Source: Amycolatopsis sp. QT-25
GTDB taxonomy: Bacteria; Actinomycetota; Actinomycetes; Mycobacteriales; Pseudonocardiaceae
Direction: 5' to 3'
DNA length: 64,000 nt
Assembly: GCF_029369745.1 (NCBI RefSeq)
Contig: NZ_CP120210.1
Location: 5,890,001 to 5,954,000 of the forward strand
Shown here piece after piece: positions 1 to 64,000 of this stretch; within the stretch, counting starts at the first letter, position 1, and the number at the start of each line of letters is the position of its first letter. A program made the translations under genes and the position numbers. The notes under the pieces are model-generated. The model saw nothing but the letters and a program-made list of their open reading frames with translations. It was not told the origin of the DNA and did no database searches.

Positions 1-2298
1 CAACGCGGCCTCGATCTTCGATCGCCACGTTCGGTCTACCCCGCCGGCCTGCGGCGCGACGGCGAAGGAGTCGACGACGGCGCCACCGAGGGTGGCCACC
101 TTCGCCCAGCGCACCTCGGCCTCGCATCGGCGCAGCGCGCCCGCGACCCGGTAGAGCAGCCCGATCCGGTTCGCGGCCCGCAGTTCGACCACGACCGTGT
201 CCTGCCCGCTCGTTTCGTCGTCGAACCAGATCACCTTCGCGCTCCCGGACGGCGTCTCGCCACCTCCGTAATCCCGTTCCTTCGCCGCGAGCCGCTGGGT
301 GAGCGGGAGCGTCCCGGCCACCGCCCGCGCGAACTGCTCGCGCAGCAGCGTGACATCGGGCAGCGAGCCGAACTTCGGCGACGCCGTGAACACGCCCGCC
401 CGTCCCCCGTCGTGCCCGCGCAGCACCGCCGCGTGGACCTCGAGCGAGTTCAGCGCGAGCACCCCGGCGGCGGGAGCCAGCAGTTCGGCGCGGGCCGGGA
501 CCGCGAGCACCACGGTCACGATCTTCCCGGCGGCGGTGATGCGCACTTCGCCACGGCCGGAGGCGACGGCTTCGGCGACGAGCTCCCGTTGCTCGGCACC
601 CATCGGCTCGGGTGGCACCGATCCCTTGCCGTGCAAGGCTTCTTCGCAACCGGACACGAGTTCGGCGAGCAACCGTGCCTTCCAGTCGGTCCACACGCCC
701 GGCCCGGTGGCCAGCGAATCGGCCGCCGTCAGCGCGTGCAGCAGTTCCAGCAGGACGGGATTCGCACCGAGCGCCCTCGTCACTCGCTGGATCGTCGCGG
801 GATCACCGATGTCCCGCCGCGTCGCGGTGTGCGGCAGCAACAGATGATGCCGGACCATTCCCGACACCAGTGCCGCCTCCGCCTCCGGCAACCCGAGCCG
901 CGCCGCCACCTGGGCACTGATCTTCGCGCCGAGTTCGGAATGGTCCGCGTCGCGGCCCTTGCCGATGTCGTGCAGCAGCGCGCCGATCAGCAGCAGATCG
1001 GGCCGCGAAACGGTGGTCGTCAGTTTCGACGCCTCGACAGTGGCACGCAGGAGATGCCGGTCGACGGTCCACGAATGCACCGGCGACCTCGGCGGGAGGT
1101 CCCGCACCGCACCCCATTCGGGGAACAGCCGCGCCCACAGCCCGGTGCGGTCCAGCGCCTCCACGGCGTCGATCAGCCCCTCACCCGCGCCGAGCAGTTC
1201 CACCAGCGCCTTGAGGGCGTCGGCGGGCCACGGCGCACGCGGTTCCGGTGCGGTTTCGGCGAGCGCCCGCAAGGTCCCGTGCGCGATGGGCTTCCGGATC
1301 CGGGCCGACGCCGCGGCGACCCGCAGCAACAGCGCGGGATCCTTGGCGGGGACCGCGTCCCGCGCCAGCGCGACCTCGTTCCCGTGCAGGACGACACCTT
1401 CGTCGAGCGGCGTCCGCACCGGCCGCCGCCCGAACCGCGCCTTGGGTGGTTCCACAGTGGACCGAAGGGCCACATCGACCGCGTACGCGATCGTCCGTCC
1501 GACACCGGAAAGCTTGCGTGCCAGGGCAAACCGGTCGGCGAACCCGAGTTCGCCCGCGACCGTCTCGGCTTCCGGCGCGCTCAGGATGTCCCGCTCCCGG
1601 CGCAGTTCGCGGCGCAACTCCGTCCGGACGTCGAGCAGCAGGCTCTTGGCCGCCCGCAGTTCCTCACCAGGCCGCGCCGTCAGCTGAGCCGCCGCCAGGG
1701 CTTCAAGGACGGCGAAGTCACGAAGCCCACCTCGGCCGTGTTTGAGATCCGGCTCGGCGGACTGCGCGATCTCACCACTGCGAGCCCAGCGCTGCCGCAC
1801 CGCGTCCGACAGTTCGCCGAGCCGTTTCCTGGCGGTCCGCCGCCACTGGTCCCGTGCCGCGGCGGCCAGCCTGGCGGTGATGTCGGCGTCCCCGGCGACA
1901 TGCCGGAGGTCGAGCAGCCCCATCGCGGTCCGTAGATCCTCGGATGCCACCTTCAGCGCCTCACCCGGCGTGCGGACCGAGTGGTCGAGGCCGATCTTGG
2001 CGTCCCACAACGGATACCAGATCGCGTCGGCGATCTCGCCGACCTTCGCGTTGCCGTTGTGCAGCAACACCAGATCGAGGTCGGAGAAGGGCACCAGTTC
2101 GCCGCGCCCGAGGCCACCGACGGCGGCCAGTGCGACACCGGGGTCGGCGGTGTCGACGCCGGCCGCCGCGGCGCCCTTGCCCAACCAGAATTCGTGGAGG
2201 TCGACGCACGCCGCCCGCAACGCGGAGGCCCCCAACCTTCCGTGCCTGCCCTCGAGCAACCGCTCGGTGGCCTTGACCAGTTCACCCCCGTCGGCCAT
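1..2298 (-). CDS. glnD: [Protein-PII] uridylyl/adenylyltransferase GlnD (3' end cut by window)
   Basis: Bifunctional nucleotidyl-transferase/-removing enzyme acting on the PII protein; last gene of amt-glnB-glnD. The ATG is at 2298 and the frame is open to base 1 (766 residues), ending in TWRSKIEAAL, so only a few C-terminal residues are missing. The N-terminal nucleotidyltransferase core shows GGLGRGE (about residues 61-67) and DLDL (73-76). An HD phosphohydrolase motif (LLHDIGKG) lies near residue 445. Two C-terminal ACT-type glutamine sensors follow; the second contains ANRIGLLYRV. In actinobacteria this enzyme usually adenylylates rather than uridylylates PII; that is family knowledge and cannot be read from this sequence. 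It starts 10 bases after the glnB stop. Confidence 0.95.
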   Translation of the reverse strand, partial: MADGGELVKATERLLEGRHGRLGASALRAACVDLHEFWLGKGAAAAGVDTADPGVALAAVGGLGRGELVPFSDLDLVLLHNGNAKVGEIADAIWYPLWDAKIGLDHSVRTPGEALKVASEDLRTAMGLLDLRHVAGDADITARLAAAARDQWRRTARKRLGELSDAVRQRWARSGEIAQSAEPDLKHGRGGLRDFAVLEALAAAQLTARPGEELRAAKSLLLDVRTELRRELRRERDILSAPEAETVAGELGFADRFALARKLSGVGRTIAYAVDVALRSTVEPPKARFGRRPVRTPLDEGVVLHGNEVALARDAVPAKDPALLLRVAAASARIRKPIAHGTLRALAETAPEPRAPWPADALKALVELLGAGEGLIDAVEALDRTGLWARLFPEWGAVRDLPPRSPVHSWTVDRHLLRATVEASKLTTTVSRPDLLLIGALLHDIGKGRDADHSELGAKISAQVAARLGLPEAEAALVSGMVRHHLLLPHTATRRDIGDPATIQRVTRALGANPVLLELLHALTAADSLATGPGVWTDWKARLLAELVSGCEEALHGKGSVPPEPMGAEQRELVAEAVASGRGEVRITAAGKIVTVVLAVPARAELLAPAAGVLALNSLEVHAAVLRGHDGGRAGVFTASPKFGSLPDVTLLREQFARAVAGTLPLTQRLAAKERDYGGGETPSGSAKVIWFDDETSGQDTVVVELRAANRIGLLYRVAGALRRCEAEVRWAKVATLGGAVVDSFAVAPQAGGVDRTWRSKIEAAL

Positions 2299-2307
2299 CC
2301 GTGCCCC

Positions 2308-4159
<1,852 letters not shown>

Positions 4160-4206
4160 CCCGGACCTGGTGCGTTCTGCCCGGTCGCGAAACCTCGTGG
4201 TCGAAT

Positions 4207-5073
4207 ATGTCCATGAACGCGCGTGTATCCGGCCATGACCCGTTGCCACCGGAGATCGTCCGGTCGTTGCGGTGTTCGGTCTGCGGTGACCCGGTCGGGG
4301 CAGCCGATCGCACGGTGCGTTGCGGGAGAGGCCACTCGTTCGACGTAGCGAAGCAGGGTTATGTCAATCTTCTGCACGCGCGCATCCCGGCCGGCACCGC
4401 GGACACGGCGCCGATGGTCGCGGCTCGCGTCGACCTCCTGTCCTCAGGTGCTTATCTGCCGCTCGCCGACGCCCTCGCGAAGGTGGCTTCGGGGCATGTC
4501 GGGAGCGGGCTGGTCATCGACGCCGGTGCGGGCACGGGGTACTACCTCGCGCACGTGCTCGACGCCGTCCCGGCCGCGTACGGACTGGCGCTCGACGTCT
4601 CGGCCGTCGCTCTGCGCCGGGCCGCCCGCGCGCACACGCGCGCGGGCGCGGCCGTGTGGAACCTGTGGGAGCCCTGGCCGGTGGCGGATTCGAGCGCGTC
4701 ACTGATCCTCAACGTCTTCGCGCCCCGCAACGCTCCGCAGTTCCACCGCGTCCTGACCGCGGACGGCCTGCTGGTCGTCGCGACGCCGAACCCCGGGCAC
4801 CTCGGGGAATTGGGCGACCTGGTGCTCTCCGTCGACAGCGGCAAGGACGCGCGGCTGGAGGACACCCTCGGCGAGCACTTCACCCGGGTGGAGCGGCACG
4901 ATGTCACCCAGCGGGTGACCTTGTCGCCCGAGCGGATCCGCCAGGTCGTCGAGATGGGGCCGAGCGCGTATCACCTCCACCGCGACGGACGCCGGGAACG
5001 GCTCGACGCGATCAGCGAGCCGGTCGAGGTCACCACCTCGTTCGGCGTCACGCTGTACCGGCCGGTGTCCTGA
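4207..5073 (+). CDS. Putative 23S rRNA (guanine-N1)-methyltransferase (RlmA family)
   Basis: 288-residue SAM-dependent methyltransferase. The N-terminus has a zinc-ribbon pattern (CSVCGDP...CGRGHSFDVAKQGYVNLL), the hallmark of RlmA(I)/RlmA(II), which methylate G745 or G748 of 23S rRNA. The Rossmann SAM motif IDAGAGTGYYL follows at about residues 100-110, and LNVFAPRNAPQFHRVL is the conserved catalytic-domain stretch. The start is ATG 4207; a second ATG at 4213 is equally possible. Members can confer macrolide resistance (TlrB), but housekeeping rRNA modification is the safer reading. Its stop overlaps the start of the next gene by one base (TGATG), indicating coupling. Confidence 0.85.
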   Translation: MSMNARVSGHDPLPPEIVRSLRCSVCGDPVGAADRTVRCGRGHSFDVAKQGYVNLLHARIPAGTADTAPMVAARVDLLSSGAYLPLADALAKVASGHVGSGLVIDAGAGTGYYLAHVLDAVPAAYGLALDVSAVALRRAARAHTRAGAAVWNLWEPWPVADSSASLILNVFAPRNAPQFHRVLTADGLLVVATPNPGHLGELGDLVLSVDSGKDARLEDTLGEHFTRVERHDVTQRVTLSPERIRQVVEMGPSAYHLHRDGRRERLDAISEPVEVTTSFGVTLYRPVS

Positions 5074-5687
5074 TGGAGGCATCCGCGACGCTGCTCGCCG
5101 ACGCCGCCTGGGTCCGCGCCCGCATCGGTGGCGCGGCGAAGCTCTACGGCTGCTCCCGGCCCGAGGTGCTCGGCACGATCTGGTGGTACTCGTTGTCTTC
5201 GGTCCTCGTCGCCCCTTCCCTCGAATCGCTCGTCCGTGGTGAGCCGCTGGATCCTTCGCTCGACGCCGTCACCATCGATCTCCTCCCCGACGGGCGCTTC
5301 ACCGGGGCTCGATCGTCACGGGTCCTCCCCGGCGGTCTCGCCGAACTCGGCGCCGCGTTCGCCGGAACGCTGGGCACGGCGATCGGCACGATCTCGGCCG
5401 TCACCGGGGCGAATCCGCGCGCGCTGGGCGCGATCGCGACGGATTCGATCGGCAACCGCCTGCTGTGGACCGGCGACACCGGACGGGCGGTCGCGCTGGC
5501 GGCGCCGCTCGTGGCCGCGATCGGACTCGGCATGCCGGCGCCGCGATTCACCCGGATCGGGCGGAACACCGTGGTGCGCCGTGCTTCCTGCTGCCTGATC
5601 TACGAGGCGGGCAACCCGAAGTGCACCAGTTGCCCCCGGCAGACCCCGGAAGAACGAGACCGGCGCCTCCGCGGGACTCTCGGCTGA
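5073..5687 (+). CDS. FhuF-like (2Fe-2S) protein
   Basis: 204-residue protein of the ferric-iron-reductase/FhuF-like class. The C-terminus carries the cysteine pattern CC-x10-C-x2-C (CCLIYEAGNPKCTSCPR), the unusual 2Fe-2S ligand set of FhuF-type siderophore reductases. The rest is alanine/glycine-rich, with a GTIWWY segment near residue 32. It is translationally coupled to the rRNA methyltransferase gene (TGATG), not to a siderophore locus, so the substrate is unknown. The next gene downstream is convergent, and a perfect 24-bp-arm palindrome lies between them. Confidence 0.7.
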   Translation: MEASATLLADAAWVRARIGGAAKLYGCSRPEVLGTIWWYSLSSVLVAPSLESLVRGEPLDPSLDAVTIDLLPDGRFTGARSSRVLPGGLAELGAAFAGTLGTAIGTISAVTGANPRALGAIATDSIGNRLLWTGDTGRAVALAAPLVAAIGLGMPAPRFTRIGRNTVVRRASCCLIYEAGNPKCTSCPRQTPEERDRRLRGTLG

Positions 5688-5714
5688 CACTTGGATTTCC
5701 CCTGCCGGTGCAAG

Positions 5715-5767
5715 TCCGTGAAGGCCTCCTTGAGGGACTCTGGGTCCCTCAAGGAGGCCTTCACGGA
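5715..5767. repeat. Perfect inverted repeat, class A (24-bp arms), convergent intergenic
   Basis: Left arm 5715-5738 and right arm 5744-5767 are exact reverse complements around a 5-base loop. The core is TGAAGGCCTCC-TTGAGGGAC. It lies between convergent stops at 5687 and 5863, so it probably acts as a bidirectional terminator. The same core recurs at 62545-62601 and, interrupted by an insertion sequence, at 56802-58110. Confidence 0.9.
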
Positions 5768-5862
5768 TCAACGATCGGCAGGACACGCCCTTGGGAGCCG
5801 ATCGTGAGGTGGTTTCGACACCGGCGTGATCGGCTCCCGACGTCAGTCCGCCCCCTGAGGCG

Positions 5863-7980
5863 TCACTCCGCCGCGGTGCTCACCGTGAACGGCAGCCACT
5901 GCACGGTGACCCCGTTCGCCGGGGAGACCGGCATCCGCCAGTTCTGGCAGCCGCGACCGGGGATCCGGTCCCAGATGAACAGCGGTGTTCCCTGGACCGC
6001 GGTGCAGCCCTGATCCAGCAGCTTGCCCGCGTTCTGGACGGCGTACCGGTACACCCCCGTGCCGACCGTCTGCGGTTCGATCGTCCACTTCTGGCACGCG
6101 CCCGCGACCCGGTCGTAGGTGGTCACCGGGTTCCCGCCAGCCGTATGGCAGCCGGTGTTGTCCAAGACCTGCCCGGAATGCTTGGCACGGAACTGGTAGA
6201 AGCCGTCACCGGTGCCCCACGGGAAGAACTTCTGGCAGTCCGCGCCGTTCGACGGCCACTGCTGCACCTTGGTCCCGTTGTTCCAGCCGCACGCGGCGAC
6301 ATCGGCGTAGAGCCCGCTCGACACCGCCTGCAGGGAGACCCAGGCGTCGTCGCCGAACTCCTCACCGGGGTCGAACGTGGTGGCCCGGAACCGGTAGCTG
6401 TGGTTTTCCCGCAACAGTCCCGGCGGCACCGTCCAGGTCGCGGCGGTACCGGAGGGAACGTTCCACTGCCAGTAGTCCCCGATCATCGTTTCGCCTTCAT
6501 AGACGTAGAAAACCGCTGTGACGCTGCCGCCGTCGGGGTCCGTCGGCGTGAAGCGCAGCGTCGGGGTGAGGGATTTCGTGTGGGTGACGCCGCCGATGTC
6601 GACGCGGTCCGAGATGTCGTGCCCGGCGGCGGGATTCGGCCGCTGGTTCCGGTAGGTCACCTCGAGGTACGGTGACTTGCCGCCCTCGCCGGAGGAGAAC
6701 TTCTTCCAGCCGAAGGAATCCGACTCGTTCTCCGCCTTCAGCACCATCGATCCGGTGGTGACCCCCGAACCGGCCCAGGCACCGACCAGGTTCCCGATCG
6801 GGGTCCGGACCCAGTCGGCCGCACAGGCCACGCTGTAGCCGCGGGTCGCGTTCGTCGTCGCCCATCGCGTGCGGGGCGGCGGCTGGTTCGCCCAGCGAGT
6901 GCCCGTGTCGGCGGGCGACGAGTCCCAGATCTCCCAGTTGCGCGGTGAGCAGGAGTAGGAATGGTTGCCCCACAACGACAACGTGGCCGACTCGATCGCG
7001 GCGCCGCGGAACCGCGCCACGTCGAAGTGGAGATACGACCGGGCTTTCGTGGCTCCCCCGTCGTAGGTGCCGATGCGGAGTTCGGTGGCACCGGACTGGT
7101 CGGTGGCCGCGATGTTCGACTGCGTGAAGGTGTCGAAGTTCGTCCACACCGAGACACCCGGATCGACGATCACCGGATAGGACCGCGCCGGGTCGGCGAA
7201 GTACCCCGCGTCCGGCGCCACGTTCAGGCCGAGCGTTCCGCGTTCCTTGGCGGACACCACTTTCCCGACCTTCACCTTCGCGACGGGGTCGCCGCTGCGC
7301 TGGTCGATGCGCGAGTCCCACATCTCGGCGGCGGGCACGCTGCCCACCACCGCGCCGGACGCCGTGACCAGCTGGGTGTTCCCGTCCGCGTCGGTACGCG
7401 GCGTGAGCCCGGTGGCCCGCAGCGGGAGCGTGAACTTCAGCGCGCGATCGGGACGGCGCTTGACGACGAAGAACTGTTCGAAGCCGGTCCGCGTGGCCTC
7501 GACCCGCAGGTCGACGCCGGGCTGGACCTCCGGATAGGTGGCCGTCTCGCCGGCCAGCACCGGTTCGGGCAGGGCGCCGGGGTACCGCAGGGCGACCTTG
7601 CCGTCCCGGCTCTGCACGGTGGCGAGATCCCCGCTCCCGGCGCTCGCGCCGGCCAGCACGAGTTCGCGTGGATGCGCCTTCGGCCGGATGAGCCCGTCCG
7701 CGCTCTTCTCCAGCGTCAGGTCGACAGGCACCCAGTCGCCACCCCGGCGGACGTGCACCGGACCTCCGTGCACCCGGGTGGTGCGGGAGCCGTCGGGATT
7801 GGCGAACGTGACCGAGTTCTCGGTGCGTTCCGAGCGCATCTCGACCGGTTCGTGCCGCGAACGCGCCACGGTTTCGGGCGACGTCGCTTGCGCCGGGGCG
7901 GTGAACACGGCGGTCCCGGCCAGGCAAGCGGCGAGAAGCACGAGGCCCCGCCGCGGATTTCTTCGAATTTCGGCTTGCAC
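5863..7980 (-). CDS. Secreted DNRLRE-domain protein with C-terminal ricin-like region
   Basis: 705 residues from GTG 7980 (GGGGAGA ribosome site). A Sec signal peptide is clear: RRNPRRG, a hydrophobic run LVLLAACLAGTAVF, then AQA-T cleavage near residue 32. Residues about 50-270 resemble the beta-rich leader that precedes RHS/YD-repeat proteins. Residues about 280-460 form a DNRLRE-type module (WTNFDTFTQS, ELRIGTYDGG, RSYLHFDV). A short fibronectin-like segment follows. The last 130 residues have ricin/carbohydrate-binding character, with repeated Cys and QKW/QNW motifs. No RHS repeats or toxin domain follow, so this looks like a free-standing exoprotein or the front part of such a system. 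Confidence 0.75.
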   Translation of the reverse strand: MQAEIRRNPRRGLVLLAACLAGTAVFTAPAQATSPETVARSRHEPVEMRSERTENSVTFANPDGSRTTRVHGGPVHVRRGGDWVPVDLTLEKSADGLIRPKAHPRELVLAGASAGSGDLATVQSRDGKVALRYPGALPEPVLAGETATYPEVQPGVDLRVEATRTGFEQFFVVKRRPDRALKFTLPLRATGLTPRTDADGNTQLVTASGAVVGSVPAAEMWDSRIDQRSGDPVAKVKVGKVVSAKERGTLGLNVAPDAGYFADPARSYPVIVDPGVSVWTNFDTFTQSNIAATDQSGATELRIGTYDGGATKARSYLHFDVARFRGAAIESATLSLWGNHSYSCSPRNWEIWDSSPADTGTRWANQPPPRTRWATTNATRGYSVACAADWVRTPIGNLVGAWAGSGVTTGSMVLKAENESDSFGWKKFSSGEGGKSPYLEVTYRNQRPNPAAGHDISDRVDIGGVTHTKSLTPTLRFTPTDPDGGSVTAVFYVYEGETMIGDYWQWNVPSGTAATWTVPPGLLRENHSYRFRATTFDPGEEFGDDAWVSLQAVSSGLYADVAACGWNNGTKVQQWPSNGADCQKFFPWGTGDGFYQFRAKHSGQVLDNTGCHTAGGNPVTTYDRVAGACQKWTIEPQTVGTGVYRYAVQNAGKLLDQGCTAVQGTPLFIWDRIPGRGCQNWRMPVSPANGVTVQWLPFTVSTAAE

Positions 7981-8087
7981 TTCGGTCTCCCCAGCTGGTG
8001 GATGAAGTTGACATGTGGCTTACGCATGTCACACCACGAGGGTTGCCCGCCGCTCGAAAAAATCCGGCCGCGTGAGAAGGTGGCGGT

Positions 8088-8264
8088 ATGGCCAAACCGA
8101 CGCCGCTGCAGATCAGGAACATCGTCATGGCACTGCTCATGGCGGGTGCCCTGGTGTGGAACCTGTCCATCGGCGGCGCGGTGTGGCTCACCGCGATCTT
8201 CTCGGCCGGGATCGTCCTCTCACTGTTCTCCGCGTATCTGAACCGGCCCGGCGCGCGCTCCTGA
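8088..8264 (+). CDS. Small two-helix membrane protein
   Basis: 58-residue protein starting ATG GCC AAA CCG, with a GAGAAGG-like ribosome site. Two hydrophobic segments (about residues 11-28 and 31-50) are separated by a short turn (NLSIGG); basic residues sit at both ends. GC at third codon positions is very high, supporting real coding. No family function is recognised. It is divergent from the secreted protein gene and ends 10 bases before the convergent allantoicase stop. Confidence 0.7.
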   Translation: MAKPTPLQIRNIVMALLMAGALVWNLSIGGAVWLTAIFSAGIVLSLFSAYLNRPGARS

Positions 8265-8273
8265 CCCCGCGTT

Positions 8274-9290
8274 TCAAGAACGCGCGGCCTCGAAGCGCGA
8301 CGCAAGGTCAGCGTGGCCTCGATCGGTCAGCGCGCCGAAGAGACGCAGGCGCGCCATCCCGCCGTCGGGGTAGATGTCGAGCCGGACCTCGGTCACCTCG
8401 GGCCCCGGGTCGAGCGCGAACCGGTGCCGGGTGTCCGGTTGCAGACGCGTCTTCGGCAGCAGCTCGGTCCATGCGCCGTCACCGTCCCGGCCGCGCAGCG
8501 CCGCCCAACCCGGCGCGTTGCCCTTGAGGTTGCTGTTGTCCAGTTCGGCGAACCGGACGACACCCGCGCCGGCGAGCCGCACCGTGACCCAGTCGTTCCC
8601 GTCGTCCCGGCGCCGCGCGGTCTCCCAGCCTTCGGCCTGATGCGCGGCGAGCCCTGGCGAGAAGAGGTTGCCGGGCGAGGAATAGAACATGTCGCTGCAT
8701 CCGGTGACCACCGCGCCGTTCTCCAGCGCGGCGAGGTCGAGGGCACCGCGATCGAGCAGGCGAGGGTCCGGGATCGGCGTGCCGTGCACGCGCAGCCGGG
8801 CCACGCCACCGTCCGGGTGCATGGTCAGCCGGACGTGCGTGTAGCGCTTGCTCCCGCCGATCTCGAAGAAGTTCTCCGTGTGCCCCGCCGCCGCGCCGCG
8901 GTTCACCAGCACGTCCCAGTCCATTCCGGACAGTTCGGCGGCGCTGGGATAGCCGTCGACGGCGCACGCCTCCACCGAGACGAACGGCGGGTAGTTGCCC
9001 TTGAAGAACGCGGTGTCCACGATGACGCCGGCGATCGCTCCCGCCAGGCCGAGCCGGACGACGGCCTGGTCGTCGCCGGGCTCGCGGTGCCGCCGGGTCT
9101 CCCAGCCGTCGTAGACCTGCCCCTTGGGCCCGAAGGTCTCCGTCCGGTGCACGGGTACCCAGGGGTTGACCAGGTTCTCCTTCTCGGCGAACAACTCGTC
9201 CGTCGCCCACATCACGGTCCCGCCGAACCTGCGCGAGGCCAGATCGGGCCGGGCTGTCCACTCAGGACGGTCCGTCACGGCATCCTCCAT
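8274..9290 (-). CDS. alc: Allantoicase
   Basis: 338 residues. Hydrolyses allantoate to ureidoglycolate and urea in purine catabolism. Two tandem allantoicase (jelly-roll) repeats are visible: residues about 15-165 ([30 protein letters not shown]) and 190-335 ([47 protein letters not shown]). ATG 9290 has AGGAG upstream; an alternative GTG at 9278 has GGAGG upstream and would overlap the allB stop as GTGA. Either way it is translationally coupled to allB. Confidence 0.93.
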
Positions 9291-10621
9291 CTCAGCTCCT
9301 CTCCCCGGGTCAGCAGAACGCCTGCCGGGTCTTCGCCGGTGATCTCCTCACCGCGCAGCCAGGTGCTCCGGACGACACCGGCGAGCGGCCGTCCGTGGTA
9401 GGCGCTGACCGGGTTGCGGTGCTTCAACTTCGCGACGTCGACGACGAAGGCCTCGTCGGGGGCGAACACGCTGAAATCGGCGTCATAGCCCGGAGCGAGG
9501 TGACCTTTGCGGCGCAGGCCCGCCTGCGCGGCCGGATGCCCGGCCATCCAGCGGACGACGTCGGTGAGGGCGAATCCACGCTGCCGCGCCTGGGTCCAGA
9601 CGGCGGGCAGACCGAGTTGCAGACCGGCGATCCCACCCCAGGCGAGTCCGAAATCGCCGCTGTCGAAGCGTTTCAGCTCCGGGGTGCACGGCGAATGGTC
9701 GGTCACCACGCAGTCGATGACGCCGTCGGCGAGGCCCTGCCACAGCAGTTCACGGTTCTCGGCCTCGCGGATCGGCGGGCAGCACTTGAACTGCGTGGCG
9801 CCGTCGCCGATCTCCTCCGCGGTGAAACTCAGGTAGTGCGGGCAGGTCTCGGCGGTCAGCCGGACGCCGTCGCGCCGCGCGCTCTCGACCATCGGCAGCG
9901 CGTCCGAAGAGGACAGGTGCAGGATGTGCGCGCGCACACCGGTCTTCCTCGCCAGCTCGATGACCTGCGCGATCGCCACGTTCTCCGCACCGCGTGGACG
10001 CGAGCGCAGGAAGTCGCCGTACTTCTCGCCGTGCGGGTCGGGCGCGTGCTCGATCGCGTCGGAGTCCTCCGCGTGCACGATGATCATGCCGTCGAAGGTC
10101 CGCAGTTCGGTCATCGCCTCTTCGAGTCCTCGCGCGTCCAGCGGCGGGAACTCGTCGACACCGGAATGCAGCAGGAAGGACTTGAAACCGAACACCCCGG
10201 CCTCGTGCAGCCCGCGCAGCTCCGCGAGGTTGCCGGGAATCGCCCCACCCCAGAACCCGACGTCGACGTGCACCCGCCCCTCGGCGGTCTTGCGCTTCAC
10301 CTCCAGCGCCGCGACGTCGACCGTCGGCGGCAGGCTGTTCAACGGCATGTCCACGATCGTGGTCACCCCGCCGGCCGCCGCCGCGCGCGTCGCCGAGGCG
10401 AAACCCTCCCATTCGGTCCGGCCCGGATCGTTGACGTGCACATGGGTGTCCACGAGACCCGGCAGCAGGACGACGTCCTCGCCGAGTTCGAGCACCCGGT
10501 CGCCGTCCAGGGCGGCTCCGGCGGGCTCCACCGCGACGACGCGGCCCTCGTCGACACCGACGGTCGCGGGCACTTCCCCGGCAGCCGTCACCGCTCGCGC
10601 GGCCCTGATCACCAAGTCCAT
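9275..10621 (-). CDS. allB: Allantoinase
   Basis: 448-residue cyclic amidohydrolase that opens allantoin to allantoate. Binuclear-metal motifs are in order: DTHVHVN (about residue 58), the carbamylated-lysine stretch [31 protein letters not shown] and VVTDHSPC. First gene of the allB-alc operon. A 15-bp perfect palindrome lies 14 bases upstream of the start and is the likely operator. Confidence 0.95.
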
Positions 10622-10635
10622 CTAGAGCCTCCAAC

Positions 10636-10650
10636 TTCCACTCAGTGGAA
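10636..10650. promoter_or_regulatory. 15-bp palindrome, candidate IclR/AllR operator of allB-alc
   Basis: TTCCAC-TCA-GTGGAA is a perfect 15-bp inverted repeat between allB (minus) and the regulator gene at 10726 (plus). The same layout, TTCTGC-ATA-GCGGAA, occurs at 31171-31185 between malate synthase and the IclR gene. Confidence 0.6.
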
Positions 10651-10725
10651 TCGAGGTTTCGCACTCCGACATTAACTTCGGCCACCCCGCTCGTCAACGA
10701 GCCCTGGCGGCGCTACCTTCCTTGA

Positions 10726-11205
10726 GTGCAGTTGGAAGCCGAATTCACCAGCGAACCGTTCCACGGCGAGGGCCCGCCACCCGCGCATGCCGTCAAAGCC
10801 CGCGACACCGCGGAGGACGCGGGCCTGTCCACCGACTTCGGCCCGCTCGGCACCCTCGTCCGCGGCGACGCCGACGCCCTGCTCGACGCGCTCCCCGCCA
10901 TCGCCAGGGCGGCACTGGACGGCGGCGCGACCCGCGTGACCCTCCAGCTCCGCCAGGTCGGCGACGACCGGACCGAGCCGGCCGCCGAACTGCACAGCGC
11001 GCTGTCCCGGCTCATCGGCGACGTCGAACGCGAACTCGGCGGCAGACTCCACACCCTCGACCGCGCCGCCAAGCAGCGCGCGGTGCGACTGCTCAAGGAA
11101 CGCGGCGCGTTCGGCCTCCGCAAATCGGTGTCGACCGTCGCCGAGGCGCTGGGGGTCACGAGGTTCACGGTCTACAACTACCTCAACCGCGACCAAGACT
11201 GCTGA
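10726..11205 (+). CDS. MTH1187/thiamine-binding-like domain fused to a helix-turn-helix
   Basis: 159 residues from GTG 10726. The first ~75 residues (MQLEAEFTSEPF..., AARALDGGATRVTLQLRQ) resemble the small ferredoxin-like MTH1187/YkoF ligand-binding fold. The last ~45 residues are a helix-turn-helix (STVAEALGVTRFTVYNYLN). It sits between allB (divergent) and uraD (same strand), so a purine-ligand-sensing local regulator is the natural guess; the ligand is not known. There is no good ribosome site, so the message may be leaderless. Confidence 0.7.
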   Translation: MQLEAEFTSEPFHGEGPPPAHAVKARDTAEDAGLSTDFGPLGTLVRGDADALLDALPAIARAALDGGATRVTLQLRQVGDDRTEPAAELHSALSRLIGDVERELGGRLHTLDRAAKQRAVRLLKERGAFGLRKSVSTVAEALGVTRFTVYNYLNRDQDC

Positions 11206-11242
11206 AACATTCCCCAAGCATGGCTGTTTCAACAAAATGTTG
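11203..11242 (+). promoter_or_regulatory. Candidate operator of the uraD-uraH-urate oxidase operon
   Basis: Two overlapping inverted repeats lie just before uraD: TGAAACA (11203-11209) with TGTTTCA (11225-11231), and CAACA-AAA-TGTTG (11230-11242). The first begins inside the stop region of the regulator gene. Binding protein unknown; the adjacent HTH fusion protein is the first candidate. Confidence 0.5.
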
Positions 11243-11277
11243 ACGACGACGGAAGCGTCGCCGTACCGTCGGTTCCC

Positions 11278-11769
11278 GTGCCGCTCACCATTCGAGAGTT
11301 CAACGAGGCTCCCGCTCAGGACGTCCGGCCGGCGCTGACCGCCTGCCTCGACGTCCCGCGCTGGGTGGAAACCCTGCTGACCAGGCGCCCGTACGCCGAC
11401 GTCGCCGCCTTGCTCGCCACCGCCGAGGCGCTCACCCCGTTGCGTCCCGAAGAGGTCCGGCGCGCCATGTCCGCCCACCCCCGGATCGGGGAGAAAGCGG
11501 GGGGTGAGAGCACCGAAGCGGGCTGGTCACGCTCGGAACAGTCCGGTGTGGACGGTGACGCGGCGCGCGAATTCGCCGCCGCCAACGCCGAGTACGAGGC
11601 GACGTTCGGGCATGTCTTCCTGGTCCGCGCGAGCGGCCGGAGCGGCGCCGAACTACTGGAGAACCTGCGTTCGAGGCTCTCGAACGACCCCGAAGAGGAA
11701 CTCGAAGTGGCCGGCCGGGAGCTGGCCGGGATCGCCGCGCTGCGGCTGGAAAAGACGGTGACGGCATGA
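11278..11769 (+). CDS. uraD: 2-oxo-4-hydroxy-4-carboxy-5-ureidoimidazoline (OHCU) decarboxylase
   Basis: 163 residues from GTG 11278. Decarboxylates OHCU to S-allantoin, the third step of the uricolytic pathway. The catalytic-histidine motif HPRIGEK (about residues 66-72) and the C-terminal region (NAEYEATFGHVFLVRASGR) match the OHCU family. Ends in an ATGA overlap with uraH. First gene of a three-gene operon covering urate to allantoin. Confidence 0.95.
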   Translation: MPLTIREFNEAPAQDVRPALTACLDVPRWVETLLTRRPYADVAALLATAEALTPLRPEEVRRAMSAHPRIGEKAGGESTEAGWSRSEQSGVDGDAAREFAAANAEYEATFGHVFLVRASGRSGAELLENLRSRLSNDPEEELEVAGRELAGIAALRLEKTVTA

Positions 11770-12083
11770 GCCTCGTGACCACGCACGTCCTCGACACCGC
11801 CGCGGGACGCCCCGCGGCGGGCGTGGGAGTCCGCCTCGAAACCGGCGCGGGCGCACCCGTCGCCGAAGGCCGGACCGACGCCGACGGCCGGATCCGCGAC
11901 CTCGGCCCGGACACCCTGGGCCCCGGGGTCTACCGGCTGGTCTTCGACACCGGCGCCCACCTCGGCCCGGACTCCTTCTTCCCCGAAGTCACCCTGACCT
12001 TCCGCATCGCCGACGGGACCGAGCACCACCACGTGCCGCTGCTGCTGAGCCCGTTCGCCTATTCCACCTATCGAGGGAGCTGA
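11766..12083 (+). CDS. uraH: 5-hydroxyisourate hydrolase (transthyretin-like)
   Basis: 105 residues, typical length. Hydrolyses 5-hydroxyisourate to OHCU. Visible signatures are the N-terminal THVLDTAAGRPAAG, with the catalytic His, and the C-terminal YSTYRGS tetrapeptide region that distinguishes HIU hydrolases from transthyretin. Overlaps uraD by four bases (ATGA); six bases separate it from the urate oxidase start. Confidence 0.96.
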   Translation: MSLVTTHVLDTAAGRPAAGVGVRLETGAGAPVAEGRTDADGRIRDLGPDTLGPGVYRLVFDTGAHLGPDSFFPEVTLTFRIADGTEHHHVPLLLSPFAYSTYRGS

Positions 12084-12089
12084 TCGCCC

Positions 12090-12968
12090 GTGGCCGTCAC
12101 CCTGGGCCCCAACCAGTACGGCAAGGCCGAAGTCCGGCTCGTCACCGTCCGGCGCGAAGGCACCGTCCACCACCTCAAGGACCTCACCGTTTCGACGTCG
12201 CTGCGTGGCGACCTCGCGGCCACGCACCTCACCGGCGACAACACCGACGTCGTCGCGACCGACACCCAGAAGAACACCGTGTACGCCTTCGCCAAGGAGG
12301 CCCCCGTCGGTGAGATCGAGGACTTCGCGCTGCGGCTCGGGCGGCATTTCGTCGGTTCGTTCGAGCACATCACCGGTGCCCGGATCCTCGTCGACGAACA
12401 CGGGTGGAACCGCATCTCCGGCCACGACCACGCGTTCTCCCGTGCGGGCAGCGAAAAGCGCACGACCGCGGTGACCGTGCAAGGAGACCAGGCCTGGGTG
12501 GTGTCCGGGTTGGACGATCTCGTGGTGCTCAAGTCGACCGGCTCGGAGTTCCACGGCTTCCCCCGCGACGAGTACACGACGCTGGCCGAGACGAACGACC
12601 GGATTCTCGCCACCGCCGTGACCGCCCGCTGGCGCTACCGGGGTGAGGGGATCGACTGGGCCACCAGCCACGCCGAAGTGCGGCGGATCCTGCTGGAGAC
12701 CTTCGCGGACAAGCACAGCCTCTCCCTGCAGCAGACGCTGTACGCGATGGGAGAGGCTGTGCTCGAGGAGCGCGACGAGGTCGCCGAAGTCCGGCTTTCC
12801 CTGCCGAACAAGCACCACTTCCTGGTGGATTTGTCACCGTTCGGCCTGAAGAACGACAACGAGGTCTTCTACGCCGCCGACCGTCCGTACGGTCTCATCG
12901 AGGGTGTGGTCCTCCGCGACGACGCCGAAGACCCGGGGCTGGCCTGGCACACCCTCGCCGCTTTCTAG
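12090..12968 (+). CDS. pucL: Urate oxidase (cofactor-independent urate hydroxylase)
   Basis: 292 residues from GTG 12090. Oxidises urate to 5-hydroxyisourate with O2. Family motifs: YGKAEVRLV with the catalytic Lys near the N-terminus, TGDNTDVVATDTQKNTVY with the catalytic Thr, the FEHITGARILVDEHGWNR stretch, and the C-terminal SLPNKHHFLVDLSPFG. Last gene of uraD-uraH-pucL. Its TAG stop shares CTAG with the stop of the convergent hydrolase gene. Confidence 0.96.
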   Translation: MAVTLGPNQYGKAEVRLVTVRREGTVHHLKDLTVSTSLRGDLAATHLTGDNTDVVATDTQKNTVYAFAKEAPVGEIEDFALRLGRHFVGSFEHITGARILVDEHGWNRISGHDHAFSRAGSEKRTTAVTVQGDQAWVVSGLDDLVVLKSTGSEFHGFPRDEYTTLAETNDRILATAVTARWRYRGEGIDWATSHAEVRRILLETFADKHSLSLQQTLYAMGEAVLEERDEVAEVRLSLPNKHHFLVDLSPFGLKNDNEVFYAADRPYGLIEGVVLRDDAEDPGLAWHTLAAF

Positions 12969-14470
12969 GGCACGGGCAACGGCATCCCGGGGACGCTCTG
13001 GTCGGCGGGGACGACCCCGTCGACCAGGTACGCGTTCACGATCTCGTCCACCTTGGGGTTCCCGTCGGCGTAGAGCCCGTGGTCGCCTTCACCGGTCACG
13101 GTCAGCATCCGCGAGTTCGCGAACTTCGCGTGTGCCCGCCTGGCCCCTTCGATCGTGGTGGCCGGGTCGTGTTCCGAGTGGACGATCAGCACCGGCGGCA
13201 CCCCCTTGCCGTCCAGCTTCGGCAGCGGGCGCGGCTCCTTGTCCCAGAACAGGCAGACCGAAGCGTTCAGCACGCCACCACCGGCCAGGAGCAGACCGCG
13301 GTCGAGGTTCCGCTGTGCCTCGCGGATCCGCGACGCGCGGGTGCCGGTGAACTTCCCTTCACCACAGACGGTGTTCCAGAAGGTGGCGTCCTGCGCGTCG
13401 GAGAAGTCACCGGCGGCCTCGACGGCGGCCTTGGCCTCGGCCTTCGCCCGCGGGTTCTCCATCGCGTTCCGGACCTTGACCAGCAGGTCGGCCAGCGCCG
13501 GGAAGGTGGCCTTCTTGTAGAGCAGGTAGATGATGGCGGTGTCGAGTTCCATCGGCCCGTTCCCGTCCATCGGGTCGCGGGACAAGGCGTAGCGGACCCG
13601 TTCGTAGGTCCGCCGGACCTCTTCGCCGCTGGTGCCGAAGTGATACTTGGCGTCGTAGCGCGCCATCCAGGGCAGGAAATCCTGCCGCCAGCGCCGCTCG
13701 AAGCCGACCGGCTGGTGGTCGAAGGTCCGCTGCCAGTCCGTGGTGAACTCCGTCGACGAGTCCAGCACGAACCGCCCGGTCCGCTGAGGGAACTGCTGCG
13801 CGTAGTGCGCCCCCAGCCAGGTACCGCCCGAATAGCCCACCCAGTTGATCTTCTCCCGGCCGAGCAGCGCCCGGAGCAGGTCGAAGTCCCTGATCGTCTG
13901 GTAGGTGGTGATCAGGGGCCCGAACTCACCGCCGGCGTGCCGGCAGGACTTGGCCGCGTACTCGGCGTTCGCCAGGATCTGGTCCAGATTACGCGGGTCG
14001 CGGTCACGGGGATCCAGTTGCCGGATGACGTCGACGGCGCCCCGGCAGGTGACGTTGGTGCTCTTCCCGGTCCCGCGCACGTCGATACCGATGATGTCCT
14101 GGTGTTCGCGCAGCTTTTCCTGCCCGCGGAACATCGTCGGCTGCCAACGGCCGGCGCCACCCGGTCCGCCGGGATTGGTGAGCAGCGAGGCCGTCGACGC
14201 TCCGGTCGCCTTCAGCCTGCTGACCGCGATGGTCAGCTCCTGCCGCTCGTGCGGACGGTCCCAGTCGCGAGGCGTGCGGTAGGTCGCGCAGTCGAGTCCG
14301 CCGATGTCGGTGCCCGGCGGCAACGAGATCAGCTCCTCCTCGGCGCAGGGATGCCACGCCAGCTTCTGGTCGGTGTAGTGGGCCGGGACGCCCGCCGAAG
14401 CCGGTGTGGCTCCGGCGAGCAGCCCGCCCACGATCACCGGGAGCATCCCGAAAGCCAATGTCCGCTTCAT
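12965..14470 (-). CDS. Secreted alpha/beta-hydrolase (tripeptidyl aminopeptidase-like)
   Basis: 501 residues. The start is ATG 14470 (GGGGGAAGAAG upstream). The signal peptide MKRTLAFGMLPVIVGGLLAGATPASA is followed by the mature serine hydrolase. The nucleophile is in GYSGGTW (about residue 210), the acid in VHSEHDPAT and the histidine in GEGDHGLYA. NPGGPGGAG and GIDVRGTGKS are the oxyanion and conserved patches of the SlpD/SlpE tripeptidyl aminopeptidase group. It probably releases tripeptides outside the cell. Not linked functionally to its purine-pathway neighbours. Confidence 0.85.
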   Translation of the reverse strand: MKRTLAFGMLPVIVGGLLAGATPASAGVPAHYTDQKLAWHPCAEEELISLPPGTDIGGLDCATYRTPRDWDRPHERQELTIAVSRLKATGASTASLLTNPGGPGGAGRWQPTMFRGQEKLREHQDIIGIDVRGTGKSTNVTCRGAVDVIRQLDPRDRDPRNLDQILANAEYAAKSCRHAGGEFGPLITTYQTIRDFDLLRALLGREKINWVGYSGGTWLGAHYAQQFPQRTGRFVLDSSTEFTTDWQRTFDHQPVGFERRWRQDFLPWMARYDAKYHFGTSGEEVRRTYERVRYALSRDPMDGNGPMELDTAIIYLLYKKATFPALADLLVKVRNAMENPRAKAEAKAAVEAAGDFSDAQDATFWNTVCGEGKFTGTRASRIREAQRNLDRGLLLAGGGVLNASVCLFWDKEPRPLPKLDGKGVPPVLIVHSEHDPATTIEGARRAHAKFANSRMLTVTGEGDHGLYADGNPKVDEIVNAYLVDGVVPADQSVPGMPLPVP

Positions 14471-14685
14471 CTTCTTCCCCCTTCTTCCTCGGTTTTGCAA
14501 CGGCTCACGACGCTAGGGCCGGGCACACCCGGCGAACATCGACCGCAGGTAGCGCCGGAAGGTGAACCAAGGATCGAGGGACGACTTGGACCGAGGCACG
14601 ACTCCCGCCATCCCGAGAACGCCGTGGTCGTCACCGCCGAGGCCGATGGTCACCAGCGTCAGCCCGGCTGACGTCCCCGGAATTG

Positions 14686-14701
14686 GATAGAACGCTCTAT
14701 C
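14686..14701. promoter_or_regulatory. GATAGA-N4-TCTATC operator for the adjacent TetR gene
   Basis: Inverted repeat GATAGA-ACGC-TCTATC ending 8 bases before the GTG start at 14710. It matches the style of LmrA/QdoR-type TetR boxes (tagaNNNNTCTA) and would place the repressor over its own promoter. Confidence 0.6.
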
Positions 14702-14709
14702 ATGGCTCC

Positions 14710-15285
14710 GTGACTGGAACGCGGGAACGCATCGTGAACGCCGGCGCCGAGCTGCTTCGCCGGAACGGGTACACCGGCACGGGGGTGAAGCAGATCGTCG
14801 AAGCCGCGAAAGCACCCTTCGGCTCGCTCTACCACTTCTTCCCCGGCGGCAAAGAGCAGCTCGGCGAGGAGGTCATCCGCACCTCGGGGATGACGTATCT
14901 CGCGCTGTTCGAGATCTTCTTCGCCGACGAACCGGACCTCGTCCACGGTATCGAAGCGTGTTTCGCCAGCGCGGCCGAGACGCTGAAAGCGACCGACTAC
15001 GCCGACGCGTGCCCCATCGCGACGGTCGCGCTGGAGGTCGCCGGCACCAACGAGAAGCTGCGGATCGCGACGGCCGACGTGTTCACGGCGTGGATCGAGA
15101 CCGGGACCGCGCGATTGGGCAAGTACGGCCTCGGACCCGCCGCCGCCCGGCAGCTCACGATCGCCTTGGTGAACAGCCTCGAAGGCGCGTTCGTGCTGAG
15201 CCGATCGCTGCGCGACACCGAAGCACTCGAGGTCGCGGCGCTGTCGTCCGTCGCCTTGGCGCGCACACTGCTCCCCGACGCGTGA
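14710..15285 (+). CDS. TetR-family repressor (LmrA/YxaF-like)
   Basis: 191 residues from GTG 14710. The N-terminal HTH contains TGTRERIVNAGAELLRRNGYTGTGVKQIVEAAKAPFGSLYHFFPGGKEQL; the C-terminal half matches the LmrA/YxaF ligand domain (DACPIATVALEVAGTNEKLR). The start downstream of a perfect-arm operator argues for autoregulation and a leaderless transcript. No obvious target gene is adjacent: the hydrolase upstream is divergent and the next gene is convergent. Confidence 0.85.
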   Translation: MTGTRERIVNAGAELLRRNGYTGTGVKQIVEAAKAPFGSLYHFFPGGKEQLGEEVIRTSGMTYLALFEIFFADEPDLVHGIEACFASAAETLKATDYADACPIATVALEVAGTNEKLRIATADVFTAWIETGTARLGKYGLGPAAARQLTIALVNSLEGAFVLSRSLRDTEALEVAALSSVALARTLLPDA

Positions 15286-15301
15286 AGCACCGACTGCGAA
15301 C

Positions 15302-15697
15302 TCAGGTGCTCGGAGGGTGAACTGGCTGATGTCGCCGACGGGACGCGAGATACGCCCGCCAGTCCCCTATCGCGGAGATGTCCGTCAGCTCGGCGGAGTC
15401 CACAAAGGACGGGCGGAGGACGGTCGCGAGGCAGGCCGCGCCGTCTTCCAGTTCGACGACGCCGAGTTCCAGTTCCGGTGGCTCGGCGGGGACCAGGTGG
15501 TCTCGCAACACCGAAAGCGGCAGGTCGTAGACCTCGCCCACCACGGTGGCGGAACCGCCTTCGTACATCGCCGGGAACCGGTCGCCCACGGAGAAGTAGT
15601 GGTACAGGGGCGCGGATCGGACCACACAGCACAACGGCGCGCCCTGCAACTGTTCGTGCAGCGGTCCGCCGCGCATCCCACCGCCGTTGAGGAACAT
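15302..15697 (-). CDS. GGCT-fold protein (allophanate hydrolase C-terminal-domain-like)
   Basis: 131 residues starting MFLNGGGMRGGPLH. The pattern (nucleating GGG loop, YHYFSVGDRFPAMYEGG, GEVYDLP...LRDHLVPAEP) resembles the gamma-glutamylcyclotransferase-like fold that forms the C-terminal domain of allophanate hydrolase (AtzF) and small relatives. Its ATG overlaps the permease stop (TGATG), so it is the last gene of the purine operon. A role in handling urea or carboxylated nitrogen intermediates is possible but unproven. Confidence 0.6.
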   Translation of the reverse strand: MFLNGGGMRGGPLHEQLQGAPLCCVVRSAPLYHYFSVGDRFPAMYEGGSATVVGEVYDLPLSVLRDHLVPAEPPELELGVVELEDGAACLATVLRPSFVDSAELTDISAIGDWRAYLASRRRHQPVHPPST

Positions 15698-17139
15698 CAG
15701 AACCACGACATGATCCCTTCGATCCCGAAGTACACCCCGAACACCGCGGCCAGGATCCCGAGGATCCAGCCGATCTCGCGGATCTTGCCCGTGCAGATCT
15801 TGATCAGCACGTACGCGACCAGTCCGGCGCCGATCCCGTTGGTGATCGAGTAGGTGAACGGGATCAACGCGATGGTCAGGAACACCGGGATCGCGAAATC
15901 CAGGTCCCGCCACGGAATCCGTGCGCATTGCGCCATCATCATGCCGCCGATGACCACCAGCGCGGGCGCCGCGGCCTGCGCCGGGACGACGGCCGCGATC
16001 GGCGTCAGGAACAGCGTGGCGGTGAACAGCCCGCCGGTGACGATGCTCGCCAGCCCGGTCCGCGCGCCTTCGCCGACTCCGGCGGCCGATTCGAGGAACA
16101 CGGTGTTCGGCGCCGATCCGGTGACCCCGCCCGCGAGCGCGCCCGCGCCGTCGACCAGCAGGATGCGGCCCATCCCCTCGACCTTGCCGTCCTTGACCAG
16201 TCCCGCCTCCTCCGAGACGGACGTGATCGTGCCCATCGCGTCGAAGAACCCCGAAAGCACCAGCGTGAACAGGAACACCGCCGCCGTGACCGCTCCTGCC
16301 GACCCGAACCCGCCGAAGAGATCGATGTCCCCCAGCAGACTGAAATCGGGATGCGCCACGACCTGATCGGGCACCTCGGGTTCGACGAGCCCCCAGCCTT
16401 CGACGTGAAACACGCTGTCGACCAGCACCGCCAGCCCGGTCGCGACCGCGATGCTGATCAGCACCGCGCCCGGCACCCCGCGACTCACCAGCACGATCAT
16501 CAAGAGCAGCCCCAGGCAGAAGATCGCGATCGGCCAGCCTTCGAGATGACCGGCGATCCCCATGCGCACCGGCACCGTCGACTGGGCGGCGTCCGGTGTC
16601 CTGGTCACGAAGCCGGCACTGACCAGGCCGACCAGCGCGATGTAGAGCCCGATGCCGACGGTGATCGCGACCTTGAGCGCCATCGGGATCGCGTTGATGA
16701 TCCGTTCCCGGATCCCGGAAACGGCCATCAGCACGATGCAGAAGCCCTCGAGGACGACGAGCCCGAAGGCCTGCGCCCACGTCATGGCCGGCGCCATCTG
16801 GAAGGCGACGACACCGTTGACACCGAGGCCCGCCGCGAGCGCCAGCGGCGCGTTGCCGACGAGCCCCATCAGGATCGTGGTGACCCCCGCCGCCAGCGCG
16901 GTCGCGGTGGTGATCGCCTCGGTGCTCAGCCGGGCGCCGGTGATGTCGGCCGAGGCGCCGAGGATGAGCGGGTTGAGCAACACGATGTAGCACATCGCGA
17001 CGAAGGTGGTGATCCCGCCGCGTACCTCGCGGCCGATCGTGCTGCCGCGGTGGGAGATCTTGAACCAGCGGTCGAGCCCGGACAGCCGCCCCGGCCCGGG
17101 CGAGGGCAGCGGGGGACGCTCTGTGTCTGATTGGGTCAT
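15697..17139 (-). CDS. NCS2-family purine permease (AzgA-like)
   Basis: 480-residue polytopic importer with about 12-14 hydrophobic segments. The N-terminal FKISHRGSTIGREVRGGITTFVAMCYIVLLNPLIL is the signature of the adenine/guanine/hypoxanthine branch. Further motifs are GLGVNGVVAFQMAP, FFDAMGTITSVSEEAGL and GSAPNTVFLESAAGVGEGARTGL. It follows guanine deaminase and precedes the GGCT-fold gene, fitting import of guanine or hypoxanthine for catabolism. A 14-bp palindrome lies upstream at 17147-17160. Confidence 0.92.
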   Translation of the reverse strand: MTQSDTERPPLPSPGPGRLSGLDRWFKISHRGSTIGREVRGGITTFVAMCYIVLLNPLILGASADITGARLSTEAITTATALAAGVTTILMGLVGNAPLALAAGLGVNGVVAFQMAPAMTWAQAFGLVVLEGFCIVLMAVSGIRERIINAIPMALKVAITVGIGLYIALVGLVSAGFVTRTPDAAQSTVPVRMGIAGHLEGWPIAIFCLGLLLMIVLVSRGVPGAVLISIAVATGLAVLVDSVFHVEGWGLVEPEVPDQVVAHPDFSLLGDIDLFGGFGSAGAVTAAVFLFTLVLSGFFDAMGTITSVSEEAGLVKDGKVEGMGRILLVDGAGALAGGVTGSAPNTVFLESAAGVGEGARTGLASIVTGGLFTATLFLTPIAAVVPAQAAAPALVVIGGMMMAQCARIPWRDLDFAIPVFLTIALIPFTYSITNGIGAGLVAYVLIKICTGKIREIGWILGILAAVFGVYFGIEGIMSWF

Positions 17140-17146
17140 GCCTACT

Positions 17147-17160
17147 CCACAACGTTGTGG
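17147..17160. promoter_or_regulatory. 14-bp perfect palindrome before the purine permease
   Basis: CCACAAC-GTTGTGG, a perfect palindrome 8-21 bases upstream of the permease ATG. Its right side overlaps the ribosome site (read on the minus strand as GTGGAG-TAGGC-ATG), so a protein bound here could block translation or an internal promoter. Function inferred. Confidence 0.45.
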
Positions 17161-17229
17161 GGCGGGAAGAGACTGGTGAACCGACGGTCGGCGGAGCAGA
17201 GGTGGGCCGCCGTCGCGGGTTCACCTGGA

Positions 17230-17724
17230 TCAGTAGGCCTTCTTGTCGGGTTTCGACAGCCATGCCTGGAAAGGCGCGAAGGAGTCCGAAAGGGACAGTT
17301 GGCCGACGGGTAGCGACCAGGTCTCGCGCGGGCGGGAAAAGAGGTCGTAGAACTCGCGGTCGTCGAAGCCCGCCTCGGCCGCGTCGTGGCGGTCCGCGGC
17401 GTAGACGACCTTGCCGACACGCGCCCAGAGCGCGGCGGAAAGGCAGAGCGGGCAGGGCTCGCAGGAGGTCACGAGGACACAGCCGTCGAGTTCGTGGTCG
17501 CCGATCGCCTGGCAGGCCGCGCGGATCGCGACCACCTCGGCGTGCGCCGTCGGGTCGAGCGCCGGCGTCACCTGGTTGGTGCCGGTGGCCAGCACCGAAC
17601 CGTCCCGGACGATCATCGCGCCGAACGGGCCACCGCCGCGGTCGACGTTCGTGGTGGCCAGCTGGACGGCTTCGGTGAGCCATTTCCGCTCGTCGGACTC
17701 CGAAAGGGACAGACGGGTACCCAC
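17230..17724 (-). CDS. guaD: Guanine deaminase (cytidine-deaminase fold)
   Basis: 164 residues. Converts guanine to xanthine. Zinc and catalytic motifs are TAHAEVVAIRAAC (HAE) and CEPCPLCLSAALWA (PCxxC), as in B. subtilis GuaD. The C-terminal extension (DDREFYDLFSRPRETW...) is typical of this group and completes the neighbouring active site in the dimer. Placed between the xanthine dehydrogenase operon and the purine permease on the same strand; 32 bases after the xdh molybdenum-subunit stop. Confidence 0.93.
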   Translation of the reverse strand: MGTRLSLSESDERKWLTEAVQLATTNVDRGGGPFGAMIVRDGSVLATGTNQVTPALDPTAHAEVVAIRAACQAIGDHELDGCVLVTSCEPCPLCLSAALWARVGKVVYAADRHDAAEAGFDDREFYDLFSRPRETWSLPVGQLSLSDSFAPFQAWLSKPDKKAY

Positions 17725-17756
17725 GGATGTGCTCCTAGCTCGAAAAAGGACGGATG

Positions 17757-20042
17757 TCAGGTGCCGGTGAGGTGTTCCGGGCGCACCGGGACGCGGGGCA
17801 GCGCCAGCCCGGTGGCCGCGCGGATGGCCGCGACGATCGCCGGGGTGGACGAGATCGTCGGCGGTTCACCGACCCCGCGCAGACCATACGGCGCGTGGGG
17901 GTCGGGCCGTTCCAGGACGTCGATGTCCATCGGCGGCATGTCCAGCACGGTCGGGATCAGGTAGTCGGTGAACGACGGATTGCGGATCTTCCCGCCCTCG
18001 GTCTGGATCTCCTCCATCACCGCGAGCCCGAGGCCCTGCGCGGAGCCGCCCTGGATCTGGCCGAGCACCGCCTGCGGGTTGAGCGCTTTGCCGACGTCCT
18101 GCGCGCAGTCGAGCGCGACGACCTTGATCAGCCCGAGTTCGGTGTCGACGTCCACGACCGCGCGGTGGGCCGCGAAACCGTACTGGACGTGCGCGTTCCC
18201 CTGCCCGGTCTCGGGATCGATGGGCACCGTCGGACGGTGGCGCCATTCCACGGTCTCGTCGAAGACCTCGTCGCCGAGGACGTCGGCGAGGTCCGCGAGC
18301 ACCCTGCCGTCGGCCGAGACGACCTTGTTCCCGACGACGGTCAGCCTCCCGTTCGCGTCGAGCCTGCCCGCGAGATGCTCGTGCAGCCCGGATCGCACCG
18401 CGACGCACGCGGCCTGGACGGCGCCGCCGGTGACGTAACTCTGCCGGGAGGCCGACGTCGAACCGCCGTTGCCGATGTTCGTGTCCATCGGCAGGATCGT
18501 CACCTGCTCGATGCCGAGTTCGGTCCGCACGATCTGCTGCATGATCGTGACCAGCCCCTGGCCGACCTCGCAGGCCGCGGTGTGCACGGTCGCCGCGGGT
18601 TCACCGCCGACGAGTTGCAGCCGCACGCGGGCCGTCGAGTAGTCGTCGAAGCCCTCGGAGAAGCAGATGTTCTTGATGCCGACCGCGTAACCGACCCCGC
18701 GGACGACCCCCTCGCCGTGCGTGGTGTTGGAAACGCCGCCGGGCATGCGGCGCAGGTCGAGTTCTTCGTGCTCGGCCGGCAAGGGCTTGGCACGCAGGCG
18801 TTCCAGCAGTTCGGCGACCGGAGCCGCCGAGTCGACGATCTGCCCCGTCGGCATGACGCTGCCTTCGGCCATCGCGTTGCGGATCCGGATGTCGACGGGG
18901 TCGAGACCGCAGGCTTCGGCGAGCTTGTCCATCTGGGACTCGTAGGCGAAACCCGCTTGCACCGCGCCGAAACCCCGCATCGCGCCGCAGGGCGGATTGT
19001 TGGTGTACACCCCCCAGCAATCCACCGACGCGCTGTCCACCTTGTACGGACCGACGCCGAGGGTGGCGGCGTTCGCCACCACCGCGCCGGTGGACGAAGC
19101 GTACGCGCCGCCGTCCAGGTACAGTTTCGCCTTCACATAGACGAGGCGGCCGTCCTTGTCCGCGCCGTGCTCGTAGTACATCTTCGCCGGATGGCGGTGC
19201 ACGTGGCCGTAGAAGGATTCCTCGCGGTTGTACACCATCTTGACCGGCTTGCCGGTGTGCAGCGCCAGCAGACACGCGTGGACCTGGATCGAGAGGTCTT
19301 CGCGGCCACCGAACGCGCCGCCGACGCCGCCGAGCGTCAGCCGCACCTTGTCCTTGGGCAATCCCAGCGCCGCGACGATCTGCTGCTGGTCGACGTGAAG
19401 CCACTGCGTGGCCACGTACAGGTCGACACCGCCTTCGGTGTCCGGGATCGCCATGCCGGACTCGGGTCCGAGGAAGGCCTGGTCCTGCATGCCGACCTCG
19501 TAGATCCCGGACACCACGACCTCGGCCCTCACCGGCTGGTCGCCGTGCCGGATCTTCACGTGGCGCACGACGTTCCCGCCGGGGTGCAGCTCGGCGCCTT
19601 CGCCGGCGGCGGCCTTCTCGGAATCCGTCACCGGCTCGAGGACCTCGTAGGAGACCTTGATCCGCTTCATCGCCCGGCGCGCGGTTTCGGGGTGGTCCGC
19701 GGCGACGAGCGCGACGGGCTCGCCCTGATAGCGCACGACGTTGACGGCGAGCACCGGCTGGTCGGAGTGCTCCAGGCCGTACTTGTTCACCCCTGGCACG
19801 TCTTGGTGGGTCAGCACCGCGTAGACCCCTTGCACGGCAAGCGCTTCGGTGATGTCGACCCCGGTGATCCGGGCGTACGGATGCGGGCTGCGCAGGGTCG
19901 CGCCCCACAGCATGTCCTCGTGCCACAGGTCCGAGGAGTAGGCGAATTCACCGCGGACCTTGACCGTGCCGTCGGGCCGCCGAGGGCTCGTGCCGACGCC
20001 GTTGGTGGTGCCGGTCCGCTTGGCAGTCTCGATGGAGGTCAA
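17757..20042 (-). CDS. pucD: Xanthine dehydrogenase, molybdopterin-binding subunit
   Basis: 761 residues. The start is TTG 20042, with GGGAG upstream and a TTGA overlap with the previous gene's stop; reading further upstream gives an arginine-rich leader in the wrong codon style. Moco-binding motifs are GGVGGAFGGRED, the CGAMRGFGAVQAGFA switch and QGGSAQGLGLA. The catalytic glutamate lies in the C-terminal RGVGEPP. Oxidises hypoxanthine/xanthine to urate together with the FAD and 2Fe-2S subunits encoded upstream. No XdhC-type Moco chaperone is encoded in the window. Confidence 0.94.
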   Translation of the reverse strand: MTSIETAKRTGTTNGVGTSPRRPDGTVKVRGEFAYSSDLWHEDMLWGATLRSPHPYARITGVDITEALAVQGVYAVLTHQDVPGVNKYGLEHSDQPVLAVNVVRYQGEPVALVAADHPETARRAMKRIKVSYEVLEPVTDSEKAAAGEGAELHPGGNVVRHVKIRHGDQPVRAEVVVSGIYEVGMQDQAFLGPESGMAIPDTEGGVDLYVATQWLHVDQQQIVAALGLPKDKVRLTLGGVGGAFGGREDLSIQVHACLLALHTGKPVKMVYNREESFYGHVHRHPAKMYYEHGADKDGRLVYVKAKLYLDGGAYASSTGAVVANAATLGVGPYKVDSASVDCWGVYTNNPPCGAMRGFGAVQAGFAYESQMDKLAEACGLDPVDIRIRNAMAEGSVMPTGQIVDSAAPVAELLERLRAKPLPAEHEELDLRRMPGGVSNTTHGEGVVRGVGYAVGIKNICFSEGFDDYSTARVRLQLVGGEPAATVHTAACEVGQGLVTIMQQIVRTELGIEQVTILPMDTNIGNGGSTSASRQSYVTGGAVQAACVAVRSGLHEHLAGRLDANGRLTVVGNKVVSADGRVLADLADVLGDEVFDETVEWRHRPTVPIDPETGQGNAHVQYGFAAHRAVVDVDTELGLIKVVALDCAQDVGKALNPQAVLGQIQGGSAQGLGLAVMEEIQTEGGKIRNPSFTDYLIPTVLDMPPMDIDVLERPDPHAPYGLRGVGEPPTISSTPAIVAAIRAATGLALPRVPVRPEHLTGT

Positions 20043-21388
20043 AGCGTCTCCCTCAGCCGGGCACTGGCCACGGCCAGCTCGCGGGCGATCTCGTCTTCGG
20101 ATTCTTCGCGCGGCGACCCACCGGTCACCACGGTCGCGCCGCCGACGTACAGCCGCTCGACCGGCGGGGTGGCGCCGAGCACCAGAGCCGCCACCGGATC
20201 GGTGATCCCGGCGTGGTTCAAGCCGTTCAGATCCCAGACCGCGAGGTCGGCGAGCTTGCCGACCTCGATCGAGCCCAGGTCCTTCTGGCGGCCCAGGCAG
20301 CGCGCGCCGCCCATCGTGCCCATCCACAGCGCCTCGCGCGTGGTCAGCGCGCGTGGTCCCCCGCGCTGGCGTGCCTGCAACAGCGCCTGGTGCAGTTCCT
20401 CGCCGAGGCCACCGGATTCGTTGGACGCGGCACCGTCGACGCCCAGCCCGACCGGGACACCGGCGTCCAGCAGCTGCCGGACCGGGGCGATCCCGGCCCC
20501 GAGCCGCCCGTTCGACGTCGGGCAGTGCGCCGCGCCGGTGCCGGTGGCGCCCAGGCGCCGGATCGCCTCCGGGGCGAGGTGAATCGAGTGCGCGAGCCAG
20601 ACGTCGTCGGCGAGCCAGCCGAGTTCGTCGGCGTACTCCGCGGGCGTGCAGCCGGCTTCGGCGAGGCATTGCTTTTCCTCGTCGACCGTCTCGGCGAGGT
20701 GCGTGTGCAGCCGGACCCCCTTGCGGCGCGCCAGTTCCGCCGCACCGGTCATCAGCCGCTCGCTCACCGAGAACGGTGAGCACGGACCGGCCGCGATCTG
20801 CAGATGCGCGCCGGGGGAGCCGTCGTGGAACCGGTCGATCGCGGCTTCGGTGCCGAGCAGCGCGGCCTCCGTCTCCTCGACGAGGTTGTCCGGCGGGAGC
20901 CCGCCCTGGGACTCGCCCCGGTCCATCGAACCGCGCACGACGTGCAGCCGCACCCCGACGCGGATGCGGGCGGCCGCAAGGGCTTCGACCTGGTCCCCGC
21001 CGTCACGCGGGAAGACGTAGTGGTGGTCGGCGACGGTGGTGCAGCCGGTGGTCGCGAGCCGCGTGAGACCCGCCGTGGCGGCGGCGTGCGTGATCTCGGC
21101 GTCGAGCCTGCCCCAGATCGGGTACAGCGCGACCAGCCACTCGAAGAGGGGTTGATCGGCGGCGAGGCCGCGCGTGGCCCATTGGTAGAGGTGGTGATGG
21201 GTGTTGATCAGACCGGGCGTGACCAGGCAGCCGGAGCCGTCGACGCGTTCGTCGTAGTCGCCGTCGGGTGCCTTCCCCGCGCCGACCGCCGCGATGCGGT
21301 CGTTCTCGAGGACGACGTGGCCCGAAGCGTGCTCGGTACCCGCTCCGTCGACCGTGGCGATCGCGGCGTTCTCGATGACGGTCTTCAC
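20039..21388 (-). CDS. 8-oxoguanine deaminase (amidohydrolase superfamily)
   Basis: 449 residues from GTG 21388. Metal ligands: NTHHHLYQWATRG near residue 65, HTHLAE in the middle, and GLGVDGAASNESGG with the distal aspartate. The HHHLYQWATR and CTTVADHHYVFP segments are those of the 8-oxoguanine deaminase branch (product urate) rather than the TRZ/ATZ or classic guanine deaminase branches. It is translationally coupled at both ends (GTGA upstream, TTGA downstream) inside the xanthine dehydrogenase operon. Isoguanine or guanine activity cannot be excluded. Confidence 0.82.
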   Translation of the reverse strand: MKTVIENAAIATVDGAGTEHASGHVVLENDRIAAVGAGKAPDGDYDERVDGSGCLVTPGLINTHHHLYQWATRGLAADQPLFEWLVALYPIWGRLDAEITHAAATAGLTRLATTGCTTVADHHYVFPRDGGDQVEALAAARIRVGVRLHVVRGSMDRGESQGGLPPDNLVEETEAALLGTEAAIDRFHDGSPGAHLQIAAGPCSPFSVSERLMTGAAELARRKGVRLHTHLAETVDEEKQCLAEAGCTPAEYADELGWLADDVWLAHSIHLAPEAIRRLGATGTGAAHCPTSNGRLGAGIAPVRQLLDAGVPVGLGVDGAASNESGGLGEELHQALLQARQRGGPRALTTREALWMGTMGGARCLGRQKDLGSIEVGKLADLAVWDLNGLNHAGITDPVAALVLGATPPVERLYVGGATVVTGGSPREESEDEIARELAVASARLRETL

Positions 21389-21855
21389 GTGGTCTCTCCC
21401 CTGGTGGCGGCCAACCGGACGGCGTCGAGGATCTTCTCGTAGCCGGTGCACCGGCAGAGGTTCCCCGCCAGCGCCTCACGAATCTCCTCGTCGGCGGGGT
21501 TTTCGACGCGGTCGAGCAGATCGTGCGCGGCCACCACGAGGCCGGGAGTGCAGAAACCGCATTGGACGGCCCCCGCGTCCACGAAGGACTGCTGGACGCG
21601 GTCCAGCCGATCGCCGTCGGCTAGCCCTTCGACCGTGCGGACCTCGCGGCCCTCGACCTGACCGGCCGCGACCAGGCACGAACACACCGGGACGTCGTCG
21701 AGGTACACCGTGCAGGAACCGCATTCGCCCTGTTCACAGGCGTTCTTGGAGCCCGGGAGCCCCAGCCGTTCGCGGAGCACGTAAAGCAGGCTCTCGCCCT
21801 CCCAGACGTCGTCGGCCTGGCGGGACTCACCGTTGATCGTCACGTTCACGCGCAC
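21385..21855 (-). CDS. pucE: Xanthine dehydrogenase, 2Fe-2S subunit
   Basis: 156 residues. Two iron-sulphur clusters: plant-type ferredoxin motif CEQGECGSCTVYLDD...CSC in the N-terminal half, and the second cluster CGFCTPG...CRCTGY in the helical half. GTG 21855 is nine bases downstream of GAAGGG; GTG 21849 would give a GTGA overlap with the FAD-subunit stop. Passes electrons from the Moco centre to FAD. Overlaps its downstream neighbour by four bases. Confidence 0.94.
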   Translation of the reverse strand: MRVNVTINGESRQADDVWEGESLLYVLRERLGLPGSKNACEQGECGSCTVYLDDVPVCSCLVAAGQVEGREVRTVEGLADGDRLDRVQQSFVDAGAVQCGFCTPGLVVAAHDLLDRVENPADEEIREALAGNLCRCTGYEKILDAVRLAATRGETT

Positions 21856-22715
21856 TCGCGTTCACCCTTCCGGAAGTCGTTCCACGCCCAGGTCAGCGTC
21901 CGCCGCGCCAGGACGGACAGCGCGTGCCTGCGGTAGTCGGCGCTGCCGCGGACGTCGTCGATCGGTGACGCCGCCTCGGAGACCAGCTCACCGAACCGGC
22001 GTTTGACGGAATCCGCGATCGAAGCCTTGGTGGACCAGGGAAGTTCGTCGCCGAGGAACTCTTCGGCGGCGGTCGCGCGGCGCGGGGTCGGCGCCGCCGA
22101 ACCGACGGCGGCGCGGATCCCCCGGGAGTCGAGGTGCAGGGCCAGCGCGAACGAGCAGACCGCGATCACCATCGCGTTGCGCGTCCCGACCTTCGCGAAC
22201 TGCTGTGGGCCGGCTTCGGCGGGCAGATGGACCGCGGTGATCAGCTCGTCGGGTTCGAGGGCGTTGCGTTTGACACCGAGGTAGAACTCCTCGACCGGGA
22301 TCCTGCGCGTGCCGCGCACCGACGCGGCCTCGACCTCGGCACCGAGCGCGAGCAGCACGGGATGGGTGTCGCCGGCGGGCGAGGCGGCGCCCAGGTTGCC
22401 GCCGACGGTGCCGCGGTTGCGGATCTGCGGTGAGCCGACGGTGCGCGAGGCCATGGCCAACGCGGGCACAACTTCACCCAGCTCAGCGATCACCCGGGCG
22501 TAGGGCACCGAGGCGCCGAGGCGGATCCTGCCGTCGGTTTCGGTCCACTCGGCGAGTTCGGTGACGCGGTTGAGATCGAGCAGCGCCCCCGGGCGGCGAC
22601 GGTCGAAGTTGAGCTCCACCATGACGTCCGTACCGCCCGCGATGGGCACCGCGTCGGGCCGCTCGGCCTTGACGGCGAGCGCCTCGGTCAGCGAGCTGGG
22701 GCGCAGGAAATCCAC
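21846..22715 (-). CDS. pucC: Xanthine dehydrogenase, FAD-binding subunit
   Basis: 289 residues from GTG 22715 (AGGAG upstream); residues read further upstream are not FAD-subunit-like. FAD-binding signatures are VPIAGGTDVMVELN (about residues 28-41), TVGSPQIRNRGTVGGNLGAASPAGD (about 107-131) and the CO-dehydrogenase flavoprotein C-terminal domain. First gene of a seven-gene minus-strand operon that runs to 15302. Divergent from the PucR gene across 136 bases. Confidence 0.94.
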   Translation of the reverse strand: MDFLRPSSLTEALAVKAERPDAVPIAGGTDVMVELNFDRRRPGALLDLNRVTELAEWTETDGRIRLGASVPYARVIAELGEVVPALAMASRTVGSPQIRNRGTVGGNLGAASPAGDTHPVLLALGAEVEAASVRGTRRIPVEEFYLGVKRNALEPDELITAVHLPAEAGPQQFAKVGTRNAMVIAVCSFALALHLDSRGIRAAVGSAAPTPRRATAAEEFLGDELPWSTKASIADSVKRRFGELVSEAASPIDDVRGSADYRRHALSVLARRTLTWAWNDFRKGERECA

Positions 22716-22851
22716 TCTCGGGCTCCTCGGTTCGGCGGTGTTCTGTGACGGCTGCCTCAGTAGACGCCCTGCGCCCATACGGCGGCAACGGTGCCGAAGC
22801 ATGAAATCTCCCCTGCACGACCGGGTCGTTTTGTGCTTTCCTACAAACTTG

Positions 22852-24273
22852 ATGACGACCGTGAAGACTCTGCTCGCGCTCCCCGGCCTGCGCTTGCGCG
22901 TCCGTGCCGGGGCGGCTCTGCTCGACCGCCCGGTGTCCCGGATCTACGTCACGGAACTGCCCGATCCCGGGCGGTACGTGTCGGCGGGTGAGTTCGTCCT
23001 GAGCGGATTGCTGTGGTGGCGCGGGCCCGGTGATTCCGAGGCTTTCGTCGCCGCGCTGGCGAAGGCCGGGGCGGCGGCGCTCGCGGCGTCCGGAGCGGAT
23101 TCCGACGGGATTCCCGAAGACCTCGTCCAAGCCTGTACACGGCACGGGATTCCGTTGCTGGAGGTGCCGGCGGACCTGTCCTTCTCCGTCGTCACCGAAC
23201 GGGTGGTGCTGGCGTTGGCCGCGGCCGCGGAAGGTGCGCGCAAGCGTTTGCTTTCAGCCGCGACGGAAGACGCGTCGGTGGAAACCCTGCTGGAACGGGC
23301 ACGCGCGGAGATCGGCCTCCCCTGCTGGGTGGTGCCCGCCGGGACGCCGTCGGAGCTGGCGCGACGGTTCGTCGCCGCGGGCGGACGCTCCCTGGAGGCG
23401 GACGACGTCACCGTGCGGCCGATCGGCGGCAGGCACGCGGTGCCGTGGCTGCTCGCGATCGGCGGCGCGCCGACCGCCGCCCAGGCGGAGATCGCCGAAG
23501 AACTCGCCGGGCTGATCGGGCTCGCGCGCACGCGGGCGGACGAGGTCCGCGCGGTCACCGACCGGGTACTCGAACCGTTGCTCGCCGCACTGGACGAGGG
23601 AAGCGATCCGCACGCGGCGCTGACGGCGACCGGTCTGCGCGGCGATCTGCGCGTCGTCGTCGCACGTACCGAGGGATCCGAAGCCGCACGCGGGATCCTG
23701 ACCGAACTACTGCCGGCGGGTGCCCTCGTCGGGGCCGCGGGGGAAACGACCTGGGCCGTGGTCGAGGACGACGGCGAATGGCCGGAGGACTGGCCCGCGA
23801 CGGTGACCGCCACCCTCGAAGAGGTGGCATCACTGCTGCCGTGCCGCCGGGTGCTGATCGGCATCAGCGACCGTTCCCCGGTCTCCGTCCTGCGGGGCGC
23901 GAAGGAAGTGGCACGCCACGCGCTGGCCGTCGCGGCGAACCGCCCCGGCACGATCGAAGTCGTCCCCGGTGGCGAGATCGGCATGCACCGGCTGCTGCTG
24001 GCGGGCGCTCCCGACGACTTCCGGGCGGCGTTGCGGCGACGGGTGCTGGGCCCCCTGCTGAGTTACGACGCCGAACAGGGCACCGATCTGGTGCACACCC
24101 TGCGCGTCTTCCTCGAATGCTCCGGTTCCCCGACACGGGCCGCGCGGGCGCTGCACGTCCACGTCAACACCTTGCGGTACCGGATCGGCCGGGCGAGCGA
24201 ACTGCTCGGCACCGACCTGACCGAGTTCACCGAACAGCTCGACGTCTATTTGGCCTTGTCGGCAGGGAGCTGA
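22852..24273 (+). CDS. PucR-family transcriptional regulator
   Basis: 473 residues from ATG 22852. The N-terminal PucR domain (LLALPGLRLRVRAGAALLDRPVSRIYVTELPDPGRYVSAGEFVLS) is the purine-catabolism activator type. The C-terminal HTH_30 region holds LRVFLECSGSPTRAARALHVHVNTLRYRIGR. Placed divergently from the xanthine dehydrogenase operon, so it is the obvious regulator of it. There is little room for a ribosome site before the start (CCTACAAACTTG), which suggests a leaderless message. Confidence 0.9.
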   Translation: MTTVKTLLALPGLRLRVRAGAALLDRPVSRIYVTELPDPGRYVSAGEFVLSGLLWWRGPGDSEAFVAALAKAGAAALAASGADSDGIPEDLVQACTRHGIPLLEVPADLSFSVVTERVVLALAAAAEGARKRLLSAATEDASVETLLERARAEIGLPCWVVPAGTPSELARRFVAAGGRSLEADDVTVRPIGGRHAVPWLLAIGGAPTAAQAEIAEELAGLIGLARTRADEVRAVTDRVLEPLLAALDEGSDPHAALTATGLRGDLRVVVARTEGSEAARGILTELLPAGALVGAAGETTWAVVEDDGEWPEDWPATVTATLEEVASLLPCRRVLIGISDRSPVSVLRGAKEVARHALAVAANRPGTIEVVPGGEIGMHRLLLAGAPDDFRAALRRRVLGPLLSYDAEQGTDLVHTLRVFLECSGSPTRAARALHVHVNTLRYRIGRASELLGTDLTEFTEQLDVYLALSAGS

Positions 24274-24274
24274 A

Positions 24275-24757
24275 ATGGGCATCACCACGGCGAAGGAAGC
24301 CGCCTACGACCCCCGCGTCGTCGCCTTCGGGCGGATGATGGGCGCGGCGAACCGGCTCGAATACCTGCTCGGCCGGGCACTGGAGGCCGAATGCGGGATC
24401 TCGCACCTGATGTTCGAAGTCCTGCTGATCGTCGGCAGGTCGGGTGAGGCCGGGATGAGCATGCGCGCGATCGCGCAGGAGCAGGTGCTGACCACCGGCG
24501 GCGCGACCCGGCTGGTCGACCGGATGACGGCACTCGGCCTGGTCGTGCGCGCCAACGATCCCGAAGACCGCCGCGTGCAACTCGTCCGGCTGACGGGCAA
24601 GGGCGAGGAGACCACCGTGCGGGCCGCACGGGTGCACGTGGAGAACATCCAGCGGCAGTTTCTCGACCCGCTGCCCGCCGATCATCGCGACCAGTTCACC
24701 CAAGACCTGCGGACGCTGAGCCATTCGGCACGGGACGCACTCCCCAAACTCCGCTAG
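24275..24757 (+). CDS. MarR-family transcriptional regulator
   Basis: 160 residues starting one base after the pucR stop. Winged helix: SMRAIAQEQVLTTGGATRLVDRMTALGLVVRANDPEDRRVQLVRLTGKG. An inverted repeat directly downstream, between this gene and the DsbA-like gene, is a plausible operator. The neighbouring oxidoreductase is the most likely target. Ligand unknown. Confidence 0.88.
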   Translation: MGITTAKEAAYDPRVVAFGRMMGAANRLEYLLGRALEAECGISHLMFEVLLIVGRSGEAGMSMRAIAQEQVLTTGGATRLVDRMTALGLVVRANDPEDRRVQLVRLTGKGEETTVRAARVHVENIQRQFLDPLPADHRDQFTQDLRTLSHSARDALPKLR

Positions 24758-24762
24758 GAATA

Positions 24763-24776
24763 CCTGACTGGTCAGG
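24763..24776. promoter_or_regulatory. CCTGAC-TG-GTCAGG inverted repeat
   Basis: Perfect 6-bp arms around two bases, between the MarR stop and the DsbA-like start at 24794. Candidate MarR operator for the downstream gene. Confidence 0.5.
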
Positions 24777-24793
24777 CATCGTTGGAACTCGGC

Positions 24794-25408
24794 ATGAGGC
24801 TCATCCATGTCTTCGACGCGTACTGCGGCTGGTGCTACGGCTTCGCCAGGACCCTGGCCGACGTCGCGCACCGGCATCCGGACCTGCCGGTCGAGGTGGT
24901 GTCCGGTGGCCTGTTCCTCGGCGAGCGCCGCGTCCCGATCCGGCAGTTCGGCCACGTCCGAGAAGCCAACGCCGAGATCACCCGCCGGACCGGCGCGCCG
25001 TTCGGGGAAAGCTACGAACGGCTCATCGCGAACGGCGACTTCGTCATGGACTCCGAGGCTGCCGCCCGCGGGATGGCGGCACTGCGGGAGGTCGCGCCGG
25101 CCCGCGCGGTGCGGCTCGCGGCCTTGCTGCAGGAGGCCTTCTACCTCGACGGCCTGAGCCTGTCCGAGGTCTCGACCTACCGCGTGGTCGCGCGGCGGGC
25201 GGGCCTGGACGGGGACGCCGTCGAGGCCGCGCTGGACCGGGTCTCCCCGACGGCCGACTTCCGGCGGGCGCGAGAACTGGGCGTCACCGGATACCCGACT
25301 CTGCTCGCCGCCTTGCCCACCGGGGAAGGGGAACGGATCGTGACGCTGGTCGCCGGAAACGCGAGCGCGGACGAGGTGGAGCGGCGGATCGGCGCGCTGG
25401 TTTCCTAG
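24794..25408 (+). CDS. DsbA-family thioredoxin-fold protein
   Basis: 204 residues from ATG 24794. Active-site CGWC lies at about residues 12-15 (FDAYCGWCYGFAR), followed by an all-helical insertion and a C-terminal cis-Pro region (GVTGYPTLL). There is no signal peptide, so it is cytosolic, as in the FrnE/DSBA oxidoreductase group. Follows a MarR gene and a palindrome, suggesting redox- or electrophile-responsive expression. Confidence 0.8.
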   Translation: MRLIHVFDAYCGWCYGFARTLADVAHRHPDLPVEVVSGGLFLGERRVPIRQFGHVREANAEITRRTGAPFGESYERLIANGDFVMDSEAAARGMAALREVAPARAVRLAALLQEAFYLDGLSLSEVSTYRVVARRAGLDGDAVEAALDRVSPTADFRRARELGVTGYPTLLAALPTGEGERIVTLVAGNASADEVERRIGALVS

Positions 25409-25645
25409 ACGCTGCCTGGCTTTCGGCCTGTCCGGCGCGAGGATCACGCGGGGCGATCTGGTCAGCCGCCCGCTCCGCCAGGCCGGCCTGCTGGCCGGCG
25501 TGCCCGGTCAGGACCAGGAGGGCGGTGACGTTCCGCTGATATTCCTCCAACGGGGGCAGCGGGCCAGGTCCACCTCCAGCAGAAGCAACGGGGCCGACGA
25601 CGGCGCGTCCGGAGCCAAGGGGTCGAGGCCGTAGCTGGGGTCCAT
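25409..25645 (-). pseudogene. Possible frameshifted coding remnant
   Basis: On the minus strand, ATG 25645 opens a 44-codon frame (MDPSYGLDPLAPDAPSSAP...) with strong GC3. The GC3 signal then moves to another frame (PLPPLEEYQRNVTALLVLTG, then HAGQQAGLAERAADQIAP) near 25570. This is what a single frameshift in a small gene would look like. No family recognised. Confidence 0.3.
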
Positions 25646-25757
25646 GAGCCGCTACTGCCCGATTCCGGTCACGCGACGTAGCCGCGACACAGCACTCCAG
25701 CGATACTCCGCCGTCGTTCCTGCCATGAACCCGACTCCCCTGCTTGAATTCGGGACC

Positions 25758-26267
25758 ATGCCCACCTCTGTCGCGCTCCGAGGGGCGACACCCGCTGACG
25801 CCGACACCGTCGCGAAAATCTGGCACCGCGGCTGGCAGGACGGCCACCTCGGCAACGTGCCCGACGAACTCGTCCGCATCCGCACCCGTGAGTCGTTCTG
25901 GGAACGGGCCGCTCAACGCGTCGGTGACACGACCGTCGCTTTGGTGGACGGCGAGGTGGCGGGTTTCGTGATGGTCGTCGGCGACGAGGTCGAACAGGTC
26001 TACGTTTCCTCGGACCATCGCGGGAGCGGAGTGGCCGGCACACTGCTCGCGGAAGCCGAACGGCTGGTGAGCGCGAACGGGCAGGCACACGCCTGGCTCG
26101 CGGTGGCGCCGGGGAACGCACGGGCGCGGCGGTTTTACGAGCGATGCGGATGGGTCGATGAAGGCGCGTTCGAAAACCGGGTACCCGGCCCGGACGGGCC
26201 TATTTCGGTACCCTGCCGGCGTTACGTGAAACCGGTCGCTCGACCTCTTCCGCAATTAGGTGACTAA
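25758..26267 (+). CDS. GNAT-family N-acetyltransferase
   Basis: 169 residues from ATG 25758; ATG 25725 upstream is an alternative. Acetyl-CoA motif A is VEQVYVSSDHRGSGVAGTLLAEAERL (R/QxxGxG/A type), and the C-terminal motif B is NARARRFYERCGW. Substrate not predictable. Isolated gene, convergent to relics and a TetR gene. Confidence 0.88.
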   Translation: MPTSVALRGATPADADTVAKIWHRGWQDGHLGNVPDELVRIRTRESFWERAAQRVGDTTVALVDGEVAGFVMVVGDEVEQVYVSSDHRGSGVAGTLLAEAERLVSANGQAHAWLAVAPGNARARRFYERCGWVDEGAFENRVPGPDGPISVPCRRYVKPVARPLPQLGD

Positions 26268-26330
26268 TTGCGCAGCGGTGATACGCGAGCCGCATGAACG
26301 AGCCCTACTCCACTGTCTCGCTTACGCTCG

Positions 26331-26500
26331 TACGTCACTGCACTCGTACTACTGTGCGGTTTTCATCACCGGTTGATCCACCACGGCGACTGGCAAGTCC
26401 ACATGGCCGCCGACGGGCTACCAGAGTTCATCCCACCCCAATACCGAGATCCACTCCGCAAACCCCGCCGCAACACCCGCTACCACGACCGACCCCGAGG
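26331..26500 (+). pseudogene. Relic of a DUF222/HNH endonuclease (13E12-type) gene
   Basis: The frame from about 26331 reads LLCGFHHRLIHHGDW, then QVHMAADGLPEFIPP and DPLRKPRRNTRYH. This is the C-terminal HNH end of the DUF222 family repeated in many actinobacterial genomes. No upstream DUF222 body exists in any frame, so only the last ~55 codons survive. The ~620-base gap 26268-26891 otherwise holds the palindrome at 26565 and a decayed repeat at 26725. Confidence 0.6.
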
Positions 26501-26564
26501 AACCCGCCCGCCACACCCGGCGACGGGCCCCTCGCCATGCCCGGCGGGACCTTGCCGCGCCTGA

Positions 26565-26619
26565 GTACATGAAGGCCCCCTTCCTTGCGCTAGACGCAAG
26601 GAAGGGGGCCTTCATGTAC
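26565..26619. repeat. Perfect inverted repeat, class B (25-bp arms)
   Basis: Arms 26565-26589 and 26595-26619 are exact complements around a 5-base loop (CTAGA). The core is TGAAGGCCCCC-TTCCTTGCG. It lies between the convergent GNAT and TetR genes; a sister copy is at 62155-62211. Likely bidirectional terminator. Confidence 0.9.
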
Positions 26620-26724
26620 CTCGCAGAGGGCGTGAAGGTCGAGGTTCTCGGCTGAGCCGAGGGCAGAGTCCTCATCGCGCCCCATGATGTTTGAAGGCGC
26701 CACTGAGTCGTGGGGACGTTCAAG

Positions 26725-26767
26725 TTTCGTGGAGAACCCCTTGGTCCCTCAAGGAGTCCTTCACGGA
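26725..26767. repeat. Decayed class A palindrome
   Basis: The right arm GGTCCCTCAAGGAG-TCCTTCACGGA (26743-26767) matches the class A arm with one mismatch; the left arm is degenerate (TTCGTGGAGAACCCCTT). Confidence 0.5.
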
Positions 26768-26891
26768 ACGACAACCCGAACCGTGCCCGCAAACGCCCCA
26801 CCCAGGTGACCACACCGGTCACGTCCGACAGCGTCGATTTCGGGTCACCCACCCGGTCCCGCCTCCAGAGAACGGAATGCGGAACACCGCC

Positions 26892-27521
26892 CTAACCGGA
26901 CTCAGATCCCAGATAGGCCAGCGCCATCTCGGTCGTCTCGGTCGCCCAAACGTCCCAGCTCAGGCCATCCGACCAGTACCGGCCGCTGGCGGCCCGGTGG
27001 ACGCAGGAGCCGATGATCGTCCGGCTCACCATGCGAATAGCCCCATCCGGCCGGCGGATCTCCCCAAGACAAGACCCAGTCGCGGCCTCGAAATCGCGCT
27101 GGATGGTGGCCAGTGCTTGGAGACCGCGTTCGCGTCCTTCGGCGCGCTGGCTGTCGAGCAGTTCGGGAAAGATCCGGTCGTGCCGGGCGAACGTTCGCGC
27201 CAAAGCCTGCGTGAACGCGCTCACGACACCGCTCAATCCGGGCTCCGCGGAACGAAGCGCTTCGCTGACACCGGCCTCCAGCTGCCCGAGCAACTGATCC
27301 TTCACCGCGTACAGCAGCTGGTTCTTTCCCACGAACCGGCGATAGATCGTGCCCACCGACATCCCCGCCTGCTCGGCGACCGCGGCGACGGTGAACTGCT
27401 CGAGACCTTGGCTCGCCAGGACGTGTTCGGCGGCGGCCAGCACCTTCTGCAGGGACTCGCGGCTCCGGGCCTGCTGCGGCGGCCGAAAGCCCTGATCGAC
27501 GGAGTGACTCACCAGCCGCAC
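26892..27521 (-). CDS. TetR-family transcriptional regulator
   Basis: 209 residues from GTG 27521; GTG 27512 is an alternative. N-terminal HTH: ARSRESLQKVLAAAEHVLASQGLEQFTVAAVAEQAGMSVGTIYRRFVGKNQLL. The C-terminal ligand domain belongs to no named subgroup that I recognise. Divergent from an ABC ATPase gene across 66 bases, which may be its target. Confidence 0.85.
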   Translation of the reverse strand: MRLVSHSVDQGFRPPQQARSRESLQKVLAAAEHVLASQGLEQFTVAAVAEQAGMSVGTIYRRFVGKNQLLYAVKDQLLGQLEAGVSEALRSAEPGLSGVVSAFTQALARTFARHDRIFPELLDSQRAEGRERGLQALATIQRDFEAATGSCLGEIRRPDGAIRMVSRTIIGSCVHRAASGRYWSDGLSWDVWATETTEMALAYLGSESG

Positions 27522-27587
27522 GTTACCGCACCAGAACGTGAATGGTAATTTCTGTTCACATCTGACGAACGCGAGGAGGCCTGCATC

Positions 27588-28334
27588 GTGGTGAGCATCG
27601 AGGTAGAGGGCGCCTACGTCGATTTCCCGATCTTCGACGCCAAGACCCGGTCACTGAAGAAACAGGTGCTCGGCAAGGTCGGCGGCAAGATCGGAACCGG
27701 CGCCAAGGTCCCGATCATCGAGGCCCTGCAAGACGTTTCCCTGTCCCTGCGCGAAGGCGATCGCGTCGGCCTGGTCGGGCACAACGGCGCCGGGAAATCC
27801 ACTCTGCTGCGCCTGCTGTCCGGGATCTACGAACCGACCCGGGGCAGTGCGCGGGTCGTCGGCCGGATCGCGCCGGTGTTCGACCTCGGCGTGGGGCTGG
27901 ATCCCGAGGTCTCGGGCCACGAGAACATCCTGATCCGGGGCCTGTTCCTCGGCATGAGCCGCCGGCAGATGGAGAAACGGGTCGACGACATCGCCGACTT
28001 CACCGAGCTCGGCGACTACCTGAGCATGCCCCTGCGCACCTACTCCGCCGGGATGCGGGTGCGGCTCGCGCTCGGCGTGGTGACCACCATCGATCCCGAG
28101 ATCCTCATCCTCGACGAGGGACTCGGCGCGATCGACGCCGCGTTCCTCGCCAAGGCCCGCGAACGGCTGGTCGACCTCGCCCGCCGCTCCGGGGTACTGG
28201 TGTTCGCCTCGCACGCCGACGAATTACTGCGCGAGCTGTGCACCACCGCACTGTGGATGGACGAGGGCCGCATCCGGATGCGCGGGGCCCTGGACGAGGT
28301 TCTCGCCGAATATCACGAAACGCGTCGCGCGTAA
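27588..28334 (+). CDS. ABC transporter ATP-binding protein, polysaccharide-export (Wzt/RfbE) type
   Basis: 248 residues from GTG 27588 (GAGGAGG upstream). Walker A GHNGAGKST (about residues 63-71), signature YSAGMRVRLA, Walker B ILILDEG, H-loop FASHAD. The N-terminal VDFPIFDAKTRSLKK resembles the mycobacterial galactan exporter ATPase (Rv3781, RfbE). There is no C-terminal carbohydrate-binding domain. No permease is adjacent, so its membrane partner must be elsewhere. Overlaps the convergent aldolase-like gene by 22 bases. Confidence 0.85.
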   Translation: MVSIEVEGAYVDFPIFDAKTRSLKKQVLGKVGGKIGTGAKVPIIEALQDVSLSLREGDRVGLVGHNGAGKSTLLRLLSGIYEPTRGSARVVGRIAPVFDLGVGLDPEVSGHENILIRGLFLGMSRRQMEKRVDDIADFTELGDYLSMPLRTYSAGMRVRLALGVVTTIDPEILILDEGLGAIDAAFLAKARERLVDLARRSGVLVFASHADELLRELCTTALWMDEGRIRMRGALDEVLAEYHETRRA

Positions 28335-29509
28335 CCGTCCAATTCGGACCGCGAGAACGAAAGCTCGCTCGCGTCCACGGCTCCGCAGTCCACCCCCCGC
28401 AACAGGAAACTCGCCAAAGCCCGCGCGGTCGCCGGTTCGTCCAGCATTTCGCCCCCGGTCTTGTCCGCGTAGTCCCGTAACCGGCCCAGAGCGGCGGGGA
28501 AACCTTCGCGGAAGAACGCATAGGTGGCGGCGAACCGGGTCGGCAGCTGGTGCGGGTGCAGGTCCCAGCCCTGGTAGAAGCCGCGTTCCAGGGATCGGCG
28601 CACCAGCCGTAGATGTTCGCGCCAGGCGGGGAGGATCGCGTCACCGACGGGCAGCTTGTTCGTCGAGCCGTCCGAAAGCCGGACGGCGGTCCCCGCGGCC
28701 GAAACCTGCATGAGCTGCTTGGCGAAATCGGCGGCCGGATGGTCCATGCTCTGGTATTCGGCGCTGATCCCGAGTCCGGCGCTGTAGTCGTAGGTTCCGT
28801 AGTGCAGCCCCGAACAGCGGCCGCGTGCGGCTTCGATGATCCGCGGCACCGCCACGGTCCCGTCGAGGTCCACAATGGACTGGGACGTCTCGATCTGGAC
28901 TTCGAACCGCAGCGTGCCGTCAGGCAGGCCGTACGCGGATTCGAGGCGTTCCAGGACATCCGCCGCCACTTCGACCTGCTCGACGGCGGTCACCTTCGGC
29001 AGCGTGACGACGAACCCCTCCGGCAGTGGCCCGCTTTCCAGCAGTCCGGCCAAGAAGAGGTCGAGCGTGCGGATGCCGCGGCGGCGGGTCGCCTGCTCGA
29101 AACTCTTGAACCGGATGCCGACGAACGGCGTCCCGCCCGTCACGGCGAGGGTCCGTCCCGCGGCGAGCGCGATGGCGTCTTCCTCGTCGTCGCCCGGCCT
29201 GCCGAGACCGTCCTCGAAGTCGATCCGCAGATCCTCGATCGGCTCGGTCAGGAGTTTGGCCCGGACCCGGTCGGCGATGTCCGCGTCCAGGTCCAGTCGA
29301 TCGGCGTGCTCGCCGAAGACCCGCAATGCCTGCTTGCCCCAGTCCGCGACGAGCCTCGTCTTGTACTGCGACGCCGGCACGTACACCGTGTGCACGGGCT
29401 GACGGCCGGGCGGCTCACCGGGATAAGCGGCCGCGACGCGCGCGTCGGCCTCGGCCAGCCGCGCGTCAGCGGCGGTGTAGACGTCCTCGGTGAGCCGCCC
29501 GTTCCCCAT
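28313..29509 (-). CDS. HpcH/HpaI aldolase-like protein (DUF6986 type)
   Basis: 398 residues. TIM-barrel features of the citrate-lyase-beta/HpcH superfamily: VPASQYKTRLVADWGKQALRV, LRIDFEDGLG with the metal-binding acid, RFEVQIETSQSIVD and LHYGTYDYSAGLGI. ATG 29509 starts four bases after the malate synthase stop, so the two are co-transcribed. Malyl-CoA/citramalyl-type C-C lyases belong to the same fold, and a function in glyoxylate or allantoin-derived carbon flow is plausible but not shown. Confidence 0.75.
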   Translation of the reverse strand: MGNGRLTEDVYTAADARLAEADARVAAAYPGEPPGRQPVHTVYVPASQYKTRLVADWGKQALRVFGEHADRLDLDADIADRVRAKLLTEPIEDLRIDFEDGLGRPGDDEEDAIALAAGRTLAVTGGTPFVGIRFKSFEQATRRRGIRTLDLFLAGLLESGPLPEGFVVTLPKVTAVEQVEVAADVLERLESAYGLPDGTLRFEVQIETSQSIVDLDGTVAVPRIIEAARGRCSGLHYGTYDYSAGLGISAEYQSMDHPAADFAKQLMQVSAAGTAVRLSDGSTNKLPVGDAILPAWREHLRLVRRSLERGFYQGWDLHPHQLPTRFAATYAFFREGFPAALGRLRDYADKTGGEMLDEPATARALASFLLRGVDCGAVDASELSFSRSELDGYARRVS

Positions 29510-29513
29510 CTGT

Positions 29514-31091
<1,578 letters not shown>

Positions 31092-31170
31092 GAGTAACAC
31101 CCCGAGTTCGGAAAGACAGTGACATCCCTGATACAAGACGTCCCTACGGTTTTACCTGACGGACTATAGT

Positions 31171-31185
31171 TTCTGCATAGCGGAA
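31171..31185. promoter_or_regulatory. IclR-type operator between aceB and the IclR gene
   Basis: TTCTGC-ATA-GCGGAA, 15 bp with one mismatch between arms, in the 122-base divergent promoter region. Same layout as TTCCAC-TCA-GTGGAA before allB (10636-10650). Confidence 0.6.
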
Positions 31186-31213
31186 CCTCAACGCGGACGT
31201 AAGGAGTACCACG

Positions 31214-31990
31214 GTGGCGGCGGAGAAGAACGGGCGCGACGGCGGCGTCCAGTCCCTTCAGCGGGCCTTCGAGCTCCTCGAGCATCTCGCGGACACCGGC
31301 GGCGAGGCCAGCCTCTCGGAGCTGGCGACGCTGTCCGGGCTGCCGATGCCGACCATCCACCGGCTGATCAGGACACTGGTGGATCTGGGCTACGTCCGGC
31401 AGAACACCAACCGCCGGTACGCGCTGGGCGCCCGGCTCATCCGGCTGGGGGAGAACGCCAGCATGCAGTTCGGCTCGTGGGCACGGCCGCTGCTCGCGGA
31501 ACTGGTCGACGAGGTCGGCGAGACCGCCAACCTCGCGGTGCTGGAGCGGGACGAGGTCGTCTACGTCGCGCAGGTGCCGTCGAAGCACTCGATGCGGATG
31601 TTCACCGAGGTCGGACGGCGTCTCCTGCCGCACGGCACCGGCGTGGGGAAGGCGATGCTCGCGCGTCTGCCGTCCGACGACGTGACGGCGCTGCTCGCCA
31701 GGACGGGCATGCCCTCCTACACCGAGCACACCTTCACCGACCAGGACGCACTCCTGCGCGAGCTGGCGAAAATCGCCCAGCAGGGTTACGCGCTCGACGA
31801 AGCGGAGCAGGAACTGGGCGTCCGCTGCGTGGCCGTCGCGGTCCCGGGCGCGCCGGTGCCGGCGGCGGTCTCGGTGTCCGGGCCTTCGGGACGGCTCACG
31901 AGGGAGGCCGTCGAGCGGATCGCGCCCGTCGTCCAGCGGATCGCGAACTCGCTCGGTTCGACCCTTTCGCGGGACGGGGTCACCGTTTGA
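31214..31990 (+). CDS. IclR-family regulator (AllR-like)
   Basis: 258 residues from GTG 31214 (AAGGAG upstream). Winged HTH: VQSLQRAFELLEHLADTGGEASLSELATLSGLPMPTIHRLIRTL. The C-terminal effector domain includes RLLPHGTGVGKAMLA and GYALDEAEQELGVRCVAVAV. Position opposite malate synthase and the shared operator with allB suggest a repressor responsive to glyoxylate or allantoate, as AllR in Streptomyces and E. coli. Its last 11 bases overlap the convergent TetR gene. Confidence 0.88.
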   Translation: MAAEKNGRDGGVQSLQRAFELLEHLADTGGEASLSELATLSGLPMPTIHRLIRTLVDLGYVRQNTNRRYALGARLIRLGENASMQFGSWARPLLAELVDEVGETANLAVLERDEVVYVAQVPSKHSMRMFTEVGRRLLPHGTGVGKAMLARLPSDDVTALLARTGMPSYTEHTFTDQDALLRELAKIAQQGYALDEAEQELGVRCVAVAVPGAPVPAAVSVSGPSGRLTREAVERIAPVVQRIANSLGSTLSRDGVTV

Positions 31991-32711
31991 CCCTGGTCTC
32001 CAAGCCGTCGAGCATCCTCTCCAGTCCGTAGCGGAACTTTTCGTCGCGAAGCCGCTCCGGGTCGGCCTCCTCGTCGTTCCGCACGAGCGACTCCCGCTGG
32101 CGCGGGTGATCCCTTGCCGCTTCCTCGACGGCGGGCCGCAGTCGCCGCGCCCACTCACGTTCGGTTTGGCCGCTCTTCGCGACCGTCGTGAGCCATGCCG
32201 CCTCGGTCGTCCCCATACCGATGACGTACGACATCACCGCGCTGATCGCCTGCTCCGCCTCGTCGCCGGGGAAGCCCGCGGCCACGAAGACGGCCAGCAG
32301 CCGCTCGTTGAGCCGCATGACGTTCGGCCCGAGGTACGACAGGCCGACCGAGCCGAGCAGTGAAGCCACCCAGGGGTGCCGCAGGATCATCGCGCGGACA
32401 CTCTGCGCCCCGACCACGGCCGCTTCCCGCCACCGAGCCGGGTCGTCACGGCCCGGCACGGTGATCTCGCCGTAGACCTCGTCGACGACCAGCTCGATCA
32501 GCTCGTCGCGGTTCGCCACGTGCCGATAGAGCGAGGTCGCGCCCGCGTTCAGCGCGGTGCCGAGCCGCCGCATGCTCAGCGCGTCGACGCCTTCGACGTC
32601 CAGAAGCCGGACGGCCTCGGCCACGATCTGCGCCTGACTCAGCGCGGGCTGGTCTCGCTTCCGGCGAGGGCGGGTCCACACCGACTGGATCGGCTGTTCC
32701 TCCACTGACAT
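31980..32711 (-). CDS. TetR-family regulator with tetracycline-repressor-type C-domain
   Basis: 243 residues. HTH: LSQAQIVAEAVRLLDVEGVDALSMRRLGTALNAGATSLYRHVANRDELIELVVDEV. The C-terminal core (RHPWVASLLGSVG...) is the TetR_C_1 type. Divergent from a 14-helix MFS exporter; the operator candidate at 32761-32777 lies between them. The usual arrangement is repression of the exporter relieved by its substrate. Confidence 0.9.
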   Translation of the reverse strand: MSVEEQPIQSVWTRPRRKRDQPALSQAQIVAEAVRLLDVEGVDALSMRRLGTALNAGATSLYRHVANRDELIELVVDEVYGEITVPGRDDPARWREAAVVGAQSVRAMILRHPWVASLLGSVGLSYLGPNVMRLNERLLAVFVAAGFPGDEAEQAISAVMSYVIGMGTTEAAWLTTVAKSGQTEREWARRLRPAVEEAARDHPRQRESLVRNDEEADPERLRDEKFRYGLERMLDGLETRVKR

Positions 32712-32760
32712 GCCCCCATTCTAGCGGACGACGTACCCTCTTGCGAACGATGTTTCATTC

Positions 32761-32777
32761 TGCGTACAGTGTGCGCA
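32761..32777. promoter_or_regulatory. Operator between TetR and MFS genes
   Basis: TGCGTACA-G-TGTGCGCA (7 of 8 arm bases match). Further TTGCG and CGTACGCAA half-sites flank it within the 112-base divergent region. Confidence 0.55.
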
Positions 32778-32823
32778 AGAACGGAACAACGTACGCAACC
32801 AACTTCTTCCTGGGGGTATCCCG

Positions 32824-34317
32824 ATGAACGCAGCATCCTTACGCGATCCACGGCGCTGGTGGATCCTGATCGTGCTGTGCCTGAGCACGCTCGTGCTGGT
32901 CGTCGACAACATGGTGCTGACGGTCGCCGTGCCGCCGCTGGCCGAAGACCTCGGCGCGAGCGCCCAGGACACGCAGTGGATCCTGGACTCCTACATCCTC
33001 GTGTTCGCCGGCCTGCTGCTCACCTCGGGCAGCCTCGGAGACCGGTTCGGGCGCCGGAAGGTGATGCTCGTCGGGCTCGTCCTGTTCGGGGTGGCCTCCC
33101 TCGTCGCCGCGTTCGCCGCGAACCCGCTCGAACTGATCCTGTCCCGTGCGGTGATGGGTGTCGGCGGCGCGCTGATCATGCCCAGCACCCTGTCGATCCT
33201 GATCACCGTCTTCGACGACGAGGAGCGCCGCAAGGCGATGGCGGCGTGGAGCGCGGTCGCGATGCTGGGCATGATCGGCGGCCCGGTGCTGGGCGGCGTG
33301 CTGATCGCGTGGTTCTGGTGGGGCGCGGTGTTCCTGATCAACGTGCCGATCGTGGTCATCGCGGTGATCGCCGCGCTCACGCTGATGCCGGAGTCCAAGG
33401 GCCCGTGGCAGAAGCCGGATCCGCTCGGCGCGATCCTTTCCGCCGTCGGCATGACGGCGCTGGTCTGGACGATCATCGAACTGCCCAAGCACGGCATCAC
33501 CGAGGCCGGAACCCTCGTCCCGCTGGCGATCGCGGTGGTGAGCCTGATCGGTTTCGTGGCCTGGGAGCGGCACACGCCCTCGCCGATGGTCCCGCTGAAG
33601 CTGTTCCGCAAGCGCAACTTCAGCGGTGGCAGCCTGTCGCTCACGCTGGTGCAGATCGGCAACGGCGGGTTGCTGCTTCTTCTGACCCAGTACCTGCAGT
33701 TCGTGCTCGGCTACACCCCGACCCAAGCGGGTCTGGCCTTCATCCCGATGGCCATCGCGTCGCTGCTCTGCAACACCCTCGGCGCCACGCTGGGCCAGAA
33801 GATCGGCAACCGCGCGCTCGCCACCGCCGGGATGACCGTGATGGCGGGCGGCTTCGGCCTGCTCGCGACGCTGTCGGCGAGCGAGGGCTTCCTGCTGCCG
33901 GCGATCGCGCTGTTCCTGCTCGGCGCGGGCGGCGGGCTGGCGATGCCGGCGGCGATCGCGGCGCTGATGGGCGAGGTCCCGGAGGAGCAGGCCGGCGTCG
34001 GTTCCGCGCTCAACGACACCATTCAGCAGCTGGGCGCCGCGCTCGGCATCGCGATCCTGGGCAGCGTCGTGTCGAGCCTGTTCACCGCTCAGATGCCCGA
34101 GTCCGCCCCGGCGCGGGCGCGGCTTTCGATCGGTGACGCCTTCGCCACCGGTGACGGCGTCCTCATCACCGCGGCCCGCGAGTCGTTCACCTCGGCGATG
34201 TCGACGACGTTCCTGGTGAGCGCCGTGGGCGTACTGGCCGCGGCGGTGGTCGCGTTCCTGGTGATGCGGGACAAGAAGCCCGCCCCGGTCCCGGCCGACG
34301 CTCCGGTCTCCGTCTGA
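32824..34317 (+). CDS. MFS drug exporter, DHA2 (14-TMS) family
   Basis: 497 residues with about 14 hydrophobic segments. Motif A is GSLGDRFGRRKVMLVG (about residues 67-82); motif D1-like LVVDNMVLTVAVPPLAEDL lies at the N-terminus; the antiporter motif C region is AMLGMIGGPVLGGVL. EmrB/QacA-like; substrate not predictable. Start ATG 32824 with GGGGG seven bases upstream. Followed by a strong hairpin. Confidence 0.92.
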   Translation: MNAASLRDPRRWWILIVLCLSTLVLVVDNMVLTVAVPPLAEDLGASAQDTQWILDSYILVFAGLLLTSGSLGDRFGRRKVMLVGLVLFGVASLVAAFAANPLELILSRAVMGVGGALIMPSTLSILITVFDDEERRKAMAAWSAVAMLGMIGGPVLGGVLIAWFWWGAVFLINVPIVVIAVIAALTLMPESKGPWQKPDPLGAILSAVGMTALVWTIIELPKHGITEAGTLVPLAIAVVSLIGFVAWERHTPSPMVPLKLFRKRNFSGGSLSLTLVQIGNGGLLLLLTQYLQFVLGYTPTQAGLAFIPMAIASLLCNTLGATLGQKIGNRALATAGMTVMAGGFGLLATLSASEGFLLPAIALFLLGAGGGLAMPAAIAALMGEVPEEQAGVGSALNDTIQQLGAALGIAILGSVVSSLFTAQMPESAPARARLSIGDAFATGDGVLITAARESFTSAMSTTFLVSAVGVLAAAVVAFLVMRDKKPAPVPADAPVSV

Positions 34318-34328
34318 CCGCGAACTCC

Positions 34329-34371
34329 GCGAAGGCCCCTCTTTCGGCTGAGCCGGGAGAGGGGCCTTCGC
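34329..34371 (+). terminator. Hairpin after the MFS gene
   Basis: 14-bp perfect arms (34329-34342 and 34358-34371; GCGAAGGCCCCTCT type) around a 15-base loop that itself contains CGGC/GCCG. It begins 12 bases after the stop and shares the GAAGGCCCC...GGGGCCTTC design of the repeat family. Confidence 0.8.
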
Positions 34372-34407
34372 CGTAACCTCGAAAGGGGCCGAGCGAGGGG
34401 AGGTCAG

Positions 34408-34989
34408 ATGGTCGAGCCGATGATCGCCTGGATGGGGCAGAAGCTCGCGGAGAAGGCACTCGACCGGGCGGTCACCACAGGCGGCCGGAAACCACAGCGG
34501 CACGACCTGAGCGTCTCAGGCGCCGAAGCGACCAGCGACCTCGACATCACCGTGAAGTACACCCTGCCGTACCTGCGGGGCGCGAAGGCGCCGGTCGTCC
34601 TGACCCTGCGAAGGCTCGACCATTCCGCCGAAGACCTGACCTTGCCGATGGTGCTCGGGGAGACCGCCCGCGTGCGGGTGAAACGAGGCAGGTACCGGAT
34701 CACGGCCGCGATCCTCGAACTCTCTCCCTGGCTCGGCGCGGCGCCGACCCTGCACGCCTTCGGGTCACAGTTGCTGTGGCTGGGCGGCAACGGCACCGCG
34801 AAAGCCTGTATTCGCCCGGACCCGGTGATCGTCCGATCCGCCGGGCCTCCCCCGCCGGTCGGTCTCAGTCGGCCGGGATGCCTGCTGTGCGGTGTCCCCC
34901 CGCTGACCTATGGACTCTGCCTGGAGCACCGCCTCCACGTCGCTCGCTACGTAGTGGAAGTGATGCTCCCCCGCATCCGCGCGTCCTAG
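34408..34989 (+). CDS. Uncharacterised protein with C-terminal CxxC...CxxxH
   Basis: 193 residues, family not recognised. No signal peptide or transmembrane segment. The first ~130 residues look like a mixed alpha/beta domain (DLDITVKYTLPYL, LPMVLGETARVRVKRGRYR). The C-terminus holds CLLCGVPPLTYGLCLEH, a possible metal site. The TAG stop shares CTAG with the ftsY stop. Confidence 0.7.
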   Translation: MVEPMIAWMGQKLAEKALDRAVTTGGRKPQRHDLSVSGAEATSDLDITVKYTLPYLRGAKAPVVLTLRRLDHSAEDLTLPMVLGETARVRVKRGRYRITAAILELSPWLGAAPTLHAFGSQLLWLGGNGTAKACIRPDPVIVRSAGPPPPVGLSRPGCLLCGVPPLTYGLCLEHRLHVARYVVEVMLPRIRAS

Positions 34990-36374
34990 CTGCCGAGCAG
35001 CGCCTCGACGAACGCGCCCGGCTCGAACGGCGCCAGGTCGTCCGGCCCCTCGCCGAGACCGACGAGCTTGACCGGCACCCCCAGTTCGCGCTGCACCTGG
35101 AAGACGATGCCGCCCTTCGCCGTGCCGTCCAATTTGGTCAGCACGATGCCGGTGACGTCGATGACCTCCGAGAACACGCGGGCCTGCATCAGCCCGTTCT
35201 GCCCGGTGGTGGCATCGAGCACCAGCAGCACCTCGTCGACCTTCGCCTGCTTCTCGACGACTCGCTTGACCTTGCCCAGCTCGTCCATCAGACCGGTCTT
35301 GGTGTGCAGGCGGCCCGCCGTGTCGATCAGGACCGCGTCCACCCCCGCCTCGGCACCGCGTTTGACGGCGTCGAAGGCGACCGCCGCCGGGTCCGCGCCT
35401 TCCTTGCCGCGGACGACCTCCGCGCCCACGCGCTCCGCCCATGTCTGCAACTGGTCCGCCGCGGCGGCGCGGAAGGTGTCGGCCGCGCCGAGCACCACCG
35501 TGCTCCCCTGCGCGACGAGCACCCTGGCGAGCTTGCCGGTGGTGGTGGTCTTGCCGGTGCCGTTGACCCCGGCGATCAGCACGACGGCGGGCTGCTTCAC
35601 GCCGTCGACGGTGTGCGGCAGCGCGCGGACGGCCCGGACCGCGTCGGTCGACAGGGCGGAGGTCAGCACCTCCTGCAACACCGCGCGCGCCTCCTCGGAG
35701 GTCCGCACGGCACGGCGCTTCAGCTCCGCACGGAGACGGTCGACGATCTCGGTGGTCGTCGCGGCACCCAGGTCCGCCATGAGCAACGTGTCTTCGACGT
35801 CCTGCCAGGAGTCCTCGTCCAGGTCACCGGCGCCCAGCAGCCCGAGCAGGCTCTGCCCGAACATCGAACGCGACTTGCCGAGCCTGCCGCGCAACCGCTC
35901 CAGTCGTCCGCCGGCCGGGGCGATCTCGTCCGCGGGAGCGGGAGCGGGGGCGGGCGTGGGAGCGGGGGCGGGCGTGGGAGCGGGGGCGGGGGCGGGGGCG
36001 GGGGCGGGGGCGGGCGCCGCTTCCTCGGCCGGTTCGGGAAGTCCGATGTCGCGCACCGTGCGCTGCGCGGAGTCCCTCGGCACCGCGGCGTCGTCCCCGA
36101 CGGCGGGCTGGCCGTCGGTCTCCGGGCGATCCTCGACCGGATGTCCGGTTTCCTCGGCTTCCTCGGCTTCTTCGGTCTTTTCGCCGCCGGGGGCGAGCGC
36201 GATCCCGCCTGTCGCGGTATAGCCGCCCCCCTTCGGCTTCTCGACGACATCGGCAGCCTTGGACTCGTCCAGGCTGATTCGGCGGCGGCGCGCGATGAGC
36301 AGCCCGGCCACCAGAACGGCGACCAGGACCACGACGGCAACGACAACGATCCAGAACCAGGGGGTACTCGACAC
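34986..36374 (-). CDS. ftsY: Signal recognition particle receptor FtsY
   Basis: 462 residues from GTG 36374. An N-terminal transmembrane helix (WFWIVVVAVVVLVAVLVAGLLIA) anchors it, then an acidic stretch and a long alanine-proline repeat, then the NG GTPase domain. The G1 loop is GVNGTGKTTTTGKLA; ADTFRAAAADQL, DTAGRLHTK and TKLDGTAKGG follow. GTP-dependent docking of ribosome-SRP complexes at the membrane. Separated here from smc and from amt-glnB-glnD, with which it is often adjacent in actinobacteria. Confidence 0.97.
   Translation of the reverse strand: MSSTPWFWIVVVAVVVLVAVLVAGLLIARRRRISLDESKAADVVEKPKGGGYTATGGIALAPGGEKTEEAEEAEETGHPVEDRPETDGQPAVGDDAAVPRDSAQRTVRDIGLPEPAEEAAPAPAPAPAPAPAPTPAPAPTPAPAPAPADEIAPAGGRLERLRGRLGKSRSMFGQSLLGLLGAGDLDEDSWQDVEDTLLMADLGAATTTEIVDRLRAELKRRAVRTSEEARAVLQEVLTSALSTDAVRAVRALPHTVDGVKQPAVVLIAGVNGTGKTTTTGKLARVLVAQGSTVVLGAADTFRAAAADQLQTWAERVGAEVVRGKEGADPAAVAFDAVKRGAEAGVDAVLIDTAGRLHTKTGLMDELGKVKRVVEKQAKVDEVLLVLDATTGQNGLMQARVFSEVIDVTGIVLTKLDGTAKGGIVFQVQRELGVPVKLVGLGEGPDDLAPFEPGAFVEALLGS
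35931..36017. repeat. GC-only minisatellite inside ftsY
   Basis: About 87 bases of GGAGCGGGGGCG / GGCGTG hexamer-like repeats encoding the alternating Ala-Pro linker of FtsY. Such tracts slip easily, so copy number should vary between strains. Confidence 0.85.
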
Positions 36375-36527
36375 GGCGCCATCCTCGCATCCGCATACCG
36401 CCGCGTTCAGACGCCCCACGGGAAGCGAGCCGATCCCGTCAGACATCCACTGGACAAGACTCAGTTCGGACAAGAAGAAACGGTGTCGCTTGCGCGGCCT
36501 CGGGATCGAGCACTAGACCACTGAAGA

Positions 36528-37736
36528 ATGACGGTTTCCTCCGGCACCGGGGTCCGGGTGATCGGACTCATCTCCGGCACGTCGATCGACGGGATCGACG
36601 TGGCGGCCGCCGAACTACGCGCCGACGGGGACACTGTGGTGCTCTCCCCGCTCGGCAGGCTCGAAGTCCCGTATCCCGAAACGCTCCGCGACGCCTTGCT
36701 CGACGCCCTGCCGCCGAATCCCTGCAGCGCCGAACAGCTTACGAAACTCGACACCCTGGTGGGCCAGGTTTTCGGTGAAGCGGCCGCCCGCGGCGTCGAA
36801 GAACTGGCGGGCGGTGCCGCGGACGTCGTCGCCTCGCTGGGCCAGACGGTGTTCCACTGGGTCGAGGACGGCACCGCCCGCGGCACGCTGCAACTGGGGA
36901 ACCCGGCGTGGATCGCCGAGCGCACCGGCCTGCCGGTGGTGGCCGACCTGCGGGTCCGCGACGTCGCCGCCGGCGGGCACGGCGCGCCCCTCGCCGGCAC
37001 GCTGGACGCGTTGTGGTTACGGGAAACGGCCGCTTCCGGCCCGGTCGCGGCGCTGAACATCGGCGGGATCGCGAACATCACCGTGGTGCCGGCGGAAGGT
37101 GACGTCCTGGCCTACGACACCGGCCCCGGCAACGCCCTGATGGACATCGCCGCGCACCGCGTCGCCGGCCTGCGTGCCGACCTCGACGGAGCACTCGCCC
37201 TGCGCGGGAACGTCCGGCCCGACCTGCTGGCGAAACTGCTGCTCGACCCGTACTACGCGGCCGCGCCACCGAAGTCCACCGGCAAGGAACTGTTCCACGG
37301 CGCGTATCTCGACGCGGCGCTCGACGGGCTTCCGCCGGTCGGCCCGGAGGATCTCTTGGCGACGCTGACGGAACTGACCGCCGTGACGATCGCCGCGGAA
37401 TGCCGTCGCCACGCCGTCGCCACGGTGATCGTCTCCGGCGGCGGCGCCGACAACCCGGCGCTGATGGCCTCGCTCGCCGGGAATCTGCCGGGCGCGGCGC
37501 TGAAGACCAGCGACGACCACGGGCTGCCACGCGCGGGCAAAGAGGCATACCTGACCATTCTGCTGGGCTGGCTGACCTGGTCCGGTGTCCCCGGCAACCT
37601 TCCGGCGGCGACCGGTGCCCGCGGCGACCGGCTGCTCGGCAGCATCACCCCGGGCGCGGGGCCCCTGCGCCTCCCCGCCCCGCACAGCTCAACCGTGACC
37701 CGGCTACGGGTAGCGGCGACGACCGGCGAGCGATAG
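36528..37736 (+). CDS. anmK: Anhydro-N-acetylmuramic acid kinase
   Basis: 402 residues. Phosphorylates and hydrolyses 1,6-anhydro-MurNAc to MurNAc-6-phosphate in cell-wall recycling. Signatures: GLISGTSIDGIDVAAAEL at the N-terminus, SLGQTVFHW, LGNPAWIAERTGLPVVADLRVRDVAAGGHGAPL, LNIGGIANITVV and ATVIVSGGGADNP. Nine bases upstream of an SSS symporter on the same strand. Confidence 0.94.
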   Translation: MTVSSGTGVRVIGLISGTSIDGIDVAAAELRADGDTVVLSPLGRLEVPYPETLRDALLDALPPNPCSAEQLTKLDTLVGQVFGEAAARGVEELAGGAADVVASLGQTVFHWVEDGTARGTLQLGNPAWIAERTGLPVVADLRVRDVAAGGHGAPLAGTLDALWLRETAASGPVAALNIGGIANITVVPAEGDVLAYDTGPGNALMDIAAHRVAGLRADLDGALALRGNVRPDLLAKLLLDPYYAAAPPKSTGKELFHGAYLDAALDGLPPVGPEDLLATLTELTAVTIAAECRRHAVATVIVSGGGADNPALMASLAGNLPGAALKTSDDHGLPRAGKEAYLTILLGWLTWSGVPGNLPAATGARGDRLLGSITPGAGPLRLPAPHSSTVTRLRVAATTGER

Positions 37737-37745
37737 GAGATACGG

Positions 37746-39329
37746 ATGCGCGCACTTGACCTCGCGATCATCGGGCTTTTCCTGGTCGGCATGCCCCTGC
37801 TGGGCATCTGGATCGGCGGCAGACAGAAATCCGGCTCCGACTACTTCGTCGGTGAAGGCAAGATCTCCTGGTGGGTGGCCTGCCTCTCGGTGGTCTCCGC
37901 GGAGACCTCCACCCTCACCGTGCTGTCGGTGCCGACGGTGGCCTACATCGCCACCCCGAGTGACGGCGGGATGACGTACCTGGCCCTGGCGATCGGCTAC
38001 ATCGCGGGCCGGATCGTGGTGTCGATGGTGCTGTTGCCGCGCTACGTGGCGGGCAACCTGGTCACCGCCTACGCCTTCCTCGGCAAGCGTTTCGGCAGCG
38101 GGCTGCAGGGCACCGCGTCGGTGACCTTCCTGCTCACCCGCACGCTGGCCGACGGCATCCGGCTGTTCGCCACCGCGATCCCGATCAAGGTGGTGCTCGC
38201 CGCCTACGGCCTGACCGTCTCGTACTGGACCATCGTGATCGGGCTCGGCATCGCGATGGTGATCTACAGCTTCTTCGGCGGCGTCCGCGCGGTCGTGTGG
38301 GTCGACGCGATCCAGATGCTCTGGTACGTCCTCGGCGCGGTCGTGGTGATCTGGGCGATCTCCAGCAGGCTGCCGGACGGCTGGTTCGACAAGGCCGTCG
38401 ACGCGAACAAGTTCCAGATCTTCGACTTCTCCTCGAACATGCTCACCGGGCAGTACGCGTTCTTCACCGCGTTGATCGGTGGCGCCGTGCTCTCGATGGC
38501 CTCGCACGGCTCGGACCAGCTGATCGTGCAGCGCCTCCAGGCCACCAACGACCTGCGTGCCGCGCGGAAGGCCCTGGTCGCCAGCGGTTTCGTCGTGTTC
38601 GTCCAGTTCGCGCTGTTCCTGTTCATCGGCGTGCTGCTGTGGGCGCTCTACAACGGACTTGCCCCGACGAAGCCGAAGCCGGAAGGCCTCGGACTGGCCA
38701 ACAAGGACGAACTGTTCGCGACCTTCATCGTGAACGACCTGCCGAGCGGCCTGTCCGGGTTCGTGATCGCCGGGATCCTCGCCGCCGCACTGAGTTCTTC
38801 GCTGGGCGCGCTGGCCTCCTCGACGGTGACCGATGTCTACGAACGGGTGATCGGCAGGCAACTGCCGGAAGCCGACCGGCTCAAGCACGGCCGGATCTGG
38901 ACGATCGTCTGGGCGGGCGCGCTGATCCTGTGCGCGGGCTTCTTCGCCTCCTCCGACAAGACCTCGGCCGACCCGATCGTGGTGCAGGCGCTCGGCATCA
39001 CCGGCTACACCTACGGCGCGCTGCTCGGCGCGTTCCTGCTGGGCCTGCTGTTCAAGCGGGCAAGGCAGACGGACGCGATCGTGGCGTTCGTGGCGACGGT
39101 GATCGTGATGGCCTTCCTCATCCTGGGTGTCAAGTTCGACAAACCGGACGGCAGCCTGATCGGTGTCGACTTCAGCAGGTCTTCGGGGAACACGGTGGCG
39201 CTGGCGTGGCCCTGGTACACGCTGTGCGGTGTGGTGATCACGCTCGTGGTGGGCGGGTTGCTGTCGCTGCGGCACGGGAGTGTGGACCCGCTCGCGGAAC
39301 CGGAGGTGAAGGAGTCGACACCGGTTTGA
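37746..39329 (+). CDS. Sodium:solute symporter (SSS family)
   Basis: 527 residues with about 13 hydrophobic segments. SSS core features are KISWWVACLSVVSAETSTLTVLSVPTVAY and the helix-bundle region FVIAGILAAALSSSLGALASSTVTDVYE. Starts nine bases after anmK, so the two form an operon; the likely substrate is a cell-wall amino sugar such as anhydro-MurNAc or MurNAc, by context only. Confidence 0.88.
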   Translation: MRALDLAIIGLFLVGMPLLGIWIGGRQKSGSDYFVGEGKISWWVACLSVVSAETSTLTVLSVPTVAYIATPSDGGMTYLALAIGYIAGRIVVSMVLLPRYVAGNLVTAYAFLGKRFGSGLQGTASVTFLLTRTLADGIRLFATAIPIKVVLAAYGLTVSYWTIVIGLGIAMVIYSFFGGVRAVVWVDAIQMLWYVLGAVVVIWAISSRLPDGWFDKAVDANKFQIFDFSSNMLTGQYAFFTALIGGAVLSMASHGSDQLIVQRLQATNDLRAARKALVASGFVVFVQFALFLFIGVLLWALYNGLAPTKPKPEGLGLANKDELFATFIVNDLPSGLSGFVIAGILAAALSSSLGALASSTVTDVYERVIGRQLPEADRLKHGRIWTIVWAGALILCAGFFASSDKTSADPIVVQALGITGYTYGALLGAFLLGLLFKRARQTDAIVAFVATVIVMAFLILGVKFDKPDGSLIGVDFSRSSGNTVALAWPWYTLCGVVITLVVGGLLSLRHGSVDPLAEPEVKESTPV

Positions 39330-39342
39330 CCTCCCCCGAACG

Positions 39343-39393
39343 CTATGAAAGGTCCCTTCCTTGCAAATTTTGCAAGGAAGGGACCTTTCATAG
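39343..39393. repeat. Perfect inverted repeat, class C (25-bp arms, 1-base centre)
   Basis: Arms 39343-39367 and 39369-39393 are exact complements; core TGAAAGGTCCC-TTCCTTGCAAA. Fills the convergent gap between the symporter stop (39329) and the smc stop (39400). Near-identical copy at 44327-44379. Confidence 0.92.
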
Positions 39394-39399
39394 CACGCG

Positions 39400-42300
39400 C
39401 TAAGCGGGAACCGGGTCCTCTTCGGACGTCCGCAGCCGCTGCGAGATCACCTTCGTGATGCCGTCGCCCTGCATCGAAACGCCGTACAGCGCGTCGGCGA
39501 TCTCCATGGTCGGCTTCTGGTGGGTGATGATGATCAGCTGCGAAGAGTCCCGCAGCTGCTCCAGCAACCCGATCAACCGTCGCATGTTGGTGTCGTCGAG
39601 CGCGGCCTCGACCTCGTCCATGACGTAGAAGGGCGAAGGCCGGGCGCGGAAGATCGCCACGAGCATGCCGACGGCGACGAGCGACTTCTCGCCACCGGAG
39701 AGCAGCGAGAGCCGCTTGACCTTCTTGCCCGGCGGGCGCGCTTCGACGTCGACACCGGTGGAAAGCAGGTCGTTGGGCTGGGTGAGCACCATGCGCCCCT
39801 CACCGCCCGGGAACAGCACGCTGAACACGGTCTCGAACTCGCGCGCGACGTCTTCGTACGCCGAGGCGAAGACCTCGAGGATCTTTTCGTCGACCTGCTT
39901 GATGACGGCTTCGAGGTCCTTGCGGGTGTCCTTGAGGTCTTCGAGCTGGGTCGAGAGGAACTTGTACCGCTCCTCCAGCGCCGCGAACTCCTCCAGCGCC
40001 AGCGGGTTGACCTTGCCCAGCAGGCTCAGGTCCTTCTCCGCGCGCTTCGCCCGGCGTGCCTGGGTGTCGCGGTCGAACGGCATGGGCGGCGGCGGGGTGA
40101 CGTCCTCGCCGCGTTCCTTGGCGGCCTCGTACTCGGCCATCTCCCCCGCGCTCGGCGGCACGGGGACGTCCGGGCCGTACTCGGCGACGAGGTCCTCGAG
40201 GCCGATGCCGAAGTCCTCGGCGATCTTGGTTTCGAGCTGTTCCAGCCGCAGCCGCTGCTCGGCGCGCAACACCTCGTCGCGGTGGACGGCGTCGGTGAGC
40301 TTCTCCAGTTCGCCGGTCAGCTCGCGGACCTTGCTGCGGACCTGGGTCAGCGCGGTCTCCCGCGACTGCCGCCGCGCCTGTGCCTCGTCCCGCTCGTGGG
40401 CGGCGCGCTGCACGGAAACCTCGATGCGCTCCAGTGCGATCTCACCGCCGTTGACCACCGCGTTGGCGATTTCGGCGCCGCGTTTCCGGGCGGCCCTGGA
40501 CTTTTCGGCGCGGTCACGAGCCTGCCGCTCGGCATGCGCGGCCCGGCGGAGCGATTCGGCCTTGCCCTGGATGCTCCGCGCGCGTTCCTCGGCGGTGCGC
40601 AGCGCGAGCCGGGATTCCATCTCCTCTTGGCGGACCGTGCCGAGGTCCTCGGCGGCCTGGTCTCGCTCGGCGGTGTCCGGATCCTCGTCGACTTCCTGGT
40701 CGGCGACGGCGGCCAGCCGCTCTTCGAGTTCGGCGAGCTGCCGCAGCGCCTCTTCGCGGCTCTGCTCGACCTTGGCACGCTGGTTGCTCAGCCGGTCCAT
40801 CTCGGCCCGCGCGGCACGCGCGGCCTGCTCCATCCGGTTCAACCGCTCGGACGAACGGGCTTTGCGGACCTTCGCGTCGCCGAGCGCTTCCTTGGCCCTG
40901 CCGACTTCTTCGCGCCGGGCGGCCTGCCCGGCGCGGGCTCCTTCGAGTTCCGCGGCGGTGCGTTCCAGCGCGCGCTCGGCGGCGTTCAGCCGGTCGCCCG
41001 CCGCGTCGACCGCGGCCTGGACCTCGATGACGCTCTCGTTGCGGGCGGAACCGCCGACCGCCCAGCGGGCCCCGAACACGTCGCCCTCCGGCGTGACCGT
41101 GCTGACCTCGGGATGGACCTCGACGAGACGGCGCGCGGATTCCAGACCGTCCACGACGGCCACCCGATCGAGCGCGTGCTCGACGGCCGAGCGCAACGCG
41201 GGCGGCGCCGTGACGACTTCGCGCGCCCAGCGGGCACCCTCGGGCAGCGACGGCCACGAACTGGTGTCCACGGTGGACTCCAGGCCACCGAGCAGGATAC
41301 CGGCGCGGCCGGAGTCGTTGTCCTTCAGGAACCTCAGCGCGGCGAGGGCGGCTTCACCGCCGTTGACCGCGACCGCGTCGGCGACCGGGCCGAGCGCGGC
41401 GGCCAGCGCGACCTCGTGGCCTGCTTCGACGGTGAGCAACGCGGCCACCGAACCGAGCAGGCCCGGCAGCTCGTGCTGCGCGCCGAGCAGCGCGCCGGCC
41501 CCGTCCTTGCGGCGCAGGCCCATCGAGAGGGCTTCGACGCGAGCCTTCTCGGACGCGATCTCGCGTTCGGCGGCCCGCTCGGCCTTGACCAGCTCCTCGA
41601 CCCGCGCCTTGGCGGCGTTGTTGGCCTCCACCGCGCGGTCGTGATGGGCCTGGAGGTCGGAGTCGTCGGATTCCTCGACACCGCCCGCGGCCTTGGCCTC
41701 TTCGAGTTCCTCGACGGCGATCTCCGCCCGTTCGGCGGCCTCTTCGAGCGACACGGTGAGCCGGTCGATCTCGTCGGAGGTGGCGCCGTTCTTGCTGCGC
41801 AGCGCCTCGACCTGGCCGGAGAGCTTCGCGAGCCCTTCCCTGCGGTCGGCGATCGCGCGGACGGCGGCCATATGCGCCCGCTCGGCGGCCTGGACGAGGT
41901 GTTCGAGCTGCTCACGCCGCTGAACGGTCTCCGAAAGCACCATGCGGGCCTCGGCGACGGCCTCGGTGAGCTCCTGCTCCCGCTCGGCGACCTGCTCCGC
42001 CTCGGCGAGCAGTTCGTCGGGGTCGCGGCCGGTGCTCGCCTGCTGCACGTCGGACGACAGATGCCGCTGACGCTCCAGCGCGAGCCGCACGGTGCCGCGC
42101 AACCGTTCCGTCAGGGCGGAGAGCTTGTACCAGGTCTCCTGTGCGGCGGCCAGCTTCGGCGCGTCCTCGGCGAGCGACGCTTCGAGCTCGGCCTCCTCGG
42201 CGGCGACGATCTCCAGCGTCTGCTCGACTTCGGCGCGCCGCTGGCGGGCGACGCGCTCGTCGGCCTCTTCCTTGGCGATGCCTTCGCGCTGGGTGACCAG

Positions 42301-42999
42301 GTCGTGGGCGAACAACCGCAGCCGCGCGTCCCGCAGTTCGGACTGCACCCACTGCGCCTTGCGGGCGATCTCGGCCTGTTTGCCCAGCGGTTTGAGCTGG
42401 CGGCGGAGCTCGGTGGTGAGGTCGCCGAGGCGGTCGAGGTTGCCTTGCATGTTCGCGAGCTTGCGCAGGGTCTGTTCCTTGCGCTTGCGGTGCTTGAGGA
42501 CACCGGCGGCCTCCTCGATGAAGGCGCGGCGCTCCTCGGGCTTGGATTCGAGGATCGCCGAAAGCTGGCCCTGCCCGACGATGACGTGCATCTCGCGGCC
42601 GATACCGGAGTCCGACAGCAGTTCCTGCACGTCCATGAGACGGCAGCGGTCGCCGTTGATCTCGTATTCGCTCGCGCCGTCACGGAACATCCGGCGGGTG
42701 ATCGACACCTCGGAGTACTCGATGGGCAGCGCACCGTCGGCGTTGTCGATGGTCAGGGTGACCTCGGCGCGTCCCAGCGGGGCGCGGCCGGCGGTCCCGG
42801 CGAAGATGACGTCCTCCATCTTGCCGCCGCGCAGGTCCTTCGCGCCCTGGGTGCCCATGACCCAGCGGAGCGCGTCGAGGACGTTCGACTTGCCGGAGCC
42901 GTTCGGCCCGACGACACAGGTGATGCCCGGCTCGAACCGCAACGTCGTCGCCGAGGCGAAGGACTTGAAGCCCTTGAGCGTCAGGCTCTTCAGGTGCAC
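39400..42999 (-). CDS. smc: Chromosome partition protein SMC
   Basis: 1199 residues. The N-terminal ABC head begins MHLKSLTLKGFKSFA with Walker A GPNGSGKSNV. Two long coiled-coil arms flank a central hinge (about residues 505-660). The C-terminal head has signature LSLLSGGEKSLVA and Walker B FYVMDEVEAALDD. ATPase that organises and segregates the chromosome with ScpA/ScpB, neither of which is encoded here. Lies 88 bases downstream of acyP on the same strand. Confidence 0.98.
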   Translation of the reverse strand: MHLKSLTLKGFKSFASATTLRFEPGITCVVGPNGSGKSNVLDALRWVMGTQGAKDLRGGKMEDVIFAGTAGRAPLGRAEVTLTIDNADGALPIEYSEVSITRRMFRDGASEYEINGDRCRLMDVQELLSDSGIGREMHVIVGQGQLSAILESKPEERRAFIEEAAGVLKHRKRKEQTLRKLANMQGNLDRLGDLTTELRRQLKPLGKQAEIARKAQWVQSELRDARLRLFAHDLVTQREGIAKEEADERVARQRRAEVEQTLEIVAAEEAELEASLAEDAPKLAAAQETWYKLSALTERLRGTVRLALERQRHLSSDVQQASTGRDPDELLAEAEQVAEREQELTEAVAEARMVLSETVQRREQLEHLVQAAERAHMAAVRAIADRREGLAKLSGQVEALRSKNGATSDEIDRLTVSLEEAAERAEIAVEELEEAKAAGGVEESDDSDLQAHHDRAVEANNAAKARVEELVKAERAAEREIASEKARVEALSMGLRRKDGAGALLGAQHELPGLLGSVAALLTVEAGHEVALAAALGPVADAVAVNGGEAALAALRFLKDNDSGRAGILLGGLESTVDTSSWPSLPEGARWAREVVTAPPALRSAVEHALDRVAVVDGLESARRLVEVHPEVSTVTPEGDVFGARWAVGGSARNESVIEVQAAVDAAGDRLNAAERALERTAAELEGARAGQAARREEVGRAKEALGDAKVRKARSSERLNRMEQAARAARAEMDRLSNQRAKVEQSREEALRQLAELEERLAAVADQEVDEDPDTAERDQAAEDLGTVRQEEMESRLALRTAEERARSIQGKAESLRRAAHAERQARDRAEKSRAARKRGAEIANAVVNGGEIALERIEVSVQRAAHERDEAQARRQSRETALTQVRSKVRELTGELEKLTDAVHRDEVLRAEQRLRLEQLETKIAEDFGIGLEDLVAEYGPDVPVPPSAGEMAEYEAAKERGEDVTPPPPMPFDRDTQARRAKRAEKDLSLLGKVNPLALEEFAALEERYKFLSTQLEDLKDTRKDLEAVIKQVDEKILEVFASAYEDVAREFETVFSVLFPGGEGRMVLTQPNDLLSTGVDVEARPPGKKVKRLSLLSGGEKSLVAVGMLVAIFRARPSPFYVMDEVEAALDDTNMRRLIGLLEQLRDSSQLIIITHQKPTMEIADALYGVSMQGDGITKVISQRLRTSEEDPVPA

Positions 43000-43087
43000 G
43001 TCGTGCTGACCCCTCTGGCTGCGGGAACCGGTCTTTCAATCGGCCCAGGCTACCCGTGTGCTCACGGTGATCGTGGGACGCGGGGCC

Positions 43088-43372
43088 TCAGCGCTCCACG
43101 AACCCGCGAAGCCCGCCTTTCGCCGGGGACCACCGTTCGACGTGATCCACACTTCCGGGTGATTCACCGGACCGCAAAGCCGCCAGCAGCCGCGCACAGT
43201 GGTCGCGAACACCCTCCGCTATCACCTCGACACGCCCGTCCGCCAGATTGGCCGCGCTGCCCGCCAACCCGAGTTCGAGCGCCCGGCTCCGGGTCCACCA
43301 GCGGAAACCGACACCCTGCACGCGGCCGTGCACCCACGCGGTCAGCCTGATGTGCGTTACTTCTTCACTCAC
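43088..43372 (-). CDS. acyP: Acylphosphatase
   Basis: 94 residues from GTG 43372; ATG 43381 adds three residues. Catalytic motif HGRVQGVGFRWWTR with the active-site Arg, and the Asn motif SAANLADGRVEV. Hydrolyses acyl phosphates. The acyP-smc order is shared with Mycobacterium and other actinobacteria. Confidence 0.93.
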   Translation of the reverse strand: MSEEVTHIRLTAWVHGRVQGVGFRWWTRSRALELGLAGSAANLADGRVEVIAEGVRDHCARLLAALRSGESPGSVDHVERWSPAKGGLRGFVER

Positions 43373-43537
43373 GTTCCCCATCGTGCACCATGCGGACGAA
43401 CGCGGAGGGTGAACACCACGTTCGCTGTGGTTCGCAGGCGGTTGAGCAGCGGTGATAATCTCCGCGCGGGTCCCCGCCCTGGCCACCACGCCCGGGTAGC
43501 CGAACTCCCCGAAGCCCCCCATCCGAGGAGCCAGCAC

Positions 43538-44188
43538 ATGTCCCGTCCCGACGGGTCTGATTCGAGCGCACGCGTGTCCGTGGCACCCCCGCGCGGCGCC
43601 ACCGGCAAGCTCAACCGCGCCGGCTACGCCGTACTCGGCGTCAGCGGCCTCGTGGTGGCGACGGCCTTCGCCGCGATCGCCGAACTCGCGGGGCCCGGCG
43701 TCTCCACCACCGCGGGCGGCACCGGCGTCTCCGGCGGCGGACAGGGCATCGCCCCCGCCGGCGTGCAGGTGGTCCCGGGGAACGCCGTCCCCGGCGGCCC
43801 GATGACCGTCAGCGGTTCACCGATCCCCGGCGCGTCTGCCAGCTCGGCGCCGCCGCCGACCACGGTGACCTCGGTCGGCCCGGACGGCAAGAAGACGACG
43901 AGCGTCGTCACGCCGCCCCCGCCGGTGGTGCCGCCGAACCCGGGCCCGAACCCGAACCCGGGCCCGGGCCCCGGCCCAGGCCCAGGCCCCACGCCAACGC
44001 CGAAGCCGACACCTACACCGACGAAAACGACGACTCCCACAACGACCACTCCGGCTACGACGCCCCCTCCGGAGCCGCCATCGAGCACCCCGAACGGCAG
44101 CTCCAGCCCCGGTGGCGCTCCCAGCGAGTCGTCCCCGGGCCGGTCCAGTACCTCGGGCACCGACACCTCCACGAGCAGCGCCCTGTAA
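43538..44188 (+). CDS. Membrane-anchored Pro/Thr/Gly-rich wall-spanning protein
   Basis: 216 residues from ATG 43538 (GAGGAG upstream). A short basic N-terminus precedes one hydrophobic helix (YAVLGVSGLVVATAFAAIAEL, residues about 30-50). The rest is low-complexity: Gly/Val, then PNPGPG repeats, then PTPTPT and TTTTPATT, ending in Ser/Thr. Probably a type II membrane protein whose tail crosses the cell wall and may be glycosylated. No catalytic domain. Ends just before a block of four hairpins. Confidence 0.75.
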   Translation: MSRPDGSDSSARVSVAPPRGATGKLNRAGYAVLGVSGLVVATAFAAIAELAGPGVSTTAGGTGVSGGGQGIAPAGVQVVPGNAVPGGPMTVSGSPIPGASASSAPPPTTVTSVGPDGKKTTSVVTPPPPVVPPNPGPNPNPGPGPGPGPGPTPTPKPTPTPTKTTTPTTTTPATTPPPEPPSSTPNGSSSPGGAPSESSPGRSSTSGTDTSTSSAL

Positions 44189-44199
44189 GCCTTTGGTCC

Positions 44200-44246
44200 G
44201 TGAAGGCCTCTCGGAGGGACTCCGGGTCCCTCCGAGAGGCCTTCAC
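44200..44246. repeat. Perfect inverted repeat, class D (21-bp arms)
   Basis: Arms 44200-44220 and 44226-44246, loop TCCGG. Core GTGAAGGCCTCTCGGAGGGAC. First of four hairpins in the 312-base convergent gap before kdpE. Confidence 0.9.
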
Positions 44247-44283
44247 CACTTTGCGGCGCCCGGTGGACGGGAGGCCTCGGCGA

Positions 44284-44310
44284 GGGTCGCGAAAACCACT
44301 TTCGCGACCC
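44284..44310. repeat. 11-bp perfect hairpin
   Basis: GGGTCGCGAAA-ACCAC-TTTCGCGACCC. Second hairpin of the block; it has no TGAAGG ends, so it is not a family member by sequence. Confidence 0.8.
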
Positions 44311-44326
44311 GTTCCCCTCGCCACGC

Positions 44327-44379
44327 GCCATGAAAGGTCCTTTCCTTGCAAAATTTGCAAGGAAAGGACCTTTCATGGC
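44327..44379. repeat. Perfect inverted repeat, class C (26-bp arms, 1-base centre)
   Basis: Arms 44327-44352 and 44354-44379; core TGAAAGGTCC-TTTCCTTGCAAA. Differs from the copy at 39343 by a compensated base pair (CCC/GGG becoming CCT/AGG), so symmetry is kept. Confidence 0.92.
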
Positions 44380-44416
44380 GTCCCCCTGGGAGGGGTGGCG
44401 GCCGGATGCACCGGAT

Positions 44417-44468
44417 GTCATGAAGGGTCGTTCAGGACAAAGAGTGTCCCGAACGACCCTTTCATGAC
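44417..44468. repeat. Near-perfect inverted repeat, class E (about 23-bp arms)
   Basis: GTCATGAAGGGTCGTTC...GAACGACCC-TTTCATGAC with one mismatch and one single-base indel between arms. Last hairpin before the kdpE stop at 44501. Confidence 0.85.
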
Positions 44469-44500
44469 ACTTCCGCCGGGCCTAAGGACGACCGCACGGC

Positions 44501-45202
44501 TCACATTTCGAAGCGGTACCCCATCCCCGGTTCGGTGAGCAGGTGCCGCGGCCGCGAGGGTTCCGGTTCCAGTTTCCGCCGCAGTTGCGCCAGATACACG
44601 CGCAGGTAGTGCGACTCGGTCTCATACGCCGGCCCCCACACCTCGTGCAGCAGCTGTTTCTGCGCCACCAGACGGCCGCGGTTGCGCACCAGCAGTTCCA
44701 GCACGCCCCATTCGGTCTTGGTGAGGTGCACTTCCTTGCCGTCCCGGCGCACCTTCTTCGCCGCTAGGTCGATGCGGAACGATCCCGTGTCCACCACCGC
44801 GTCCGCACCGTCCACCCCGGACGACGCCGAGCGCCGCACGGCGGCGCGGAGCCGCGCCAGCAGTTCGTCCATGCCGAAGGGTTTGGTGACGTAGTCGTCG
44901 GCGCCGGCGTCGAGTGCCTCGACCTTGTCGGCCGAGTCGCCGCGCGCGGACAGCACGATGATCGGCACCGTCGTCCAGCCGCGCAGACCCGCGATCACCT
45001 CGGTGCCGTCGAGGTCGGGCAGGCCGAGGTCGAGGACGACGACGTCGGGTTTGGTCTCGGCGACGGCCTTCAGCGCGGCCGTCCCGTCGTGCGCGGTGAT
45101 CACCTTGTAGCCGCGGGCGGACAGGTTGATCCGCAGGGCTCGCACGATCTGCGGTTCGTCGTCGACGACCAGGACGGTCGCCGACGCGGTGTCTGCGCTC
45201 AT
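44501..45202 (-). CDS. kdpE: KdpE response regulator
   Basis: 233 residues, OmpR/PhoB type. Receiver domain with phospho-acceptor Asp in VVVLDLGLPDLDG (about residue 55), acidic DDE near residue 15 and KPF. Winged-helix effector domain with TKTEWGVLELLVRNRGRLVAQKQLLHEVWG. Activates the kdp operon under potassium limitation. Overlaps kdpD by four bases. Confidence 0.95.
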   Translation of the reverse strand: MSADTASATVLVVDDEPQIVRALRINLSARGYKVITAHDGTAALKAVAETKPDVVVLDLGLPDLDGTEVIAGLRGWTTVPIIVLSARGDSADKVEALDAGADDYVTKPFGMDELLARLRAAVRRSASSGVDGADAVVDTGSFRIDLAAKKVRRDGKEVHLTKTEWGVLELLVRNRGRLVAQKQLLHEVWGPAYETESHYLRVYLAQLRRKLEPEPSRPRHLLTEPGMGYRFEM

Positions 45203-47784
45203 CGCACTCGCTCCTCCTCTTCGTTCTCCAGTCCCTCGTCGTCGAACACGAGGAGGCTCTTTCCCGGATCCTGACCAACACAGGCGGGCAGCGAGATGAC
45301 GACGGTGAGCCCGCCGCCGGGCGTGTCCTCCGCCCGGATCCGCCCGCCCATCGCCTCGGTGAACCCCTTGGCGACCGAAAGCCCCAGTCCCACGCCGGGC
45401 ACGCTGTCCCGGTCTCCCCCGAGCCGCTGGAACGGCGCGAAAGCCGAGTCCGCGGTGCCCTTCTTGAGCCCGCGCCCGTGGTCGACGATGCGCAGTTCGA
45501 CATGGTCGGAATGCGTGCTGGCGCGGGCCGAGACCGGCTCGCGCGACCTCCCGTGCCGCAGCGCGTTGTCGATCACGTTCGCCACCACCCGTTCCAGCAG
45601 GCCGGGGTCGGCCCGGACCGACGGCAGCCGTGAGTCGATCGCGACCACGACCGAAGCGGAGTCGTCCACGGTGGACAAGGCGTGCGAGACCACCTCGTCG
45701 TAGCCGACCGGGCGCAGGTGCGGGCGCACCGCGCCGGTCGCCAGCCGCGACGAGTCGAGCAGGTTGTCGATCAGCCCGGCCAACCGGTCCGCCGATTCCT
45801 CGATCGCTTCGAGCAGCTCACCGGTGTCCTCTTCGGACAGTGAGATGTCGGTCGCGCGCAGGCTGCCGATGGCGGCCTTGATCGACGTCAGCGGGGTACG
45901 GAGGTCGTGCCCGACGGCCGACAGCAGGGCCGTGCGCAGTTCGGTGGCCTCGGCCTTGCGCTCGGCCCGGATGGCCGCCTTCGCCGTCCGCTGCTGCCGC
46001 AGGGCCAGCAACGCCTGCCCCGCGACGGCTTCCAGCACTCCCCGGTCCGACGCGGGCAGCGCGCGTCCTCGCAGTGTCAGGTGCACGTCCGCGGTGACCG
46101 CGATGTCGGCGTCGGCCTGGTCCGGGTCGGCACAGGGATCCGTGCCGGCGTTCGCCACCCGTGTCCACTTCCCGTCCCGCTTTTCCAGCAGGGACACCGA
46201 CGTCAGGCCGAAGTTCTCGCGGACCTTCTCCAGCAGCCGCTCGATCGGGTTGGTGTGCGTGAGCACCGTCCGCGCGTACGAAGCGAGCAGCGCGGCCTCG
46301 GTCCGCGCTCGCGCGGCCTGGGTCGCGCGCCGGGCGGCGGTGTCGACGACCGCCGCGACGAGGATCGCCACCAGCACCATCGCGATCAGCGTGATCACGT
46401 TGCGCGGCTCGTGGACGGTCAGGGTGTACAGCGGCGAGGTGAAGAAGAAGTTCAGCAGCCCCGCCGAAAGCACCGCCGCGAGCAGCGCGGGCCCGAGCCC
46501 GCCCGTGAGCGCGACGAGCACCGTCGCCAGCATGTAGGCGACCATGTCGGTCGAAAAGTCGAGCTGCTCCTTCAGCAGGACGCCGAGCGACGTCGCCAGG
46601 ACGGGCAGGACGACGGCGAGCACCCAGCCGGCCAGCCTCCGCGAAGGCGCGAGCGGGCTCCGGTTGAGCCGGGCGCGCAGCCGTCCGCCCGCTTGGGCGT
46701 GCGTGACCATGTGGACGTCGATCGGGCCGGAGCGCTGGACCACGGCCGCGCCGATGCCCTCGTCGAACAGTCTCGCCACCCGCGACCGCCGTGAGGTCCC
46801 GATCACCAGCTGGGTCGCGTTCACCCCGCGCGCGAAGTCGAGCAGCGCCGTCGGCACGTCGTCGCCGACGACGGTGTGGAAGGTCGCGCCGACCTCTTCG
46901 GCCAGCTTCCGGTACTTGCCGACCGCCGTCGGTCCCATCCCGGCGAGCCCGTCACCGCGCAGGATGTGCAGCACCTGCAGTTCGGCGCCCGCGCGGTTCG
47001 CGATACGGCTCGCGCGGCGGATCAGCGTCTCGCTCTCCGGGCCGCCGGTGATGGACACGACCACCCGTTCGCGGGCTTCCCAGGTGTCGGTGATCTTCTG
47101 CTCGGCCCGGTACCGCTGCAGGGCCACGTCGACCTGGTCGGCGACCCACAGCAGCGCGAGTTCCCGCAGCGCGGTGAGGTTGCCGGGCCGGAAGTAGTTG
47201 CCCAGCGCCGCGTCGATCCGTTCGGCCCGATAGACGTTGCCGTGCGCCAGCCGCCTGCGCAGCGCCTCGGGCGTGATGTCGACCAGCTCCAGCTGCTCGG
47301 CCCGCCGCACGACCTCGTCGGGCACCGTCTCCTGCTGGGTGACGCCGGTGATGCGCTCGACCACGTCGTTGAGGCTCTGCAGATGCTGCACGTTGACCGT
47401 GGAGAGCACGTCGATGCCGGCGGCGAGCAGTTCGTCGATGTCCTGCCAGCGCTTCTCGTTGCGCGAACCCGGCACGTTGGTGTGCGCGAGCTCGTCGACC
47501 ACGGCGACCTCCGGGGCACGGGCGAGCAGCGCGTCGAGGTCCATCTCCTCGAACTCGTGGTCCCGGTGCGCCGACCGGCGACGCGGCACCGTCTCCAGCC
47601 CGTCGACGAGCTCCGCGGTCTTTTTCCGCCCGTGCGTCTCGACCAGGCCGACGACCACGTCGGTGCCCCGGTCGAGGCGGCGTCGCGCCTCGCCGAGCAT
47701 CGCGTAGGTCTTGCCGACGCCCGGGGCCGCGCCGAGGTAGATCCTCAGCTCACCCCGGCGCGGCTTGGTCGGGTTTTCGTCCAC
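45199..47784 (-). CDS. kdpD: KdpD sensor histidine kinase
   Basis: 861 residues. N-terminal KdpD domain with Walker-like GAAPGVGKTYAMLGEA and VVGLVETHGRKKT. A universal-stress-like domain follows (about residues 250-365), then four transmembrane helices (about 385-490), a GAF-like segment, the H-box GHDLRTPLTSIKA (His phosphorylation) and the ATPase domain with NALRHG, DHGRGL and GLGLSVAKG. Senses low K+ or turgor. Five bases separate it from the upstream kdpC stop. Confidence 0.96.
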   Translation of the reverse strand: MDENPTKPRRGELRIYLGAAPGVGKTYAMLGEARRRLDRGTDVVVGLVETHGRKKTAELVDGLETVPRRRSAHRDHEFEEMDLDALLARAPEVAVVDELAHTNVPGSRNEKRWQDIDELLAAGIDVLSTVNVQHLQSLNDVVERITGVTQQETVPDEVVRRAEQLELVDITPEALRRRLAHGNVYRAERIDAALGNYFRPGNLTALRELALLWVADQVDVALQRYRAEQKITDTWEARERVVVSITGGPESETLIRRASRIANRAGAELQVLHILRGDGLAGMGPTAVGKYRKLAEEVGATFHTVVGDDVPTALLDFARGVNATQLVIGTSRRSRVARLFDEGIGAAVVQRSGPIDVHMVTHAQAGGRLRARLNRSPLAPSRRLAGWVLAVVLPVLATSLGVLLKEQLDFSTDMVAYMLATVLVALTGGLGPALLAAVLSAGLLNFFFTSPLYTLTVHEPRNVITLIAMVLVAILVAAVVDTAARRATQAARARTEAALLASYARTVLTHTNPIERLLEKVRENFGLTSVSLLEKRDGKWTRVANAGTDPCADPDQADADIAVTADVHLTLRGRALPASDRGVLEAVAGQALLALRQQRTAKAAIRAERKAEATELRTALLSAVGHDLRTPLTSIKAAIGSLRATDISLSEEDTGELLEAIEESADRLAGLIDNLLDSSRLATGAVRPHLRPVGYDEVVSHALSTVDDSASVVVAIDSRLPSVRADPGLLERVVANVIDNALRHGRSREPVSARASTHSDHVELRIVDHGRGLKKGTADSAFAPFQRLGGDRDSVPGVGLGLSVAKGFTEAMGGRIRAEDTPGGGLTVVISLPACVGQDPGKSLLVFDDEGLENEEEERVR

Positions 47785-47789
47785 GTCCG

Positions 47790-48401
47790 TCAGTGTGCTC
47801 CTCCGGCCGCGTCGCGCACGGCCAAGTTGACCTTCGGCACATTGACGCCCGGCACACCGATCCCGGCGCCGCTCGTGTTCTCCGCCACGAGCTGCCGGAC
47901 CTTCTCTTCGGACAGGCCCGTGTTCCTGGCCACTCGGGGGATCTGCAGGTCGGCGTAGGCGACGCTGATCGCCGGATCCATGCCGGATCCCGACGCCGTC
48001 ACCGCGTCGGCGGGCACCTGCGCTTCCCGGGCCCCCTCACGGGCGGCGACGAGCTTCTTGCGTTCACCGATCGCGGCGACCAGGTCCTCGTTGTACGGGC
48101 CCTTGTTCGACGCGCCGGACGACGACGGGTCGCCGGGGCCGAGGGCGTCCTTCGATCCCGCGGACGGGCGGTTGTGGAACCATGGATCCTTGGCTGGATC
48201 GGCCGCGACCGGGTCGATGCCGATCAGCGAAGACCCGACGGCCTGCCCGTCCCGGGTGACGATCGAGCCTTCCGCGTTGCCTTCGAGGCCGGGGATCCGG
48301 GAGACCGCCCAGACACCGAGCGGGTAGACCACACCCAGCAGGACCGTGAAGACGAGCAGGACACGCAGCCCGGCGAGGGTCTGTTTCAGCAGTGCGTTCA
48401 C
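47790..48401 (-). CDS. kdpC: K+-transporting ATPase subunit KdpC
   Basis: 203 residues. One N-terminal transmembrane helix (LLVFTVLLGVVYPLGVWAV) and the conserved extracytoplasmic region with WFHNRPSAGSKDALGPGDPSSSGASNKGP, DAVTASGSGMDPAIS and VRQLVAENTSG. Stabilises KdpA-KdpB. Three bases after the kdpB stop. Confidence 0.95.
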   Translation of the reverse strand: MNALLKQTLAGLRVLLVFTVLLGVVYPLGVWAVSRIPGLEGNAEGSIVTRDGQAVGSSLIGIDPVAADPAKDPWFHNRPSAGSKDALGPGDPSSSGASNKGPYNEDLVAAIGERKKLVAAREGAREAQVPADAVTASGSGMDPAISVAYADLQIPRVARNTGLSEEKVRQLVAENTSGAGIGVPGVNVPKVNLAVRDAAGGAH

Positions 48402-48404
48402 GGG

Positions 48405-50498
48405 TCACCCGATTCCAGGAACGAGACGGACGAGCAGGTCGATCAGCCAGATCCCGAGGAACGGGCTGACGATGCCGCCGAAACCGTAGACCAGCAGGTT
48501 CCGGCGCAGCAGCGCCGAGGCCGACGACGGCTTGTACCGGACACCCCGCAGGGCGAGCGGGATCAGCCCGACGATGATCAGCGCGTTGAAGACGACCGCC
48601 GAGAGGATCGCCGACTTCGGGGTCGCCAGCTGCATGATGTTGAGCGCGCCGAGCTGGGCGAAGACGCCGGTGAACATCGCGGGCAGGATGGCGAAGTACT
48701 TCGCCAGGTCGTTGGCGACGCTGAAGGTGGTCAGCGCGCCGCGCGTGATCAGCAACTGCTTGCCGATCTCGACGATCTCGATCAGCTTCGTCGGGTCGGA
48801 GTCGAGGTCCACCATGTTCCCCGCCTCCTTGGCGGCGGAGGTCCCGGTGTTCATCGCGACGCCGACGTCGGACTGCGCCAGCGCCGGGGCGTCGTTGGTG
48901 CCGTCGCCGGTCATCGCGACCAGCCGCCCGCCCTCCTGCTCCTTCTTGATCAGCGCCATCTTGTCTTCGGGTTTGGCTTCGGCGAGATAGTCGTCGACGC
49001 CCGCGTCCGCGGCGATGGCCTTGGCGGTGAGCGGGTTGTCGCCGGTGATCATCACGGTCTTGATCCCCATCGCGCGGAGCTGGGCGAACCGCTCCCTCAT
49101 CCCCGGTTTGACCACGTCGGACAGCCGGATCACGCCGCGCACGAACGCTTTCGCGCCGTCGTACTCCGCGACCACCAGCGGCGTGCCACCCTGTCCGCTG
49201 ATCTCGTCGACGACGCGTTCGGTCTCGTCCGGCATGTCGCCACCGCGGTCCCGGACCCATTCCCGCACGGCGGCGGTGGCACCCTTGCGAACCTGGCGTT
49301 CGCCGATGTCGATGCCGCTCATCCGGGTCTGCGCGGTGAACTCGACGAAGTCCGCGCGCTTTTCGGCGTCGGACGCCGCCTGGCCGAGCCCGTGTTCCCG
49401 CGCGACGAGTTCGACGATGCTGCGGCCTTCCGGCGTGCCGTCGGCGAGGCTCGACAGCCGGGCCGCTTCGGCGAGGCCGTCCCTGGTGGACTGCCCGACC
49501 GGGACCAGCTCGGTGGCCTTGCGGTTGCCGAAGGTGATCGTGCCCGTCTTGTCCAGCAGCAGCGTCGAGACGTCACCGGCGGCTTCCACCGCGCGACCGC
49601 TCGTCGCGAGGACGTTGCGCTGCACGAGCCGGTCCATCCCGGCGATGCCGATCGCCGACAGCAGCGCGCCGATCGTCGTCGGGATCAGGCACACCAGCAA
49701 CGCGGTCAGCACGATCACCGACTGCTGGCTGCCGGAGTAGCCCGCCATCGGCCGCACCGCCACGACGGCGAGCAGGAAGATGATCGTCAGCGTCGAGAGC
49801 AGGATCGTCAGCGCGATCTCGTTCGGCGTCTTCTGCCGGGAAGCGCCCTCCACCAAGGCGATCATGCGGTCCACAAAGGACTCGCCGGGTTTGGTGGTGA
49901 TCTTCACGACCACCCGGTCCGAAAGCACCGTGGTGCCGCCGGTGACCGCGCACCGGTCGCCACCCGATTCGCGGATGACCGGGGCCGACTCGCCGGTGAT
50001 GGCCGATTCGTCGACGGTCGCGATACCCTCGACGACGTCGCCGTCGCCCGGGACGACCTGTCCGGCCTCGACGACCACGAGGTCACCGACGCGCAGGTCG
50101 GCACCCGGCACGGTCTCCTCGTCACCGTCCTCGGTGAGGCGGCGGGCGACGGTCTCCTTCTTGCTTCGCCGCAGGGTTTCCGCCTGTGCCTTGCCCCGGC
50201 CCTCCGCGACGGCCTCGGCGAGGTTCGCGAACAGGACGGTGAACCACAGCCAGATCGTGATGAGGACGGTGAACACGCTCGGGTCGGTGATCGCGAAGAC
50301 CGTGGTCAGCGCCGAGCCGATCCACACCACGAACATGACCGGGTTGCCGAGCTGGTGCTTGGGGTTCAGTTTGCGCAGCGCCTCGGGCAGGGAGGTCAGG
50401 AGCTGGCGGGGGCTGAAGACGCCCGCACCGACGCGGCCCGTGTGCTCCCCGTGCTGCCGCGTCGTTTCTTCGGGGGTGCGTTCCTCGGTGACGGTCAT
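48405..50498 (-). CDS. kdpB: K+-transporting P-type ATPase subunit KdpB
   Basis: 697 residues from ATG 50498, overlapping the kdpA stop (ATGA). Phosphorylation motif [17 protein letters not shown] in the actuator domain ([14 protein letters not shown]), and hinge motif [18 protein letters not shown]. Seven transmembrane helices expected. The catalytic engine of the Kdp pump. Confidence 0.97.
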
Positions 50499-52165
50499 GC
50501 CAATGCCTCTGCGATGGGCCCGAGCGCGAGCGCCGGGACGAAGGTGAGGGCCGCGACGAGCACGATCGTGCCCGCGAGCAAGGCGGCGAAGAGCGGGCCG
50601 GTGGTGGGCAGTGTGCCGGCGGTTTCCGGAACCTTCCGTTGCGAGGCGAGGGATCCGGCCAGGCACAGCACGGCGAGGATGGGGATGAACCGGCCGAGCA
50701 GCATCGCCACCGACAACGACGACTGGAACCAGTCGTTCGTCACGGTGAGCCCGCCGAACGCGCTGCCGTTGTTGTTGCCCGCCGAGGCGTAGGCGTAGAG
50801 GACCTCGGAGAGGCCGTGCGCGCCCGAGTTGGTCATGGCGGCCGGGGTGTCGGCCAGCATCAGGGCGATACCGGAGCCGAGCAGCACCACCGTCGGCATG
50901 GCGAGCATCGAGACCGCCGCGCAGGTGACCTCGCGTTTGCCCAGCTTCTTCCCCAGGTACTCCGGTGTCCGGCCGACCATCAGCCCGGCGAGGAACATCG
51001 CGATCACGGCCAGCACGAGGATGCCGTAGAGCCCGGTGCCCACCCCGCCCGGCGAGATCTCGCCCAGCAGCATGTTGAGCAGCGCCCCACCGCCGCCGAG
51101 CCCGCTGTAGCTGTCGTGCATGCTGTTGACCGCGCCGGTCGACGTGCCGGTGGTGGCGTTGGCGAACAGCGAACTCAGGCCGATGCCGAAGCGCTGTTCC
51201 TTGCCCTCCAGGTTCGCCCCGGCGGCCAGTGACGCCGGCCCGCTCGCGTGGGCTTCGGACAGCCAGGTCACCGCGAGCATCGCGGTGAAGAGCGCGGCCA
51301 TCACCGAAAGCAGGACGTAGCCCTGCCGCGTGTTGCCGGCGAGCTTGCCGAACGTGCGGGTGAGCGACACCGGGACGACCAGGATCAGGAAGATCTCGAT
51401 CAGGTTGGTCCAGGCGTTCGGGTTCTCGAACGGATGGGCCGAGTTGGCGTTGAAGACACCGCCGCCGTTGGTGCCGAGTTCCTTGATGGCCTCCTGGCTC
51501 GCGGCGGGCGCGAGGGCGATCTTGCTCGTGCTCCCGTCCGGATTGAGGACGTCGATGCCGCTCTTGAGGCTTTGCACGACACCGAGGGCGATCAGCGCGA
51601 GCGCCGCCACGAAGGCGATCGGCAACAGGATGCGGACCGTGCCGCGCGTCAGGTCCACCCAGAAGTTGCCGAGGCGGTCGGTCTTCGAGCGGACGAAGCC
51701 GCGGACGACCGCGATGGCGACCGAAAGGCCGACGGCGGCGGAGAGGAAGTTCTGCACGGTCAGGCCGGCCATCTGCACGAAGTGACCCATGGTCGCTTCG
51801 GGGCTGTAGGACTGCCAGTTCGTGTTGGTCACGAAGCTGACGGCGGTGTTGAAGGCGACCGCCGGCGAGACCGGTTCCTTGCCGAGGCTCCACGGCAGGA
51901 TCGCCTGGAGCCGCTGAAGCAGGTACAGGAAAACGACGGAGACGAACGAGAAGCCGAGCACGGCGGACGCGTAGGTCTTCCAGTGCTGTTCCGATCCGGG
52001 GTTCACCCGGAACAGGCGGTACAGGCCGCGTTCGGCCTTGGTGTGTTTCTCCGCGGAAGACACCGAGAAGACCCGCGCCATGTAGTCGCCGAGTGGCCGG
52101 TGGACCACGGCGAGCGCGACGAGGAGGAGGCCGGCCTGCAGGAGGCCGGCCGCGGTGTCTGTCAT
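50495..52165 (-). CDS. kdpA: K+-transporting ATPase subunit KdpA
   Basis: 556 residues, about ten transmembrane helices. Selectivity-filter-like repeats include [34 protein letters not shown] and [14 protein letters not shown]. Related to the Trk/Ktr channel superfamily. Starts 37 bases after the kdpF stop. Confidence 0.97.
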
Positions 52166-52202
52166 GCCAGTCCCTCCGCGGGAACGAGTACGTCGGGACG
52201 CA

Positions 52203-52304
52203 TCAGAATTTCTCCGGCCTGACCAGTGCGATGAACAAATAGACGAGCAACCCCAGCGCCAGCAGTCCGCCGACGACGTCGGCCACGGACCCCGTGCCGG
52301 TCAC
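52203..52304 (-). CDS. kdpF: KdpF small membrane subunit
   Basis: 33 residues from GTG 52304 (GGAG five bases upstream). Single helix VADVVGGLLALGLLVYLFIALV followed by RPEKF, the standard KdpF tail. Its start overlaps the stop of the small gene upstream (GTGA). Stabilises the Kdp complex. Confidence 0.85.
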   Translation of the reverse strand: MTGTGSVADVVGGLLALGLLVYLFIALVRPEKF

Positions 52305-52384
52305 AGCTTCTCCAGACCACGCAGGGTCAGCGCGAGAACCACGAAGACGCCGATCAAGAGCACGGCGTAGAGCAAGTCGGCCAC
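52301..52384 (-). CDS. 27-residue membrane peptide upstream of kdpF
   Basis: GTG 52384 with GAGAGG seven bases upstream. Sequence is essentially one helix (ADLLYAVLLIGVFVVLALTL) ending RGLEKL. Coupled to kdpF by a GTGA overlap, so it would be the first gene of the kdp operon. Not a KdpF duplicate by its tail (RGLEKL rather than RPEKF). Function unknown. Confidence 0.6.
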   Translation of the reverse strand: MADLLYAVLLIGVFVVLALTLRGLEKL

Positions 52385-52478
52385 TGGGCACCTCTCAGGA
52401 CAGGTCACCCCATCGGTGACCAGGACCCCGCAACACTGCGCCTGGTACAGACCATCGCGACCCCGGTCTGACGGCGTC

Positions 52479-52519
52479 TTGATGCCCCGATCGGGTGCCT
52501 TTACGACTTTTTGATGCCC
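52479..52519 (-). promoter_or_regulatory. Candidate KdpE region: TTGATGCCC direct repeats
   Basis: TTGATGCCC at 52479-52487 and 52511-52519, 32 bases apart (three helical turns), with a T-rich CTTTACGACTTTTT between. Lies 95-135 bases upstream of the first kdp gene. The T-tract loosely resembles the E. coli KdpE site; binding is inferred. Confidence 0.4.
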
Positions 52520-52592
52520 GGTGACATGCCCCACAGACGGTGACCCACTGCGGACGGAGCGTGCAATTCGGGCAGACAAGCCCGCCCCACCG

Positions 52593-52624
52593 TGTTACAC
52601 CGGTGTTACAAGTATTTGTATGTG
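52593..52624 (+). promoter_or_regulatory. asnB promoter with 11-bp-phased direct repeats
   Basis: TGTTACA-CCGG-TGTTACA (52593-52599 and 52604-52610): heptamers with 11-base periodicity, followed after 8 bases by a possible -10 (TATGTG, 52619-52624). This geometry is typical of SARP or PhoP/AfsR-type activation sites that replace the -35. Confidence 0.5.
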
Positions 52625-52648
52625 CTAACTAATCATTGGGAGGTAGCG

Positions 52649-54481
52649 ATGTGCGGAATCGCCGGGTGGGTCTCCTTCGACACGGATCTGACCCAGCGCC
52701 GTGAGGTCGTCGACGCGATGACCTCGACCATGGCGTGCCGCGGGCCGGACGACTCGGGCACCTGGATCCGGCCGAACGTGGCGCTGGGCCACCGCCGGCT
52801 CGCGATCATCGACCTGCCCGGCGGCAGGCAGCCGATGGCCGAAGCCGGGCTGGCCGCCATGGTCTACAGCGGTGAGGCGTACAACTTCACCGAGCTGCGC
52901 GAAGAGCTTTCCAAGCGGGGCCACAGCTTCGAGACCGACAGTGACACCGAGGTCGTCCTCCGCGGTTACCTGGAGTGGGGCGACGAGGTCGTCGATCACC
53001 TCAACGGCATGTACGCCTTCGCGATCTGGGACGAACGCGACGAGAAGCTCGTGCTGATCCGCGACCGCATGGGTATCAAGCCGTTCTACTACCACCCGAC
53101 CCCGGACGGCGTCCTCTTCGGCTCCGAACCGAAGGCGATTCTCGCGAACCCGTTGGCGCGTAAGGTGGTCGACACCGACGGGCTGCGTGAGCTGATGGCC
53201 ATGACCAAGACCCCCGGCTGGTCGCTGTGGAAGGGCATGCACGAGGTCGGACCGGGCACGATCGTCACCGTCGACCGCTCGGGGATCCGTACGCGGACGT
53301 ACTGGAAGCTCGACGCGAAACAGCACACGGACGACCGGGAGACCACGGTCGAGCGGGTGCGCGAGCTGATGACCGACATCGTGCACCGTCAGCTGATCGC
53401 CGACGTGCCCCGCTGCGTCCTGCTTTCCGGCGGGCTCGATTCCAGCGCCGTCACCGGTCTCGCCGCCGCGCGACTCGCCGAGCAGGGCGAGCGGCTGCGC
53501 ACGTTCTCCGTCGACTTCCAGGGCCAGGAGGAGCACTTCCAGCCGGACGAGGTCCGGGACACCCCGGACTCGCCGTACATCCGCGATGTCGCACGGCTGG
53601 TCGGCTCCGACCACAAGGACGTCGTGCTGAACCCGGCCGAACTCAGCGACCCCGAGGTCCGCCGCAAGGTGCTGGCCGCGCGGGACATCCCGGCCGGGCT
53701 CGGGGACATGGACACGTCGCTGTACCTGCTGTTCAAGGCGATCCGCGCGGAGTCGACGGTGGCGCTGTCAGGTGAGTCCGCGGACGAGGTCTTCGGCGGG
53801 TACCGCTGGTTCCACGACGAAGCCGCGGTGAACTCGGGGACGTTCCCCTGGCTCGCCTTCCGGATGGGGCTCACCAGCGAGCGGGGTGCCCTCCTGCGCG
53901 GTGAGGTCCGGGAGAAGCTGGACCTGCCCGGTTACATCGCCGACCAGTACAGCACCGCCGTCGCCCAGGTCGAGCACCTCGACGGCGAGAGCGAGCAGGA
54001 CCGGAAGATGCGGACGGTCTGCAATCTCCACCTGAGCCGGTTCGTGCGGATGCTGCTGGACCGCAAGGACCGGGCGTCGATGGCCGTCGGGCTCGAAGTG
54101 CGCGTGCCGTTCTGCGACCACCGCCTCGTGGAGTACGTCTACAACACGCCGTGGTCGCTGAAGACGTTCGACGGCAGGGAAAAGAGCCTGCTGCGGCACG
54201 CGACCGAACACGTGCTGCCGGCGTCGGTGCGGGACAGGGTCAAGAGCCCGTATCCGTCCACTCAGGATCCCGGCTACGCGGCGGCGTTGCAGCAGCAGGC
54301 CAAGGAGGCGCTGACCGAACGGGACAACCCGGTGTTCGCGCTGGTCGACCGCGACTGGCTGCACCGGGTGTCCGAAGTGGACCCGGTGACGATGTCGTCG
54401 GCCCAGCGCTCCGGCATCGACCGGGCGCTGGACCTCTACCACTGGTTCGACCTGTACTCCCCCGAGCTTCAGCTCGACTGA
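52649..54481 (+). CDS. asnB: Asparagine synthase (glutamine-hydrolysing)
   Basis: 610 residues from ATG 52649 (GGGAGG upstream). Class II glutaminase domain with N-terminal Cys (MCGIAGWV), RGPDDSGTW, GHRRLAIIDLPGGRQPM and YNFTELREEL. Synthetase domain with the PP-loop LLSGGLDSSAVTGLAA (about residue 260), ALSGESADEVFGGYRWFH and the C-terminal EVRVPFCDHRLVEYVYN. Makes Asn from Asp, Gln and ATP. Followed by a strong terminator. Confidence 0.95.
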   Translation: MCGIAGWVSFDTDLTQRREVVDAMTSTMACRGPDDSGTWIRPNVALGHRRLAIIDLPGGRQPMAEAGLAAMVYSGEAYNFTELREELSKRGHSFETDSDTEVVLRGYLEWGDEVVDHLNGMYAFAIWDERDEKLVLIRDRMGIKPFYYHPTPDGVLFGSEPKAILANPLARKVVDTDGLRELMAMTKTPGWSLWKGMHEVGPGTIVTVDRSGIRTRTYWKLDAKQHTDDRETTVERVRELMTDIVHRQLIADVPRCVLLSGGLDSSAVTGLAAARLAEQGERLRTFSVDFQGQEEHFQPDEVRDTPDSPYIRDVARLVGSDHKDVVLNPAELSDPEVRRKVLAARDIPAGLGDMDTSLYLLFKAIRAESTVALSGESADEVFGGYRWFHDEAAVNSGTFPWLAFRMGLTSERGALLRGEVREKLDLPGYIADQYSTAVAQVEHLDGESEQDRKMRTVCNLHLSRFVRMLLDRKDRASMAVGLEVRVPFCDHRLVEYVYNTPWSLKTFDGREKSLLRHATEHVLPASVRDRVKSPYPSTQDPGYAAALQQQAKEALTERDNPVFALVDRDWLHRVSEVDPVTMSSAQRSGIDRALDLYHWFDLYSPELQLD

Positions 54482-54487
54482 GCACCC

Positions 54488-54520
54488 GGTCCGCCGCCGT
54501 CTCGGCGACGGCGGCGGACC
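54488..54520. terminator. GC-rich terminator after asnB
   Basis: 14-bp perfect stem GGTCCGCCGCCGTC / GACGGCGGCGGACC with a TCGGC loop, starting 7 bases after the asnB stop. No U-tract, as usual in actinobacteria. It lies in a convergent gap and could serve both sides. Confidence 0.85.
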
Positions 54521-54652
54521 ACCGCCTGAGCGCACGCGTTCTTCCCCCGGCGTGGCCGGGTCCGGGCCGATGGAGCGCATCGGCTCGGCGTGATGCGGCC
54601 TCAGGAGGAGCCAGGCGATCGAAGCCGCGAAGGACACCGCGGCCGTGCCTTT

Positions 54653-55441
54653 CTAGGAACGGCGCCGGATGGCGAAGGTCGCGGCGACGGCGAGCAGGAG
54701 CGAAGCACCCGAGAGGATCGCGGCTTCGGTCCATTGGAAACGCCAGTACCAGTCAGCGGGCAGGACCTTGAGCGCGGTGACCTCGCCGGCGGCGTCCTGG
54801 ACCATCTCGATCACCCGGCCCACCGGCTCGGTGCCCAGTGCGACGAGTTCCGGTTCGGCGTAGCGGTCGCGGACGTTGCTCACGCCGATCATCAGGCCGA
54901 CGGTCACCGCGATGGTGACGGCGATGGCGGGCAAAGTCTTGCGGATGACCGCTCCCGCGGCCGTGCCGAGCACGAACCCGAAGAGCCACCACGCCGCGGG
55001 TGCGACACCGGTCATCGCGAACAGGACCGGATTGTCGAAGCGGCTGGTGAAGGCGGTGTCGCCGCGATCGGTGGGGAAGACCGCCACCCAGCGTTGCATC
55101 ATCGTGCCGAACACGAGACCCCCGAGGGTGGCGAGCACGGCGAGGAACCCCAGTTTCACGCCGAGCCAGCGGAATCGCGAGATCGACTGGGTCCAGGCGA
55201 GTTTCGTGGTACCCCGTTCGAACTCGGCCGCGACCAGTGGAGCGCCCCAGAACACCCCGATCGCGATCGGGACGACCTGGAGCCAGGACAGGTAGGTGTA
55301 CAGGTCGGTGAAATGCTTCGCCGGATCCGCACTGTTCGCCGCGGTGTGCCCGTTGACCAGCAGCAGGATTCCCACGAGGACGAGCAGGGCGGCGGTGATC
55401 GTCAGCTGCATCCGGTGCTGACGGCAGGTGAGCCAGAGCAT
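54653..55441 (-). CDS. ABC transporter permease (ABC-2 type)
   Basis: 262 residues with six hydrophobic segments; N-terminal WLTCRQHRMQLTITAALLVLV and C-terminal AAILSGASLLLAVAATFAIRRRS. Charged loop VAAEFERGTTKLAWTQSISRFRWLGVKL resembles YtrC/D and other ABC-2 permeases. Nine bases after the ATPase gene. Third gene of a GntR-ATPase-permease operon. Confidence 0.82.
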   Translation of the reverse strand: MLWLTCRQHRMQLTITAALLVLVGILLLVNGHTAANSADPAKHFTDLYTYLSWLQVVPIAIGVFWGAPLVAAEFERGTTKLAWTQSISRFRWLGVKLGFLAVLATLGGLVFGTMMQRWVAVFPTDRGDTAFTSRFDNPVLFAMTGVAPAAWWLFGFVLGTAAGAVIRKTLPAIAVTIAVTVGLMIGVSNVRDRYAEPELVALGTEPVGRVIEMVQDAAGEVTALKVLPADWYWRFQWTEAAILSGASLLLAVAATFAIRRRS

Positions 55442-55450
55442 CGTTCTCCC

Positions 55451-56314
55451 TTACGCCGAAGCCAGTGTCGGACGCGGCAAACTCGCGGATTCGGGCCGTC
55501 GCAGGTAGGCGAGCACCAGTTCCTCCAGGGTCGGCGACCGATCGGTCCACTGTGGACTCAACAGGACCGGTCGGGTGCGGGCGAACACGGTCGCCTGCCT
55601 GCCCGCCCTGGCCTCGTCCACGATCGTGACGCGTTTCGCCAGCGCGTCGGCCTCCTCCACGGGTCCGGAAAGGATGCGGTGCCCGGCGACGAGTTCGTCG
55701 ATGTCGCCACTGACCTGCACCCGGCCGCCGTTGAGCACGATCAGCCAATCGCAGGTGTTCTCCAGGTCGGAGACGACGTGGGAGGAGAGCAGGACGGTCA
55801 TCCCGGTCTCGGCGACGGCCTCCATCAGACCGCGCATGACTTCGTGGCGGGCCAGCGGATCGAGGTTGGCGAGCGGCTCGTCGAGTACGAGGAGGTCCGG
55901 GCGTTTGGCGAGCGCGAGGGTGAGCGCGACCTGCGCCCGCTGGCCGCCGGAGAGCTTGCCGACCTTGTGCTTCAAGGGAAGTCCGAGTGAATCGATGCGC
56001 TCGAGTGCGAACTCGTCGTCCCAGCCGGGGTTGAGGCGCCTGCCGAACTTGAGCATCTCGGCGATGCTGAAGCCCGCGTACATCGGCTTGTCCTGAGCGA
56101 GGAAGGCCGTGGTTCCCCGGATCGAGACCGAGCCGAGGGTCGTGTCCAGTAGCCCGACGGCCAGGTGCAGGAAGGTCGTCTTGCCCGCGCCGTTGGGCCC
56201 GACAAGGGCGACGACGCGCCCTTTCGGCACGGAGAGGGAGCAGTCGCGCAGTGCCCACTTGCGGCGGTAGCGCTTGCCGAGCCCGGTCGCCTCGATGGCG
56301 GTTTCATCGGTCAT
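55451..56314 (-). CDS. ABC transporter ATP-binding protein (YtrB-like)
   Basis: 287 residues. Walker A GPNGAGKTT, Q-loop region TAFLAQDKPMY, signature LSGGQRAQVAL, Walker B LLVLDEPLANLD, H-loop LLSSHVV. C-terminal extension of about 80 residues. Overlaps the GntR gene by four bases. Such Ytr-type operons respond to cell-envelope stress; that role is inferred from family. Confidence 0.88.
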   Translation of the reverse strand: MTDETAIEATGLGKRYRRKWALRDCSLSVPKGRVVALVGPNGAGKTTFLHLAVGLLDTTLGSVSIRGTTAFLAQDKPMYAGFSIAEMLKFGRRLNPGWDDEFALERIDSLGLPLKHKVGKLSGGQRAQVALTLALAKRPDLLVLDEPLANLDPLARHEVMRGLMEAVAETGMTVLLSSHVVSDLENTCDWLIVLNGGRVQVSGDIDELVAGHRILSGPVEEADALAKRVTIVDEARAGRQATVFARTRPVLLSPQWTDRSPTLEELVLAYLRRPESASLPRPTLASA

Positions 56315-56706
56315 GCCGTCCGCTCCCCTCGAAAGCCATCGACCACCACCGAGGTGAACAACGCCTCGACGTCTTCCTGATCCAGCCCCGATTCCCGCGC
56401 GTCGCGGACCCAGGCGCCGAGACTCTTCCGCAAGCGCGTGCGCTCCGCGAACGAAGCGCCTCCGAGCGTCTTCCGGACGAAGGTGCCGAGACCCGGCTTC
56501 CCTTCGACGAGCCCTTCGCGCTCCAGCTCGCGGTACGCCTTGAGGACGGTGTTGGGATTGATCGCCAGCTCGGCGACCACTTCCTTCGCCGTCGGCAGCC
56601 GGTCCCCCGGCTCCAGCAGTTCCAGGCGGAGGGCGTTCTTGACCTGCTGGACGAGCTGGACGTACGTCGCGACGCCCGAGCCCTTGTCCAAGTGGAAGCT
56701 GACCAC
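56311..56706 (-). CDS. GntR-family repressor, YtrA subfamily
   Basis: 131 residues from GTG 56706, chosen because AAAGGG sits at ideal distance; GTG 56715 would lie inside the operator with no ribosome site. Winged HTH: GDRLPTAKEVVAELAINPNTVLKAYRELEREGLVEGKPGLGTFV. A short C-terminal two-helix dimerisation tail defines YtrA. Autoregulates its ABC operon through the 13-bp-arm palindrome that overlaps its start region. Confidence 0.9.
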   Translation of the reverse strand: MVSFHLDKGSGVATYVQLVQQVKNALRLELLEPGDRLPTAKEVVAELAINPNTVLKAYRELEREGLVEGKPGLGTFVRKTLGGASFAERTRLRKSLGAWVRDARESGLDQEDVEALFTSVVVDGFRGERTA

Positions 56707-56712
56707 CGGCAA

Positions 56713-56744
56713 CACCCTTTCACTAATTAAGTAGTGAAAGGGTG
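56713..56744. promoter_or_regulatory. Operator of the GntR/ABC operon
   Basis: Perfect 13-bp arms CACCCTTTCACTA-ATTAAG-TAGTGAAAGGGTG. AT-rich centre gives a -10-like TACTTAAT on the minus strand; position over promoter and start fits YtrA autorepression. Confidence 0.75.
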
Positions 56745-56814
56745 CAGGCAGGTGGCCGCCCCTGTCAAGCGATCAAGGTGTTCGTCGTGAACGCCGAAAA
56801 GCCGCGAAGGCCTC

Positions 56815-58068
56815 TCGGAGTCATGGGGTTGTTGCAACACCGTCTGATGGGGGGTGGGGTTGTGGTGCGGGTTCATCGGTGGTTGCCGCGGTCGGTGCGG
56901 GTGGAGTTTTGGGAGCGGGTCCGGGCCGGGCTGGCGGCGAAGCCGGCGGCCCGGGCGGTGGGGCTGTCCCCGACGACGGGGGTGCGGTTGTTCCGGCAGG
57001 CTGGCGGGGTGATCGGTAACGCACCTGCTCGGCCTGGTCCCCTCCGGTTGAGCCTGGCCGAGCGGGAAGAGATCGCCTGCCTGAAAGCCGCGGGCCAGGG
57101 GCCCCGGGCGATCGGGCGGGCGATCGCCCGGCCGGCCTCGACCGTGTCCCGCGAGCTGGCCCGCAACACCGGTTCCTCCGGCCGCTATCGGGCTGTCAGC
57201 GCGCAGCACACGGCCGAGAACCGTGCGAAACGCCCGAAGGCCGCGAAACTGGCCGCGGACACCGTGTTGCGGGACGTGGTGCAGGACAGGCTGAACCGTA
57301 AATGGTCCCCGCGTCAGATCGCGCGGAGACTGGTGCTGGAGTTCCCCGACCAGCCGGAGATGCGGGTGTCCCACGAAACGATCTACCAAGCACTGTATGT
57401 CCAGGGAAAAGGCGCGCTGCGCCGCGAACTCACCCAGGCGTTGCGGACCGGGCGGGCACTGCGGATGCCCCGCCGGCAGGCCCAGGCCCGCCGGGCCCGG
57501 CCCGCGGGCAGGATCCCCGACATGGTCAACATCTCCGAACGGCCCGCCGAGGCCGCCGACCGCGCCGTCCCCGGGCATTGGGAAGGCGACCTGATCCTGG
57601 GCAAGAACAACAAATCCGCGATCGGGACCCTGGTCGAACGATCGACCCGGTTCGTGATGCTGCTGCACCTGCCCCACGGACGCGACGCCGCCACCGTCGC
57701 TCACGCCATGACCGAGACCATCCAGACGCTGCCGCCGCTGCTGCTGAAATCCTTGACCTGGGACCAGGGCAAGGAAATGGCCCACCACAAAAAGATCACC
57801 CTGGCCACCGGGATCGACATCTACTTCTGCGACCCACACGCACCCTGGCAACGCGGAACCAACGAGAACACCAACGGCCTACTCCGCCAATACTTCCCCA
57901 CAAGCACCGACCTGTCCCAGCACACCGCCGCAGACCTCGCACGAGTCGCCGCCGAACTCAACGGCCGCCCCCGCGAAACCCTCGACTGGCACACACCCGC
58001 CGAAGCCCTCGAAGCACTACTCTCCAACCAACAAACAATGCGTGTTGCAACCACCATGTGAATCCGCC
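56815..58068 (+). mobile_element. IS30-family insertion sequence, about 1.25 kb
   Basis: Imperfect terminal inverted repeats: CGGAGTCATGGGG-TTGTTGCAACAC from 56816 and, from the other end, CGGATTCACATGG-TGGTTGCAACAC (58066 inward), 20 of 25 identical. One intact transposase. CCTC flanks both sides (56811-56814 and 58069-58072), a probable 3-4-bp target duplication. The exact outer base is uncertain by 1-2. Inserted within the left arm of a class A palindrome. Confidence 0.85.
56847..58061 (+). CDS. IS30-family transposase
   Basis: 404 residues from ATG 56847; ATG 56823 in the terminal repeat is an alternative. N-terminal HTH region (IARPASTVSRELARNTG), then the DDE catalytic core: GHWEGDLILGK (D), LTWDQGKEMAHH (D) and GTNENTNGLLRQYFP (E). 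No frameshift or stop, so it appears intact and possibly active. Basic N-terminal DNA-binding region. Stop lies 5 bases inside the right end. Confidence 0.93.
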   Translation: MGGGVVVRVHRWLPRSVRVEFWERVRAGLAAKPAARAVGLSPTTGVRLFRQAGGVIGNAPARPGPLRLSLAEREEIACLKAAGQGPRAIGRAIARPASTVSRELARNTGSSGRYRAVSAQHTAENRAKRPKAAKLAADTVLRDVVQDRLNRKWSPRQIARRLVLEFPDQPEMRVSHETIYQALYVQGKGALRRELTQALRTGRALRMPRRQAQARRARPAGRIPDMVNISERPAEAADRAVPGHWEGDLILGKNNKSAIGTLVERSTRFVMLLHLPHGRDAATVAHAMTETIQTLPPLLLKSLTWDQGKEMAHHKKITLATGIDIYFCDPHAPWQRGTNENTNGLLRQYFPTSTDLSQHTAADLARVAAELNGRPRETLDWHTPAEALEALLSNQQTMRVATTM

Positions 58069-58331
58069 CCTCCTTGAGGGACTTTGAGTCCTTTAAGGAG
58101 GCCTTCGCGGAAATCCCAACCCAGTCAAGAAGAAGCGCCAGTCCGACACAGGGGGAAGACGTCGAGCTGGCACTACCCCCAACCCCCACCGCCGTCGGAG
58201 GGCGGTGCCTGTGCGAGGTACAGGTGTCCACCGTCGTACCGGAACCGAATGGGGGGTCCTGCCCGTCTTGTTGGTTGGGCACGGTTCCGGCGACGGGTCC
58301 TCGGTGGACACAGGCAAGGATCACGCGGGCC

Positions 58332-58360
58332 GGATGCAGGGCGCTTGCACTACGCTTGCA
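58332..58360 (+). promoter_or_regulatory. SARP-type direct repeats upstream of the SARP gene
   Basis: GCTTGCA-CTAC-GCTTGCA (58343-58349, 58354-58360), preceded at the same 11-base step by a weaker GGATGCA (58332-58338). Heptamers with 4-base spacers are the SARP binding layout. The site ends 31 bases before the gene start, suggesting autoregulation. The remaining gap from 58111 shows only a small CACCGCC/GGCGGTG hairpin near 58187-58207. Confidence 0.6.
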
Positions 58361-58391
58361 GGCTCCGGCGAGGGTGAGCGGAGGTGGCCGG

Positions 58392-61370
58392 GTGGAGTTC
58401 CGCGTCCTCGGCGCCGTCGAGGCGTGGGCCGGTGGCGATCCGGTCGATCTCGGCTCGCCCAAACAACGACTCGTGCTGGCGGTTCTGCTGCTGGAGGCGG
58501 GCAGACCGGTACCGCGCGAACGGATCATCGACCTGCTCTGGCCGGAAGAACCGCCCGCCAGTGCGCGGAACACCGTTCAAGCGCTGGTGTCCAGGCTTCG
58601 CGCCGTGTTCCGCTGCGCGGGCGGGCCGGAGATCGTCTCCGAGGGGACCCGGTACCTGCTCAAGGTCGACCCGCACCAGGTCGACCTGCACCGCTTCACC
58701 GAGCTGACCGCGCAAGCCCGCGACGCCGACGACGAGACCGCCGTGAACCTCCTGGACGAGGCGCTCGGCCTGTGGCGCGGCGAGGCGTTGTCCGACGTGG
58801 TGAGCGGCGAGGTCGCCCAGCGGCTTCGCGGCGGCATCACCGAGGAACGCTGGACGGCACTGGAGGATCGGGCCGAAGCGCGGCTGCGGCTCGGCCGCGG
58901 CAGGCAGGTCCTCGCGGAGCTGACCGAACTGGTCGCCGCGCATCCCCTGCGGCAGCGGTTCGTCGGGCAGCTCATGCTCGCGCTGCACCGTGAAGGACGC
59001 ACCGACGACGCCCTCGAGGCTTTCCGCGCCTTGAGGAACCGGCTGGGCACCGAACTGGGTCTCGATCCTTCCCCGGAGCTGCGGCGGCTGGAATCCGCGA
59101 TCCTCGGTGCCGATCCCGCCCTCGAACCCCCGGCCGGGCCCGAGCCGGTCCGCCCGGCGCAGCTGCCGCACGACGTCCGGGGATTCGCCGGGCGGGTGGC
59201 GGAGCTGGAGCGGCTCGACGAGGCGACCCGCCACCCGGCCGGGGGCACCGACATCTGGGTGATCAGCGGCACCGCCGGTGTCGGCAAGACCGCGCTCGCG
59301 GTCCGCTGGGCCCACCGCGTCCGCGACGCGTTCCCCGACGGCCAGCTGTACCTCGACCTGCGCGGTTTCGACCCCGATCACGAACCACTCACCCCTGCCG
59401 TCGCGCTCACCCGGCTCCTGCAGGCACTCGGCACCGCACCCAAGGCCATTCCGCCGGACACCGACACGCGCGCCGCCCTGCTCCGGTCGCTCCTCGCCGA
59501 CGAACGGGTCCTCCTCGTCCTCGACAACGTGCGCGACACCGGCCAGGTACTGCCGTTGCTGCCGCCGTCCGGCACCGTCCTGGTCACCAGCCGCCAGCGG
59601 CTCGGCGACCTCATCGCCCGCACCGGCGCCCGTGCGCTCCCGCTGTCCGTGCTGCCCGCCGAAGACGCGCGGCATCTCCTGGAAGCCGTACTCGGCAGCG
59701 AAACCGTCGCCGCCGAGGCCGTCGCGGCCGCGGAACTGGCGCGGCTGTGCGGGCACCTCCCGCTCGCCCTCCGGATCGCGGCGGCCAACCTCGGTGCCAG
59801 TGGCGAACCCGAGATCGCCGAACTCGCCCGGGAACTCGCCGGTGGCGACCCGCTGGCGGAGCTGACCGTCGACGGTGCCGAGGAAAGCGCCGTGACCACG
59901 GCGTTCGGCGTCTCCTACCGGACGCTTCCCGAAGAGCACCGGCGGCTGTTCCGCCGGCTCGCGCTCGTTCCGGGCCAGACGTTCACCGCCCCCGCCGCCC
60001 AGGCGCTGACCGGCGTCCCGCCCTCGAAGGCGAACCAGCAGCTCAAGGCGCTCGCGGCGGCGCATCTCGTCGAGCGCTACACCACTGGGCGCTACCGGTT
60101 CCACGATCTCCTCCGCAGTTTCGCGGCGGGGCGCACCCTGGCGGAGGACGCGAAACCCGAACGCGACGCCGCGGCGAGGCGGCTTTTCGAGAGCTACCTG
60201 GCCACCGCCGACGCCGCGGGCCGCACCCTCATCCCGCACTTCCTGCGGCTGCCCCGCGAGGAACCGGCGGACGCACCCTTCGCCGACACCGAAGAGGCGC
60301 TGGCGTGGCTGGACGCCGAATGGCCGAACCTCGCCGCCGCCGTCGAGCACAGCGCCGAACACGGCCCGCCCGAGTTCTCCTGGCACCTCGCCGACGCGCT
60401 CCGCGCCTTCTTCCACCAGCGCGGTCATCACGCGGAGTGGATCGACACGGCATCGACCGCGCTCAAGGCCGCCCGCCGCGGCGGGGCCGGGCAGGCGCAG
60501 GCGGCGATGCACCTGAGCATCGCGCTCGCCTGCGTCAACAGCGGCCGCTACGACGAAGCACGCGAACACCTCACCAACGCTTTGCGTGGAGACCTCCTCG
60601 CCGGCTGGGACGCCGGCCGCGCGGCCGTGCTCAACAACCTGAGCGCGGTGCACCAGCGCCTCGGTGACCCGCAGGAGGCGATCCGCTGCGGGCTGGAATC
60701 CCTGCGACTGTGCGAAGAACTGAACATGCCCGCCGTCTCGATGGCACTGGCGAACCTCGGTTTCCCGTACTGGCAAACAGGTCAGCTCGACGAGGCACTC
60801 ACCCATTTCACCCGCGCGCTCGAGGTCGCCGAACGGGACGGCGCCCGGTTCAGCGTCGCGGTGCTGCTGGTCGACCTCGGCACCGTGCACCGCGACCTAG
60901 GTCTCCTCGACGACGCCTACGACTTCTACACCCGCGCGCTCGCGGCCAACCGCGAACTGGGTTACCCCTACGGCGAGGCGACCGCGCTGTCCGGCAGGGC
61001 CGTACTCGAAAGCAGGCGGGATCCGAGCGAGCAGAACCGCACGGACGCGCTCGAAGCCGTCGAACTGACGCGCAAGATCGGCGACCGGGGCACCGAGGCC
61101 TGGACGCTCGCCGGACTCGGCGAGGTCTGCCTGCGGCTCGGCCTGCCCGACGAGGCCGCCGAGCACTACCGGCTCGCGTTGTCGATCGCGCGGACGACGA
61201 GCTTCTTCTGGTGCGAGGCCGCCGCCCGGACCGGACTCGCGGAAACGCTGCTGCGACTGGGAAAACTCACGGAAGCCCGGACACACGGCGAATTGGCCCA
61301 GGAACTCGCCGCCCGCTCCGGTTACCGGCTCGTCGAGGAACGCGCGAACCAGATCCTGGACGAGCTCTAG
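58392..61370 (+). CDS. AfsR/SARP-family regulator (SARP-NB-ARC-TPR)
   Basis: 992 residues from GTG 58392 (GGAGG seven bases upstream). Domains in order: OmpR-like winged helix (EFRVLGAVEAW...SPKQRLVLAVLLLEAGRPV, 1-90), bacterial transcriptional activator domain (90-240), NB-ARC STAND ATPase with P-loop GTAGVGKTALAVRW (about 295-308) and Walker B-like VLLVLDNV, then C-terminal TPR repeats (about 660-990). A large-form SARP of AfsR type; such proteins activate secondary metabolism or development. No biosynthetic cluster is adjacent in the window. Confidence 0.93.
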   Translation: MEFRVLGAVEAWAGGDPVDLGSPKQRLVLAVLLLEAGRPVPRERIIDLLWPEEPPASARNTVQALVSRLRAVFRCAGGPEIVSEGTRYLLKVDPHQVDLHRFTELTAQARDADDETAVNLLDEALGLWRGEALSDVVSGEVAQRLRGGITEERWTALEDRAEARLRLGRGRQVLAELTELVAAHPLRQRFVGQLMLALHREGRTDDALEAFRALRNRLGTELGLDPSPELRRLESAILGADPALEPPAGPEPVRPAQLPHDVRGFAGRVAELERLDEATRHPAGGTDIWVISGTAGVGKTALAVRWAHRVRDAFPDGQLYLDLRGFDPDHEPLTPAVALTRLLQALGTAPKAIPPDTDTRAALLRSLLADERVLLVLDNVRDTGQVLPLLPPSGTVLVTSRQRLGDLIARTGARALPLSVLPAEDARHLLEAVLGSETVAAEAVAAAELARLCGHLPLALRIAAANLGASGEPEIAELARELAGGDPLAELTVDGAEESAVTTAFGVSYRTLPEEHRRLFRRLALVPGQTFTAPAAQALTGVPPSKANQQLKALAAAHLVERYTTGRYRFHDLLRSFAAGRTLAEDAKPERDAAARRLFESYLATADAAGRTLIPHFLRLPREEPADAPFADTEEALAWLDAEWPNLAAAVEHSAEHGPPEFSWHLADALRAFFHQRGHHAEWIDTASTALKAARRGGAGQAQAAMHLSIALACVNSGRYDEAREHLTNALRGDLLAGWDAGRAAVLNNLSAVHQRLGDPQEAIRCGLESLRLCEELNMPAVSMALANLGFPYWQTGQLDEALTHFTRALEVAERDGARFSVAVLLVDLGTVHRDLGLLDDAYDFYTRALAANRELGYPYGEATALSGRAVLESRRDPSEQNRTDALEAVELTRKIGDRGTEAWTLAGLGEVCLRLGLPDEAAEHYRLALSIARTTSFFWCEAAARTGLAETLLRLGKLTEARTHGELAQELAARSGYRLVEERANQILDEL

Positions 61371-61909
61371 CTTCTCCCGCCCTGTGACTTCACGCTGCCG
61401 GCGATCGCCGCCGCGACCGCTGTCAGGGCACCGAAAATGATCATCAGCGCGATCGCGGTGCTGTCCTGGTCGTCGAAGCTGAAGAGCCACCTGAGCTGAG
61501 CACCGAGGGGCGTGGCCGACAGCAGCGGCGTCCCGACGAAGACCGCCACCACGGAGAACACGCAAAGCGCGAACAGCGTCCACGCGCCGGGAATCCGGCG
61601 AGCGAACGTGAAGCCCGCGGCCACCACCAGCGATCCCGCGGAGAGGAGGCCGAAGGCCGCGTTCTGCGCCATCAAGCCCGTCCAGCGGCTGCCCGGCTCG
61701 TTGGCGTACCAGACGTTGTAGAGCGCGAACCAGACGAGCAGGCCGGCGGTGAGCACCGCCAGGACGCCGGCGATCATCGCCGCCACGGCGTTCGCCCTCG
61801 GTTTGGGCGCCACCTGGCCCGGCCCGGCCGGATGCTGCCCGTACCGGGGGAAACCGGGCTGCGGTGGGTTGAGTTGCGGTGGATTGGGCTGCGGTGGATT
61901 GGGCTGCAT
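61367..61909 (-). CDS. Four-helix membrane protein with Pro/Asn-rich N-terminus
   Basis: 180 residues. The first ~30 residues repeat NPPQ(P/L), followed by a short linker and four hydrophobic segments (about 42-64, 83-102, 112-132, 155-173). No family function recognised. Stop codon shares CTAG with the SARP gene stop. The N-terminal repeat is encoded by GGATTGGGCTGCGGT units. Confidence 0.75.
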   Translation of the reverse strand: MQPNPPQPNPPQLNPPQPGFPRYGQHPAGPGQVAPKPRANAVAAMIAGVLAVLTAGLLVWFALYNVWYANEPGSRWTGLMAQNAAFGLLSAGSLVVAAGFTFARRIPGAWTLFALCVFSVVAVFVGTPLLSATPLGAQLRWLFSFDDQDSTAIALMIIFGALTAVAAAIAGSVKSQGGRS

Positions 61910-62154
61910 CCGTACTCCTCGCGCGTCCGGCGACCCGAACCGGCCGCCTGTCCTGGTTCGTGGTCACCGTAGCCAAAGGTGCCTCCTGGTGTCCGGTCTT
62001 GGCAGCAAGCTGCCTTCGCACGCCAGCGGCCGGGAGGGTGCCGGGCGGTCGAAGGGAACTTTCTTCGCATCGGATGCAGGGAAGTCCCCTTCACCGCAGC
62101 CAACCGGATCCTGGCCGCGGCCGGTCGCAGCCCCTCCATCTTCACACCTTCTCA

Positions 62155-62211
62155 AGTACGTGAAGGCCCCCTTCCTGTACATAGGCGCAAGGAAGGGGGC
62201 CTTCACGTACT
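62155..62211. repeat. Inverted repeat, class B (21-bp arms, 15-base loop)
   Basis: Arms 62155-62175 and 62191-62211 are exact complements: AGTACGTGAAGG...CCTTCACGTACT with GGCCCCCTTCC core. The loop contains one half (GCGCAA) of the inner arm seen intact at 26565. Confidence 0.88.
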
Positions 62212-62440
62212 CCGCAACCACCGGCAGACCCTCGTGAGTGTTCATCGAGGGGGTGAGGCAAAGGTGTCAGGCCGTCGAAGCTTTGCATGGCCCGATCACC
62301 GGGGTCCGGCGTCCCCATGACGTCCACAAAGGACGTGTTATGCCGAGGCCGTTCTGAGCTATGCGCACTGCGTTGATGAGGTAAGTCGACCTGTCGCGTG
62401 TAGGGCGTGGTCGCCTACATAGGCAGTCCGCTGGTCGCGG

Positions 62441-62479
62441 ATGCCTCCTTGCCTACCCTGCAGGCAGGAAGGGAGGCAT
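62441..62479. repeat. Imperfect hairpin ATGCCTCC...GGAGGCAT
   Basis: Outer 8 bp pair perfectly; the inner arms TTGCCT and AGGCAGGAAG pair with a 4-base bulge. Related in design to the family but lacking TGAAGG. Confidence 0.55.
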
Positions 62480-62544
62480 TCGCTACCTTCACGCGTGTTC
62501 CCTGGTGACAGCGGGACGACTGTGACGCCAGCACCGGGTCTCGA

Positions 62545-62601
62545 AGTCCGTGAAGGCCTCCTTGAGGGACCCAGGGTCCCTCAAGGAGGCCTTCACGGAC
62601 T
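62545..62601. repeat. Perfect inverted repeat, class A (28-bp arms, 1-base centre)
   Basis: Arms 62545-62572 and 62574-62601. Longest perfect palindrome in the window; the outer 24 bp match the copy at 5715 base for base. Confidence 0.92.
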
Positions 62602-62698
62602 CGCCACCCACACGACACCTTGCCTTACCTCTCAATAGAACGCTCATCGCCACTCACGACCCCTGACAAACCACCAAATCGGGCACTCATAGGAGGTA

Positions 62699-62719
62699 AA
62701 TTGTCCCTTGTGGACAATT
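62699..62719. repeat. AATTGTCC-CTTGT-GGACAATT hairpin
   Basis: Perfect 8-bp arms, AT-rich for this genome, following AGGAGGT at 62691-62697. Could be an operator or a small structured leader; no gene is clear downstream. Confidence 0.4.
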
Positions 62720-63037
62720 GGGGCCGAGATCGGCCTGTGTCCGGCTCGCGTCCCGGAAACCCTTCCAGGGAGTCGACGGGACAACCGGTGCGGCAGGACT
62801 CGCACCACGACATGTTCGCCCGCTCCTCAATAAACCTCTCTGCCACTCGCAAGCCGGGGCAGAGCCGGCCGTATGGTCATCGCCCGTCTCCAGGAGGGGC
62901 AGGGCGGCAAATCGTCCAACAACTTCCTCACAGACTGCCGGAGCACGCACGCCACTCCCCTTCGGGTCGGCTTCGCCCGGCATGCGGAGTCACTGGGCTG
63001 CGCGGCGGTGGTCGTGGTGCGGACAAAGCCGCGCCGG

Positions 63038-63931
63038 TCAGATATCTGCAGAGCTGACGAGACGCACCGCCCGCACGAACGCTCCCACCAGCGGGTTGGT
63101 GCTCTCCTTCGGCCAAGCCAGGGCGATCCGCAGTGGCTCGATGTCGATGATCGGCCGCCACACCAGATCCGGATGGGCGTAGAACCTCGCCATCGACTCG
63201 GGCGAGATGCAGACCGCGTCGGTGGTGGCCACCAGTTCGAGCATCTCCTCCACGTTGCCGTTCTCCGGTCCCCAGTTCGGGGCCGAGCCGTCGGGGCGCG
63301 GGTTGACCGCCCACCAGTCGACCCAGTCGGCAGGAGCGTCGCGGGTCCACAGCAAAGGCGCGTCGCGGAGGTCGTGGATGACGACCTCTTCCTTGCCCGC
63401 CAAAGGATGCGAGGCGTTCATGGCGACCCATCGCCGTTCGGTGGCGACGACTTCGGCATGCAGGCCGGTCAGCTCGGCGGGCAGCCAGACGAACGCGATG
63501 TCCGCGAGCCCCTCACGCAGAGCCTGTGCCTCGCCACCCCAGTCGAACCGCTTCGGTTCGATGGTCGCGTCGGTGTGGCGTTCGGTGAACAGGGTTCGCG
63601 CCCGCCGGGCGAGCGGACCACCGCCGGTCGCGACGAAACCGACCCGCACCACGTTGCCCTCGGCCGCGGCGGCCGTCCGCACGAGACGGCCGGTGAGCTG
63701 CCAGTCGGCGAGAAGGCGGCGCGCGGCGGGCAGAAGCACCTCGCCGGCGGCGGTCAACCGGATCTCCGAGTTCCCCCGGGTGAACACGTCCGTACCCAGC
63801 CGGGACTCCAGTTGCCGGATCTGGCGGCTCAGTGACGGCTGCGTGACGAACAGGGCTTCGGCGGCCCTGGTGAAGCTCAGATGTTCCGCGACGGCGACGA
63901 AATAGCGCAACACCCGCGTGTCGACATCCAT
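63038..63931 (-). CDS. LysR-family transcriptional regulator
   Basis: 297 residues from ATG 63931. HTH: DTRVLRYFVAVAEHLSFTRAAEALFVTQPSLSRQIRQLESRLG. The C-terminal periplasmic-binding-like effector domain begins near residue 90 (VVRVGFVATGG). Target unknown: genes upstream lie outside the window, and 61910-63037 downstream has none. Confidence 0.92.
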   Translation of the reverse strand: MDVDTRVLRYFVAVAEHLSFTRAAEALFVTQPSLSRQIRQLESRLGTDVFTRGNSEIRLTAAGEVLLPAARRLLADWQLTGRLVRTAAAAEGNVVRVGFVATGGGPLARRARTLFTERHTDATIEPKRFDWGGEAQALREGLADIAFVWLPAELTGLHAEVVATERRWVAMNASHPLAGKEEVVIHDLRDAPLLWTRDAPADWVDWWAVNPRPDGSAPNWGPENGNVEEMLELVATTDAVCISPESMARFYAHPDLVWRPIIDIEPLRIALAWPKESTNPLVGAFVRAVRLVSSADI

Positions 63932-64000
63932 GTCCTGATCCTCCCGATGCCCCGAACGTATGGGTACGGGCATTGGACCGCCGTGAGGTCCCGGTGATTG

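Follow-up and report, generated by a model that had tools for sequence, protein, structure and literature searches.

Dispersed 45-nt hairpins at gene ends of Amycolatopsis sp. QT-25 and related genomes: evidence for REP-like copying

The stretch of Amycolatopsis sp. QT-25 DNA analysed here (64,000 nt, hereafter the window) carries a series of long palindromes, together with decayed, variant and interrupted copies (Table 1). An earlier sequence-only reading had listed seven palindromes with arms of 21-28 bp; all seven were confirmed. Their exact arms measure 21-28 nt and are separated by 1, 5 or 13 nt. Eight window copies fold at -37 to -60 kcal/mol (z -8 to -13). Mononucleotide shuffles of the window, made within 1 kb (n=5), yielded 0-1 arms of at least 12 nt and none of at least 14 nt; the palindromes are real and not products of chance. 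No Rfam family was found in the window at the gathering threshold.

Table 1. Palindromic elements of the window and the transposase gene that interrupts one of them.
Feature	Position	Strand	Remarks
Class S element (TCCG / TGAAGGCCTCC-TTGAGGGAC)	5715..5767	.	exact arms 24 nt, loop 5
Class P element (GTACA / TGAAGGCCCCC-TTCCTTGCG)	26565..26619	.	exact arms 25 nt
S-class remnant, decayed, right half retained	26728..26768	.	by eye
CGAAGG-ended variant, CGGCTGAGCC core (G-like)	34329..34371	.	perfect arms 14 nt
Class C element (GCTA / TGAAAGGTCCC-TTCCTTGC)	39342..39394	.	exact arms 26 nt
Variant core, S-type (TCTCGGAGGGAC)	44200..44246	.	exact arms 21 nt
Class C element (CGCCA / TGAAAGGTCCT-TTCCTTGC)	44326..44380	.	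exact arms 27 nt
Near-perfect element (TGAAGGGTCGTTCAGGAC)	44417..44468	.	44 nt via 1-nt deletion
Interrupted element, left remnant (CGAAGGCCTC)	56802..56820	.	
Transposase gene (HTH_38, rve)	56895..58061	+	within outer left arm of interrupted element
Interrupted element, right remnant, both inner arms retained	58066..58110	.	
Asymmetric class P element (inner arms CTGTAC / TTGCG)	62155..62211	.	outer exact arms 22 nt, loop 13
Class S element	62545..62601	.	exact arms 28 nt, loop 1

Three of the seven perfect copies lie between genes called convergent: the class S element at 5715 (45 nt from TGAA to TTCA), the class P element at 26565 (GNAT and TetR genes) and the class C element at 39342, where the ends of an SSF transporter gene and of smc are 12 and 5 nt away. 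The other four were called between same-direction genes, in places where gene calls are weak. The proposal that most copies separate convergent genes holds, by these calls, for three of the seven. The outer ends, described as constant, are so at TGAA(N)GG, while the next 4-5 nt outward differ by class, though they are usually paired. The two class C copies at 39342 and 44326 do differ by a compensated base pair (C-G versus T-A). The near-perfect copy at 44417 is the same element minus one base of the left arm (its counterpart in genome G031 has 45 nt), and the decayed copy noted at 26725 resembles, by eye, an S-class copy reduced to its right half. The copy at 56802/58110 is interrupted by a transposase gene, which we take to be of the IS30 type, yet it is not cleanly split: the gene sits in the outer left arm, and both inner arms are in the right remnant.

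Genome-wide (8.01 Mb), the pattern TGAAGG-N33-CCTTCA occurs 232 times in the organism's own DNA, against none for the reversed control, and it is found in relatives as well. Among 49 palindromes with TGAA and TTCA ends in 864 kb, 39 measure exactly 45 nt between these ends; the length of the element is locked. Identical 45-nt copies are scattered over many loci. Asymmetric copies of class P, in which 4-5 pairs are mismatched, are found repeatedly in G000, G031 and G070, and in G071 one imperfect hairpin is repeated at several listed places in both orientations. Some elements form paired composites. The species dialects are mixed: three AGGTCCT copies stand among the 23 class C copies of G031, and at two junctions G000 carries GAACGGTCC hairpins that fail the strict TGAA..TTCA definition.

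Copy number ranges from 0 to 515 across 79 congeners. Elsewhere in the family, 13 of 45 genera reach at least 10 copies, which rules out restriction to the genus; in 395 genomes from the rest of the phylum the count is 0-5. Copy number is patchy, with bursts between sister species (G728 has 138 copies, its g281 siblings 0-2), and amplification is species-specific. TGAAGG and the 45-nt length stay constant across genomes, while the interior differs. The density of long palindromes (arms of at least 18) in G019, 8 per Mb versus 9.5 per Mb in other Actinobacteria, is not raised, perhaps because the assembly is faulty at palindromes. In that assembly N stands at three palindromes (one from another family) and adapter-like sequence at one; hairpins of this sort may break short-read assemblies.

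The position of the elements relative to genes was tabulated for 78 copies, which are not independent because they were drawn from six related genomes. Convergent junctions hold 38 of them (14.3 expected, 2000 permutations) and divergent junctions 6 (26.5 expected, 2000 permutations). A stop codon lies within 100 nt of 46 copies and farther away from the remaining 32, and no copy lies inside a called gene, i.e. all 78 are extragenic. Both the dispersal and the position bias are established. These data fit the role of bidirectional terminator that the sequence-only reading had put forward as the simple explanation, a role compatible with dispersal, although a simple scan of 39-45 kb for a U-tract after the stem marks none of the four palindromes there. 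The elements are thus stable hairpins close to stop codons and enriched at convergent junctions, as I-shaped terminators are, and within the scanned region they do not have the U-tract of canonical intrinsic terminators. We infer that they act as bidirectional, U-tract-poor hairpin terminators.

In comparison with the closest relative, 18 orthologous element pairs differ at a mean of 8.7 of 45 positions, often in both arms. Over these pairs, 56 arm-pair positions were altered on both sides with pairing kept, versus 26 other altered pairs. The nearest copy in the same genome is 1.8 (G000) and 2.1 (G031) differences away and that in the other genome 3.0 and 6.7, at equal pool size; this test supersedes an earlier nearest-paralogue count (33 of 36) that was biased toward the larger pool. 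Arm changes are therefore coupled, and copies resemble paralogues of their own genome. Homogenisation is nonetheless partial, since orthologous copies, at 8.7 differences, are closer than chance pairs (15.6); 5 of the 18 pairs differ at four positions or fewer. The adjacent gene ends are on average 95% identical for 15 of the 18 pairs, the three window pairs being excluded, and 96% and 85% identical at two junctions of window pairs. Single-locus hairpins, defined by exact 14-mers, average 91% identity at 9 junctions (a stricter setting left 2; junction 358 is an outlier at 70%), versus 74% for 31 dispersed hairpins. Hairpins are probably exchanged in place faster than the adjacent genes change. 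At the site equivalent to window 44200, G031, G019 and G014 carry a T-class core: the core is swapped and the outer ends are kept. The same is seen in an unrelated palindrome family at junction B 64.

The account we favour, and hold to be more probable than not, is that of REP/BIME-like dispersed hairpins which serve as bidirectional terminators and are homogenised by copying without a RAYT transposase. The window palindromes would be members of one superfamily with a common core plan, TGAAGG, NNN, CCTTN, a centre and the mirror image, followed by 4-5 usually paired outside bases. Placed near stop codons, chiefly between convergent genes, they would work as two-way hairpin terminators and 3'-end protectors. 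Copying inside each genome would multiply the elements and keep copies alike; another copy would take the place of the core, or of the entire element, at any one junction, and both arms would therefore change together. The route of copying is our guess: gene conversion or template switching among copies, in which a hairpin might stall the fork or be cut at its tip and repair might then template on another copy through the shared outer arm. Against this, ordinary recombination would have little homology to work on, the tracts being 45-57 bp.

A bolder version, which we regard as possible though clearly less probable, is a RAYT-free, family-wide 45-nt hairpin system (a 15-nt dyad, a 15-nt centre and a 15-nt dyad) that homes into existing gene-end hairpins and rewrites their cores to the species dialect, so that the terminators of a genome would be exchanged as cassettes under a putative recognising factor. 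Protein binding, which the sequence-only reading had also raised, may be involved instead. The elements would then be paired sites, two 15-bp dyads (TGAAGG-N3-CCTTCA) spaced by 30 bp (roughly three helical turns), and the putative binder would be a DNA- or hairpin-binding protein, e.g. a chromosome-organising factor, of species-dependent specificity; we hold this reading to be improbable. In keeping with paired sites, 34 of 47 TGAAGG-N3-CCTTC pairs less than 120 nt apart are spaced at exactly 30 nt, although any 45-nt element holding both boxes produces this spacing by itself; the boxes overlap as 30-nt chains in G606 and G622, and ends and length persist while the interior varies. However, divergent (promoter) junctions are avoided, several classes have a degenerate inner half-box, and two separate sites need no perfect complementarity of the centre.

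Slightly less probable still are non-autonomous transposable elements, MITE-like or with hairpin ends, inserted afresh at gene ends by a DDE or other transposase. The patchy bursts among sister species, the whole-unit copies in both orientations and the different families that close species carry at one junction would fit. Yet no target-site duplication (3-12 nt) borders the symmetric part in any of the 78 copies, which eliminates a MITE with target duplication; 2-nt direct flanking repeats (5 of 78) are at chance level, and the flanks are inverted rather than direct repeats. Searches for class S, the sole class covered, gave no match in plasmid, phage and viral collections, and at several sites, window 44200 among them, the outer flank is kept and the core alone differs.

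Classical REPs, moved now or formerly by a RAYT (a Y1 tyrosine transposase), would share the high copy number, the palindromic and extragenic nature and the paired composites, but are very improbable here. Y1 transposases are absent from nearly all genomes searched: Y1_Tnp gave no match in the own genome and, among 22 relatives that include 16 high-copy genomes, one partial match (G661), so that 15 of the 16 high-copy genomes are without one, while 5 of 14 control genomes had matches. An unpaired GTAG or CGTC tag beside the stem is not enriched in the 78 copies (GTAG in 6 and CGTC in 15 within 14 nt outside, versus 7 and 25 at 30-44 nt). The REP/MITE-like dispersal suggested by the sequence-only reading thus stands as REP-like copying, well supported by scattered identical and asymmetric copies, species-specific amplification and own-genome resemblance, and falls in its RAYT-driven and MITE forms. 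Equally remote is a purely local evolution of ordinary intrinsic terminators, each changed by point mutations and compensating ones without any copying: the position bias and the compensated changes of a single-locus hairpin (junction B 111) would agree with it, but dispersed identical and asymmetric copies refute this as the sole cause, identical double transversions recur at several G031 loci, and single-locus hairpins are better conserved at equal divergence.

Known systems share parts of this picture. As set out in the main text of PMC3733652, REP/BIME elements associated with RAYT form GTAG and CGTC superfamilies; like them, the present elements are short palindromes outside genes that number tens to hundreds, with several classes per genome and composites. 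Unlike them, they come with no Y1 transposase in the genome, no enrichment of the tags, a locked 45-nt length and in-place core swapping. That main text makes no mention of Amycolatopsis, Streptomyces or 'actinobacter', and excerpts of a Saccharopolyspora transcriptome paper (PMC3610266) contain nothing on such hairpins. Excerpts of a Term-seq study of S. clavuligerus (PMC8269248) describe, for high-GC actinobacteria, bidirectional and I-shaped (U-poor) intrinsic terminators; our elements resemble them as long, stable, short-loop hairpins where the 3' ends of opposed genes overlap. Those terminators are described there as individual sites, whereas ours are dispersed copies of few families, homogenised per species.

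We know of no link of these hairpins to transformation in this family. Paired DNA uptake sequences of Neisseria and Haemophilus double as terminators and are similar in having a short conserved motif, inverted pairs at gene ends and species dialects; here, unlike there, pairing extends into the interior, which is specific to the class. Template switching that corrects quasi-palindromes renders arms perfectly complementary, but acts at one locus, and identical copies at distant loci are beyond its reach alone.

If our favoured account is true, gene-end hairpins in this family, which has many antibiotic producers, form a shared, mobile and homogenised pool and are not slowly evolving local features, and REP-like spread has a RAYT-independent case. 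This would account for the continued insulation of convergent genes despite the turnover of intergenic DNA, and would offer engineering a natural collection of strong two-way terminators.

The palindromes picked out by the sequence-only reading in the window, namely seven copies, a near-perfect one and decayed or IS-split remnants, were all recovered, and they exceed chance, palindromes with 14-nt arms being found in 0 of 5 composition-matched shuffles. The underlying element is a 45-nt hairpin (TGAA to TTCA; pattern TGAAGG-N33-CCTTCA), with 232 matches versus none for the reversed control in the single 8.01-Mb contig of this genome (G000; family Pseudonocardiaceae, genus Amycolatopsis), whose smc protein is 88% identical to those of two named Amycolatopsis species. 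The window covers bases 5,890,001-5,954,000 of this contig. Both of its TGAAAGG copies have the same 45-nt length and the copy at 44417 has 44 nt; folding energies of eight window copies range from -37 to -60 kcal/mol (z -8 to -13).

In 79 further Amycolatopsis genomes, we counted 0 to 515 matches each (control 0-4), with at least 100 in 28 genomes and at most five in 24, and each of the 18 closest genomes (smc DNA 92-96% identical) holds 174-404. We also surveyed 297 Pseudonocardiaceae genomes, including 271 that belong to 45 genera other than Amycolatopsis; in 13 of these 45, one genome or more has at least 10 matches (control 0-2). The distribution is highly uneven: one species has 138 and its siblings in a group of sister species 0-2. 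A named Prauserella locus (L007) carries a perfect 45-nt element. Among 395 genomes of the phylum outside the family, the pattern occurs only 0-5 times each and, among the matches listed, resembles non-palindromic coding sequence by eye. Of 16 further loci drawn from a search of 15 high-copy genomes, 15 are palindromic (at most 6 mismatches in 20 pairs) and 11 lie between convergent genes, as called by a gene model trained on G000. In the accessible portions of the open-access literature, including PMC3733652, PMC12306157, PMC8269248 and PMC13155455, no description of this family was found.

Densities of long palindromes (arms of at least 18 nt), taken at loci around smc and, for G000 and its relatives, over stretches of sequence, are listed in the table; short-read assembly may fail at long perfect hairpins, and draft-genome counts may hence be lower bounds. 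An N accompanied by duplicated or seemingly foreign sequence marks three palindromes in the assembly of relative G019 (loci L121, L173-L179), one being of the TCGTGAGTGG family; at its smc site what appears to be an Illumina adapter is present.

Among the TGAA..TTCA palindromes of 26-75 nt in 864 kb of G000 and four relatives, 39 of 49 have a length of exactly 45 nt. In 78 elements from 1,585 kb of six genomes, inverted symmetry extends about five bases outside TGAA/TTCA (0.94, 0.85, 0.81, 0.77 and 0.53 versus 0.37-0.56 expected) and no further, and direct repeats of 3-12 nt border the symmetric part in 0 of 78. Outer bases mostly track the core class (S, C or P), and mosaics exist, e.g. a P core with a C-type left and a P right flank. 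The arm often contains a small dyad, TGAAGG-N3-CCTTC, and these boxes are spaced by 30 nt in 34 of 47 near pairs. Chains of 15-nt boxes at 30-nt steps occur in G606 and G622, two genomes from a sister genus, so that adjacent hairpins have one box in common. Arm bases 7-11 differ by species. In the closest relative, G031, 16 of 23 class C copies have CGG(T/A)CCG or CGGTCCT, versus 0 of 13 in G000, where two hairpins outside the strict element definition do have GAACGGTCC.

Palindromes of the window and related genomes: classes, variants, locations and densities
Feature	Location or genome	Description
Class S		outer bases TCCG; core TTGAGGGAC
Class C		outer bases GCYA; core TTGCAAA
Class P		outer bases GTAC; core TTCCTTGCG
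Arm bases 7-11	G033	GAACA or GCCCC
Arm bases 7-11	G071	GAACC
Arm bases 7-11	G063	CCACC
Arm bases 7-11	G622	ACGCC or CGTCC
Arm bases 7-11	G000, class S	CCTCC
Box chain	G606 C4 252999-253073	15-nt box, 30-nt steps
Box chain	G622 C1 532530-532604	15-nt box, 30-nt steps
Junction B106	G000; G031; G070; G014 and G020	class S; GAAGGGCCCCTTTGAGACG; GCGCGTGAAGGCCCCCTTCCCTC; GAAGGGCCCTTTCCCCGCAT
Further families, by ends	G000 2,900,001-3,200,000 and relatives	TCGTGAGTGG..CCACTCACGA; GTCCTCTGGATGCGGTACTTGC..; GGAGACGTAACTC..; CCAATGTGGCATTGGG..
Copy of another family	window 44284-44310	GTCGCGAAAACCACTTTCGCGAC; akin GCGAAAGCCACTTTCGC hairpins recur in G031, G019, G070, G014, G020
Separate palindrome	window 56713-56744	CACCCTTTCACTAATTAAGTAGTGAAAGGGTG; between reverse-strand gene and transposase insertion
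Ordinary terminator-like hairpin	window 54488-54520	conserved in place in four relatives, a contrast to the dispersed elements
Arms of at least 18 nt	other Actinobacteria, 1,475 kb	14, or 9.5 per Mb (one or more an N run)
Arms of at least 18 nt	eight other Pseudonocardiaceae loci, 180 kb	0
Arms of at least 18 nt	named Amycolatopsis and Prauserella loci, 94 kb	4 (42 per Mb)
Arms of at least 18 nt, per Mb	G000; G031; G014; G070; G019	55-63; 118; 60; 50; only 8

The elements have spread and been homogenized. We compared 364 junction pairs between G000 and five relatives and, in a separate comparison, 249 junctions between G000 and G031. Between these two genomes, 29 of 41 convergent junctions hold a palindrome in at least one; where G000 carries a 45-nt element (13 junctions), G031 also shows a palindrome at 11. 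Orthologous palindromes often belong to different classes, as at junction B106. A survey of the smc junction (29 of 30 loci readable; 18 from G000 and close relatives) revealed, in the 18 close genomes, class C in six (one truncated where its contig ends), a TCGTGAGTGG palindrome in the corresponding position in three, other or more distant palindromes in four and none by scan in five.

Eighteen element pairs, at 17 junctions, are present in both G000 and G031. On average 8.7 of their 45 positions differ, and chance pairing gives 15.6 differences, so some orthology persists; gene ends are on average 95% identical at the 15 junctions away from the window region and 96% and 85% at the two within it. 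Arm-pair positions were altered on both sides with pairing kept in 56 cases and otherwise in 26. When pools are equalized at 30 copies, a G000 element has its nearest copy 1.8 differences away in its own genome versus 3.0 in G031, and a G031 element 2.1 versus 6.7 in G000. Mean identity is 91% for nine single-locus hairpins versus 74% at 31 junctions with dispersed hairpins. Copying between loci would be the simplest cause of these patterns.

This behavior is REP/BIME-like, in line with the mobile dispersal proposed from the sequence. RAYT transposases number 0 in G000, with one partial hit among 22 relatives. Two hallmarks of RAYT-linked REPs, when checked, did not apply here; hence, we do not file the elements as REPs. 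At window 44200 the core is replaced and the outer ends are kept, as happens at junction B 64 in another palindrome family unrelated to this one. Since RAYTs are missing, target duplications were not seen and cores are swapped under constant outer ends, we favor conversion or template switching between copies, which would be anchored in the common outer arm. Several more dispersed families, each with constant ends, occur in the 2,900,001-3,200,000 region of G000 (loci L140-L154) and in relatives; at some junctions one of them occupies the position of a relative's 45-nt element.

With genes called within this analysis and random placement in intergenic DNA as expectation, 38 of the 78 copies lie at convergent (14.3 expected), 34 at same-direction (37.1) and 6 at divergent junctions (26.5), and 0 of 2000 permutations matched the convergent excess or the divergent deficit, the copies, from related species, being not fully independent. 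A stop codon lies within 100 nt of 46 of the 78. Whether the cluster at window 44200-44468 is convergent depends on the true gene at 43199-44188, where opposite open frames overlap (43199-44188, +; 43624-44160, -), neither with a Pfam hit. No U-tract terminator was called at four palindromes in window 39-45 kb, which agrees with the U-poor terminators on record for high-GC actinobacteria (PMC8269248). A putative protein may bind the doubled 15-bp dyad with its 30-bp spacing, a DNA-binding partner having been suggested earlier. From their position, stability and two-way symmetry we infer that, as also proposed before, the elements serve bidirectional termination or else 3'-end protection.
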